Shown in pieces: positions 1 through 64,000 of a DNA stretch of 64,000 nt. The position numbers and the translations under genes were made by a program. The notes under the pieces are model-generated. The model made no database searches. It was given only the letters and a program-made list of their open reading frames with translations, and was not told where the DNA came from. The stretch's first letter is position 1. Every line of letters begins with the position of its first letter. Source of the stretch: Pegea sp. RAD2-039 (taxonomy: Eukaryota > Chordata > Thaliacea > Salpida > Salpidae); the NCBI GenBank assembly GCA_034620365.1, contig JAQGEQ010000330.1, forward strand, positions 372,001 through 436,000. The letters run 5' to 3'.

Positions 1-350
1 GGCATTAAGTTTACAAGTAACTAAAGGAGACAAAAGCGACCAACAAAACCTTATAATTTAAAACAAATTATGATAATATATATAACACAAATGACGTTAC
101 CAAACACATAAGCTTGTGGTCAAAGTCTTCTTAAGAATATATATACATGTTTGATTTATAAAAGTGATTTATTAATCTTCAAAACAATTGAGAGAAATTA
201 TAATTTCAAAAGCAATGTTAGAAACAAAAAAATCTTTGCATGCAAATTCTGATGAAGATATCAAAGTTATAGAAGCTTTTACCATTATGATTTTGTTACT
301 TGTTGATTATTATTTGAATCCTTTTAATGCTTTGTTTTCAGTATTTTAGT
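1..350 (-). promoter_or_regulatory. Block P copy 1 (candidate bidirectional promoter, reversed)
   Basis: First of nine copies of a conserved block, here in reverse. The palindrome TTCTTAAGAA lies at 128-137. Beside it are TATATATA-type runs and TGACGTTAC, the reverse of GTAACGTCA. To the right begins the type B 5' region. The type A gene expected on the left would lie outside the window. A promoter role is inferred from its position between divergent gene units and its TATA/CRE-like content; no transcript evidence is available. Confidence 0.45.
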
Positions 351-1838
351 ACATTACATTTAAGATTATTAAGAAACTGCAAAATCCAAACTTTGTAAGA
401 GTATTTGTTAATTCTCTTGGTATTATTAGGTGTATTTTATATTTTTTAAATTTGCAAATAAACAATAAATTTCAAGAAATACTTACAGATATTAATTATT
501 AAAATTTTTTTATAAAACCTCTGAAAAACTATTCTATAAGGTATTATTATTTTTGGATTAGTCTGTGGGTATGTTTGGCTGAATAAAGTAATTAATCGCT
601 AGAAAAACTTGATTTCAGAAAATAGAGTATTAAAGCGATATAACAACATTTTAAGGTACATATTAATTCACAAAGCTACAAACATAAGGTTGAAAAGTAA
701 TGTTGTTACTGTTAGAAGTGAAAGTAGAAAATTTTACCATTTACGTAAGTGTTTCATCCCCTATTACTCTATATATACTTCATTCTGTAGTCAACACTGG
801 TTTCTTAGTAGTGTTTTGTTAGTTTTCTTCGTTGGTAGTTTCCTTTTACAAATTGAATAAAGCTAAAGATGAAAGTTTTCAGATATGGAGTTTTAATATC
901 AGATTTTCAAAACTGTTTAAAATAATAGTTTTAGAAAAATGCTCTTAGCTGTCAAAATATTAGATTTGAATTAAAATTTGTTAGTTTTTATTGACTTATC
1001 TATTATACTATTCTTATAAACTACAAGGGTAATAAATTATTTTTTTTTATTGAGCTTTTAATGTTTAACTTTCTTCTGTATTTTATTTTGTTTTTAAAGT
1101 TTCAATTTTCTTTTCCATTTATATTCTGCATTTTAAGTAAATCAAAATCAACACTTAAATTTGAATTTATTGAGTATATTGAAAATATTGACTCTATTTT
1201 ATTTATCATTAAAACATAAAAAACACTTTTAATACGTTTTTTGAATTAATTGTTGCTCTCAATGTATGTTACATCATAAATTTAAATTTTATTGAAAAAC
1301 TAACAATTAGATATTGGATAAAACCATTTAAAATTGTTTTCTTGAAATCTTTAAGAGTAGGGTCTACTTCGTTTCCATCTGTTTGAACTGTTCGAACCTT
1401 TTTCTTTTTTGCATACATTATTATATTTAATTTGCAGCTCCTTTTAATATTTCCACAAGCAAATGATGTTTTGTTCTCGTAAGTGTTACATGTAAAACAA
1501 CAACAATGTCTTTCTAATAGAAGAAGCTTTTTTGTTACAATATAAACCTCAATATTTTGCTATTTCAATATTGAAATATAACTAACAATTGTTTTTTGTT
1601 TATTTCAAAAAATTATCAAGATTTTGTGAATTAAAAATTCATTTTAAATACAATCTGTTTATAAAACATGATAAGTTTCTGTTTCAGCGTTCTAGAAAAG
1701 TTTTCTTTAAACGTGATTGATTTATAGTTACAATTATCATAAAAACCTTTAAATATATCAACCTAAGAAAATGAAAAAACTCATCCATCAAAACTTAATA
1801 AATTACCATAATTTCATTAACATTTTCTTTAAATTTTT
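350..1838 (+). repeat. Type B 5' region (leader/intron-like repeat), copy 1
   Basis: Long non-coding block found on the B side of block P. It recurs inverted at about 10230-11850, 32695-34200, 24320-25100 (shortened) and 57340-57890 (short), and in the same orientation at 46820-48361. Its right end, around 1630-1750, matches the sequence just upstream of the better preserved type B gene near 38400-38500. An 83-codon open frame at 609-860 is not conserved as protein between copies and is probably chance. Confidence 0.6.
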
Positions 1839-2010
1839 AATGAAAAGTCATATGAAAATATTGTTTGTGAAAGAAAGTTTAGTCGAAATTCAAATCGTTT
1901 CCATGATAGAATTTGCAAATGTGAAAAAAAGATATGTTGATCTGTTAATGTATGATCCTTTAGAAAGCCCGTATATTATGTTGCTATTGTACTTAAAAAC
2001 ATGAAGAAGT
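1839..2010 (+). pseudogene. Type B zinc-finger relic, single decayed finger
   Basis: In one frame the bases read [19 protein letters not shown], which is a finger start with its first Cys replaced by Asn and later zinc His residues degraded. The 5' region runs straight into this finger, so the N-terminal exon and earlier fingers are deleted. The following bases match the sequence downstream of the type B gene near 39380. A parallel relic at 48362 has the same truncation, so the deletion predates that duplication. An ATG-started frame at 1771-2004 crosses the finger in a different frame and should not be taken as a gene. Confidence 0.7.
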
Positions 2011-2417
2011 GACTGGGTTAAGATCTAAAGTTTTAAAAATTAGATGAATTATTTATTTGTTTTTAAAAACTATTTAGTTTTTATTCTTAAATTGATAAAT
2101 TTGATCAAAAATTATAATAAATATAATTACAAGATAAAAAATTACATAATCGTTAATAGCTAATAAATAGTGAGAATATAACAGCCATAGTAACTGAAAA
2201 ATAAGATCTCAATAAACAAATTTATAAATAACTTTTGCTTCAACAATGTCTACTTAAGAATACCTTCTGTCAATTCTCTAAACACCGATTACAGTGTCTG
2301 AAACAATTTATTTCAGTGGATTGATTCAGTAAGAAAAAGACTTCATTTAACTCTTTCTAAGCGTTGAGCAAGGCTAACAGACAAAGGTTGTTATTAAATC
2401 TTTAATTTGATGGTGCA

Positions 2418-2510
2418 TATGAGGCCACTGTGACCTTCTCACTGGCTGCAGTAACCACTTTGCACAGTATCCTCACGTTATTTTGGGGGGTTATATGGGT
2501 TATTCTTAGT
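2418..2510. other. Conserved GC-richer segment in block X
   Basis: About 85 bases stand out from the AT-rich background and stay close to identical in the three full X copies (also 23795-23878 and 48937-49018). Readable landmarks are GGCCACTGTGACC, CTCACTGGCTGCAG and a G run. No tRNA or snRNA fold was recognised. Function unknown. Confidence 0.45.
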
Positions 2511-2733
2511 TTTGAGTTTGTGGTTTACAAAAAGGTTGTTTAAAACTAAATTAATTAATTTTGGAAAAATAAGTTTTATTGATTGTTTTTTTACATCATT
2601 TCAGGTCAATTTATTTGTAGATTTTGCTTTCTAAGGTTCTTAATTTCTAAACAAACTGTTAAATTGAAATTTTAAAATAGCTATACGTTTTGATCACTTT
2701 TTTGGTAATTTGATTTTTAAGCAAATCTAAAAA

Positions 2734-2750
2734 ATAACAAGGTAAGTATT
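2734..2750 (+). promoter_or_regulatory. Candidate 5' splice site in block X
   Basis: The sequence AACAAG/GTAAGTATT matches the eukaryotic donor consensus very well (GT at 2742-2743). It is preserved in all three full X copies (49268 on plus; 23541-23542 read on minus). It points in the same direction as the type B relic, so it could be an exon end of a B-side transcript. Splicing itself is inferred. Confidence 0.4.
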
Positions 2751-3032
2751 TAAAAACATCCAATTAATTAGTAACAGCATTACTTAATAAATTGAATAAA
2801 ATGAAAAACTAAAACATTTCAAATATAATCGTTTAACAACTAACAGCTTGTAATCATTTATCTTTTTTAGTTTATCAGAAAATTCGACATCTCGTTACAG
2901 CAAAAAGAACAAAACTCCATAACAATTTTGAAATGGACTCAAGTAATGAAATGTTTTTATTATCTAATGATACTAAATAAAAGATGCTTTAATCATAATT
3001 TTTCTTTATTTATTGCAATAAACGAAAAAGAG

Positions 3033-3051
3033 GGTGTCTGAAAAGAGCACC
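3033..3051 (-). other. Histone-3'-stem-loop-like hairpin in block X, copy 1
   Basis: Read on minus this is GGTGCTCTTTTCAGACACC, a hairpin with a T-rich loop whose core CTCTTTTCAG equals the core of the metazoan histone mRNA 3' stem-loop. This copy has stem mismatches; copies at 23232 and 49560 pair better. No histone coding sequence was found upstream. Confidence 0.35.
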
Positions 3052-3869
3052 TCTTGCTAAACCACAATCTCACATACAACACATTTTGTACTTAATTAAG
3101 TTGGAAATTAAGAAAGAAAAAGATGTAACATTTGGCATATCAGTAGACTTAAAAATGATTGTTATAGTTCCAATTTCATCTATTCTTGTTAGCTTATTTT
3201 ATCTGTTTATTTGCATTCTTGCTTAACCAAATCGTAAATACAATATATTAATCACACTTAAGCATGTGACAACGTATAATAGTAAACTAAAAATTCTAGG
3301 TTCTTAGGATTGATTTATGTGAAATAATATATAGCCGTGTGTTTATAACAAGTATACGTAAACTATCTGCCTTATACCAAAATTAATAAATAATTATTTT
3401 TTAAATTAAATCACTATGAGTAATCTCAAAATTATAGATTATGATTTATTTTGTAATGCAAATCATTTTATCTTTTGGTTTATTTATAGGTTATTTATTA
3501 GTTAAAGTTTAATAAATAAATAAATCAAATAAAATCTGAAAAATAAAAGAAATATAAATAAATCATTAGGAAATACAAGAAAATAGTTTTTTTATTACAA
3601 TGTTAAATGTTTTTCTACAATATTTTTAAGAGCTTTCTAATAACAATTATCGACCTCAAACAAAAATCGAACTGTAAAAGTATCAGTTTTAAGGAAGTTT
3701 TTATTTCTTTTGGAACTTAATCTGGATTAAGTTTTTGTAGGATAAAAAATTTCAGCTTGATTTTATGTTTTCCTTTAGTTTATACAAAAACAGTTTAAAT
3801 GATTAATGTTTAAAAGATACTTCTAGAAAATTAATACTTTTATGTAGCTTTATAATAAACAAAAAAAGA

Positions 3870-4330
3870 ATGCAAGCTGCACTAACATAGCTTCTTAAGA
3901 AGTTTAGATTTGCAGTTACTCAATATTGCTGAAAAATTTTATGGCACAACAAATATTAATAGCAAAGCAGTAAAAGCCTCAAAATAATAATCAACAAGCT
4001 ACAAAACCCATACAGCAGAAGCTTCTAGAACTTTGATTCTGTCATCAAAATTTACGTGCAAACAAATTTCTATTTCTAACATTGCTTTCAAAATTATAAT
4101 TTCTCTCAACTGTTTTGAAGATTAATAAATCACTTTTATAAATCAAACATATATATATATTCTTAAGAAGACTTTGACCAAACGTTTATATGTTTGGTAA
4201 CGTCATTTGTGTTATATATATTACCATAATTTGTTTTAAATTATAAGGTTTTGTTGCTCTCTTTTGTCTCTTATAGTTACATGTAAACTTAATGTTAAAA
4301 GAGAAAAATGATTGGTGTTAGAAGATCATG
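3870..4330 (+). promoter_or_regulatory. Block P copy 2, upstream of ZF1
   Basis: Forward copy. TTCTTAAGAA at 4160-4169 is preceded by an ATATATAT run and followed by GGTAACGTCATTTG and TTATATATATTA. ZF1 lies to the right and block X to the left. The same arrangement occurs at copies 4 and 8. Promoter role inferred. Confidence 0.45.
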
Positions 4331-5036
4331 AATGATTTTTGATGTTTTGTAAACTTATGTAACTTGCTTAATTTTATAAGACAATTGCTAGTATTGATTT
4401 TTGTGAAGTTTTTGCAGGTATTGCGTTTAGACATTAAATTTTCAAACCTTTTTAAAATAAAGTTTGTAGTAAATGTTTATAACTGTCAAAATATTAGACT
4501 TTAAGTCAATTTTTGTTCGTTTATGTTGGCTTGTATGCTATAAATTCTTTGTACACTTCCATGATATTAAAGTATTTATTTTTTTTAGTTGAGCTTATCA
4601 TTCTTAAATTAATTCAATAAGTCAATATCAACTCTTGAATTTTCATTAAAATATTCTCTAACTATAACTAAAATATGATAGATAAATATAAATAAGTATA
4701 TTTGTAATTAAAAATAACTAGAAATAGTTTGATATATTTTTTTTATTAATCGTTGCTCACTATCAATGTAACATCATACAGGTGAATTCTATTAAGGACT
4801 TTACACTTGAATATGAGATAAATAACTGCAGATTAAAATCTGTAAAATTAAGGTTTAAATTCTTGTTGGTCTGTTTTAAACACTGTTAAATCTTACATTT
4901 ATTACATACTTTTAAATTTTTAGTTTCTGAACTCATGTTATCATTTTCACAAGAAAAATTGTTTTGCCCTCGTAACTGCTACATGTAAAACAATAAAGTC
5001 TTTTCAATTGAAGAATGTTTTTCTATTTATTAATAT
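4330..5036 (+). repeat. Type A 5' leader, truncated (ZF1)
   Basis: Conserved non-coding leader that follows block P in every type A unit, with recognisable landmarks near 4745 (TTAATCGTTGCTCACTAT) and 4980. Here it ends abruptly at a TATAGAA that runs directly into the finger array. The distal leader and splice acceptor present in the other copies are missing. Confidence 0.6.
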
Positions 5037-5566
5037 AGAACTCATACTGGCGAGAAGCCATATGAATGTATAGTTTGTGAAAGAAAATTTGCACATAATT
5101 CCAGTCTTTTAATTCATGAAAGAACTCATACTGGTGAGAAGCCATATGAATGTATTGTTTGTGAAAGAAAATTTAGTGATATATCTAGTCTTTTAAGTCA
5201 TGAAAGAACTCATACTGGTGAGAAACCATATGAATGTATTGCTTGTGAAAGAAAATTTCGTCGAAAACACCATTTGTTATGTCATGAAAGAACTCATACT
5301 GGTGAGAAGCCTTATGAATGTATTGTTTGTGAAAGAAAGTTTAGTCAAAACGCCCATTTGTTATATCATGAAAGAACTCATACTGGTGAGAAGCCATATG
5401 AATGTATTGCTTGTGGAAAAAATTTACACAAAAATCCAGTCTTTTAAGTCATGAAAGAACTCATACTGGCGAGAAACCATATGAATGTATTTTTTGTAAG
5501 AGAAAATTTACACAAAAATCTAATCTTGTATGTCATGAAAGAACTCATAATATTCATAAAAGTTAA
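5037..5566 (+). pseudogene. ZF1: type A zinc-finger gene lacking its start and N-terminus
   Basis: The array opens mid-linker ([11 protein letters not shown]) just after an in-frame stop at 5031-5033 and has no initiator ATG. The N-terminal region and first fingers are missing. Four complete fingers follow, with helices starting AHNSS, SDISS, RRKHH and SQNAH. A one-base deletion in the next finger, near 5418, shifts the frame and gives a TAA at 5445. A further finger (TQKSN) is readable in the shifted frame and ends THNIHKS then TAA at 5564-5566. That tail resembles the THNNHES tail after ZF4, not the THFNxKK tail of the other copies. Dead as it stands. Confidence 0.85.
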
Positions 5567-6261
5567 AATCATCTTGCTGGTAAACGTTTACTCACAATTC
5601 AAGTATGGAAAGATGAAAACATTTTTAAACTAAAAAGTAACTTAACTATAAAGAGATCTTTGAGTTTAAAGGAAACAAAATAATAATGTTCTGTTTGGCA
5701 GGTTGTTGCAATTTATGCTTTAATTTACTATTTTAATGATTGCTCTATTATTGAAATTGTGTGTAAGTCTACTATAAATAATAATGGTTTTATATTTAAT
5801 TTTTTACTTTAAACTAAAGTTGGTATTCTTATGTTGTTATTTTCGGACATCTTTTTTCTAAACTATTGAAAAATTTTGTATTCCTTAATTTTCGAAGTTT
5901 GTATATTAAGTATTTGTTAACATCTTCTTTTATTTTTCAACAAGTTTTTGAAAGTAATTATATTTTCTTAGTTGATACAGGCAGTCGAAATTGTGGTTAC
6001 TTTTTAGTTACTCTCTAAAGATTCGTTAAATCCTTATATGTTTGTAAAACTGATTATTTTTGTGTTTTGTATTTATTGTGAAAGTAAAACTACAGTTTTT
6101 AGTAATTATTGCAATTTTTATGAGAAAACTTATGTTTGAAATCTTAAAATTTATTTCCTTTCTTAAAATGCTTGTTGGAGATAAAAACAATAATCGTTAT
6201 TATCCTCTTCATACTATAAATTTAGAAAAAGAAGTTTTTTAACATTTCATATTATCGACAA

Positions 6262-6610
6262 TTACATCATCATAAATAAATCATCTTTTATAGCACTTGA
6301 CTATTTCTTACCCAAATAGTTAGATCAAAATTAACAAATTGAGTTTTTTAAATAGTTTAAATTACTTTATAATTTTGTAACCTCAGAGGAACGGCAGAAA
6401 AACTAATATTCTCTTATCGGTTACTACTCCATCATTTTTAAAACTTTACGATTAATATTCTTGTAAGCAAGTTGCTAGAGTGTTTTAAACTGTTCTGTTT
6501 AATACTTTTACATCAGATATATAACTGTATCTATTTCAGCTCCTGTTAATTCTAATCTTCGAACCAAATATTAAGTTGCTATTTTAAATGGAACTCTTAT
6601 TATCCAAACA
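6262..6610 (+). repeat. Left arm of old inverted repeat within block Y
   Basis: This arm aligns imperfectly with the reverse complement of 7195-7615. Shared landmarks in the same order include AAATCATCTT, TTACCCAAAT, TTAACAAATTGAGTT, GTTGCTAGAGTGTTTTAAAC, TTTCAGCTC and a TCGAAC...AAGTTGCTA segment. The arms are much more diverged than the block Y copies are from each other, so the inversion is older than the array. Confidence 0.5.
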
Positions 6611-7194
6611 AATCGCAACAGACCAAAACACCTGACCAAACCATCGATGCAGTAACTGATTATAACTATAAAGAGATTATTCCGTATTAGAAATAATCTT
6701 ATGAAAAAGTCTTATGATATAAAATTTGTTTGGAATGAAGAATTTACCACTAAATGTGAACTAATAAATAATAAAAATAAGTATTTAAAGTCGCTATTAC
6801 CAACAAAACAGCCAAAATGTCTTAAGGATGATACCTTCCAAAAAGTGAATTTTAAACAACTTTCATTCTTGGTATAAAACTTTACAATATGAGTTAGTAT
6901 TTTTAAGTGAAAAAATTTAAATAAAAATATTTGCCTCAAATTTGAAATACTCTTATAAGTTATAATATTTTATAGATTTTTGAGATACACATCGCACATT
7001 TTGTACCGTTGTTTTTTGAATTTTTTTTTGTGAAGATTTATCAATTCTTAATTATTACTTTGAAATCATTCATAAAACCATCAATGTAACAAATCAACAT
7101 TTATTAGTACGTCTGATGTATTGAAATTAGTTTAAGAAAACTAAGATATAAGAAATAATATAAAAAAGGAAAATCATTCTATCTCATTTACAAA

Positions 7195-7615
7195 CTTATT
7201 CCGTTGTTCGAGATTTAAAGATGGAAAACCATCAAAAGTCACAAACGCTCAAAAGGATCTACAGAAATATAAAAATAGTATGACATTAAAATGTACAAAT
7301 CCTTTATTAATTTGTGAAGAAATATATGTGTCAAGAAATAAGAACAAAAATACGAACAAATCTGGCGTATAAGTAATGAAACAAAATGGTTCAAAAACAT
7401 TCTAGCAATTTAAAGCAATTTTATCTATTAGATTAAAATGGACTGGTAACAAATTAGCATTTATTAGTTCTCCTGTTTTACGTATAAAGTTAGATAATAA
7501 GGAAAGCAATTCAAACTGTTTTAGCAATTCAATATGTTAATTCTGAAGATGTTAATTTCAAAAGACCAATCGGGTAATTTATGGACTAGTACTTTTGGAG
7601 ATGATTTTATTTCAT
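7195..7615 (-). repeat. Right arm of old inverted repeat within block Y
   Basis: Reverse-oriented partner of 6262-6610, separated by about 600 bases. The equivalent arm pairs recur in the other Y copies, for example around 53640-53930 with 54540-54960 after ZF7. Confidence 0.5.
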
Positions 7616-8439
7616 ATAGTATATTATATATAATAGTTTTAGAATATCAACCAATTTTTTTATATGGTTTTTCAAAAAAAAATCTACATTTAATAAAACC
7701 AGAAATCTACAACCAATTTCTAAATTTTAATTTCAAAAAAGTAATGTCAATAAAAAAAAATTCAAGATTACTAAGAAACTAAAGTTGCAAAATCTAACCG
7801 TGACTACAAGAAGGTTCGGAAAAACTGCATAAGCAGTAAAGTTACAAGCCAGCAAAAAATGATTAGGTAAAGATCAAATTATCTTAATTGATTTTTAGAT
7901 AAAATTGTATATAAGCTTCCTTCAACTTATAAAGAATTACTTCAAGGTTTATCACAGGCGTTTTAAGTTAATTTTTTTAAATAAACTACAAAGAATAATA
8001 ATTTACTCTTATGACAATTAAAGTTTACAAAATTATGTTATCAAATATTTTGATGTTCTTAAAAAGAAATATATAATTTTGTCAATTTTTTGTTTGTTTT
8101 ATCTAATAACTTAAACTGTATAGATCAGTTTTAGTTTCATTAATAGGTAAAGTTATAGCAGAGCAACTTTTTTTATAAATTTTTGCTGTTTGATACACTT
8201 AGCTAATAGCCTTCATTTTTGAGTTATATTTCATTTAAGTAAAATTACTTTTGCTATTTGATAGAAAAACAATTTCTACTATATTTGTATATGTACAAAT
8301 AAAACGTGTTAAAAATACAACTAAATAATATACATTTCAAAAAGAAGTTAGATGAGTCGCCTTTATATCGTCGTTTGAAATTTCTGACAAAATTTATATC
8401 AGAAACTGTGATCTGAGAATCATTGGTTGACTGAAAGTT

Positions 8440-9870
8440 TTCATAATTGAAAGAGGAAAATTGATTAACATAATCGTAGTAAAAAGTTAAAAGTAGAGAT
8501 GAAAAAAATTGATATTAAAATTTAAAAGCAACTTTTTCATTGATTTGTTTACCTCGGATATTTAAACCTTTTATCATCAAATGAATAAAAGCAGTATAAA
8601 AAAAGTTTCTAAAAAAAAGCTGAATATCATCTTATCAGTTTCCATCAATAAAATTTATTTTAGATAATAAAATTAAAAATAAGCTTTTGTTCAAAATCAG
8701 CAGCGGTATATGCAATCCTCTTAATACGTAAATAATATTGTGAATTGTTTCCAAAAAAGTGAAATAAAAGGCTTTTTAGAGTTACTAACCATTATTAACC
8801 AGTTTCAAAGGATAATTCTAATAAAACTTGGAACAGTTTTTGAATTAGTAAAGTAATATCATTGTTAGCAAATACATTTTTAAGAGAATAGTTAGCTTGA
8901 ACTAGTTTCATAAAATCATCACAAAAAAATTGTGTTTGAAAACGTTATGTGTGACGTAATCAAAAAAACATTATTTTCCAAATTATTCAAATAATGCAAA
9001 GTATAATTCACTACTAGTATATAATTATATAAATATTAATTAAGTATATAATATTATATAATAACTATAAAACTAAATTTAATCAACTGTTTTCATAAAA
9101 TACTTAAATAAGTTTAGAATAAAATCAAAAAATATTGTCAAATAAAATTAGATTTTAATATTTATTTTTCAGCTACAACATGTCGCTGTAATAATTTTAT
9201 TTTCATATTTTGTAAAATAGTAAATTTCTCCTTAGATCTGTTTGATAAATAGTCTAAGACTTTGAACTTGAAAGACTTTATTTTTTAATATTTGTAAAAA
9301 TTTTATTCAAACTAATACAAATATCTTTATATAAAAAATATGTTTAGTTTTAACGAATTAATTGAAAAATTTGAGCTCAAAAGTATTTTGAACCTAGAAA
9401 TAAGATACAGTCTTCTATAAGATTGATGTCAGAGAAATAAAGCTTGTCTAACAATTTTCAATAAATCAAACTTATAGAGAAAAAGAAAGGTTTGAAAAAG
9501 TACTTTCCTCCTGACAAATACTAGATCGAAAGAAATTAATAAAAGAAAGAACTATTTTTTAGTTCAACAAATTGCTCAGCTAATTTGCCTCCACACTAGC
9601 ATTATTTTGAAATCGACAATCTGTCGATAAACTTTATAAAAAATTAAATTTCTGAAAATATATTATTTTCAACTCTTGTTGTTAATAAAACCTTTAAATT
9701 TGAATATAATAATCGTAATATTGGCAGACTACCATTAGTATATTTGTAATAAATTTATTATTTCACTTAGTTGTTTTATAAAAGTTTTTTTCTTTCTAGT
9801 CTTCAATAAACTTTTTGTAGAAAATTAATTTAATTAAGTAAACAAAGTAATTTAAAATTGTTCTCAAAGG
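8440..9870 (+). repeat. Block Z copy 1
   Basis: Non-coding stretch between block Y and the type B relic, nearly identical to 30740-32330. A partial inverted version occurs at about 40800-41290 (landmark AGCAGCGGTATATGCAATCC at 8699). It has no open frame of note. Relative to this copy, 30740-32330 carries about 135 extra bases. Confidence 0.6.
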
Positions 9871-10230
9871 AAAACATTTTGTAAGAGCTCTAATTAATTC
9901 ATTCTTGCTCCTGAAAGAAGATTTATTTTAATTACATATCTGATATATTTTTCTTTGTTTGCTTTTGTAGTCTTGCTAATATCTTCACAAGAGCAAGATG
10001 CACTTATTTTATCTCTGTTTGTATTTTTTAAACAAGTATGATCTACGTGATATCCTTATAAATCGTGATACTTGTGCTATATGCTCCGCTAGAAAAGTTT
10101 TGCAAATTTGTCTATTTTGCGGTATTTTTTTTGTAAAACTGTTCTTACTATCATCCAATGAAAAGTTTTTTTTCATTCTGATTTTTTGTCGTTCATAAAA
10201 TTGTTCGTTTACTTAATAATCTAAATTGAT
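9870..10230 (-). pseudogene. Type B zinc-finger N-terminal exon relic
   Basis: Read on minus, this aligns with the start of the type B gene at 38670: GAACGACAAAAA, then TCATTGGATGATAGTAAGAACAG-like sequence (SLDDSKNSF), the ATCTTCTTT region and the remains of the first finger with Cys codons lost. The ATG context is damaged and frameshifts are present, so it is not translatable. A 66-codon open frame on the plus strand at 9998-10198 is the antisense of this relic and is not a gene. A near-identical relic lies at 32330-32695. Confidence 0.75.
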
Positions 10231-11850
10231 AGATAAACTTTTTATTATTAAAACGAAAAATTTAAAGAAAATGTTAATGAAATTATGGTAAATTATTAAT
10301 TTTTGATGGATGAGTTTTTTCATTTTCTTAAGTTGATATATTTAAAGGTTTGTATGCTAATTGTAACTATAAATCAATCACGTTTAAAGAAAACTTTTCT
10401 AGAACGCAGAAACAGAAACTTATCATGTTTTATAAACAGATTGTATTTAAAATGAATTTTTAAAACACAAAATCTTGATAATATTTTGCAATAAACAAAA
10501 AACAATTGTTACTTATATTTCAATATTGAAATATCAAAATATTGAGGTTTATATTGTAACAAAAAAGCCTCTTATATTGGAAAGACATTGTTGATGTTTT
10601 ACATGTAACACTTATGAGAACAAAACATCATTTGCTTGTGTAAATATTAAAAGAAGTTGTAAATTAAATATAATAATGTATGCAAAAAAGAAAAAGGTTC
10701 AAACGGTTCAAACAGATGGAAACAAAGTAGACCCTACTCTTAAAGATTTCAAGAAAACAATTTTAAATAGATTTATCCAATATCTAATTGTTAATTTTTC
10801 AATAAAATTCAAATTTATGATGTAACATAGATTGAGAGCAACAATTAATTCAAAAAACGTATTAAAAGTATTTTTTTTAAGTTTTAATGATAAATATAAT
10901 AAACTCAATATTTCAATATACTCAATAAATTCAAATTTAAGTGTTGATTTTGATTTACTTAAAATGCAGAAAATAAATGGAAATGAAAATTAAAACTTTA
11001 AAAACAAAATAAAATACAGAAGAAAGTTAAACATTAAAAGCTCAATTAAAGAAAATCAATAATTTAATACCCTTGTAATTTATAAGAATTGTATAACCAG
11101 ATAAGGCAATATAAACTGACAAAATTTAATTCAAATCTAATGTTTTGACAGCCAAGAGCATTTAGCTAAAAATTTTATTTTGAATAGTTTTGAAAATCTG
11201 ATACTAAAACTCCATATCTGAAAACTTTCATATTTAGCTTTATTCAATTTGTAAAAGGAAACTAATACCGAAGATAACTAACAAAACACTACTAACAAAC
11301 CAGTGCCGACTACAGAATGAACTACGTATATAGAGTAATAGGGGATGAAACAATTACGTAGATGGTAAAATATTCTACTATCACTACTAACAATAACAAC
11401 ACTACTTTTCCACTTATTGTTGGTAGCTTTGTGAATTAAAATGTACCTCTTACTGCTCTTTTGAAATTCTATCTTAACACTTCACTTAATCATTGCTTTG
11501 TAGGTGGTACATAGTTGTTATATCACTTTAATATTCTTTTTTGTGAAATCAAGTTTTTCTATCGATTAATTACTGTATTCAGTCAAACACACCCACAAAC
11601 TGATCCAAAAATAAATATAACTTTCACAATAGTTTTTCAGAGGATTTATAAAAATAAAAATAAATGATTAATATCTGTAAGTATTTCTTGAAATTTATTT
11701 TTTGTTTGCAACTTTTAAAAATATAAATTACTCAAAATGAATAAAAACCGAATGAACAAATACTCTTACAAAGTTTGGATTTTGCAGTTACTTTATACTA
11801 ATAAAACAGCAAAAGCATCAAAATGTTAATCAGCAACCAACAAAATTATA
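10230..11850 (-). repeat. Type B 5' region, copy 2
   Basis: Inverted copy of the 350-1838 block, running from block P copy 3 leftward into the B relic. The segment at 10320-10450 matches the immediate upstream flank of the 38670 gene. Very similar to 32695-34200. No supportable coding sequence; the 66-codon frame at 10708-10908 is not conserved. Confidence 0.6.
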
Positions 11851-11859
11851 ATAGCAAAA

Positions 11860-12160
11860 GCTTCTATAACTTTAATATTTTCATCAGAATTTGCGTACAA
11901 AGATTGTTTTGTTTCTAACATTACTTTCAAAATTATAATTTCTCCAAACTGTTTTGGAGTTTAATAAATCTTTTTTATGTATCAAATATATATATATATT
12001 CTTAAGAAGACTTTTACCAAAAGTTTATATGTTTGGTAACGTCATTTGTGTTATATATATTTTTAGAATTTATTTTAAATTATAAGGTTTTGTTGGTCTC
12101 TTTTGTCTCTTTTAGTTACTCGCAAACTTAATGCAAATATAGAAAAACGATTGTTGTTAG
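11860..12160 (+). promoter_or_regulatory. Block P copy 3, upstream of ZF2
   Basis: TTCTTAAGAA at 11999-12008, GGTAACGTCATTTG near 12036 and a TTATATATAT run. It separates a type B relic on minus from ZF2 on plus, giving the basic head-to-head arrangement. Promoter role inferred. Confidence 0.45.
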
Positions 12161-13170
12161 ATGATCATGAATGATTTTTGATGTTTTGTAAACCTATGTA
12201 GCTTGCTTAATTTTATAAGAAAATTGCTAGTATTGTTTTTGTGAAGTTTTTGCAGATATTTCGTTCAGACATTAAATTTTCAAAGTTTATAAATTAAAAA
12301 TTTTTAGTAAATGTTTATAACTGTCAAAATATTAGACTTTAAGTCAATTTTTCTTCGTTTAATATGGCTTGTAATTTAATATGGCGATAAATTCTTTATA
12401 CATTTCCATGATAGTTAAATATGTATTTTTTTTTAATTTAAGCTTATCATTTTTAAATTAATTATAATTGAATGTAATTCAATGAGTCAAAATCAACTCT
12501 TAATTTTCATTAAAATATTCTTTAACTATAACTGAAATATATATATAAATATATAAATTAAACTAAGTATATTTGTAATTAAAATAACTAGAAAAAGTTT
12601 ATATTTTTTTATTAATCGTTGCTCACTATTTATGTAACATCATACAAGTTAATTCTATTGAGGAATTTACACTTGAATATGAGATAAATAACTGCAGATT
12701 AAAATCTGTAAAATTAAGGTTTAACTTCTTGTTGATCTATTTTAAACACTGTTAAATCTTACATTAATTACATACTTTTTAATTTTTAGTTTCTGAACTC
12801 ATGTTATCATTTTCACAAGCAAACGTGTTTTGCCCTCGTAACTGCTACATGTAAAGCAATATTATCTTTTCTACAGAAGAATTTTTTTTTCTATTTATAT
12901 ATTATAGAATTGGATATTATGTTGTCTAAATATTGAAATATAATCAACAATTTGTGAAAATACTTGCTATAGTTTACAAAAAATTGTTCTTCAAATTCGT
13001 TTTAATGAAAATATGTATATAGAACATCATAAGTTTCTGGTGAACACTTTTACAAAACTTGATCTAAGTTTGATTATTATCATTAGTAAACAAACTTATT
13101 ATATCATATAAAAATAATATATCACTTAAAACTAAAATTATTTCATATGGATATTTTAAAATTAAAAGAT
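12160..13170 (+). repeat. Type A 5' leader (ZF2), probably intronic in part
   Basis: Conserved leader, about 1 kb from block P to the splice acceptor. Closely similar to the ZF5 leader, including an ATATATATATAAATATATAAA run at about 12538. No open reading frame. Probably contains a 5' untranslated exon and an intron, but no donor could be fixed with confidence. Confidence 0.5.
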
Positions 13171-13184
13171 ATTCTTTTCTTCAG
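13171..13184 (+). promoter_or_regulatory. 3' splice acceptor before ZF2
   Basis: A pyrimidine-rich tract ends TTCTTCAG (AG at 13183-13184), 15 bases before the ATG. The same tract and spacing recur before ZF4, ZF5, ZF6, ZF7 and ZF8, which supports a real intron end. Confidence 0.6.
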
Positions 13185-13199
13185 CCTATTTACTTGAAA

Positions 13200-14360
13200 A
13201 TGAACTTGATACGAAGCAGCAACTTTACACGAAAAAGAAAACTGTCATCAGATGATGATGAGAAAAGTTTTAATAATAAAACTGCAGAAAAGAAAATTTT
13301 GGTAAACACTTCTGGTGGAGTACATAGCTTGTATAAACGTCATGCTGATGAAAATAGTTTAAATAATACTAAAGAAATTCCAACAACTACAAGTTTCCCT
13401 TATAAAGAGACTAACAGCGATAAAAAAGCATTCAAAGGGAAAGAATATAATGAAGAAAACAAACAATCATCTAATTTCAAAATCAAATATGAATGCTTAG
13501 ACTGTAACAAGAAATTTAAATTCAAATCTCAGCTTGTTTATCATGAAAGAACTCATACTGGTGAGAAGCCTTATGAATGTATAGTTTGTGAAAGAAAGTT
13601 TAGTCATAGATCTAGTCTTCTAAGTCATGAAAGAACTCATACTGGTGAAAAGCCATATGAAGGTACAGTTTGTGAAAGAAAATATTGTCATCGATCTAGA
13701 CTTTTAAGTCATGAAAGAACTCATACTGGTGAGAAGCCATATGAATGTATTGTTTGTGAAAGAAAATTTGCACAAAAATCTAATCTTTCAATTCATGAAA
13801 GAACTCATACTGGCGAGAAGCCGTATGAATGTATAGTTTGTGAAAAGAAGTTTAGTCAAAACACCAATTTGTTAAGTCATGAAAGAACTCATACTGGTGA
13901 GAAACCATATGAATGTCTTGTTTAAGAAAGAAAATTTGCACAAAAATCTAGTCTTTCAAGTCATGAAAGAATTCATACTGGCGAGAAACCATATGAATGT
14001 ATTCTTTGTGAAAAGAAGTTTAGTCAAAAGTCTAGTCTTCATTGTCATGAAAGAACCCATACAGGTGAGAAGCCATATGAATGCATTGTTTGTGAAAGAA
14101 AATTTGGTCATAAATCTAGTTTTCTATGTCATGAAAGAACCCATACTGGTGAGAAGCCATATGAATGTATTGTTTGCGGAAGAAAATTTACTCATATTTC
14201 CAATCTTTTAACTCATGAAAGAACTCATACTGGTGAGAAGCCATATGAATGTGCTGTTTGTGGAAGACGTTTTGCTCGAAATTCCACTCTTGTAACTCAT
14301 GAAAGGACTCATACTGGTGAGAAACCATATGAATATGTTTTTTGTGAAAAAAAAATTTAG
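13200..14360 (+). pseudogene. ZF2: type A zinc-finger gene with premature stop
   Basis: ATG at 13200 begins the conserved N-terminal region ([20 protein letters not shown]), 96 residues before finger 1. Five finger units follow before a TAA at 13923-13925 replaces the second Cys of finger 6 (codon 242). The frame then stays open for four more complete fingers (helices SQKSS, GHKSS, THISN, ARNST). It is lost where an extra A in an A run gives TAG at 14358-14360. Finger 3 has also lost its first Cys (YEGTVC). The first 241 residues could in principle make a four-to-five-finger protein, but three independent lesions argue for decay. Fingers 2-5 correspond one for one with fingers 3-6 of ZF5. Confidence 0.85.
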
Positions 14361-15280
14361 TTGAAATTCAAGTCAATTACGCCATGAAATGATGCATGTT
14401 TCTTAGAAAAAGTGAGATGATTTTGCTGGTAAATGTTTACTCACAATTTATAAGAATGAATAAATAGCTTTGTGAAGATCAGAGGGTTTAAAAATATAAT
14501 TTTTAAAATTGTTTTTTCAGTTTGAGTTGTTTTTTTTTTCATCAATTTTTTTTTTATTGATCAAATGGTGTATGTTACAGTAAATGATAATTATTTGAAA
14601 CGTTTTCTATTTTTATTATTTGTGATTGGCGGTTTGTATTTTTATTTGTAAACGAACTATATCTTTTTTCGTTCTTTGTCCAAGTTTAGTTGTTTAGTTT
14701 TCAAACCCTCAAGTTTTTTTTTGTCTCTTATTTATTACCAAAAAGCTTCTGTATTTAAATTTTAAGTTCTTAGTTAATCAATGCTGCGCAAACTGCTGAT
14801 AGATTTTAGTTTTAACAAATCCGTTTAAAACTTTTTAAATTTTTGCAACTTAATACTCTTCACAATTTTTTTTTTATTTATTTAATTGAAACTTCAGTTT
14901 TTAGTAGATACTCAAAATAATTTCAAGAAAATAAAGTTTCATTCTTAAAATCTTTTTTTTCAAACCTAATGCTATTTTGTTTATCATTTCATTTTAGAAA
15001 TAAATAGTTTTAATAAATCATATTGCATCATAATTAATCCCTTCTGCTATAGCACTAAGCAGTTTATTACCCGAATGGTTAAAACTAACTTGAAAGATTG
15101 AGTTGATGAAAAATTGAAATAATTATCTAATTTTTTTAAACTTTGTCAGCATGTCATTTATTACGTCAGAAAAAGAAATACTTGCTTAATGTTTGCCAGG
15201 AAGTTCAGTTTAAACTGTTTTATAATAGTATTATTTTAAGTTGTCAATTTAGATTTAATAATATTCTTTTTTTCTTAAAT
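14361..15280. other. Spacer after ZF2 with diverged block Y traces
   Basis: Bases up to about 14455 still resemble the type A 3' flank (GATGATTTTGCTGGTAAATG). About 14760-14790 resembles the sequence 3' of the type B gene near 39555 (TTCTTA, then TGCAAACTG). About 15000-15130 is a strongly diverged match to the block Y landmark series (AATAAATCAT, TTACCC, GATTGAGTT). No coding sequence seen. Confidence 0.35.
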
Positions 15281-15900
15281 TACTTTCAGTATATCTAAAC
15301 ACAATTACTTTTTCAACTGAATTACTTTCAGCAAACAAGATAAAACCAAAACATCTAGAAACTTTAGATTGCCGTTGTCTTTTAATTATGCAATCTACAA
15401 ATTCACCGAATTTCTTGAGAAAATCGTTTAGTTTATCTTTAAAATATTTTTTTTAATAATCAGCACAAGTTTGTGGATGACGTAAAAAAACCATTATGTA
15501 GAATTTAATTCATAAAAAAAATTTTGTACAAATACTTCAGTTTATTGTTTACAATATTAGAAAACTGGAAATTTTATTAGATGAACGAAAAGTTGATTTA
15601 ACACATCTATCCACACGATATCTTAGCCAAATTCATAATGTTTATAAAAATAAACATTTTAACTGCAAACAATAATCATATATATTATTACAAATGTAAT
15701 AGCAATTTATTACACCAAATTTTGACTCACAATAACTTTCTTTAGCTACTGAGAGAAGTCAATTACTAGAAATTTTCTAGACTAAATTTTCACATTAATA
15801 CAATTATACAATAAAGTTAAATTAATATAAACATATAAGATGGTTTGAAATATTGTAGACAAAAAACTATTAGACTGATAGATTTTTTGTAATTAAGAAC
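15280..15900 (-). repeat. Spacer repeat, inverted partner of 63430-64000
   Basis: The reverse complement of this segment matches the right edge of the window, for example CTACATAATGG then TTTTTACGTCATCCACAAACTT, and the segment reading ATTCGGTGAATTTGTAGATTG. Non-coding. It links the spacer after ZF2 with the region beyond ZF8. Confidence 0.65.
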
Positions 15901-16514
15901 ACTTTAACACTTTAATTAGTTTTCTCAAACAAATATTTTAATTAAAAAGATTACGTAATATAAAACAACAAATTTAGGATTTTATTTTGAGTAATAAATG
16001 ATACCTTAAAATTCTAAAAAAAGCTTAGAATTTACATATAATTACGTTCTAGACATAATCTATCGATTAAATTTATTAAAGATTTTTTTTTGGCATTTTT
16101 TAGCTTTTTTGACGGTTTATCGTTTTCTGTAGTCAAATTGTTTAATAAACAAACTGTATATTTTTAATTTGTAGTCATTAACATATTACATAAATGTAAT
16201 TCAATGATAATCTACATTTTAAAAGCTTTGAAAATGAAATTATATTAGTGGACTTGAAATCGAGATGTCTTAGGAGAAATTTTAAAGTAAATTTTAAACA
16301 GTCAAGATGTTTTTCTAATAAAATAGACCTTTACTAATGAATTAGAAAAGTATTATTAGAAAAATAATCACTGAAACCAGTTAACAATTAAGTGGATATC
16401 AATTAACTTTTTTTTTATTTAAATTTAGTTTATTATTTTTAAATAGTTTTAAATGTTTATAAAAGTCCTTCAATAACCCTTCATTTTTACAATCATTTAA
16501 CATTTAAATAACTG
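15900..16514. other. AT-rich spacer, nothing recognised
   Basis: No open frame, repeat or RNA gene was recognised in this stretch. Confidence 0.4.
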
Positions 16515-16576
16515 CTAACTAACTGAATTATGTCATCAGTATTTGTTGAAACAATCTCATTTGATAATGGTTGAAA
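16515..16576 (+). repeat. 62-base direct repeat, first copy
   Basis: CTAACTAACTGAATTATGTC onward matches 16848-16909 with about one mismatch. The spacing is 333 bases. Non-coding. Confidence 0.85.
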
Positions 16577-16584
16577 ATATATAT

Positions 16585-16634
16585 TGACAAGCGCAAGTTT
16601 TTTCACACTGTTTTTTAAGGTGTTTTCAAATCAA
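16585..16634 (+). repeat. Short repeat shared with 39819-39866
   Basis: About 50 bases around AAGCGCAAGTTTTTTCACAC, followed by a TTTTTTAAGGTGTTTTCAAAT segment, match the plus strand after the type B gene at 39819-39866 with only a few differences. Origin unknown. Confidence 0.7.
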
Positions 16635-16847
16635 TTATCTTCAGTTATTTTGAAAATGAATCTGCTATCTTATAGCTTTCTTATAAGATTTTATCCTCAC
16701 AGTTTTAAATAAAAAATAAAACTTAAAAGAAATGTGCTTCATATTTTGAATACTTTTTAAATAAAGCAAAATTTAGTTTACAATTAAGTTAAATTTAAGC
16801 TAAAATAAGTTTACAATCTATACAATTAGTCAGCAATTAAACAACCC

Positions 16848-16909
16848 CTAACTAACTGAATTATGTCATCAGTATTTGTTGAAACAATCTCATTTGAAAA
16901 TGGTTGAAA
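16848..16909 (+). repeat. 62-base direct repeat, second copy
   Basis: Second copy of the 16515-16576 sequence. The differing base is in CATTTGAAAATGG versus CATTTGATAATGG. Confidence 0.85.
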
Positions 16910-16959
16910 TAGAAAACTAATGTTTTGTTAATTAAACATCCCCTTTATAACAACTTTGC

Positions 16960-17240
16960 CATGAAATTCATAATATGAGTTAGCCGCATAAAAACCTGAC
17001 AACACAACCGGTATCATAGACTTGCTTTGTTGTCACATGATTGCTGGTGATCTGGCTGTAAGAGAATCAAACTGACAGCCTAAGCAAAGCTTGCAATCGA
17101 AAATTATGAATATTTGACCCGCTATAATCTGAACTTTACAGCAAGAAACACAATATAGTACAGATTACATCGGGACGAATTGTGACAATTGTAGTGAAAG
17201 AAAATTTAGTTGTTATATGCGGTGTATTCCGTTTAATGTT
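16960..17240. other. GC-richer spacer segment with finger-like scrap
   Basis: This segment is less AT-rich than its surroundings. Around 17185-17215 the bases TGTAGTGAAAGAAAATTTAG resemble the finger codons for C-x-E-R-K-F-S. The second zinc half is unrecognisable. It could be a very old finger fragment or chance. Confidence 0.25.
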
Positions 17241-17430
17241 TGTGGTTATCTGGTTGTTAGAGATCGATGATTACATAAAAATAAAATCAAATTTCTACAA
17301 GTAACCTATATTTTCTAGATAAAATAGATATCTGCTTTTATCTTAATGAGAAAAGTAATTACTAACTTTAAATTAGTTTCAGGTTACCAAGAACTAACTA
17401 ATAAGGATAATTTAAAATTATATTTTTAGT
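17240..17430 (-). repeat. Inverted partner of 38040-38340
   Basis: The reverse complement matches the region upstream of the type B gene. Landmarks are GTTATCTGG...GTTAGAGA, AAATTTCTACA and TCAGGTTACCA.GAACTAACTAAT. Non-coding. Confidence 0.6.
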
Positions 17431-17439
17431 TTAAGATTT

Positions 17440-19545
17440 ATTAACCTTTTGAATGTTGATATTCTAAAACTATTATAAATAATCTACTATATGAAATAAA
17501 ATCATCTCCAATAGTACTAGTTCATAAATTACCCGATTGGTTTTTTGAAATTAACATATTCAAAATTAACATATTGAGTTGCTAAAACAGTTTAAATTGC
17601 TTTCCTTATTTTGTAACTTTATACGTGAAACAGGAGAACTAATAAATGCTAATTTGTTACCAGTCCATTTTAATCTAATCGATGAAATTGCTTTAAATTG
17701 CTAGAATATTTATGAACCGCTTTTTTTTCATTACTTAAACGTCAGATTTGTTTGTATTTTCAGTTCTTACGTTTTCACACATATATTTCTTCACAAAATA
17801 ATATAGGATTTGTACATTTTAATGTCAGATTTTTTTTTTCTGTAGATCCTTTTGAGCGCTTGTGACTTTTGATGGTTTTCCATCTTTAAATCTCGAACAA
17901 CGGAATAAGTTGCTAAATAAAATCGAATGAATTTCTTCTTTAAATTCTTTCTTATATCTTAGTTTTCTTAATCTAATTCCAATACATCAGACGTACTGAT
18001 AAATATTGATTTGTTACATTGATGGTTTTATGAATGATTTTAAACTAATAATTGAGAATTGATAAATCTTCACAAAAAAAAATTACAAAAAACAACCGTA
18101 CAAAAAGTGCGATGTGTATCTCAAAAAACTATAAAATAATAAAATTTAAAAGAGTATATCAAATTTGAGGTAAAAATTTTTATTTAATTTTTATAACTTA
18201 AAAATACTAACTCACATTGTAAGACTTTATACCAAGATTAACAATTATTTAAAATTCACTCTTTGTGAAGGTATCTGTCTTAAGACATTTCGGCTGTTTT
18301 GTTGGTATTTAAGCAACTTTAACTATTAATAAATAAAATGTTTTTATAATTTATAGTAAATAAGATTTAGTGGTAAATTCTTCATTCCAAACAAATGTTA
18401 TTTCATAAGACTTTTTCATAAGATTATTTCAACTAAGGAATAATATCTTTATAGTTATAATCAGTTACTGCATCGATGGTTTGGTTAGGTGTTTTGGTTT
18501 GTTGTGATAATTAGAGTTCCATTTAAATTAGCAACTTAATGGTTGGTTCGATAATTAGAATTACCAAGAGCTGAAATGGATCTACAGTTATGTATCTAAC
18601 GCAGAAGTAGTAAACCGAACAGCTTAAAACACTCTAGCAACTTGCTTTAAAAAATATTAATCGTAAAGTTTAAAAATGATACAGTAGTAACCGATAAGAA
18701 AATATTAGTTTTTCTGCCGTACTTCGGAAGTTATAAAATTATAAAATAATTTAAACTATTTAAAAAACTCAATCTGTTAATTTTGATCCAACTATTTGGG
18801 TAAGAATTAGTCAAGTTTTATAGAAGATGATTTATTTATGATGATGTAATTGTCGATAATATGGAATGTTAAAAAACTTCATTTTCTAAATTTATAGTAT
18901 GAAGAGGATAATAACGTTTATTGTTATTATCTCTAACAAGCATTTCAAGAATGGAAATAGATTTTAAGATTTCAAAAATTAGTTCTCATAAAAATTGCAA
19001 TAATTACTAAAAACTGTCGTTTTACTTTCATAATAAAAACAAAACACAAAATTAATCAGTTTTACAAACATATAAGGATTTAACGAATCTTTAGAGGGTA
19101 ACTAAAAAGTAACCACAATTTCGATTGCCTTTATCAACTAAGAAAATATAATTACTTTCAAAAACTTGTTGAAAAATAATAGAAGATGTTAACAAATACT
19201 TAAAATACAAACTTTGAAAATTAAGGAATACAAACAAATTTTTTAATAGTTTACAAAAATAATTCACGAAAATAACAACATGAGACTACCAACTTTAATT
19301 CAAAGTAAAATATTAAATTTAAAACCGTTATTATGTATTGTAGACTTACACACTATTTCAATAATAGAGCAATCATTAAAATAGTTAATTAAAGCATAAA
19401 TTGCAACAACCAGCCAAACAAAAAATCATTATTTTGTTTCCTTTAAACTCCAAGATCTTTATATAGTTAAGTTACTTTTTAGTTTAAAAATATTTTTATT
19501 TATCCATACTTGAATTGTGAGTAAACATTTACCAGCAAAATGATT
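17440..19545 (-). repeat. Block Y copy (downstream of ZF3)
   Basis: Inverted relative to ZF1's block Y, as expected for a gene on minus. It includes the same inverted-repeat arms (about 17500-17900 and 18470-18830) and the 3' flank right after the ZF3 stop. It is cut off at about 17440, so the outer part of Y and all of Z are absent. Confidence 0.65.
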
Positions 19546-20928
19546 TTACTTCTTCTGATTAAAATGAGTTCTTTTGTGGTATGAAAGACTGGAATTACGA
19601 GCAAATTTTCTTCCACAAACAATACATTCATATGGCTTCTCACCAGTATGGGTTCTTTCATGACATAACAAATGGGTTTTTTGACTAAACTTTCTTTCAC
19701 AAACAATACATTCATATGGCTTCTCGCCAGTATGAGTTCTTTCATGATTTAAAAGACTGAAATTATGTGCAAATTTTCTTTCACAAACAATACATTCATA
19801 TGGCTTCTCACTAGTATGAGTTCTTTCATGACTTAAAAGATTAGATCTATGACTAAATCTTCTTCCACAAACAGCACATTCATATGGCTTCTCACCAGTA
19901 TGAGTTCTTTCATGACTTAAAAGACTAGATCTTTGACTAAATTTTCTTTCACAAACAATGCATTCATATGGCTTCTCACCAGTATGGGTTCTTTCATGAC
20001 ATAACAAATGGGTTTTTTGACTAAACTTTCTTTCACAAACAATACATTCATATGGCTTCTCGCCAGTATGAGTTCTTTCATGATTTAAAAGACTGAAATT
20101 ATGTGCAAATTTTCTTTCACAAACAATACATTCATATGGCTTCTCACCAGTATGAGTTCTTTCATGACTTAAAAGATTAGATCTTTGACTAAATTTTCTT
20201 TCACAAACAATGCATTCATATGGTTTCTCACCAGTATGAGTTCTTTCATGACATAACAAATGGGTTTTTCGACTAAACTTTCTTTCACAAACAATACATT
20301 CATATGGCCTTTCACCAGTATGAGTTCTTTCATGACATAACAAATGGGTTTTTTGACTAAACTTTCTTTCACAAACAATACATTCATATGGCTTCTCGCC
20401 AGTATGAGTTCTTTCATGACTTAAAAGACTAGATCTTTGACTAAATTTTCTTTCACAAACAATGCATTCATATGGTTTCTTACCAGTATGAGTTCTTTCA
20501 TGACATAACAAATGGGTTTTTCGACTAAACTTTCTTTCACAAACAATACATTCATATGGCTTCTTGCCAGTATGAGTTCTTTTATGATAAACAAGCTGAG
20601 ATTTGAATTTAAATTTCTTGTTACAGTCTAAGCATTCATATTTGATTTTGAAATTAGATGATTGTTTGTTTTCTTCATTATTTTCTTTCCTTTTGAATGC
20701 TGTTTTATGGCTGTTAGTCTCTTTATAATGGCAACTTGTAGTTGTTGGAATTTCTTTAGTGTTATTTAAACTAGTTTGATCTGCATGACTTTTATACAAG
20801 CTATATACTCCACCAGAAGTGTTTACCAAATTTGTCTCTTGCGCAGTTTTATTATTAAAACTTTTCTCATCATCATCTGATGACAGTTTCCTCTTTCGGT
20901 CAAATTTGCTCTCTTCTATTATATTCAT
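19546..20928 (-). CDS. ZF3: C2H2 zinc-finger protein, 460 aa, 13 fingers
   Basis: Probable nuclear sequence-specific DNA-binding protein. The ATG (20928) opens a type A N-terminus that departs from its siblings at the start ([17 protein letters not shown]), with a basic KFDRKRKL stretch and an SSDDDE acidic patch. Thirteen 28-residue fingers run from residue 97 to the end (C-x2-C-x12-H-x3-H, TGEKP linkers). Finger 1 ([16 protein letters not shown]) is the distinct first finger seen in all copies. Helices then cycle among SRKTH, SQRSS, SQKTH, SQRSN, SHRSN and AHNFS; the last ends KRTHFNQKK. All zinc ligands are present. No KRAB, SCAN, BTB or ZAD-like domain is visible. The finger order largely parallels ZF6. 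Molecular role is family knowledge; targets are unknown. Confidence 0.9.
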
Positions 20929-20943
20929 TTTCTAGTTACTAGG

Positions 20944-20960
20944 CTAGATTTAAAGAAAAA
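20944..20960 (-). promoter_or_regulatory. 3' splice acceptor before ZF3
   Basis: On minus the tract TTTTTTTTTCTTTAAATCTAG precedes the exon, with the AG complement at 20944-20945. The last bases differ from the TTCTTCAG of the siblings, so this acceptor is altered but still plausible. Confidence 0.45.
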
Positions 20961-21960
20961 AAAATTAAGTTTAAAATGTCTCTACGAAATCATAAAAAAA
21001 TTGTTTTTACACAATATATAATATTTTAACTACAAACTTTGATTTTTAAGTGATATAATATTTTCATATGATATACAAATTTGTTTACCAATGCTAACAA
21101 ACAAGCTTAATTAATGTTTTTTAAAAGTCTAAACCAGAAACTTATCATGTTCCATGTACATATTGGTAAATAAAAAGAACTTTCGATTAACAAATTTTTG
21201 TAAACTTTTGCAAGTATTTTCACAAATTGTTGGTTATAGTTCAATATTTAGACACCAAATTATCCAATTCTATAATAAATAGATAGAAAAACATTTTTCT
21301 ATAGAAAAGGCATTATTGTGTTACATGTAGCAGTTACGAGGGCAATAAACGTTTGTTTGTGAAAATGATAGCATGAGTTCAGAAACTAAAAATTAAGAAG
21401 TATGTAAAAAATTTAAGATTTAATAGCGTTCAAAATAGAACCAAAAGTTACTCCTTAAGTTTAAAGATTTTAGTAAAATGTCTTTAACAACTTAAGTTAT
21501 TTATCTCAAATTAAAGTCCTCAATACACTTAACTTTTATGATGATACTTTATAAGAGAGCAACGAGTAATTAAAAATCATATCCAACTAATTGTAATTAT
21601 TTCTAATTACAAAAATACAAAAGTTAGAGATTCTTTTAATCAAGAGTCAAGACTTGATATAGACTTATTAGGATTACACGATATTTAATTTAGACATAAT
21701 AAGCTCAACTTTAAAAACATACATATTTAAATATCATGAAAATGTATAAAGAATTTATAACTGACAATCCTACATAATCTAACCAAAATTAATTTAAAGT
21801 TCTTAGCATTGATTTAAGATTTTTATTTTAAAAAAGTTTGAAATTTTTTTGTCTAAACGCAATACCTGCAAAAACTACACAAAAGTAAATACTAGCAATT
21901 GTCTTATAAAATTAAGCAAGCTACGTAAGTTTACAAAATATCAAAAATCATTCAGGATTT
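20961..21960 (-). repeat. Type A 5' leader (ZF3)
   Basis: Inverted copy of the leader between block P and the acceptor. More diverged than the ZF2/ZF5 pair. No coding sequence seen. Confidence 0.5.
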
Positions 21961-22350
21961 TCTAACACCAATCATTTTTCTATATTGACATTAAATTTAC
22001 AAGTAACTAAAAGAGACTAAAGAGAGCAACAAAACCTTATAATTTAAAAAAAATTATAATAATATATATAACACAATTGACGTTACCAAACATATAAGCT
22101 TTTGGTCAAAGTCTTCTTAAGAATATATATATATGTTTGATTTAGAAAAGTGATTTATTAATCTTCAAAACAGTTGAGAGAAATTATAATTTTGAAAGCA
22201 ATGTTGGAAATAAAAAATTGTTTGTACGTAAATTATGATGACAGAATCAAAGTTCTAGAAGCTTCTGCTGTTTGGGTTTTGTAGCTTGTTGATTATTATT
22301 TCGATGCTTTTACTGCTTTGCTATTAATATTTGTTGTGCATTAAACTTTT
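21960..22350 (-). promoter_or_regulatory. Block P copy 4, upstream of ZF3
   Basis: Palindrome TTCTTAAGAA at 22114-22123 with TGACGTTACC at about 22078. ZF3 extends leftward and block X rightward. Promoter role inferred. Confidence 0.45.
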
Positions 22351-24290
22351 TCAGCAATATTGAGTAACTGCAAATCTAAACTTCTTAAGAAGCTATGTTA
22401 GTGCAGCTTGCATTCTTTTTTTGTTTTTTATAAAGCTACATAAAAGTTTTGATTTTCTAGAAGTTTCTTTTAAACATTAATCATTTAAACTTTTTTTGTA
22501 GAAACTAAAGAAAAATATAAAATCAAACTGAAATTTTTTATCCTACAAAAACTTAATCCAGATTAAGTTCCAAAAGAAATACAAACTTCCTTAAAATTGA
22601 TACTTTTACAGTTCGATTTTTGTTTGAGGTCGATAATTGTTATTAGAAAGCTCTTAAAAATCTTTTAGAAAATCATTTGATATTTTAATAAAAAAATTAT
22701 TTTCTTGTATTTCCTAATGACTTATTTATATTTCTTTTATTTTTCAGATTTTATTTGATTTATTCATTTATTAAACTTTAACTAAAAAATAACCTATAAA
22801 TAAACCAAAATATAAAATGATTTGAATTAAAAAATAAATATTAATCCATAACTTTGAGATTACTCATAGTGATTCAATATTAAAAATTACTTTCTATTAA
22901 TTTTAGTATAAAGCAGAAAATTTACGTGTACTTGTTGTCAACACACGGCTATATATTATTTCACAATAATCAATCCTAAAAACGTAGAATTTTTAGTTTA
23001 CTATTATACGTTGTCACATGCTTAAGTGTGATTAGTATATTGTATTTACGATTTGGTTAAGCAAGAATGCAAATAAACAGATAAAATAAGCTAACAAGAA
23101 TAGATGAAATTGGAACTATAACAATCATTTTTAAGTCTACTGATATGCCAAATGTTACATCTTTTTATTTCTTAATTTCCAACTTAATTAAGTACAAAAT
23201 GTGTTGTATGTGAGATTGTGGTTTAGCAAGAGGTGCTCTTTTCGGGCACCCTTCTTTTTGTTTATTGCAATAAATATGGAAAAATTATGATTAATGCATC
23301 GTTTATTTAGTATCGTTAGATAATAAAAAACATTTCATTACTTGAGTCCAAGTCAAAATTGTTATGGAGTTTTGTTCTTTTTGCTGTTACGAGCTGTCGA
23401 ATATTCTGGTAAACTAAAAAAGATAAATGATTACAAGCTGTTAGTTGTTAAACAATTTTTTTTGAATTGTTTTTGTTTTTCATTTTCTTCAATTTATTAA
23501 ATAATGCTGTTATTAATTAATTTGTGGTTTTTTAATACTTACCTTGTTATTTTTTAGATTTGCTTAAAAATCAAATTACCAAAAAACTGTTCAAAACGTA
23601 TAGCTGTTTTAAAATTTCAATTAAACAGTTTGTTTAGAAATTAAGAACCTTAGAAAGCAAAATCTACAAATAATTTGATATGAAATGATGTAAAAAAAAC
23701 AATCAATAAAACTTATTTTACCAAAATTAATTTATTTATTTTTATTCAACCTTTTTGTAAACCACAAACTCAAAACTTAAAATAACCCATAAAAGCCCCC
23801 AAATAACGTGAAAATACTGTGCAAAGGGGTTACTGCAGCCAGTGAGAAGGTCGCTGTGGCCCCATTTGCAACATCAATTTAAACATTTAATAAAGACCTT
23901 TGTCTGCTAGCCTTGCTCAACGCTTAGAAAGAGTTAAATGAAGTCTTTATCTGACTGAATCAATCCACTGAAATGAATTGTATCAGAAACTGTAATCTGT
24001 GTTTAGAGAATTGACTAAAGTTATTTATTAGACACTAAACATTGATAGAGCAAAATTAATTTATATATCTGTTTATTGAGATTTTGTATTCCAGTTACTA
24101 TGGCTGTTATATTCTCATTATTTATTACTTATTAACGATTATGTAATTAATTATCTTGTAATTATATTTATTATAATTTTTGATCAAATTTATCAATTTA
24201 AGAATAAAAACTAAATAGTTTTTAAAAAGCAAATAAATAATTCATCTGACTTTTAAAACTTTAGATCTTAACCCGGTCACTTCTTCATGT
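22350..24290 (-). repeat. Block X copy 2 (inverted)
   Basis: Inverted copy of 2010-3870. Contains the GC-richer segment at 23795-23878, the donor-like sequence read on minus at 23541-23542, and the hairpin at 23232-23250. No open frame of note. Confidence 0.7.
23232..23250 (+). other. Histone-3'-stem-loop-like hairpin, copy 2
   Basis: GGTGCTCTTTTCGGGCACC can form a seven-pair stem (one G-U pair) closing a TTTTC loop. ACCC-like flanking sequence follows, then TTTATTGCAATAAA 15 bases or so downstream. It is oriented away from block P copy 4. Confidence 0.4.
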
Positions 24291-25100
24291 TTTTAAGTAC
24301 AATAGCAACATAATATAAAGTTAAATATGAAAATCTCAATTAAAGATAATCAATAATTTAATACCCTTGTAGTTTATAAGAATTGTATAACAGATAAGTC
24401 AATAAAAACTAATAAAATTTAATTCAAATCTAATAATTTGCCAAGAGTTTTTAGCTAAAAATTTTATTTTGAATAGTATTGAAAATCTGATATTAAAACT
24501 CCATATCTGAAAACTTTCATATTTAGCTTTATTTAATTGGTAAAAGGAAACTAATAACGAAGAAAGGTAACATAACACTGCTAACCAACCACTGTCGAAT
24601 ACATAATGAACTACATATATAGCGTAATAGGGGATGAAATATTTAAGTAAATGGTAAAATATTCTACTGTCACTTCTAACAATAACAACACTACTTTTCA
24701 ACCTTATTGTTTGTAGCTTTGTGAATTAAAATATACCTCTTACTGCTGTCCTTGAAATTCTTTCTTAACACTTTAGTTAATCATTGCTTTTTAGATGGTA
24801 CATAAATGTTATATCGCTTTAATACTCATTTTTGTGAAATCAAGTTTTTCTAGCAATTAAATACTGTATCAGCCAAACAAAACTACGGAATCATCCAAAA
24901 ATAATAATATCTTTTAGAATAGTTTTTCAGAGGTTGTATAAAAAAAAATTGAAATGAATGGTATTTATAAGTGTTTCTTGAGATTTATTCGTTGTTTGTA
25001 ACTTTAAAAAATATAAAATATTAAAAATAATACAAAGGGAATGAACAATATTCTTACGAAGTTGGATTTTGCAGTTACTTTATAATAATAAAAAATTGAA
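24290..25100 (-). repeat. Type B remnant, coding part deleted
   Basis: Read on minus, the type B 5' region runs to about 24330 and then joins directly the sequence that lies 3' of the finger relic at 1975 (TATTATGTTGCTATTGTAC). The finger and the distal leader are therefore missing. A 100-codon minus-strand open frame (24399-24701) covers the leader. Its relatives at 609 and elsewhere are broken or in another frame, so I do not call it a gene. Confidence 0.55.
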
Positions 25101-25129
25101 AAGTACTAAAATATTGAGAAAAAAGCAGA

Positions 25130-25460
25130 AAAATCATTTAAATAATAATCAACATTCAACAAAATTATAATAGTAAAAGCTTCTATAACTTTGATATTAT
25201 CATCAGAATTTGCGTGCAAAGATTGTTTTGTTTCTAACATTACTTTCAAAATTATAATTTCTCCAAACTGTTTTGAAGATTAATAAATCACTTTTATAAA
25301 TCAAATATATATATATATTCTTAAGAAGACTTTGACCAAAAGTTTATATGTTTGGTAACGTCCTTTGTGTTATATATACTATCATAATTATTTTTAAATA
25401 ATAAGGTTTTGTTGGTCTCTTTTGTCTCTTTTAGTTACTCGTAAACTTAATGCCAATAGA
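25130..25460 (+). promoter_or_regulatory. Block P copy 5, upstream of ZF4
   Basis: TTCTTAAGAA at 25318-25327. The CRE-like site is altered (GGTAACGTCCTTTG). Between type B remnant (minus) and ZF4 (plus). Confidence 0.45.
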
Positions 25461-26455
25461 GAGTTACGATTGTTGTTAGATGATCATGAATGATTTTTGA
25501 TGATTTTTAAACCTATGTAGCTTGCTTAATTTTATAAGACAATTGCTAGTATTGATTTTTGTGAAGTTTTTGCTGGTATTCCGTTTAGACATTAAATTTT
25601 CAAACTTTTTAAAATAAAAATTTGTAGTAACCGTTTCTAAATGTCAAAATATTAGACTTTAAGTCAGTTTCTGTTTGTTTATGTTGGCTTGTAAATTATA
25701 AATTCTATATACCTTTCCATGATATTTAAATATGTATTTTTTAAAGTTGAGCTTATCGTTTCTAAATTAAATCTAATGTATATTCAATAAGTCAATAATA
25801 AGTCTTGACTTTTGATTAGAATATTCTCTAACTATGACTAAAATATGATATATATAAATATAACTAATTATTGTTGTAATTAAAAATAACTACAAATAGT
25901 GTGATTTAATTTTTGATTAATCGTTGCTCACTATTAATGTAACATCATACAAGTTAATCCTATTGAGGACTTTACACTTGAATATGAGATAAACAACTGC
26001 AGATTAAAATCTTTAAAATTAAGGTTTAACATCTTGTTGATCTATTTTAAACACTGTTAAATCTTACATTTATAACATACTTTTTAATTTTTAGTTTCTG
26101 AACTCATGTTATCATTTTCACAAGCAAACGTGTTTTGCCCTCGTAACTGCTGCATGTAAAACAATAATGCCTTTTCTATAGAAGAATTTTTTTCTATTTA
26201 CTTATTAGAACTTATTGAACTATAAACAACAATTTGTGAAAATACTTGCAAAAGTTTACAAAAAATTGTTCTTCAAATTCGTTTTAAATAAAAATATGTA
26301 TATAGAACATCAACAATTTCTGGTTATGACTTTTACAAAACTTGATCTAAACTTGATTATTATCATTAGTGAACAAGTTTTGTATATCATATAGAAATAA
26401 TATATCTCTTAAGACTAAAATTATTTTATATGGACATTTTAATATTAACAAAGTT
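25460..26455 (+). repeat. Type A 5' leader (ZF4)
   Basis: Leader copy with the usual landmarks (TTAATCGTTGCTCACTAT near 25916, CTCGTAACTGCT near 26140). It is shortened where siblings carry an AGAATTGGATATT segment. Non-coding. Confidence 0.5.
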
Positions 26456-26469
26456 CTTTTTTTCTTCAG
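26456..26469 (+). promoter_or_regulatory. 3' splice acceptor before ZF4
   Basis: TTTTTTTCTTCAG with AG at 26468-26469, then CCTATTAACTTGAAA before the ATG. Same configuration as the siblings. Confidence 0.6.
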
Positions 26470-26484
26470 CCTATTAACTTGAAA

Positions 26485-27885
26485 ATGAACTTGATACGAG
26501 ACAGCAACTTTGCACGAAAAAGGAAACTGTCATCAGATGATGATGAGAAAAGTTGTAATAAGAAAACTGCAGAAAAGAAAATTTTGCTAAATACTTCTGG
26601 TGGAGTATATAGCTTGTATAAAAGTCATGCTGATCAAACTAGTTTAAATAATACTATAGAAATTCCAACAACTACAAGTTTCCCTTTTAAAGACACTAAC
26701 AGTGATAAAAAAGCATTCAAAGGGAAAGAAAATAATGAAGAAAACAAACAATCATCTAATTTCAAAATCAAATATGAATGCTTAGATTGTAACAAGAAAT
26801 TTAAATGCAAATCTCAGCTTGTTTATCATGAAAGAACTCATACTGGTGAGAAACCATATGAATGTAAAGTTTGTGAAAGAAAGTTTAGTCAAAAATCTAG
26901 TCTTTTAAGTCATGAAAGAACTCATACTGGTGAGAAGCCATATGAATGTATTGTTTGTGAAAGAAAATTTAGTCAAAAATCTAGTCTTTTAATTCATGAA
27001 AGAACTCATACTGGTGAGAAGCCATATGAATGTATAGTTTGTGGAAGAAAATTTAGTCAAAAATCTAGTCTTTTAAGTCATGAAAGAACTCATACTGGTG
27101 AGAAGCCATATGAATGCATTGTTTGTGAAAGAAAATTTGCACTTAATTCCAGTCTTTTAATTCATGAAAGAACTCATACTGGTGAGAAGCCATATGAATG
27201 TATAGTTTGTGGAAGAAAATTTAGTCAAAAATCTAGTCTTTTAAGTCATGAAAGAACTCATACTGGTGAGAAGCCATATGAGTGTATAGTTTGTGAAAGA
27301 AAATTTAGTCGAAAACACTATTTGTTATGTCATGAAAGAACTCATACTGGTGAGAAACCATATGAATGTATTGTTTGTGAAAGAAAATTTAGTCGAAAAC
27401 ACTATTTGTTATGTCATGAAAGAACTCATACTGGTGAGAAACCATATAAATGTATTGTTTGTGAAAGAAAATTTAGTCAAAGATATAGTCTTTTAATTCA
27501 TGAAAGGACTCATACTGGTAAGAAACCATATGAATGTATTGCTTGTAGAAGAAAATTTGCACATAATTCCAGTCTTTTAAGTCATGAAAGAACTCATACT
27601 GGTGAGAAACCATATGAATGCATTGTTTGTGGAAGAAAATATGCACACAATTCCAGTCTTTTAATTCATGAAAGAACTCATACTGGTGAGAAACCATATG
27701 AATGCATTGTTTGTGGAAGAAAATATGCACACAATTCCAATCTTGTAACTCATGAAAGAACTCATACTGGTGAGAAACCATATGAATGTATTGTTTGTGG
27801 AAAAAAATTTGCACGTAATTTCAGTCTTTTAAATCATGAAAGAACTCATACTGGTGAGAAACCATATGAATGTATTGTTTGTTAA
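26485..27885 (+). CDS. ZF4: C2H2 zinc-finger protein, 466 aa, 13 complete fingers, truncated
   Basis: ATG at 26485 follows the splice acceptor. N-terminal region as in the family ([20 protein letters not shown]). Thirteen fingers with intact ligands occupy residues 97-460. Helices include repeated SQKSS, ALNSS, two identical SRKHY units, SQRYS, AHNSS, AHNSN and ARNFS. The frame stops at TAA 27883-27885 right after the second Cys of finger 14 (YECIVC), where siblings have GAA. Two further in-frame fingers lie beyond the stop. The shortened product could still bind DNA, so I list it as a possible CDS, but it could equally be an early pseudogene. Likely nuclear DNA binding; targets unknown. Confidence 0.75.
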
Positions 27886-28035
27886 AAGAAGTTTAGACTA
27901 AGAACCCATTTGTTATGCCATGAAAGAACTCATACTGGTGAGAAACCATATGAATGTCTTGTTTGTGAAAAAAAATTTAGTCAAAAATCTGGCCTTGTAT
28001 GTCATGAAAAAACTCATAATAATCATGAAAGTTAA
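27886..28035 (+). pseudogene. Stranded 3' end of ZF4 (two fingers)
   Basis: In frame with ZF4 after its stop. It contains the rest of finger 14 with an altered sequence ([12 protein letters not shown]) and finger 15 ([14 protein letters not shown]), then THNNHES and TAA at 28033-28035. The only base lost from the ZF4 frame is the GAA to TAA change. Confidence 0.8.
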
Positions 28036-30740
28036 AATCATTTTGCTGGTTAACGTTTACTCAATTGGTTGTTGCAATTTATGCTTTAATTAACTATTTT
28101 AATGATTACTCTATTATTGAAATAGTGTGTAAGTTTGCAATAAATAATAATGGTTGTAAATTTAATTTTTTACTTTAAACTAAAGTTGGTATTCTTATGT
28201 TGTTATTCTCGTACAGCTCTTTTGTAAACTATTAAAAAAACTTTTTTATTCCTTAATTTTCGAACTTTGTATATTAAGTATTTGTTAACATCTTTTATTA
28301 TTTTTCAAAAAGTTTTTGAAAGTAATTATATTATGTTAGTTGATAAGCACATACGAAATTGTGGTTACTTTTTAGTTACCATCTTAAGATTCGTTAAATC
28401 CTTATATGTTTGTAAAACTGAATAATTTTGTGTTTTGGTTTTATTATGAATGTAAAACTACAGTTTTTAGTAATTATTGCAATTTTTATGAGAACTAATT
28501 TTTGAAATCTTAAAATCTATTTCCATTCTTGAAATGCTGGTTGGAGATAAAAACAATAAACGTTTTTATCCTCTTCATACTATAAATTTAGAAAAAGAAG
28601 TTTTTTAACATTTCATATTATCGACAATTACATCATCATAAATAAATCATCTTCTATAGCACTTGACTATTTCTTACCCAAATAGTTAGATCAAAATTAA
28701 CAAATTGAGTTTTTTGAATAAATTAAATTACTTTATAATTTTGTAACCTCAGAGGAACGGCAGAAAAACTAATATTTTCTTATCGGTTACTACTCCATCA
28801 TTTTTAAAACTTTACGATTGATATTCTTGTAAGCAAGTTGCTAGAGTGTTTTAAACTGTTCTGTTTAATACTTTTACATCAGATATATAACTGTATCTAT
28901 TTCAGCTCCTGTTAATTCTAATCTTCGAACCAAATATTAAGTTGCTATTTTAAATGGAACTCTAATTATCCAAAGAAACCACAACAAACCAAACCATCGA
29001 TGCAGTAACTGATTATAACTATAAAGAGATTATTCCGTATTAGAAATAATCTTATGAAAAAGTCTTATGAAATAAAATTTATTTGGAACGAAGAATTTAC
29101 CACTAAATGTGAACTAATAAAAAAAAAAAGCATTTTAAGTTGCTAATACCAACAAAACAGCTAAAATATCTTAAGGATGATACCTTCCAAAGAGTGAATT
29201 TTAAACAATTTTTAATATTGGTATAAAGTCTTACAATATGAGTTAGTATTTTTAAGTTAGAAAATTTAAATAAAAATATTTGCTTCAAATTTGAAATACT
29301 CTTATAAGTTATAATATTTTATAGATTTTTGAGATACACATCGCAAATTTTGTAACGTTGTTTTTTGAATTTTTTTTTGTGAAGATTTATCAATTCTTAA
29401 TTATTACTTTAAAATCATTCATAAAACCATCAATGTAACAAATCAACATTTATCAGTACGTTTGATGTATTGAAATTAGATTAAGAAAACTATAATATGA
29501 AAAAGAATATAAAAAAGGAAAATCATTCTATCTCATTTAGCAACTTATTCCGTTGTTTGAGATTTAAAGTTCCAAAACCATCAAGATACTAAAGCGCTCA
29601 AAAGGATCTACAGAAAAATAAAAAATATCTGATATTAAAATGTACAAATCCTGTATTATTTTGTAAAGAAATATATTTGTAAAGAAATAAGAACTCAAAT
29701 TACAAGCAAGTTTGACATAAAAGTAATGAAACAAAACGTTTCATCGATTAGATTAAAATGGACTGGTAACAAAATAGCATTTATTAGTTCTCCTGTTTTA
29801 CGTATAAAGTTACAAAATAAGAAAAGTAATTCAAACTGTCTTAGCAAATCAATATGTTAATTCTGAAGATGTTAATTTCAAAAGACCAATCGGGTAATTT
29901 ATGGACTAGTACTTTTGGAGATGATTTTATTTCATATAGTATATTATATATAATAGTTTTAGAATATCAACCAATTTTTTTATATGGTTTTTCACAAAAA
30001 ATCTACATTTAATAAAACCAGAAATCTACAACCAATTTCTAAAATTTAATTTCAAAAAAGTAATGTCAATAAAAAAAAAATCAAGATTACTAAGAAACTA
30101 AAGTTGCAAAATCCCACCGTGACTAAAAGAAGGTTCGGAAAAACTGCATAAGCAGTAAGGTTACAAACCAGCAAAAAATGATTAGGCAAAGATCAAATTA
30201 TCTTAATTGATTTTTAGATAAAATTGTATATAAGTTTCCTTCAAGTTAGAAAGAATTACTTCAAGGTTTATCACAGGCGTTTTAAGTTAATTTTTTTAAA
30301 TAAACTATAAAGAATAATAATTTACTCTTATGACAATTAAAGTTTACAAAATTATGTTATCAAATATTTTGATGTTCTTAAAAAGAAATATATAATTTTG
30401 TCAATTTTTTGTTTGTTTTATCTAATAACTTAAACTATATAGATCAGTTTTAGTTTCACTAATAGGTAAAGTTAAAGCAGAGCAACTTTTTTTATAAATT
30501 TTTGCTGTTTGATACACTTAGCTAATAGCCTTCATTTTTGAGTTATATTTCATTTAAGTAAAATTACTTTTGCTATTTGATAGAAAAACAAGTTCTACTA
30601 TATTTGTATATGTACAAATAAAACGTGTTAAAAATACAACTAAATAATATAAATTTCAAAAAGAAGTTAGATGAGTCGCCTTTATCTCGTCGTTTGAAAT
30701 TTCTGACAAAATTTATATCAGAAACTGTGATCTGAGAATC
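28036..30740 (+). repeat. Block Y copy (downstream of ZF4)
   Basis: Same block as 5567-8440. Roughly 110 bases present in siblings are missing near 28065, between TTTACTCA and GGTTGTTGCAATT. From about 29830 onward the match to 7500-8440 is almost exact. Small open frames such as 29103-29288 on minus are not conserved. Confidence 0.7.
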
Positions 30741-32330
30741 ATTGGTTGACTGAAAGTTTTCATAATTGAAAGAGAAAAATTGATTATTATAATCGTAGTA
30801 AAAAGTTAAAAGTATAGATGAAAAATAAAATGTTATTAAAATTTAAAAGCAACTTTTTCATTGATTTGTTTACCTCGGATATTTAAACCTTTTATTATCA
30901 AATGAAAAAAAGTAGTATAAAAAAAGTTTCTAAAAAAAAGCTGAATATCATCTTTAAAATTTCCATTAATAAAATTTTATTTTAGACAATAAAATTAAAA
31001 ATTAGCTTTTGTTCAAAATCAGCAGCGGTATATGCAATCCTCTTAATACGTAAATAATATTGTGAATTGTTTCCAAAAAAGTGAAATAAAAGGCTTTTTA
31101 GAGTTACTAACCATTATTAACCAGTTTCAAAGGATAATTCTAATAAAACTTGGAACAGTTTTTGAATTAGTAAAGTAATATCATTGTTAGCAGATACATT
31201 TTTAAGAGAATAGTTAGCTTGAACTAGTTTCATAAAATCATCACAAAAAAATTGTGTTTGAAAACGTTATGTGTGACGTAATCAAAAAAACATTATTTTC
31301 CAAAATATATTCAAATAATTCAAAGTATAATTCACTACTAGTATATAATTATATAAATATTATCTAAGTATAAAATATTATATAATAACTATAAAACTAA
31401 ATTTAATCAACTGTTTTCCTAAAATACTTAAATAAGTTTAGAATAACATTAGTAAGATTAAAGAAATATATTATCTAACAAATTCTACCATGTCAATTAA
31501 TTAAGAGTCAGAGAAAAACTGACCTTAACAATTTATTTGCAGTTTGTCTCACTTTTATTGGAATTTCTTTTATTAGACTGTAAATCAAAAAATATTGTCA
31601 AATAAAATTAGATTTTAATATTTATTTTTCAGCCACAACATGTCGCTGTAATAATTTTAGTTTCATATTTTGTAAAATTTCTCCTTAGATCTGTTTGATA
31701 AATAGTCTAAGACTTTGAACTTGAAAGACTTTATTTTTTAATATTTGTAAAAATTTTATTCTAACTAATACAAATATCTTTATATAAAAAATATGTTTAG
31801 CTTTAACGAATTACTTGAAAAAGTTTAAACTCAAAAGTATTTTGCACCTAGAAATAAGATACAGTCTTCTAAAAGATTGATGTCAGAGAAATAAAGTTTG
31901 TCTAACAGTTTTTAATAAATCAAACTTATAGAGAAAAAGAAAGTTTGAAAAAGTACTTTCCTCCTGACAAATACTAGATCGAAAGAAATTAATAAAAGAA
32001 AGAACTATTTTTTAGTTCAACAAAATGCTCAGCTAGTTGTCATCCACACTAGCAATATTTTGAAATCGACAATCTGTCGATTAACTTTATAAAAAATTGA
32101 ATTTCTGAAAATATATTATTTTCAACTCTTGTTGTTAATAAAACCTTTAAATTTGAATATAATAATCGTAATATTGGTAGACTACCATTAGTATATTTGT
32201 AATAAATTTATTATTTCACTTAGTTGTTTTATAAAAGTTTTTTTCTTTCTAGTCTTCAATAAACTTTTTGTAGAAAATTAATTTAATTAAGTAAAAAAAG
32301 TATTTTAAAATTGTTAAATTGAAAATTCAA
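30740..32330 (+). repeat. Block Z copy 2
   Basis: Nearly identical to 8440-9870 except for an extra segment of about 135 bases at 31447-31581 and scattered substitutions. Non-coding. Confidence 0.65.
31447..31581. other. Extra segment in block Z copy 2
   Basis: Where the other copy reads TTTAGAATAAAATCAAAAAA, this copy carries about 135 additional bases. No terminal inverted repeat, target-site duplication or coding capacity was recognised. Insertion here or deletion in the other copy are both possible. Confidence 0.6.
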
Positions 32331-32695
32331 AGGAAAACATTTTGTAAGAGTTCTAATTAATTCATTCTTGCTCCTGAAAGAAGATTTATTTTAATTACAT
32401 ATCTGATATATTTTTCTTTGTTTGCTTTTGTAGTCTTGCTAATATCTTCACAAGAGCAAGATGCACTTATTTTATCTCTGTTTGTATTTTTTAAACAAGT
32501 ATGATCTACGTGATATCCTTATAAATCGTGATACTTGTGCTATATGCTCCGCTAGAAAAGTTTTGCAAATTTGTCTATTTTGCGGTAATTTTTTTGTAAA
32601 ACTGTTCTTACTATCATCCAATAAAAAGTTTTTTTTCATTCTGATTTTTTGTCGTTCATAAAATTGTTCGTTTACTTAATAATCTAAATTGATAG
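32330..32695 (-). pseudogene. Type B zinc-finger N-terminal exon relic, second copy
   Basis: Near-identical to 9870-10230, with the same lost start context and lost finger Cys codons, so the decay came before this duplication. The plus-strand open frame at 32461-32661 is its antisense and is not a gene. Confidence 0.75.
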
Positions 32696-34200
32696 ATAAA
32701 CTTTTTATTATTAAAACGAAAAATTTAAAGAAAATGTTAATGAAATTATGGTAATTTATTAAGTTTTGATGGATGAGTTTTTTCATTTTCTTAAGTTGAT
32801 ATATTTAAAGGTTTGTATGCTAATTGTAACTGTAAATCAATCACGTTAAAAGAAAACTTTTCTAGAACGCTGAAACAGAAACTTATCATGTTTTATAAAC
32901 AGATTGTATTTAAAGTGAATTCTTAAAACACAAAATTTTGATAATTTTTTGCAATAAACAAAAAATAATTGTTACTTATATTTCAATATTGAAATAGCAA
33001 AATATTGAGGTTTATATTGTAACAAAAAAGCCTCTTCTATTAGAAAGACATTGTTGTTGTTTTACATGTAACACTTATGAGAATAAAACATCATTTGCTT
33101 GTGGAAATATTAAAAGGAGCTGCAAATAAATATTATAATGTATGCAAGAAGGAAAAAGGTTGAAACGGTTCAAACAGATGAAAACAAAGTAGAACCTACT
33201 TTTAAAAATTTTAAGAAAACAATTTAAAAAAGTTTTATCCAATATCTAATTGTTAATTTTTCAATAAAATTTAAATTTATGTTGTAACATACATTGAGAG
33301 TAACAATTAATTCAAAAAACGTATTAAAAGTGTTTTTTTATGTTTTAATGATAAATGTAATAAACTCAATAATTTCAATATACTCAATAAATTCAAATTT
33401 AAGTGTTGATTTTGATTTACTGATAATGCAGAAAATAAATGGAAAAGAAAATTGAAACTTTAAAAACAAAATAAAATACAGAAGAAAGTTAAACATTAAA
33501 AGCTCAATTAAAAAAATCAATAATTTACTACCCTTGTAATTTATAAGAATTGTATAACCAGATAAGGCAATAAAAACTGACAAAATTTAAATCAATTCTA
33601 ATAATTTGAAAGCCAAGAGCATTTATCTAAAAACTTTATTTTGAATAGTTTTGAAAATCTGATACTAAAACTCCATATCTGAAAACTTTCATCTTTAACT
33701 TTATTCAATTGGTAAAAGGAAACTAATAACGAAGAAAACTAACAAAACACTACTAACAAACCAGTGCCGACTACAGAATGAACTATGTATATGGAGTAAT
33801 AGGGGATGAAACAATTACGTAAATGGTAAAATATTCTACTATCACTACTAACAATAACAACACTACTTTTCCACTTATTGTTGGTATCTTTGTGAATTAA
33901 AATGTACTTCTTACTGCTATTCTTGAAATTCTATCTTAATACTTCACTTAATCATTGCTTTGTATATGGTACATAGTTGTTATATCACTTTAATATTCTT
34001 TTTTGTGAAATCAAGTTTTTCTAGCGATTAATTACTGTATTCAGTCAAACACACCCACAAACTCATTCAAAAATAATAATATCTTTTAGAATAGTTTTTC
34101 AGAGGATTTATAAAAATAAAAATAAATGATTAATATCTGTAAGTACTTCTTGAAATTTATTTTTTGTTTGCAACTTTTAAAAATATAAATTACTCAAAAT
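32695..34200 (-). repeat. Type B 5' region, copy 3
   Basis: Inverted leader block matching 10230-11850. An 81-codon minus frame at 33338-33583 falls in it and is not preserved in the other copies. Confidence 0.6.
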
Positions 34201-34249
34201 AATAAAAGTGAATGAACAAATACTCTTACAAAGTTTGGATTTTGCAGTT

Positions 34250-34610
34250 ACTTTATAATAATGAAACAGCAAAAGCATCCAAATAATAATCAACAACCAA
34301 CAAAATCAAAATAGTAAAAGCTTCTTTAACATTGATATTATCATCAGAATTTGCGTGCAAAGATTGTTTTGTTTCTAACATTACTTTCAAAATTATAATT
34401 TCTCCAAACTGTTTTGGAGTTTAATAATGCTTTTTTATGTATCAAATATATATATATATTCTTAAGAAGACTTTGACCAAAAGTTTATATGTTTGGTAAC
34501 GTCATTTGTGTTACATATATTTTTAGAATTTATGTTAAATTATAAGGTTTTGTTGGTCTCTTTTGTCTCTTTTAGTTACTTGTAAACTTAATGCAAATAT
34601 AGAAAAACGA
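34250..34610 (+). promoter_or_regulatory. Block P copy 6, upstream of ZF5
   Basis: TTCTTAAGAA at 34459-34468 and GGTAACGTCATTTG near 34495. Almost the same as copy 3. Confidence 0.45.
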
Positions 34611-35620
34611 TTGTTGTTAGATGATCATGAATGATTTTTGATGTTTTGTAAACCTATGTAGCTTGCTTAATTTTATAAGAAAATTGCTAGTATTGTTTTT
34701 GTGAAGTTTCTGCAGGTATTGCGTTTAGACATTAAATTTTCAAACCTTTTTAAAATAAAAATTTGTAGTAAATGTCAAAATATTAGACTTTAAGTCAATT
34801 TTTCTTCGATTAATATGGCTTGTAATTTAATATGGCGATAAGTTTTTTATACATTTCCATGATAGTTAAATATGTATTTTTTTTTAATTTAAGCTTATCA
34901 TTTTTAAATTAATTATAATTGAATGTAAATTCAATGAGTCAAAATCAACTCTTAATTTTCATTAAAATATTCTTTAACTATAACTGAAATATATATATAA
35001 ATATATAAATTAAACTAAGTATATTTGTAATTAAAATAACTAGAAAAAGTTTATATTTTTTTATTAATCGTTGCTCACTATTAATGTAACATCATACAAG
35101 TTAATTCTATTAAGGACTTTACACTTGAATATGAGATAAATAACTGCAGATTAAAATCTGTAAAATTAAGGTTTAACTTCTTGTTGATCTATTTTAAACT
35201 CTTTTAAATCTTACATTTATTACATACTTTTTAATTTTTATTTTCTGAACTCCTGTTATTATTTTCACAAACAAACGTGTTTTGCCTTCGTAACTGCTAC
35301 ATGTAAAGCAATATTATCTTTTCTATAGAAGAATTTTTTTTTCTATTTATATATTATAGAATTGGATATTATGTTGTCTAAATATTGAACTATAATCAAC
35401 AATTTGTGAAAATACTTGCTAAAGTTTACAAAAAATTGTTCTTCAAATTCGTTTTAATGAAAATATGTATATAAAACATAATAAGTTTCTGGTTAAGACT
35501 TTTACAAAACTTGATCTAAGTTTGATTGTTATCATTAGTAAACAAACTTTGTATATCATATAAAAATAATATATCACTTAAAACTAAAATTATTTTATAT
35601 GCACATTTTAAAATTAAAAA
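34610..35620 (+). repeat. Type A 5' leader (ZF5)
   Basis: Leader closely matching that of ZF2, including the ATATATATATAAATATATAAA run near 34988. Non-coding. Confidence 0.5.
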
Positions 35621-35637
35621 AGTTTTATTTTCTTCAG
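35621..35637 (+). promoter_or_regulatory. 3' splice acceptor before ZF5
   Basis: TTTTATTTTCTTCAG with AG at 35636-35637. An in-frame ATG at 35599 lies upstream, but the acceptor makes the ATG at 35653 the likely start. Confidence 0.55.
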
Positions 35638-35652
35638 CCTTTTAACTTGAAA

Positions 35653-36531
35653 ATGAACTTGATACAAGGCAGCAACTTTGCACGAAAAAGAAAACTGTCA
35701 TCAGATGATGATGAAAAAAGTTTTAATAATAAAACTGCAGAAAAGAAAATTTTGGTAAACAATTCTGGTGGAGTACATAGCTTGTATACAAGTCATGCTG
35801 ATGAAAATAGTTTAAATAATACTAAGGAAATTCCAGCAACTACATGTCTCCCTTATAAAGAGACTAAAAGCAATAAAAAAGCATTCAAAGGGAAAGAAAA
35901 TAATGAAAAAAACAAACAATCATCTAATTTCAAAATCAAATATGAATGCTTAGACTGTAACAAGAAATTTAAATTCAAATCTTAGCTTGTTTATCATGAA
36001 AGAACTCATACTGGTGAGAAACCATATGAATGTATAGTTTGTGAAAGAAAGTTTAGTCGAAAACACCATTTGTTAGGTCATGAAAGAACTCATACTGGTG
36101 AGAAGCCATATGAATGCATTGTTTGTGAAAAAAAATTTAGTCATAGATCTAGTCTTTTAAGTCATGAAAGAACTCATACTGGTGAAAAGCCATATGAATG
36201 TACAGTTTGTGAAAAAAAATTTTGTCATAGATCTAGTCTTTTAAGTCATGAAAGAACTCATACTGGTGAGAAGCCATATGAATGTATTGTTTATGAAAGA
36301 AAATTTGCACAAAAATCTAATCTTTCAATTCATGAAAGAACTCATACTGGCGAGAAGCCGTATGAATGTATAGTTTGTGAAAAGAAGTTTAGTCAAAACA
36401 CCAATTTGTTAAGTCATGAAAGAACTCATACTGGTGAGAAGCCATATGAATGTACTGTTTGTGGAAGAAAATTTAGTCAAAATTCCGGTCTTTCATACCA
36501 CAAAAGAACTCATTTTAATCAGAAGAAGTAA
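35653..36531 (+). pseudogene. ZF5: type A zinc-finger gene with one nonsense codon, 7 fingers
   Basis: The N-terminal region is complete ([20 protein letters not shown]). In finger 1, CAG is changed to TAG at 35983-35985 (codon 111). The frame is then open to the natural end THFNQKK and TAA at 36529-36531. Six more fingers follow: SRKHH, SHRSS, CHRSS, AQKSN, SQNTN and SQNSG. Finger 5 has also lost its second Cys ([10 protein letters not shown]). An internal ATG at 36070 could start a fingers-only protein, which I consider unlikely. Lowest finger count among copies with both ends. Confidence 0.85.
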
Positions 36532-37690
36532 AATCATTTTGCTGGTAAACGTTTACTCACAATTCAAGTATGGATAAATGAAAATGTGTTTAAACTAATA
36601 AGTAACTTAACTATATAAAGAGATTTGAGTTTAAAAGAAACAAAATAATAATTTTTTGTTTGGCAGGTTGTTGCAATTTATGCTTTAATAAAGCTATTTT
36701 AATGATTGCTCTATTATTGAAATAGTGTGTAAGTCTACAATAAATAATAATGGTTTTAAATTTAATTATTTACTTTAAACTAAAGTTAGTATTCTCATGT
36801 TGTTATTTTCGTAAATCTTTTTTGTAAACTATTAAAAAATTTGCTTGTTATCCTTAATTTTCAAAGTTTGTATTATAAGTATTTGTTAACATCTTCTATT
36901 ATTTTTCAACAAGTTGTTGAAAGTAATTATATTTTTTTAGTTGATAAAGGCAATCGAAATTGTGGTTACTTTTTAGTTACCCTCTAAAGATTTGTTAAAT
37001 CCTTATATGTTTGTAAAACTGATTATTTTTGTGTTTTGTTTTTATTATGAAAGTAAAACTACAGTTTTTAGTAATTATTGCAATTATTTTGAGAAAACTA
37101 ATGTTTGAAATCTTAAAATCTATTTCTTTTCTTAAAATGTTTGTTGGAAATAACAAAATAAATGTTATTATCCTCTTCATACTATAAATTTAGAAAAATA
37201 ATTTTTTAACATTTCATATTATCGACAATTACATCATCATAAATAAATCACCTTCTACAGCATTTGACTATTTCTTCCCAAGTAGCAGATCAAAATTAAC
37301 ATTGAGTTTTTTAAATAGTATGAAATACTTCATAATTTTGTAACTTCAGAAGAACGGCAGAAAAATTAATATTTGCTTATCGGTTACTACTCCATCATTT
37401 TTAAACTTTACGATTAATATTCTTGTAAGCAAGTTGCTAGAGTGTTTCAAACTGTTCTGTTTACTATTTCAGAAATATAACTGTAATTCGATTTCAGCTC
37501 TAGGTAATTCCAATTCTCGAACCAAATTTTAAGTTGCTATTTAAATGGAATTTTACTAAAATTATCCAAACAAACCACAACAAACCAAAACACCTAACCA
37601 AACCATCGATGCAGTAACTGATTATAACTATAAAAAGATTTTTTCTGAGTTCAAATAATCTTATGAAGTAACATTTTCTTAGAACAAAGA
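36532..37690 (+). repeat. Block Y copy, truncated (downstream of ZF5)
   Basis: Matches the first 1.1 kb of block Y, including the first arm of its inverted repeat, then diverges near 37690. A candidate polyadenylation signal AATAAA lies at 36687-36692 and is shared by ZF6, ZF7 and ZF8. Minus-strand frames at 36995-37180 and 37500-37724 are chance. Confidence 0.65.
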
Positions 37691-38390
37691 ATTGAAAACT
37701 ATAAACTATAAATAATTTAAACAAATGTTTAACAGACTTTAAGAGTTTAAAGTTGACATCTCAGTACGATAATGTGGTGTTGTAGTTGTAAAACTATTAA
37801 AAATAGCTGATAGCAGAATCATTTTCACATTAAATGAAAATAGATAATTTAAAAACACTTTTAAAAAATATGAAAAAACTTGCTGCTTATCAAATCTATT
37901 GGTTCTACTTAAATGTAATCGACCAATGTATTTTTGTAAAGGTTTCTTACTTATTATTCAAAATTTTAGCTGTTTCCAATAATTTTCATTCTAAAATGTC
38001 CTCATCATTTAGTTTTCAACCAAAGTAAGAATAAGTTTTAATTAGCTTTTTTTAGTTTAAGATTTATTAACTGTCTTATTTCTCATGACAAATGATGATA
38101 ATGTTAGGAAATTCTAAAGTTTTATGCTGTTAGTTTAGTTTTTATACTTTTATTTTTTCTAATTATCTTTATTAGTTAGTTCATGGTAACCTGAAAACAA
38201 TTTAGTAATTAGTAACTTTTCTCATTTGTTATTTTTCTCAATAATTACTGTAAAATCAGAATTCTAGTCTGTTTTGAAAATGTAAGCAACATGTAGAAAT
38301 TTAAATTCATTTTTATGCGATCCATCGATTCTCTAACAGCCAGATAACTATTTTATTTTACTAAGTTTTAAAAGTTTAAAAGGCTAAGAA
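37690..38390. other. Spacer with segment shared inverted with 17240-17430
   Basis: Bases 38040-38340 match the reverse complement of 17240-17430. A 64-codon open frame at 37834-38028 has no recognisable domain and no second copy to test it, so it stays uncalled. Confidence 0.4.
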
Positions 38391-38669
38391 CATTTTGTTT
38401 TAAAAAAGTTCATTTTAAATACTATTATGTATGTGAAACATGATAAATTTATGCTTTAGCCTTCTAGAAAACTTTTGTTTAAAAGTGAATGGTTTACTGT
38501 TACAATTTGTATACAAACTATATCACATGAAATAAATTAATAAGGAATATAACTCTGTATGAAAATCTTTAAATTAACTATGTATTGTTTCATTAGTATT
38601 TTTTTAAATTTGTAATAAACGTTTTAATTATGAAAATTTAATTTTTAAATTCAGATTATTAAGTAAACA
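38390..38669 (+). repeat. Immediate upstream flank of type B gene
   Basis: Homologous to 1625-1835, to 10240-10450 and 32700-32945 (both inverted), and to 48150-48361. AAATTCAG at 38648-38655 just before ATTATTAAGTAAACAATG is a candidate splice acceptor, in the same position relative to the start as the acceptor in type A. Confidence 0.55.
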
Positions 38670-39355
38670 ATGAATTTGCTGAACGACAAAAAACTAACTC
38701 GAAAAGGAAAACTTTCATTTGATGATAGTAAGAACAGTTTTATAAAGAAAACTGCAGAAGATACAATTTTGCAAAACTCTTCTAGTGGAGCTTATATCAA
38801 GCATAAAAATCACGTTGATCAAACTAGTTTAAACAGTTTAAAAGAAGGTACACCAAGTACAAGTTACTTATATGAAGAAGTTAGTAAGGCTGCAAAAGCA
38901 GACCAAGAAAAAATAACCAAACCTGTAAGTAACGATAAATCTTCTTTGGAAAACAAGAATAAATGCTTGGTTTGTAACAAACATTTTACATCCAAATCTA
39001 AGCTTGTCATTCACAAAAGAACTCATACTGGTGTAAAGCCATATAAATGTCTTGAATGTGGAAAAAGTTTTAGTAAAAAATCAATTCTTTTAACTCATCA
39101 AGAAATTCATACTGATAAGAAGTCATATGATTGTACTGTTTGTGGGAAACAATTTAGTCAAAAATCTACTCTTTCAACTCTTGAAAAAACTCAAACAGGT
39201 GAAAAGTCATAGGAATGTTTTGTTTGTGGAACAAAATTTAATGAAAAATCTGACTTCTTAACTCATGCAGAAAATCATGTCTATGAGTAGTCATATAAAT
39301 GTAATTTTTGTGGAAAAGTTTTTAGTGAAATTTCCAATCTTTTGACGCCATGAAA
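38670..39355 (+). pseudogene. Type B zinc-finger gene, best preserved copy, decaying
   Basis: ATG at 38670 opens 180 codons to TAG at 39210-39212. The N-terminus (MNLLNDKKLTRKGKLSFDDS) aligns with the type A N-terminus: basic stretch, acidic patch, KKTAE, SSSGAY and DQTSLN. So the families share ancestry, with many changes. Finger 1 (CLVCNKHFTSKSKLVIH) and finger 2 (CLECGKSFSKKSILLTH) look intact. Finger 3 has lost both zinc His (TLSTLEKTQ). The stop arises from TAT to TAG in the next linker. Two more finger remnants follow in frame with another TAG at 39288-39290 and a one-base insertion near 39348. A two-finger product of 180 residues is conceivable, but the accumulated lesions favour a pseudogene. 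Confidence 0.7.
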
Positions 39356-40290
39356 GATTCTTCTAATGTGAGAAAGAATCTGTTAATCTGCATATGTAAG
39401 ATCTTTTGGAAAACTCGTAAAATGATGATTTTTATGATTATTTCGTTTTCATTCTCAATTCTTAAAGTGTGAAACTATCTATTTTGTTAAAATTGTATTT
39501 TCTTACAATAAGTTGTTGTAAACTCTTCTATTTTTGCGCTAATCTACGTAAATTGTAATTTCTTACTTAATAAATGCTATGCAAACTGACGCTGGTTTTT
39601 ATTATTTGGTTAAAAATTCGTTAAATGTTTTACTGTTTAGATTTAGATTTAAAATTTAAACAAACCACATGTATTCCATAATCTACTACTGCTAAAGTGT
39701 GATGATCTGTAATCCTAATAAGTTTGATAATAAAAATCGTTGATAAGTTTGAATAATAAGTAACAAAACTTTACAAAAATAAATTGGTCGATTACTTTTA
39801 TGTAGAACCAAGAGATTTGATAAGCGCAAGTTTTTTCACACTATTTTTTAAGGTGTTTTCAAATTATTTTATAAAAACTTTTGTAAAAATAATAAAGGGA
39901 AAAATTTCAAAAAAAAAATGTTTGGAAATTCTGGAGGTGCATTTCGAAAAAAAAACTTTGAAATATCAAAACTTAAATTAGTAATTCAAATTTTAAGTAA
40001 ATATTTTTTGTTTAAATGATTTAAACCTAAATATACAAACTCAAATTGAAAACTTGATACTACGATGAAAAATTGTTTAAAAATTATGTTTTCGAATGGT
40101 GTCATCCTGGAGTCATTTTGGTTTTTTATTGGTATTAGTAACTTTACATATTTGTTTTTATTGTTTATTATTTACAATTAGTTTTATTTAACATTATTTG
40201 TTGTGCTTAGTATGATCATTGAAATAATTTAACTTGTTTTTCTTGTTTCAAATTCTTTATTCTAAAACAAATGTTATTTCATAAGATTAA
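39356..40290. other. Spacer 3' of type B gene
   Basis: The first 100 bases match what follows the B relics at 1915-1990 and 48430-48500. Bases 39819-39866 repeat 16585-16634. A 65-codon frame at 39784-39981 crosses this repeat and has no protein features. Nothing else recognised. Confidence 0.4.
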
Positions 40291-41250
40291 TCTACCTTTG
40301 GAACATATTCCTTATGGTTACTAAATCAGTGCTTTGCTTAAACAATTTAATATTGTATCATTTGAGAAAAATCAATTTCAGTTTACCTCATTGATAATCA
40401 ATCAAGGATAACTTTATTCTCTGGTTCCATCACAAGTTGGTTACTGTTATCAAGCAAGGTAGGTATTTTCGACCTCTCCTTAATCTTTTAACTAATAATT
40501 GTATTACATGACATGTTTTAAAAATCATCTTAAACATTCTTGACATACCAAAAAGTAAAAGTTTTTAAATAATCATTTACTTTAAACCAAGTGAAGGTTT
40601 GTATTCTTCTAATACCATTTGGAAAGATCTCTTAACATAAATTTTTAACTAAATGAAAATAAATGAAAAGTGAAATATTGATTCTGATGTGATTTGTTTT
40701 TTGGATTATCTTGCTCTGTTATTCTTCTATAAAATAATGCCTAGATTTTGCTTGATTGGGGTTTTAAGTACTTTAACTAGGTCATGTTGAAACAAATTTA
40801 AGTTAACCTCCCTAACAACATTTATTCACTTAAAAATGTATCTGCTAACAATGATAATACTTTACTAATTCAAAAACTGCTTCAAGTTTTATTACAAATA
40901 TCCTTTGAAGCTGGCTAATAATGGTTAGTAATTCTAATAAGCCTTTTTTATTTCATGTTTTTGATAATAATTCACGATATTTTTTACGTCTTAAGAGGAT
41001 TGTAAAAACCGCTGCTGAATTTGAACGAAAGCTAATTTTTAGTTTTATTATCTAAAATAAATTTTATTAATGGAAATTTTGAAGATGATATTCAGCTCTT
41101 TTCTTGGAAATATTTTTTATATTACTTTCATTCATTTGCTGATAAAAGGTTTAAATATCCGTAGTAAACAAATCAATGAAAAAGTTGTTTCTGAGTTTTA
41201 TTATCAATTGTTTTTCATATCATTTTAACTTTCTACTACGAGTTAGTTAA
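40290..41250 (-). repeat. Block Z, partial and diverged (ZF6 side)
   Basis: The reverse complement of about 40800-41250 matches 8480-8890 (landmark AATCCTCTTAA and the run around AGTAACTCTAAA). The part left of 40800 is progressively harder to align. Confidence 0.45.
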
Positions 41251-44034
41251 TCAAATATTCTCTTTCAATTATGAAAACTTTCAGCAACCCGTTAATCTCA
41301 GATCACAGTTTCTGATTTAACTTTTGTCAGAAACTTCAAACGACGAGATAAAGGCGACTCATCTAACTTCTTTTTGAAATGTTTATTATTTAGTTATATT
41401 TTTAACACGTTTTATTTGCACAAATACAAATAAAGTAGAACTTGTTTTTCTATCAAATAGCAAAAATAATTTTACTTAAATGAAATATAGCTCAAAAATG
41501 AAGGCTATTAGCTAAGTGTATCAAACACATTTATATAAAAAGTTGCTCTGCTTTAACTTTACCTATTAATGAAACTATAACTGATGTATACAGTTTAAGT
41601 TATTAGATAAAACAAACTAAAATTGACAAAATGATATATTTCTTTTTAAGAACATCAAAATATTTGATAACATAATTTTGTAGCCTATAGTTGTCGTAAG
41701 AGCAAATTATTGTACTTTGTAGTTCATTTAAAAACAAAATAACTTAAAACGCCTGTGATAAAGAGAACTTTGAAGTAATTCTTTCTAACTTGAAGGAAGC
41801 TTATATACAAATTTATCTAAAAATCAATTAATATAATATGATCTTTGCCTAATCATTTTTTGCTGGTTTGTGTAACCTTACCACTTATGTAGTTTTTCCG
41901 AACCTTTTTTTAGTCACAGTTAGATTTTACAACTTTCGTTTCTTAGTAATCTGGACTTTTTTTATTGACATTACTTTTTTGATTTTAGAAATTGGTTGTA
42001 GATTTCTGGTTTTATTTAATGTAGATTTTATATAATAAACCATATACAAAATTTAGTTGATATTCTAAAACTATTATATATAATATGCTGTATGAAATCA
42101 AATCATCTCCAATATAACTAGTCCATAACATACCAGATTGGTTTTTTAAAATTAACATCTTCAGAATTAACATATTGAGTTGCTAAAACAGTTTGAATTA
42201 CTTTCCTTATTTTTTAATTTTATAGGTAAAACAGGAGAACTAATAAATGCTAATTTGTTACCAGTCCATTTTAATCTAATCGATGAAACGTTTTGTTTCA
42301 TTACTTTTATGTCAAACTTGCTTGTAATTTGAGTTCTTATTTCTTTACAAATATATTTCTTTACAAAATAATACAGGATTTGTACATTTTAATATCGGAT
42401 ATTTTTTATTTTTCCGTACATCTTTTTGAGCGCTTTAGTATCTTGATGGTTTTGGAACATTAAATCTCAAACAACGGAATAAGTTGCTAAATGAGATAGA
42501 ATGATTTTCGTTTTTTATAATCTTTTTCATATTATAGTTTTCTTAATCTAATTTCAATACATCATACGTACTGATAAATGTTGATTTGTTACATTGATGG
42601 TTTTATGAATGATTTTAAAGTAATAATTAAGAATTGATAAATCTTCACAAATAAAAATTCAAAAAACAACGGTACAAAAAGTGCGATGTGTATCTCAAAA
42701 AACTATAAAATAATAAAATTTAAAAGAGTATTTCACATTTGAGGCAAATATTTTTGTTTAAATTTTTTTAACTTCAAAATACTAACTCATATTGTAAAGC
42801 TTTATACCAAGAATGAAAATTGTTTAATATTCACTCTTTGGAAGGTATCATCCTTAACACATTTTGGCTGTCTTGTTGGTATTAGCAACTTTAAATACTT
42901 ATTTTTATCATTTATTAGTTCACATTTAATGGTAAAATCTTCATTCCAAACAAATTTTATTTCATAAGACTTTTTCATAAGATTATTTCAACTAAGGAAT
43001 AATCTGTATATAGTTATAATCAGTTACTGCACCGATGGTTTTTTAAATTAGCAACTTAATGGTTGGTTCGATAATTAGAATTACCAAGAGTTGAAATGGA
43101 TCTACAGTTATGTATCTAATGTAGAAGTAGTAAACCGAACAATTTAAAACACTCTAGCAACTTGCTTACAAGAATATTAATCGTGAAGTTTAAAATTGAT
43201 ACAGTAGTAACCGATAAGAAAATATCAGTTTTTCTGCCGTATTTCTGGTGTTACAAAATTATAAAGTATTGATCTAACTATTTGGGTAAGAAATAGTCAA
43301 GTTTTATAGAAGATGATTTATTTATGATGATGTAATTGTCGATAATATGAAATGTTAAAAAACTTCATTTCCTAAATTTATAGTATGAAAAGGATAATAA
43401 CGTTTATTGTTATTATCTCCAACAAGCATTTCAAGAATGGAAATAGATTTTAAGATTTCAAACATTAGTTTTCTCATAAAAATTGCAATAATTACTAAAA
43501 ACTGTAGTTTTACTTTCATAATAATAAAAAAACACAAAATTAATCAGTTTTACAAACATGTAACAATATAACGAATGTTTAGAAGGTAACTAAAAAGTAA
43601 CCACAATTTCGATTGCCTTTATCAACTAAAAAAATATAATTACTTTCAAAAACTTGTTGAAAAATAATAGAAGATGTTAACAAATACTTAAAATACAAAC
43701 TTCGAAAATTAAGGATAACAAACAAATTTTTTAATAGTTTACAAAAGAGCTGTACGAAAATAACAACATGAGAATACCAACTTTAATTCAAAGTAAAATA
43801 TTAAATTTAAAACCATTATTATTTATTGTAGACTTACACAATATTTCAATAATAGAGCAATCATTAAAATAGCTTTATTAAAGCATAAATTGCAACAAAT
43901 AGCCAAACAAAAAATTATTATTTTGTTTCTTTTAAACTCCAAGATCTTTATATAGTTAAGTTACTTTTTAGTTTAAAAATATTTTCATTTATCCATACTT
44001 GAATTGTGAGTAAACGTTTACCAGCAAAATGATT
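41250..44034 (-). repeat. Block Y copy (downstream of ZF6)
   Basis: Full-length inverted copy. A candidate AATAAA on minus lies at 43874-43879. Both arms of the internal inverted repeat are recognisable (about 42120-42500 and 43020-43290), with a deletion around 43040 relative to siblings. Confidence 0.65.
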
Positions 44035-45417
44035 TTACTTCTTATGATTAAAATGAGTTCTTTTGTGGTATGAAAGACTGGAATTTTGACTAAATTTTCT
44101 TCCACAAACAATACATTCATATGGCTTCTCACCAGTATGGGTTCTTTCATGACATAACAAATGGGTTTTTTGACTAAACTTTCTTTCACAAACAATACAT
44201 TCATATGGCTTCTCGCCAGTATGAGTTCTTTCATGATTTAAAAGACTGAAATTATGTGCAAATTTTCTTTCACAAACAATACATTCATATGGCTTCTCAC
44301 CAGTATGAGTTCTTTCATGACTTAAAAGATTAGATCTATGACTAAATCGTCTTCCACAAACAATGCATTCATATGGCTTCTCACCAGTATGAGTTCTTTC
44401 ATGACCTAAAAGACTAGATCTTTGACTAAATTTTCTTTCACAAACAATGCATTCATATGGTTTCTCACCAGTATGAGTTCTTTCATGACATAACAAATGG
44501 GTTTTTCGACTAAACTTTCTTTCACAAACAATACATTCATATGGCTTTTCACCAGTATGAGTTCTTTCATGACATAACAAATGGGTTTTTTGACTAAACT
44601 TTCTTTCACAAACAATACATTCATATGGCTTCTCACCACTATGAGTTCTTTCATGACCTAAAAGACTAGATCTTTGACTAAATTTTCTTTCACAAACAAT
44701 GCATTCATATGGTTTCTCACCAGTATGAGTTCTTTCATGACATAACAAATGGGTTTTTCGACTAAACTTTCTTTCACAAACAATACATTCATATGGCTTT
44801 TCACCAGTATGAGTTCTTTCATGACATAACAAATGGGTTTTTTGACTAAACTTTCTTTCACAAACAATACATTCATATGGCTTCTCGCCAGTATGAGTTC
44901 TTTCATGACATAAAAGATTAGATCTTTGACTAAATTTTCTTCCCCAAACAACACATTCATATGGTTTCTCACCAGTATGAGTTCTTTCATGACATAACAA
45001 ATGGGTTTTTCGACTAAACTTTCTTTCACAAACAATACATTCATATGGCTTCTTGCCAGTATGAGTTCTTTCATGATAAACAAGCTGAGATTTGAATTTA
45101 AATTTCTTCTTACAGTCTAAGCATTCATATTTGATTTTGAAATTAGATGATTGTTTGTTTTCTTCATTATTTTCTTTCCTTTTGAATGCTGTTTTATGGC
45201 TGTTAGTCTCTTTATAATGGCAACTTGTATTTGTTGGAATTTCTTTAGCATTACTTAAAATACTTTGATCAACATGACTTTTAAACAAGCTATCTACTCC
45301 ACCAGAAGTGTTTGCCAAAATTTTCTTTTCTGCAGTTTTATTATTAAAACTTTTCTCATCATCATCTGATGACAGTTTTCTTTTTCGTGCAAAGTTGCTG
45401 CCTTGTATCAAGTTCAT
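44035..45417 (-). CDS. ZF6: C2H2 zinc-finger protein, 460 aa, 13 fingers
   Basis: Probable nuclear DNA-binding protein. I chose the ATG at 45417 ([15 protein letters not shown]). An in-frame ATG at 45462 lies upstream of the splice acceptor and would be intronic. Thirteen fingers run from residue 97 to the end. A three-finger module, SQKTH-SRKTH-SQRSS, occurs twice in a row (fingers 4-6 and 7-9), showing an internal 84-residue duplication. Finger 3 reads [10 protein letters not shown], so its second zinc Cys is Trp and that finger is probably not folded. The last finger ends KRTHFNHKK. No effector domain is visible. Finger order and length parallel ZF3, which is also on minus. Confidence 0.9.
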
Positions 45418-45432
45418 TTTCAAGTTAATAGG

Positions 45433-45447
45433 CTGAAGAAAAAGAAC
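45433..45447 (-). promoter_or_regulatory. 3' splice acceptor before ZF6
   Basis: On minus: TTCTTTTTCTTCAG, with the AG complement at 45433-45434, then CCTATTAACTTGAAA before the ATG. Confidence 0.6.
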
Positions 45448-46430
45448 TTTTTTAATTTTCAAATGTGCATAAAATAATTTTACTTTTAAGTGATATATTA
45501 TTTTTATATGAACAAAGTTAGTTTACTAATGATAACAATCAAGTTTAGATCAAGTTTTGTAAAATTCTTAACCACAAACTTCTGATGTTCTATATACATA
45601 TTTTTGTTTAAACCGAATTTGAAGAAAAATTTTTTGTAAACTTTTCCGAGTATTTTCACAAATTTTTGGTGATAGTTCAATATTTAGACAACAAAATTTC
45701 CAATTCTATATTAAAGAAATAGAAAAAAATTGTTCTATAGAAAAGGCATTGTTGTTTTACATGTAGCATTTTCGAGGGCAAAACACGTTTGCTTGTGAAA
45801 ATGATAACATGAGTTCAGAAACTAAAAAACAAAAAGTATTTAATAGTTATAAGATTTAACAGTGTTTAAAATAGATCAACAAAAATATAAAATTAATTTT
45901 ACAGGTTTTAATCTTCAGTTATTTATCTCATTTTCAAGTGTAAAGTCCTCAATAGAGTTCACTTGTATGATGTTACATTAATAGTGAGCAACGATTAATC
46001 AAAAAATATATCAAACTATTTCTAGTTATTTTTAATTACATATATACTTAGTTATGTTTATATATAAATTATATTTTAGTTATAGTTAGAGAATATTCTA
46101 ATCAAAAGTCAAGACTTAATATTGACTTATTGAATATACATTAGATTTAATTTAGAAACGATAAGCTCAACCTCAGAAAATACATATTTAAATATCATGG
46201 AAATCTATATAGAATTTATAACTTACAAGCCAATATAAACGAACAAAGATTGACTTAAAGTCTAATATTTTGACTGTTATAAACATTTACTACAAATTTT
46301 TATTTTAAAAAAGTTCATGTTTAAACGCTATACCAGCAAATACTTCCCAAAAATCAATACTAACAATTGTCCTATAAAATTAAGCAAGCTACATAAGTTT
46401 ACAAAACATCGAAAATCATTCATGATCATC
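45448..46430 (-). repeat. Type A 5' leader (ZF6)
   Basis: Inverted leader with usual landmarks (ATAGTGAGCAACGATTAAT near 45978). Non-coding. Confidence 0.5.
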
Positions 46431-46820
46431 TAACAACAATCATTTTTCTATATTTGCATTAAGTTTACAAGTAACAAAAAGAGACAAAAGAGAGCAACAA
46501 AACCTTATAATTTAAAATAAGTTATGATAATATATATAACACAAATGACGTTACCAAACATAATAACTTTTGGTCAAAGTCTTCTTAGGAATATATATAT
46601 GTTTGATTTATAAAAGTGATTTATAAATCTTCAAAACAGTTTGGAGAAATTCTAATTTTGAAAGCAATGTTAGAAACACAAAAATCTTTGCACGCAAATT
46701 CTGATGATAATATTAAAGTTATAGAAGCTTTTGCTATTATGATTTTGTTGTTTGCTGATTAACATTTTGATGCCTTTACTGCTTTGTTCTCAATATTGTA
46801 GTACAATAAATCTTTTTATT
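46430..46820 (-). promoter_or_regulatory. Block P copy 7, between ZF6 and a type B relic
   Basis: Reversed. The palindrome is altered to TTCTTAGGAA at 46582-46591; TGACGTTACC is intact near 46545. ZF6 leaves to the left and the type B 5' region to the right, so this is a head-to-head pair. Confidence 0.45.
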
Positions 46821-48361
46821 ATTATCAAGTAACTGCAAAATCCAAACTTTGTAAGAGTATTTGTTCAATCAGTTTTTATTATTTTTAGTATTTTATATTT
46901 TTTAAAGTTACAAATAAACAATAAATTTCAAGAAATACTTATAGATATTAATCATTTAAGGTTTTTTTTTTAAAAACCTCTAAAAGCTATTCTAAAAGGT
47001 ATTATTATTTTTTGATGAGTTTGTGGGTATGTTTGACTGAATACAGTAATTAATTGCTAGAATAACTTGCTTTCACAAAAAAGAATATTAAAGTGATATA
47101 ACAACTATGTACCACCTTCAAAGCAATGATTAAGTGAAGTATTAAGATAGAATTTCAAGAATAGCAGTAAGAAGTACATTTTAATTCACAAAGCTACAAA
47201 CAATAAGTGGAAAAGTAGTGTTGTTATTGTTAGTAGTGATAGTAGAATATTTTACCAATTACGTAAATGTTTCATCCCCTATTACTCTATATACTTAGTT
47301 CATTCTGTAGTCGGCACTGGTTTGTTAGTAGTCTTTTGTTAGTTATCTTCGTTATTAGTTTCCTTTTACCAATTGAATAAAGCTAAAAATGAAAGTTTTC
47401 AGATATGGAGTTTTAATATCAGATTTTCAAAACTATTCAAAATAAAATTTTTAGATAAATGCTCTTGGCTGTCAAAATATTAGATTTGAATTAGAATTTG
47501 TCAGTTTTTATTGACTTATCTGGTTATACAATTCTTATAAATTACAAGGGTAATAAATTATTTTTCTTTAATTGAGCTTTTAATGTTTAACTTTCTTCTG
47601 TATTTTATTTTGTTTTTAAAGTTTTAATTTTCATTTCCATTTATTTTCTGCATTTTTAGTAAATCAAAATCAACACTTAAATTTGAATTTATTGAGTATA
47701 TTGAAAATATTGACTCTATTTTATTTATCATTAAAACATAAAAAAACACTTTTAATACGTTTTTTGAATTAATTGTTGCTATCAATGTATGTTACATGAT
47801 AAATTTAAATTTTATTGAAAAACTAACAATTAGATATTGGATAAATCTATTTAAAATTGTTTCTTAAAATCTTAAAAAGTAGGTTCTACTTTGTTTTCAT
47901 CTGTTTGAACTGTTTGAACCTTTTTCTTTCTTGCATATATTATTATATTTAATTTGCAGCTCCTTTTAATATTTCCACAAGCAAATGATGTTTTGTTCTC
48001 ATAAGTGCTACATGTGAAACAATAACAATGTCTTTCCAATAGAAGAGGCTTTTTTGTTACAATATAAACCTCAATATTTTGCTATTTCATTTTTGAAATA
48101 TAAGTAACAATTATTTTTTGTTTATTGCAAAAAATTATCAAGATTTTGTGTTTTAAAAATTCACTTTAAATACAATCTGTTTATAAAACATGATAAGTTT
48201 CTGTTTCAGCGTTCTAGAAAAGTTTTCTTTTAACGTGATTGATTTATAGTTACAATTATCATAAAAACCTTTAAATATATCACCTTAAGAAAATGAAAAA
48301 AATCATCCATCAAAATTTAATAAACTATCTATTGTTTCATTAACATTTTATTTAAATGTTT
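46820..48361 (+). repeat. Type B 5' region, copy 4
   Basis: Same orientation as 350-1838 and closely similar along its length. No supportable coding sequence. Confidence 0.6.
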
Positions 48362-48500
48362 AATGAAAAGCCATATGAAAATATTGTTTGTGAAAGAAAG
48401 TTTATTCGAAATTCAAATCGTTGCCATGAAAGAATCTGCAAATGTGAAATAAAATATGTTGATCTGTAAATGTAAGATCTTCTGGAAAACCCGTATATTA
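48362..48500 (+). pseudogene. Type B zinc-finger relic, single decayed finger, second copy
   Basis: In one frame reads NEKPYENIVCERKFIRNSN. As at 1839, the first Cys is Asn and the finger joins directly to the 5' region. An in-frame TAA follows soon after. The shared deletion shows common descent with the 1839 relic. Confidence 0.7.
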
Positions 48501-50450
48501 TGTTGCTATTGTATATAAAAAAAAGAAGAAGTGACTGGGTTAAGATCTAAGGTCTTCAAATTAAATAAATATTTGATTTATTTTTAAAAACTATTTGGCC
48601 TTCATTCTCAAATTAATAAATTTGATCAAAAATTATAATAAATATAATTACAAGATAAATAATTACATAATCGTTAATAGGTAATAAAAAGTGAGAATAT
48701 AACAGCCATAGTAACTGAAATACAAGATCTCGATAAACAGATATATCAATTAATTTTGCTGTATCAATGTCTAGTGTCTAAACGATAACTTTAGTTTATT
48801 CTCTAAACACAGATTACAGTTTCTGATACAATTCATTTCAGTGGATTGATTCAGTCATAAAAAGACTTCATTTAACTCTTTCTAAGCGTTGAGCGAGACT
48901 AACAGACTGAGGTTGTTTTTAAATCTTTAATTTGCTGGTGCAAATGGGGCCACTATGACCTTCTCACTGGCTGCAGTAACCGCTTTGCACAGTATCTTCA
49001 CGTTATTTGGGGGGTTAATATGGGTTATTCTAAGTTTTGAGTCCGTGGTTTACAAAAAAGTTTGTATAAAAATGAATAAATTATTTTTGTTGAAATAAGT
49101 CTTATTCATTTTTTGTTTACATCATTTCTTATCAATTTATTTTTAGATTTTATTTTCTAAGGTTCTTAATTTCTAAACAAACTGTTTAATTGAAATTTTA
49201 AAATAGCTTCTCGTTTTGATCAGGTTTTTGGTAATTTGATTTTTAAACAAATCTGAAAAATAACAAGGTAAGTATTTAAAAACGACCAATTAATTAGTAA
49301 CAGCATTATTTAATAAATTGAAGAAAATGAAAAACAAAAACATTTCAAAAATAATCGTTTAACAACTAACAGCTTGTAATCATTTATCTTTTATTAGTTT
49401 ACAAGAATATTCGACAGCTCGTAACAGCAAAAAGAACAAAACTCCATAACAATTTTGACTTGGACTCAAGTAATGAAATGTTTTTATTATCTAACGATAC
49501 TAAATAAAAGATGCTTTAATCATAATTTTTCTTTATTTATTGCAATAAACGAAAAGGAGGGTGCCTGAAAAGAGCACCTCTTGCTAAACCACATTCTCAC
49601 AAACAACACATTTTATACTTAATTAAGTTGGAAATTAAGAAAGAAAAAGATGTAACATTTGAATATCAGTAGACTTCAAAATGATTCTTATAATTCCAAT
49701 TTCATCTATTCTTGTTAGCTTAATTTATATGTTTATTTGTATTCTTGCTTAACCAAATCGTAAATACAATATACTAATCACACTTAAGCATATGACAACG
49801 TATAATAGTAAACTAAAAATTCTAGGTTTTTAGGATTGAATTATGTGAAATAATATATAGCCGTGTGTTCACAACAAGTATACGTAAACTTTCTGCTTTA
49901 TACTAAAATTAATAGATAATTATTTTAAAAATTGAATAACTATGAGTAATCTCAAAGTTATGGATTAATATTTTTTTTTAATTCAAATCATTTTATCTTT
50001 TGGTTTTTTTATAGGTTATTTTTCAGTTAAAGTTTAATAAATAAATAAATCAAATAAAATCTGAAAAATAAAAGGAAAATAAATAAGTCATTAGGAGAAA
50101 CAAGAAATTAATTTTTTGTTAAAATATCAAATGATTTTCTAAAAGATTTTTAAGAGCTTTCTAATAAAAATTATCGACCTCAAACAAAAATCGAACTGTA
50201 AAAGTATCACTTTTAAGGAAGTTTTTATTTCTTTTGGAACTTAATCTGTATTTAGTTTTTGTAGGATACAAAATTTCAGTTTGATTTTATGTTTTTCTTT
50301 AGTTTCTACAAAAAAAGTTTAAATGTTTAATGTTTAAAAGAAACTTCTAGAAAATTTATACTTTTATGTAGTTTTATTATAAACAAAAAAAGAATGCAAG
50401 CTGCAATAAAATAGCCTCTAAAGAAGTTTAGATTTGCAGTTACTCAATAT
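48500..50450 (+). repeat. Block X copy 3
   Basis: Same orientation as 2010-3870. GC-richer segment at 48937-49018, donor-like AACAAG/GTAAGTATT with GT at 49268-49269, and hairpin at 49560-49578. No open frame of note. Confidence 0.7.
49560..49578 (-). other. Histone-3'-stem-loop-like hairpin, copy 3
   Basis: On minus: GGTGCTCTTTTCAGGCACC. Five outer pairs plus a G-U pair close a loop containing CTTTTCA. The core matches the histone stem-loop core CTCTTTTCAG exactly. Confidence 0.4.
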
Positions 50451-50830
50451 TGCTGAAAAATTTTAATGCACAATAAATATTAATAGCAAAGCAGTAAAAG
50501 CATCAAAATAACAATCAACAAGCTACAAAACCCATACTGCAAAAGCTTCTAGAACTTTGATTCTGTCATCATAAATTACCTACAAACAATTTTTTATTTC
50601 CAACATTGCTTTCAAAATTATAATTTCTCTCAACTGTTTTGAAGATTAATAAATCACTTTAATAAATCAAACATATATATATATATTCTTAAGAAGACTT
50701 TGGCCAAAAGTTTATATGTTTGGTAACTTCATTTGTATTATATCTATTATTATAACTTATTATAAATTATAAGGTTTTGTTGCTCTCTTTTGCCTCCTTT
50801 AGTTACTTGTAAACTTAATACCAATATAGA
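50450..50830 (+). promoter_or_regulatory. Block P copy 8, upstream of ZF7
   Basis: TTCTTAAGAA at 50686-50695. The CRE-like site is altered (GGTAACTTCATTTG). Block X lies on the left. Confidence 0.45.
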
Positions 50831-51834
50831 AATACGATTGGTGTTATATGATCATGAATGATTTTTGATGTTTTGTAAACTTATGTAGCTTGCTTAATTT
50901 TATAAGACAATTGCTAGTATCAATTTTTGTGAAGATTTTGCAGGTATTGCGTTTAGACATTAAATTTTCAAACCTTTTTAAAATAAAAATTCGTAGTAAA
51001 TATTTCTAAATGTCAAAATATTAGAGTTTAAGTCAATTTTTGTTCGTTGATGTTGGCTTGTAAGCTATAAATTTGGTATACATTTCCATGATACTTAAAT
51101 ATGTATTTTTTTAAGTAGAACTTATCATTTTTAAATTAATTCAATTAGTCAATAACAACTCTTGAATTTTCATTAAAATATTCTTTAACTATAATTAAAA
51201 TATAAAATATATATATAAATATAATTAAGTATTCTTGTAATCAAAAATAACTAGAAATAGTTTGATATACTTTTTGATTAATCGTTGCTCACTATTAATG
51301 TAACATCATACAAGTGAATTGTATTGAGAAATTTACACTTGAATATGAGATAAATAACTGCAGATTAAAATCTGTAAAATAAAAGTTTAACTTCTTGTTG
51401 ATCTGTTTTAAACACTGTTAAATCTTACATTTATTACATAATTTTTAATTTTTAGTTTCTGAACTCATGTTATCATTTTCACAAGCAAACGTGTTTTGCC
51501 CTCGTAACTGCTACATGTAAAGCAATATTATCTTTTCTATAGAAGAATTTTTTTTTTTATTTATATATTATAGAATTGGATATTTTGTTTTCTAAATATT
51601 GAACTATAACCAACAATTTGTGAAAATACTTGCTAAAGTTTACAAATAATTGTTCTTAAAAATCGTTTTAATGAAAATATGTATATAGAACATCATAAGT
51701 TTCTTGTTAAGACTTTTACAAAACTTGATCTAAACTTGATTGTTATCATTAGTAAACAAACTTTATATATCATATAAAAATTATATATCACTTAAAACTA
51801 AAATTATTTTATATACACATTTTAAAATTAACAA
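50830..51834 (+). repeat. Type A 5' leader (ZF7)
   Basis: Leader copy with all usual landmarks and the AGAATTGGATATTTTG segment near 51572. Non-coding. Confidence 0.5.
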
Positions 51835-51849
51835 ATTTTTTTTCTTCAG
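51835..51849 (+). promoter_or_regulatory. 3' splice acceptor before ZF7
   Basis: TTTTTTTTCTTCAG with AG at 51848-51849, 15 bases before the ATG. Confidence 0.6.
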
Positions 51850-51864
51850 CCTATTAACTTGAAA

Positions 51865-52911
51865 ATGAACTTGATACAAGGCAGCAACTTTGCACGAAAA
51901 AGAAAACTGTCATCAGATAATGATGAGAAAACTTTTAATAATGAAACTGCAGAAAAGAAAATTTTGGTAAACACTTCTGGTGGAGTATATAGCTTGAATA
52001 AATGTCATGCTGATCAAACTAGTTTAAATAATACTATAGATATTCCAACAACTACAAGTTTCCCTTATAAAGACACTAACAGCGATAAGAAAGCATTCAA
52101 AGGGAAAGAAAATAATGAAGAAAACAAACAATCATCTAATTTCAAAATAAAATATGAATGCTTAGATTGTAACAAGAAATTTAAATGCAAATCTCACCTT
52201 GTTTATCATGAAAGAACTCATACTGGTGAGAAGCCATATGAATGTGTTGTTTGTGAAAAGAAGTTTAGTCATAATTCCAATCTTTTAACTCATGAAAGAA
52301 CTCATACTGGTGAGAAGCCATATGAATGCATTGTTTGTGAAAGAAAATTTAGTCAAATAACCCATTTGTTGTGCCATGAAAGAACTCATACTGGTGAGAA
52401 GCCATATGAATGTCTTGTTTGTGGAAGAAAATTTAGTCAAAAACATCATTTGTTAGGTCATGAAAGAACTCATACTGGTGAGAAACCATATGAATGTGTT
52501 GTTTGTGAAAAGAAGTTTAGTCATAATTCCAATCTTTTAACTCATGAAAGAACTCATACTGGTGAGAAGCCATATGAATGCATTGTTTGTGAAAGAAAAT
52601 TTAGTCAAAAAACCCATTTGTTATGCCATGAAAGAACTCATACTGGTGAGAAACCATATGAATGTCTTGTTTGTGAAAGAAAGTTTAGTCGAAAATCTAG
52701 TCTTTTAAGTCATGAAAGAACTCATACTGGTGAGAAACCATATGTATGTATAGTATGTGGAAGAAATTTTGCACATAATTCCAGTCTTTTAAATCATGAA
52801 AGAACTCATACTGGTGAGAAACCATATGAATGTACTGTTTGTGGAAGAAAATTTAGTCAAAATTCCAGTCTTTCATACCATAAAAGAACTCATTTTAATC
52901 GGAAGAAGTAA
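51865..52911 (+). CDS. ZF7: C2H2 zinc-finger protein, 348 aa, 9 fingers
   Basis: Shortest apparently intact member. ATG at 51865 is followed by [20 protein letters not shown], a type A N-terminus of 96 residues. Nine fingers follow with all ligands present: KCKSH, SHNSN, SQITH, SQKHH, SHNSN, SQKTH, SRKSS, AHNSS and SQNSS. The SHNSN then SQ[I/K]TH pair appears twice (fingers 2-3 and 5-6), indicating internal duplication. The tail is THFNRKK. It carries an acidic-patch change ([15 protein letters not shown]) relative to siblings. Expected nuclear DNA-binding role; targets unknown. A candidate AATAAA lies at 53065-53070. Confidence 0.9.
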
Positions 52912-55620
52912 AATCATTTTGCTGGTAAACGTTTACTCACAATTCAAGTGGATAAATGAAAATGTGTTTAAACTGATGAGTAACTTAACTATATAAAGAG
53001 ATTTGAGTTTAAAGAAAACAAAATAATAATTTTTTGTTTGGCTAGTTGTTGCAATTTATGCTTTAATAAAGCTATTTTAATGATTGCTCTATTATTGAAA
53101 TAGTGTGTAAGTCTACAACAAATAATAATGGTTTTAAATTTAATATTTTACTTTAAATTAAAGTTGGTATTCTCATGTTGTTATTTTCGTAAATCTTTTT
53201 TGTAAACTATTAAAAAATTTCTCTGTTATCCTTAATTTTCAAAGTTTGTATTTTAAGTATTTGTTAACATCTTCTAGTATTTTTCAACAAGTTTTTGAAA
53301 GTAATTATATTTTTTTAGTTGATAAAGGCAATCGAAATTGTGGTTACTTTATAGTTACTCTCGAAAGATTCGTTAAATCCTTATATATTTGTATAACTGA
53401 TTAATTTTGTGTTTTTTTATTATTATGAAAGTAAAACTACAGTTTTTAGTAATTATTGCAATTTTTATGAGAACTAATTTTTGAAATCTTAAAATCTATT
53501 TCCAATCTTGAAATGCTTGTTAGAGATAATAACAATAAATGTTATTATCCTTTTCATACTATAAGTTTAGAAAAAGAAGTTTTTTAACATTTCTTATTAT
53601 CGACAATTACATCATCATAAATAAATCATCTTTTATAAAACTTGACTATTTCTTACCCAAATAGTTAGATCAAAATTAACAGATTGAGTTTTTTAAATAG
53701 TTTAAATTACTTTATAATTTTGTAACACCAGAAATACGGCAGAAAAACTAATATTTTCTTATCGGTTACTACTCCATCATTTTTAAACTTTACGATTAAT
53801 ATTCTTGTAAGCAAGTTGCTAGAATGTTTTAAACTGTTCTGTTTACTACTTCTGCGTTAGATACATAACTGTAGATCCATTTCAGCTCTTGGTAATTCTA
53901 ATTATCGAACCAACCATTAAGTTGCTTTTTAAATGGAACTCTTATTATCCAAACAAACCACAACAAACCAAAGCACTTAACCAAACCATCGATGCAGTAA
54001 CTGATTATAACTATAAAGAGATTATTCCTTATGAGAAATAATCTTATGAAAAAGTCTTATGAAATAACATTTTTTTGGAATGAAGAATTTACCACTAAAT
54101 GTAAACTAAAAATAATAAAGTCAATTATTTAAAGTTGCTAATACCAACAAAAAGCCAAACTATCTTAAGGATGATACCTTCCAAAAATTGAATTTTAAAT
54201 AATTTTCAATCTTGGTATAAAGCTTTACAATATGAGTTAGTATTTTAAAGTTAGAAAAATTTAAATAAAAATATTTGCCTCAAATTTGCAATACTCTTTT
54301 ATGTTTTATTATTTTATAGATTTTTGAGATACACATCGCACATTTTGTAGCGTTGTTTTTGATTTTTTTTTTGTGAAGATTTATCAATTCTTAATTATTA
54401 CTTTGAAATCATTCATAAAACCATCAATGTAACAAATCAACATTTATCAGTACGTCTGATGTATTGAAATTAGATTAAGAAAACTAGAATATAAGAAAGA
54501 ATGTAAAAAAGTAAATCATTCTATTTCATTTAGCTACTTATTTCGTTGTTCGAGATTTAAAGATGAAAAGCCATCAAAAGTCACAGGCGCTCAAAAGGAT
54601 CTACATAAAAATAAAAAAATCTGACATTAAAATGTACAAATCCTCTATTATTTTGTGAAGAAATATATGTGTGAAAAAAAAAGAACTCAAATAAAAGTAA
54701 AAACTGAAAATACAAACAAATCTGAAGTTTAAGTAATGAAACAAAACGGTTCAAAAACATTCTAGCAATTTAAAGCAATTTCATCGATTAGATTAAAATG
54801 GACTGGTAACAAATTAGCATTTATTAGTTCTCCTGTCTTACGTATAAAGTTACAAAATAAGGAAAGCAATTCAAACTGTTTTAGCAACTCAATATGTTAA
54901 TTCTGAAGATGTTAATTTTAAAAGACCAATCGGGTAATTTATGGACTAGTACTATTGGAGATAATTTTCTTCATTTAATATATTATATATAATAATATTA
55001 AAATATCAACCAATTTTTTTATATGGTTTGTTATATTAAATCTACATTAAATAAAACTAGAAATGTACAACCAATTTCTAAAATCAAAAAAGTAATGTCA
55101 ATAAAAAAAGTCCATATTACTAAGAAACGAAAGTTGTAAAATCTAACTGTGACTAAAAGAAGTTTCGGAAAAACTGCATAAGTGGTAAGGTACAAAACTA
55201 GCACAAAATGATTAGGCAAAGATCATATTATATTAATTGATTTTTAGATAATTTTGTATATAAGCTTTCTTCAACTTAGAAAGAATTACTTCAAGGGTCT
55301 CTTTATCATAGGCATTTTAAGTTAATTTTTTTAAATAAACTACAAAGAATAATAAATTACTCTTACGACAATTATAGGCTACAGAATTATGTTAACATAC
55401 ATTTTGATGTTCTTAAAAAGAAATATATAATTTTGTCAATTTTTTCTTTGTTTTATTTAATAACTTAAACTGTATAAATCAGTTTTAGTTTCACTAATAA
55501 GTAAAGTTAAAGCAGAGCAACTTTGTATATAAATTTTTGCTGCTTGATACACGTAGCTGATAGCCTTCATTTTTGGGTTATATTTCATTTAAGTAAAATT
55601 ATTATTGCTATTTGATAGAA
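52912..55620 (+). repeat. Block Y copy (downstream of ZF7)
   Basis: Nearly complete block Y, ending abruptly near 55620 where TTTGATAGAA no longer continues into the sibling sequence. A 62-codon minus frame (55031-55219) has partial relatives at 62586-62843, but block Y copies elsewhere interrupt it. I treat it as chance. Confidence 0.65.
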
Positions 55621-57340
55621 TATCGGTATTTTGTATTTTAAAAGGCTAATAAAAAGCAATAATATTAAAGAAAGAAAGTACATATTATTCATTTAAAAAT
55701 ATTCATTTAAAAAACTACATAATGAAGAATTCTCTAAAATTAATATGAAATCTCTATCTTAATTATGTTTTAAACAAAAAAAAAACTACTATCGAAAAAT
55801 GATACTTGCACAGTTCAGTTTTTGTTTGAGGTTGATTATTGTTAACAGAGAACTCTAACTAAGGTTTTGGAAAAATGTTTAACTTTGAGTTAAGACGTTA
55901 ATTTTCGATTATATTGGTTTGATTTAATTAAAAATTTTGTTTTTTTTGGATTCCAGGAGAACAGTTTATTTATTAATTTTTAACTAAAAGCTTAACTAAA
56001 AGCTAAAAATAAAATGATTTCAATGAAAAAATAAATATTAGTCTACAACTATGAGATTACTCATATTAAAAACAAACTCTAAAAGCAATTATTTGATAAT
56101 TTTATTATGAAGCAAAAACCTTACAAATAGCGAATGTCAACACAAACCTATTTACAAATTCACATAAACTAATCCTAAAAAAATAAAATGATTTGATTGC
56201 AATTAAAAGTTGTCATTTGCTTAAATCTGAAGAATCCTTAGTATTTATTTTTTTAATAATTAAGAATGCAAACAAATAATTAACTTAAACAAACAAGAAA
56301 AAAAGGAAATTGTTATCATAACAATAACTTTGAGGTAAATGAAATACCAAGTCTTACAACATTTTCTTTTTACATTTCCAACTCAAATATTTATAATAGT
56401 TATTATTTGTGAGAATTTGTGTTAGCGACAGGTAACATTAGGCACTCTCCTTCGCGTTTATTGCAATAAATAAAATAAAATAAAATAAATTAAGATAAAT
56501 AAATGCTTATAAAATTTAAAAAACAAATAAATAAATCAGTATTTACAAATACTGAATTTATTCTGTACTTGTAATAACTTTCTTTTAGAGTTGTAGAGAA
56601 AAAAACTTATTCTACAAAAATTTACAAATTTCACTTAAGTGATAATTCATTGAAGACAATATTGATAAATATTCTTAATTTAAAAACTATTGAAAAAACC
56701 GCCAATTAAAGAAAAATATTTGGTCAATTTTTCTGGTCAATGTGTGGTCTTCATGAGGTTTTTAGCTTGTTAAATGGTTAAAGTCTTAATGGTTTTACAA
56801 ATATGTATTCATTAGTTTTTATTTTAAAAAAAGTTCAAAAAGTTATTATATCTCCGTTGTAAATTAAATGGTTAAAATTGTTTTGTAAATGTAGTAGTTA
56901 TTTTGAGAAAAGTTTTTAATAATTCTCTGCTTCCTTAAATGTTTAATATAAATATACATTGTATTGATAAAAACCTAATCTGTTTCATATATAATTTTTC
57001 AAAAAAACAACTTTCTGAATTTTGGTATCTTTTTCTTACGACTTTTAGTTTTTGAAATCGTAACACTGAGAAGTATATGACTGTATTGCTTAGAAAGTTT
57101 AAGATTGTGTATCCTCTATATGTGTAACGTGACTTTATTCACTCTTATATTCGAAACCTTAAAAACAGTATTCAACCATCAAAAAACAATCTACAGATCC
57201 ATCAGAAAATTAAATGATAAATTAAACGAGTGTGTGCATGTTGTTATGTAAAATTTATTTATAGAAAGTTAATTTTCGGTTTCTTAATTGGAATAAATCA
57301 CATTTTCCCAACTCTAATGATAAAAACTCTTTAAAGAAGC
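55620..57340 (-). repeat. Diverged block X copy (inverted)
   Basis: Recognisable by the order of landmarks shared with 22600-23280: ACAGTTC.GTTTTTGTTTGAGGT near 55810, and TTTATTGCAATAAA near 56457. It is much more diverged than the other three X copies, and the hairpin is lost (GGCACTCTCCTTCGCG). From 56500 to 57340 alignment is uncertain and nothing else was recognised. Confidence 0.45.
56465..56505 (+). repeat. AAAAT-type microsatellite
   Basis: Imperfect run of AATAAAATAAAATAAAAT units followed by AAATTAAG and AAATAAAT. Confidence 0.8.
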
Positions 57341-57890
57341 TTTATTCAATTTGCAAAGAGAAACTAATAACGAAGATAACTAACAAAACACTACTAACAA
57401 ACCACTGTCAACTACATAATGAACTACATATATAGAGTAATAGGGGATGAAATATTTAAGTAAATGGTAAAATATTCTACTATCACTACTAACAATAACA
57501 ACACTACTTTTCCACTTATTGTTGGTAGCTTTGTGAACCAAAATGTACCTCTTACTGCTCTTCTTGAAATTCTTTCTTAAAACTTCACTTATTCATTGAT
57601 TTGTTGGTGGTACATAGTTGTTATATCACTTTAGTACTCGTTTTTTTGAAAAAATGTTTTTCTAGCGATTAATTAATGTATTCAGCCAAACGAACCTACG
57701 CACTCATCCAAAAACAAGAATACCTTATAGAATAGTTTTTCAGAGGTTGTACAAAAAAATTGAAATGAATAATATCTATAGGTATTTCTTGAAATTTATT
57801 GTTTATTTGTAACTTTAAAAAGATAAAATACACAAAATAATAAAAACTGAATGAACAAATACTTTTACAAAGTTTGGATTTTGCAGTTAC
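57340..57890 (-). repeat. Type B 5' region, short remnant
   Basis: Inverted proximal part of the type B leader (compare 11240-11850), cut at about 57340. No type B coding remnant remains in this unit. Confidence 0.6.
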
Positions 57891-58240
57891 TTAATAATAA
57901 TAAAACAACAAAAGCATCAAAATGTTAATCAGCAACCAACAAAATAGTAAAAGCTTCTATAACTTTGATATTATCATCAGAATTTGCGTGCAAAGATTGT
58001 TTTGTTTCTAATATTACTTTCAAAATTATAATTTCTCCAAACTTTTTTGAAGATTAATAAATCACTTTTATAAATCAAACATATATATATATGTTCTTAA
58101 GAAGACTTCGACCAAAAGTTTATATGTTTGGTAACGTCATTTGTGTTATATATATTATCATAACTTATTCTAAGTTATAAGCTTTGGTTTCTCTCGTTTG
58201 CCTCCTTTAGTTACTTGTAAACTTAATACCAATATAGAAA
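57890..58240 (+). promoter_or_regulatory. Block P copy 9, upstream of ZF8
   Basis: TTCTTAAGAA at 58094-58103 and GGTAACGTCATTTG near 58130, flanked by TATA-like runs. Confidence 0.45.
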
Positions 58241-59255
58241 ATCGATTAGTGTTAGATGATCATGAATGATTTTTGATATTTTGTAAACTTATGTAGCTTG
58301 CTTAATTTTATAAGACAATTGTTAATATTGATTTTATTGAAGTTTTTGCAGGTATTGCGTTTAGACATTAAATTTTCAAACCTTTTTAAAAAGCATGTTT
58401 GTAGTAAATGTTTACAACTGTCAAAATATTAGAGTTTAAGTCAATTTTTGTTCGTTTATGTTGGCTGGTAAGCTATAAATTCTTTATACAACTCCATGAT
58501 ATCTAAGTATCTATTTTTTTATGTTGAGCTTATTATTTTTTATCGTTTTTAAATTAATTCAATATCAACTCTTGAATTTTCATTAAATATTCTCTAACTA
58601 TAACTAAAATATAATATATATATATAAATATAAATAAGTATATTTGTAATTAAAAATAACTAGAGATTGTTTGATATATTTTTTTAATTAATCGTTGCTC
58701 ACTATCAATGTAACATCATACAAGTTAATTCTATTTAGGAATTTACACTTGAATATGAGATAAATAACTGCAGATTAAAATCTGTAAAATAAAGGTTTAA
58801 CTTCTTGTTGATCTGTTTTAAACACTGTTAAATCTTACATTTATTACATACATTTTAATTTTTATTTTCTGAATTCATGTTATCATTTTCACAGGCAAAC
58901 GTGTTTTGCCCTCGTAACGGCATGTAACAACGGTATGTCAAACAATATTGCCTATTCTATAGAAGAATTTTTATCCATTAATTTAATATAGAATTGGATA
59001 TTTTGTTGTCTAAATATTGAACTATAACCAACAATTTGTGAAAATACTTGCTAAAGTTTACAAAAAATTGTTCTTCAAATTCGTTTTATATAAAAATATG
59101 TGTATAGAACATCATAAGTTTCTGGTTAAGACTTTTACTAAACTTGATCTAAACTTGACTGTTTTCATTAGTAAACAAACTTTATATATCATATAAAAAT
59201 ATTATATCATTTAATACTAAAATTATTTTATATACATATTTTTAAATAAAAAACG
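58240..59255 (+). repeat. Type A 5' leader (ZF8)
   Basis: Leader copy with standard landmarks. The CTGCTACATGTAA segment is replaced by CGGCATGTAACAACGG near 58918. Non-coding. Confidence 0.5.
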
Positions 59256-59271
59256 TTTTTTTTTTCTTCAG
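59256..59271 (+). promoter_or_regulatory. 3' splice acceptor before ZF8
   Basis: A long T-rich tract ending TTTTTTTTCTTCAG with AG at 59270-59271, 15 bases before the ATG. Confidence 0.6.
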
Positions 59272-59286
59272 CCTATTAACTTGAAA

Positions 59287-60585
59287 ATGAACTTGATACA
59301 AAGAAGCAACTTTGCACAAAAAAGAAAACTGTCATCAGATGATGATGAGAAAAGTTTTAATAATAAAACTGCAGAAAAGAAAATTTTGGTAAACACTTCT
59401 GGTGGAGTATATAGATTGTATAAAAGTCATGCTGATCAAACTAGTTTAAATAATACTAAAGAAATTCCAACAATTACAAGTTTCCCTTATAAAGACACTA
59501 ACAGCGATAAGAAAGCATTCAAAGGGAAAGAAAATAATGAAGAAAACAAACTATCATCTAATTTCAAAGTCAAATATGAATGCTTAGACTGTAACAAGAA
59601 ATTTAAATGCAAATCTCAGCTTGTTTATCATGAAAGAACTCATACTGGTAAGAAACCATATAAATGTATTGTTTGTGAAAGAAAGTTTAGTCGAAAACAC
59701 CATTTGTTAGGTCATGAGAGAACTCATAATGGCGAGAAACCATATGAATGTATTGTTTGTGAAAAGAAGTTTAGTCAAAAAACCCATTTGTTAAGTCATG
59801 AAAGAACTCATACTGGTGAGAAGCCATTTGAATGTATAGTTTGTGAAAGGAAGTTTAGTCAAAAAATCAATTTGTTACGCCATGAAAAAACTCATACTGG
59901 TGAGAAGCCATATGAATGTATTGTTTGTGAAAGAAAGTTTAGTCAAAAAACCAATTTGTTATGCCATGAAAGAACTCATACTGGTGAGAAGCCATATGAA
60001 TGTGTTGTTTGTGAAAGAAAGTTTAGTCAAAAAACCCATTTGTTATGCCATGAAAGAACTCATACTGGTGAGAAACCATATGAATGTATTGTTTGTGAAA
60101 GAAAGTTTAGTCAAAAAACCCATTTGTTATGCCATGAAAGAACTCATACTGGAGAGAAGCCATATGAATGTATTGTTTGTGAAAGAAAGTTTAGTCAAAA
60201 AACCTATTTGTTATGTCATGAAAGAACTCATACTGGTGAAAAGCCATATGAATGTATTGTTTGTGAAAAAAATTTTAGTCAAAAAACCCATTTGTTATGT
60301 CATGAAAGAACTCATACTGGTGAGAAACCATATGAATGTATTGTTTGTGAAAGAAAATTTGCACATAATTCTAGTCTTGTAAGTCATGAAAGAACTCATA
60401 CTGGTGAGAAACCATATGAATGTATTGTTTGTGAAAGAAAATTTAGTCATAGATCTAGTCTTTTAAGTCATGAAAGAACTCATACTGGTGAGAAGCCGTA
60501 TGAATGTATAGTATGTGGAAGAAAATTTGCGCATAATTCCAGTCTTTCATACCACAAAAGAACTCATTTTAAACATAAGAAGTAA
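59287..60585 (+). CDS. ZF8: C2H2 zinc-finger protein, 432 aa, 12 fingers
   Basis: ATG at 59287 opens [20 protein letters not shown], in which the usual ARKRKL is AQKRKL. Twelve fingers from residue 97 have all zinc ligands. Fingers 3-9 are a run of near-identical SQK-type units (SQKTH, SQKIN, SQKTN, SQKTH, SQKTH, SQKTY, SQKTH), pointing to recent unit-by-unit expansion. Then AHNSS, SHRSS and AHNSS, ending KRTHFKHKK. Two linkers are unusual: TGKKPYKC after finger 1 and THNGEKP after finger 2. Expected nuclear DNA-binding role, with no effector domain visible. A candidate AATAAA lies at 60741-60746. Confidence 0.9.
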   Translation: MNLIQRSNFAQKRKLSSDDDEKSFNNKTAEKKILVNTSGGVYRLYKSHADQTSLNNTKEIPTITSFPYKDTNSDKKAFKGKENNEENKLSSNFKVKYECLDCNKKFKCKSQLVYHERTHTGKKPYKCIVCERKFSRKHHLLGHERTHNGEKPYECIVCEKKFSQKTHLLSHERTHTGEKPFECIVCERKFSQKINLLRHEKTHTGEKPYECIVCERKFSQKTNLLCHERTHTGEKPYECVVCERKFSQKTHLLCHERTHTGEKPYECIVCERKFSQKTHLLCHERTHTGEKPYECIVCERKFSQKTYLLCHERTHTGEKPYECIVCEKNFSQKTHLLCHERTHTGEKPYECIVCERKFAHNSSLVSHERTHTGEKPYECIVCERKFSHRSSLLSHERTHTGEKPYECIVCGRKFAHNSSLSYHKRTHFKHKK

Positions 60586-63420
60586 AATCATTTTGCTAGT
60601 AAACGTTTACTCACAATTCAAGTATGGATAAATGAAAATGTGTTTAAACTGATAAGTAACTTAACTATATAAAGACATTTGAGTTTAAAGGAAACAAAAT
60701 AATAATTTTTTGTTTGGCTAGTTGTTGCAATTTATGCTTTAATAAAGCTATTTTAATGATTGATCTATTATTGAAATAGTGTGTAAGTCTACAATAAATA
60801 ATAATGGTTTTAAATTTAATATTTTACTTTAAATTAAAGTTGGTATTCTCATGTTGTTATTTTCGTAAATCGTTTTTGTAAACTATTAAAAAATTTGCTT
60901 GTTATCCTTAATTTTCAAAGTTTGTATTTTATGTATTTGTTAACATCTTCTATTATTTTTCATTAAGTTTTTGATAGTAATTATATTTGTTTAGTTGATA
61001 AAGGCAATCGAAATTGTGGTTACTTTTTAGTTACCCTCTAAAGATTCGTTATATCGTTATATGTTTGTAAAACTGATTAATTTTGTGTTTTTTTAATATT
61101 ATGAAAGTAAAACTACAGTTTTTAGTAATTATTGCAATTTTTATGAGAAAACTAATGTTTGAAATCTTAAAATCTATTTCCATTCTTGAAATGCTTGTTG
61201 GAGATAAAAACAATAAACGTTATTATCCTTTTCATACTATAAATTCAGAAAAAGAAGTTTTTTAACATTTCATATTATCGACAATTTACATCATCATAAA
61301 TAAATCATCTTCTATAAAACTTGACTTTTTCTTACCCAAATAGTTAGATCAAAATTAACAGATTGAATTTTTTAAATAGCTTAAATTACTTTATAATTTT
61401 GTAACTTCAGAAGTACGGCAGAAAAACTAATATTTGCTTATCGGTTACTACTCCATCATTTTTAAACTTTACGATTAAAATTCTTGTAAGCAAGTCGCTA
61501 GAGTGTTTTAAACTATTCTGTTTACTACTTCTACGTTAGATATATAACTGTAGATCCATTTCAGCTCTTGGTAATTCTAATTATCAAACCAACCATTAAG
61601 TTGCTATTTTAAATGGAACTCTAATTATCAAAACACCTAACCAAACCATCGATGAAGTAACTGATTATAACTATATACAGATTATTCCTCATGAGAAATA
61701 ATCTTATGAAAAAGTCTTATGAAATAAAATTTGTTTGGAATGAAGAATTTACCGCTAAATGTAAACTAATAAATAATAAAAATAAGTATTTAAAGTTGCT
61801 AATACCAACAAGACAGCCAAAATGTCGTAAGGATGATACCTTCCAAAGAATGAATTTTGAAAAATTTTTAATCTTGGTATAAAGTCTTACAATATGAGTT
61901 AGTATTTTTACGTTAAAAAAATTTAATAAAAGTATTTGCCTCAAATTTGAAATACTCTTATAAGTTATAATTTTTTATAGTTTTTTGAGATACGCATCCC
62001 ACATTTTGTAACGTTGTTTTTTGAATTTTTTTTTATGTGAAGATTTATCAATTCTTAATTATTACTTTAAAATCATTCATAAAACCATCAATGTAACAAA
62101 TCAACATTTATCAGTACGTTTGATGTATTGGAATTAGATTAAGAAAACTAGAATATAAGAAAGAATATAAAAAAGGAAAATCATTCTATCTCATTTAGCA
62201 ACTTATTCCGTTGTTCGAGATTTAAAGATGAAAAACCATCAAAAGTCACAAAGGCTCAAAAGGATCTACAGAAATAAATAAAATATCTGACATTAAAATG
62301 TACAAATCCTGTATTATTTTGTGAAAAAAATATGTGTGAAGAAATAAGAACTAAAAATACAAACAAATCTGACGTTTGAGTAATGAAACAAAACAGTTCA
62401 AAAATATTCTAGCAATTTAAAGCAATTTCATCGATTAGATTAAAATAGACTGGTAACAAATTAGCATTTATTAGTTCTCCTGTTTCACGTATAAAGTTAC
62501 AAAATAAGGAAAGCAATTCAAACTGTTCTAGCAACTCAATATGTTAATTCTAAAGATGTCAATTTCAAAAGACCAATCGGGTAAGTTATGAACTAGTACT
62601 TTTGGAGATGATGTATTTCATATAGCATATTATATATAAAAATTTAGAATAACAACCAATTTTTTTATATGGTTTGTTATATAAATCTACATTAAATAAA
62701 ACCGGAAATCTACAACCAATTTCTAAAATGAAAAAAGTAATGTCAATAAAAAAAGTCCAGATTACTAAGAAACAAAAGTTGTAAAATCTAAGTGTGACTA
62801 AAAGAAGTTTCGGAAAAACTGCATAAGTGGTAAGGTTACACAAACCAGCACAAAATGATTAGGCAAAGATCATATTATCTTAATTGATTTTTAGATAAAT
62901 TTGTATATAAGCTTCCTTCAAGTTGGAAAGAATTACCTCAAGGCTCTCTTTATCACGTGCATATAGTCGTTTTCAGTTATTTTGTTTTTAAATAAACTAC
63001 AGAGTACAATAATTTGCTCTTATGACAATTCTAGGCTACAGAATTATGTTAACATATATTTTGATGTTCTTAAAAAGAAATATATAATTTTGTCAATTTT
63101 TTGTTTGTTTTATCTAATAACTTAAAGTGTATACATCAGTTTTAGTTTCACTAATAGGTAAAGTTAAAGCAGAGCAACTTTTTATATAAATTTTTGCTGC
63201 TTGATACACGTAGCTAATAGACTTCATTTTTGAGCTATATTTCATTTAAGTAAAATTACTTTTGCTATTTGATAGAAAAACAAGTTCTACTATATTTGTA
63301 TTTGTACAAATAAAACGTGTTAAAAATACAACAAAATAATATACATTTCAAAAAGAAGTTAGAAGAGTCGCCTTTATCTCGTCGCTTGAAGTTTCTGACA
63401 AAAGTTAAATCAGAAACTGT
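60586..63420 (+). repeat. Block Y copy (downstream of ZF8)
   Basis: Full-length copy, ending near 63420 at TTAAATCAGAAACTG, where the other copies continue into block Z. A 63-codon frame at 61691-61882 (MRNNLMKKSYEIKFVWNEEF) is discussed as a possible very old finger trace; it is not called as a gene. Confidence 0.65.
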
Positions 63421-63429
63421 TATACGTTT

Positions 63430-64000
63430 CTCTACATAACACTTTTTGTATCATTGTATAAATGTGAAAATTTATTCTGGAAAATTTTTAGTAATTGACT
63501 CCTCTTAGTAGCGAGACAAAGTTATTGGGAGTTAAAATTTGTTATAACAACTTGCTATTACATTTAGAATAATATACATGATTATTCTTTGCAGTTAAAA
63601 TTTTTATTTTTATAAACATAATTTATAATGTTTATTATAGACATTATGATTTTTGGCTAAGACATCGTATAGATAGATGTGTTAAATCATCTTTTCGTTT
63701 ATCTAATGAAATATCCAGTTTTCTAATATTGTAAACAATAAACTGAAGTATTTTTGAAACATTTTTTTATGAACTAAATTCTACATAATGGTTTTTACGT
63801 CATCCACAAACTTATGCTGATTATTAAAAAAAATATTTTAAAGATAAACTAAAAGATTTTCTCAAAAAATTCGGTGAATTTGTAGATTGTATAATTTAAA
63901 GACATCGGCAAACTAAAGTTTCTAGATGTTTTGGTTTTATCTTGTTTGCTGAAAGTAATTCAGTTGAACAATTAATTGTGTTTAGATAAACTGAAAGTAA
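63430..64000 (+). repeat. Spacer repeat, inverted partner of 15280-15900
   Basis: Matches the reverse complement of 15280-15900 to the window edge. Landmarks include GACATCGTATAGATAGATGTG, TTTTTACGTCATCCACAAACTTATG and AACTGAAAGTAA. Non-coding. Confidence 0.65.

What the first reader, a model, noticed from the sequence alone, without database searches (positions are those of the whole stretch)
1..60585. Divergent two-family zinc-finger units built around a shared block P
Seen: nine copies of one AT-rich block. Wherever neighbours are readable, a type A zinc-finger gene leaves on one side, and on the other side lies either a type B relic/remnant (copies 1, 3, 5, 6, 7, 9) or block X (copies 2, 4, 8). 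Seven of nine keep GTAACGTCA and eight of nine keep the exact palindrome TTCTTAAGAA. Inference: one bidirectional promoter once drove paired paralogues, and B copies die repeatedly while A copies persist. This asymmetric fate is the most system-like feature in the window.
Basis: partly seen in the sequence, partly recalled or inferred. Interest (0 to 1): 0.75.

Follow-up and report, generated by a model that had tools for sequence, protein, structure and literature searches.

The report
Zinc-finger gene cluster with one-way promoters
The window is a slice of a very large, recently multiplied family of DNA-binding zinc-finger genes; the repeated block looks like each gene's own start region rather than a two-way switch, and the dead genes beside it are mostly copies of one old broken fragment.

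Summary
Nine copies of block P are real, with the motif counts as stated. They belong to a cluster of about 1.07 Mb spread over four contigs of one 105.7-Mb eukaryote genome: 111 pattern hits for P, 109 A-type and 32 B-type genes.

P does not look like a two-way promoter shared by A and B. Of 100 listed P, 91 point at an A gene, mostly 1.1-1.26 kb downstream, and 0 of 100 have an A gene on the other side. Of the 14 B genes with an open frame, 13 carry their own B-type P in the same block-to-gene orientation; the fourteenth lacks both that block and its start codon. The B relics beside P have no P of their own and share one junction: one 5'-truncated fragment copied along with A. X and the relic are the two ends of one spacer between head-to-head A genes.

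The asymmetry is real but milder: 92 of 109 A against 14 of 32 B keep an open frame, and 4 of 8 A genes in the window are interrupted. Best filed as a lineage-specific C2H2 cluster under duplication and decay.

The parts
28..196 (-). block P copy 1 (alpha type), pointing left to an A gene outside the window
   Evidence: profile hit 158 bits; A gene at C254:370294-370584
876..1988 (+). B relic of copy 1: no own P; starts at the junction common to the relics examined
2960..3720 (+). block X of copy 2: flank of a beta-type P, related to a stretch also found away from P
   Evidence: related copy at 55762-56481
4101..4269 (+). block P copy 2 (beta type); head-to-head partner of copy 1
5034..5630 (+). 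remnant of A gene 2: N-terminal part deleted, frame broken
   Evidence: no A N-terminus found
9897..11224 (-). B relic of copy 3
11940..12108 (+). block P copy 3 (alpha)
13074..14357 (+). A gene 3 coding part, interrupted by an in-frame stop at 13923-13925 and without the usual C-terminal end
19549..20931 (-). A gene 4, open (461 codons)
22015..22182 (-). block P copy 4 (beta)
22563..23323 (-). block X of copy 4
   Evidence: C254:394563-395323
24317..24513 (-). short stub of the B relic of copy 5
25259..25427 (+). block P copy 5 (alpha); head-to-head partner of copy 4
26449..28017 (+). A gene 5, open for 478 codons, then an in-frame stop inside a finger
32360..33685 (-). B relic of copy 6
34400..34568 (+). 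block P copy 6 (alpha)
35542..36528 (+). A gene 6, interrupted by an in-frame stop in its first finger
38354..39357 (+). B-type gene without a P block upstream in the window; open frame 38670-39209, degenerate fingers
44038..45522 (-). A gene 7, open (495 codons)
46482..46648 (-). block P copy 7 (alpha)
47396..48510 (+). B relic of copy 7
49487..50244 (+). block X of copy 8
   Evidence: C254:421487-422244
50625..50795 (+). block P copy 8 (beta); head-to-head partner of copy 7
51832..52908 (+). A gene 8, open (359 codons)
58033..58203 (+). block P copy 9 (alpha type upstream, but no B relic found)
59221..60582 (+). A gene 9, open (454 codons)

Best explanation
The window lies in a cluster of lineage-specific C2H2 zinc-finger genes (family A, about 109 N-termini; family B, about 32). 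Each gene carries its own upstream module: a flank, block P and a conserved leader. P is read as a one-way promoter plus first (5' UTR) exon, inherited from the common ancestor of A and B; A genes then have roughly 0.9 kb of leader, read as intron, before one exon that codes for the N-terminus and all fingers. Segmental duplication, often as head-to-head A-A pairs, made the present copies. One B copy lost its promoter end and came to lie behind an alpha-type P; it was duplicated with A as a passenger and eroded by deletions. B genes that kept their own P mostly stay open; B genes without one have decayed. The proteins are inferred to bind DNA with rapidly changing specificity. Shown: positions, orientations, shared junction, blocks in front of B genes, open frames, finger variability. 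Inferred: that P is the promoter, the exon/intron reading, and the DNA-binding role.
For: P strand predicts an A start on the same strand for 91 of 100 listed P (85 at 1100-1260 bp) and 0 of 100 have an A on the other side. A complete P-like block precedes 17 of 24 fetched B genes in the same orientation (90.7-128.7 bits), including 13 of 14 open ones; GTAACGTCA is kept in 31 of 47 A and 16 of 17 B blocks. 0 of 47 P units have a P in the B direction. The relic is found in 30 of 37 alpha and 0 of 10 beta units, 29 of the 30 matching from the first base of the query; the junction sequence is shared by five window relics and L071 and differs from the untruncated relatives L089/L090. Among B loci where a complete block was seen or its absence could be judged, 13 of 17 with the block and 1 of 5 without are open (Fisher p 0.039). 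Head-to-head neighbours among A genes: 37 of 105 adjacent pairs, shuffled mean 26.5, 0 of 5000 as high. A N-termini: 0 of 36 with a nonsense codon against about 17 expected without selection. Fingers: structural positions pN/pS 0.09, contact positions 0.92 and entropy 2.17 against 0.88 bits.
Against: No transcript data. In close alpha pairs P (+25..+80) diverges as fast as the stretch read as intron (ratio 0.92-1.26), so a strong functional constraint on that part is not shown within the A family. Between A and B the best conserved part is the upstream flank (-130..-20, 83-90%), not the palindrome, which is absent from 17 of 17 B blocks. The conserved upstream flank leaves room for some two-way activity. 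The faster divergence upstream of P than in the gene body of the closest pairs points to recombination or gene conversion, so part of P's sameness may be homogenisation. A N-terminal dN/dS is 0.88, close to neutral for amino-acid changes. Four B2-type loci with coding matches beside P were not read beyond their search rows or a partial locus.
Confidence: 0.8

Rival explanations
1. One reading: P is a bidirectional promoter that once drove paired A and B paralogues; B partners die repeatedly.
For: B-type sequence lies divergently behind alpha P in 30 of 37 units; the upstream side of P is well conserved between A and B modules (83-90%); B genes are open less often (14 of 32 against 92 of 109).
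Against: Open B genes have their own P in the same orientation as A genes (13 of 14); relics start at one shared junction about 0.75 kb from P; of 8 B coding matches divergent from a listed P within 3 kb only 2 are open: one has no start codon and no own block, the other has its own block 2.1 kb from the A block. The short B-direction reading frame that starts in the flank of P is cut off early or has lost its start in a good part of the 47 units and is not kept as a protein.
Confidence: 0.08
2. P is conserved mainly because gene conversion and unequal exchange keep the A transcription units alike, with P near the edge of the exchanged tract, and not because it is a regulatory element.
For: In alpha pairs with the most similar intron stretch, the upstream flank and relic differ 2.1-4.4 times more than that stretch, while P and leader differ about as much as it does.
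Against: The module is still recognisable between A and B families, where the following stretch is not alignable (0.2-0.3 identity beyond +257); the 25 bp at the palindrome are better conserved than the intron stretch also in copies found without the pattern (0.036 against 0.139).
Confidence: 0.25
3. Block P and X are parts of a mobile element that spread through the cluster and carried a promoter next to zinc-finger genes.
For: X has relatives at 81-84% identity away from P with similar ends and a 69-70% relative at 55762-56481; X is AT-rich and shows no clear gene.
Against: 32 of 43 X matches lie at a nearly fixed distance (429-452 bp, one 1013) from a P of the same orientation; the listed P hits sit on the four cluster contigs only and at fixed distance from A genes. 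Copies spread by the duplication of larger units explain this better. X itself may hold an old insertion.
Confidence: 0.07

Closest known systems
Mammalian KRAB zinc-finger gene clusters (human chromosome 19, mouse clusters)
   Same: Clustered C2H2 genes made by local and segmental duplication, fingers in one 3' exon, structural residues kept and contact residues variable, mixture of open and broken units (passages of PMC4592553; PMC5363842; PMC2443715).
   Different: No KRAB match in the A protein. The upstream modules here are about as well or better conserved than the coding N-terminus, whereas the mouse paper reports markedly divergent promoters in one highly similar cluster (passage in PMC5363842). 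Density is higher: about 141 A plus B N-termini in about 1.07 Mb against 72 genes in 3.5 Mb quoted for the largest human cluster (passage in PMC4592553).
C2H2 expansions of cephalopods and insects (including ZAD genes of insects)
   Same: Large lineage-specific expansion of C2H2 genes in an invertebrate-like genome (cephalopods: passages of PMC13218726; insects: recalled, with search listings).
Divergent gene pairs with a bidirectional promoter
   Same: Genes face away from each other (37 of 105 adjacent A pairs).
   Different: Each gene has its own P; the two blocks of a pair lie 2.2-5.3 kb apart in 28 pairs. The common use of 'bidirectional promoter' for starts within about 1 kb is recalled, from no call.

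Membership tests
C2H2 (Krueppel-type) zinc-finger proteins | Tandem fingers of 28 residues with TGEKP-type linkers | tested here: met
   84-bp periodic arrays; Pfam zf-C2H2 and zf-H2C2_2 above cut-off; fingers match ZNF568 and PRDM9 chains.
KRAB zinc-finger proteins | N-terminal KRAB domain | tested here: not met
   No KRAB family among the 15 Pfam families of the A protein; for the B protein only the best 25 of 37 families were shown and KRAB is not among them.
ZAD zinc-finger proteins | N-terminal ZAD domain | tested here: not met
   Not among the Pfam families shown, same limit for the B protein.
Lineage-specific clustered C2H2 expansion | Many close paralogues in one region, made by local duplication | tested here: met
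   109 A and 32 B N-termini, all but one on four contigs; units 82-99% alike.
Lineage-specific clustered C2H2 expansion | Absent or few in related species | not testable with these tools
   The genome has no relatives in the held collection (note).
Bidirectional promoter gene pair | One promoter element between two divergent functional genes | tested here: not met
   0 of 100 P with A genes on both sides; open B genes have their own block.
Bidirectional promoter gene pair | Transcription starts in both directions from the element | not testable with these tools
   No transcript data available.
Mobile element | Terminal repeats or target-site duplications | tested here: inconclusive
   Inverted-repeat scan of X and its solo relative gave only short AT-rich matches; target sites not examined.

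The most novel reading that the evidence does not exclude
Over a hundred zinc-finger genes share one kept-alike start module (flank, palindrome, GTAACGTCA, first exon) while their DNA-contact residues change freely: a co-regulated battery in which target choice evolves but expression control is held common, perhaps with the proteins acting on their own modules. The head-to-head pairing would then be a selected layout and not only a by-product of duplication.
Probability: 0.12. Interest if true: 0.7.

Novelty: new member of a known kind. Interest (0 to 1): 0.4.

Why it matters
It corrects a plausible but wrong reading: block P looks like each gene's own start, so the dead B genes say nothing about a failing two-way promoter. 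It also offers a compact natural experiment on birth and death of transcription-factor genes: about 141 genes in about 1.07 Mb, with copies that kept or lost their own start module and stayed open or decayed accordingly. If the module proves to be a common control element, the cluster would let one ask how a fast-changing repressor or activator repertoire is kept under one switch.

Tried and rejected
Rejected: (1) P as a two-way promoter. (2) A protein-coding first exon on the B side of P: the short frame beginning MLETK is broken early or lacks its start in a good part of the 47 units and is cut after MLET in the B-module consensus. (3) B as a family that is dead throughout: 14 of 32 are open. 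(4) Wholesale haplotype duplication of contigs as the source of the copy number: of the 47 units compared, only two cross-contig pairs reach 99%; a smaller contribution is not excluded. (5) X as an alternative to B: it is the other end of the same spacer.

Led nowhere: naming the animal. The rRNA search failed twice. A guanidino-kinase family search gave an intron-less arginine-kinase-like gene and an intron-bearing gene that reads like creatine kinase (by recalled resemblance), which did not settle the group. Literature searches gave no paper on this cluster; that is a statement about those three searches only.

Limits and dropped rows: one search listed 100 of 111 P hits, so 11 were not mapped, and its reversed control gave 5 hits. 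A second piece of one A gene (C255:136287) and of one B gene (C255:424366) were dropped before counting. Of the A units, 47 of 100 listed P were read as sequence, chosen by the tool's ranking. Upstream DNA was held for 24 of 32 B loci plus the one in the window; in L088 it was too short to judge the block, and in L089 and L090 the block is cut by the end of the fetched stretch. 'Open' means an uninterrupted frame of at least 200 codons and no stop in the matched N-terminus, which is an upper bound for intact genes. The 25-bp pattern used to find P favours copies conserved there; one search repeats the measure on 34 copies found without it or lying in the window. Two Fisher values exist for block presence and openness: 0.018 counts L088 as lacking the block, 0.039 leaves it out; the latter is used.
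Full report
Setting. The window is C254:372001-436000 of a 105.7-Mb, 387-contig eukaryote genome without held relatives; its G+C is 24.6% (base counts). It is dominated by zinc-finger arrays with an 84-bp period. Six-frame reading gives eight A-type arrays and one B-type gene. Of the eight A genes, 4, 7, 8 and 9 are open to the end, while 2 (N-terminal part lost, frame broken), 3, 5 and 6 (in-frame stops) are interrupted.

Check of the observation. Nine P blocks are present with the stated motif counts, far above chance. Copies 1, 3, 5, 6 and 7 have B-like sequence behind them; copy 9 does not by these tests. Copies 2, 4 and 8 have X. Copies 1-2, 4-5 and 7-8 are head-to-head partners, so X and relic are ends of the same spacer.

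The whole cluster. A P pattern with up to 3 mismatches has 111 hits (reversed control 5). The 100 listed lie on C60, C89, C254 and C255 only. Searching the N-terminal proteins gives 109 A-type and 32 B-type places after two second pieces were dropped. They span about 1.07 Mb on these four contigs, plus one B on C93. P strand predicts the A gene: 91 of 100 have an A start 0.4-2.6 kb downstream on the same strand, 85 of them at 1100-1260 bp; 0 of 100 have an A on the other side within 2.6 kb. Neighbouring A genes are head-to-head in 37, tail-to-tail in 35 and tandem in 33 of 105 cases; head-to-head is above shuffled strands (mean 26.5, 0 of 5000 as high). There are 28 divergent P-P pairs, 2.2-5.3 kb apart, and 20 of them contain an X match.

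Two kinds of P. Among 47 P units read as sequence, 10 form a class (beta) whose upstream side leads into X; the other 37 I call alpha. Both members of seven head-to-head pairs were held: five are alpha plus beta and two are alpha plus alpha. Of 43 X matches, 32 lie at a near-fixed distance from a listed P of the same orientation, and 11 do not. The X search scored only the best 40 candidates of 1098, so its counts are lower bounds.

What the B relic is. Relic sequence occurs behind 30 of 37 alpha and 0 of 10 beta units; 29 of the 30 match from the first base of the query. It corresponds to the A leader from about +252 onward and has no P. Aligned relics (five in the window, and L071) share the sequence across the junction, whereas L089 and L090, B genes of the related degraded class, run on into a B-type start module. 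The relics' homology ends fall into classes (9 units near 238, 3 at 379, 6 at 573-586, 12 at 704 or more of the query), so the erosion happened in a few steps and each was copied. The last class is limited by the length of DNA held.

B genes have their own P. A profile built from the 47 A units finds a complete block in the gene's own orientation upstream of 17 of 24 fetched B loci (90.7-128.7 bits), and two more are cut by the fetched ends. These include 13 of the 14 open B genes. The fourteenth (L071, C254:573052) lacks the block and its start codon. The B in the window (38670) has no block either. Just outside the window a divergent pair with an open B (C254:437439) and an A has two blocks about 2.1 kb apart. 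Where the block could be judged, 13 of 17 B with it and 1 of 5 without it are open (Fisher p 0.039).

How conserved P is. In copies found without the pattern, mean pairwise difference is 0.036 for the 25 bp at the palindrome, 0.104 for the rest of P, 0.083 for the leader, 0.139 for the stretch behind it (read as intron) and 0.148 for the coding start. In pairs of similar units, +25..+80 differs as much as the intron stretch does, which speaks against strong constraint there. Across the A/B split the upstream side (-130..-20) is 83-90% identical, the palindrome is absent from all 17 B modules, GTAACGTCA is in 16 of 17 B and 31 of 47 A modules, and similarity ends near +257. The closest pairs differ 2.1-4.4 times more upstream than in the intron stretch, a sign of exchange among gene bodies. 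So P is a module kept in common, by constraint, by exchange, or by both.

Selection on the proteins. A N-termini have pS 0.083 and pN 0.073 (dN/dS 0.88, 37 copies), yet none of 36 has a nonsense codon, against about 17 expected in a simulation from one central copy (shared descent makes this rough). In 81 window fingers the zinc-binding and core positions are almost fixed (pN/pS 0.09) and the contact positions -1, 2, 3 and 6 vary most (the position names are recalled). The A protein has no Pfam match other than finger-like ones, and none of the best stretches lies in its first 100 residues. This is what one expects of DNA-binding proteins with changing specificity.

Mechanism, in steps. Shown: one block per gene in a fixed orientation; block loss and shared junction of relics; the order of events within units. 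Inferred: P is promoter plus first exon; segmental duplication of head-to-head pairs spread the units; the promoterless B fragment was never again expressed. Not excluded: weak two-way activity of P.

Comparison. It works like clustered KRAB zinc-finger genes of mammals but is not a member of that family (no KRAB in the A protein). Passages read: PMC4592553, PMC5363842, PMC2443715, PMC13218726. Other papers were seen as search listings only. The contrast with the mouse report of divergent promoters in a similar cluster is the most interesting point.

Verdict. The two-way promoter reading fails, the asymmetric fate holds in a weaker form with another cause, and the whole is a new example of a known kind.

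Noticed in passing
C254:437439-441961 (just right of the window; L085): A divergent pair of an open B gene and an open A gene with two separate start blocks: the best natural test of the one-way model.
   Followed up: partly
window 2960-3720, 22563-23323, 49487-50244, 55762-56481: X contains a discrete AT-rich stretch with relatives at 69-84% identity away from P; possibly an old insertion. No terminal repeats recognised.
   Followed up: partly
L071/L068 and L019/L020 (C254:571531 with C255:62654; C254:360521 with C255:357511): Unit pairs on different contigs are 99.2% identical over about 3 kb: very recent duplicates or haplotypes placed on separate contigs.
   Followed up: no
47 P units: In the closest unit pairs the DNA upstream of P is 2-4 times more different than the stretch downstream of it, as if gene bodies were exchanged with an edge near P.
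   Followed up: partly
flank of each P, about 80 bp upstream of the palindrome, B direction (e.g. window 221-346, +): A short reading frame beginning MLETK is shared by many units but broken in a good part of them; its DNA is well conserved also in B modules.
   Followed up: yes
L001, L002 (C46): Similar zinc fingers also occur on contig C46, outside the four cluster contigs and without a listed P.
   Followed up: no
L073 (C78) and L075 (C32): The genome has an intron-less arginine-kinase-like gene with a repetitive acidic tail and an intron-bearing creatine-kinase-like gene; a hint to the animal group that was not resolved.
   Followed up: no
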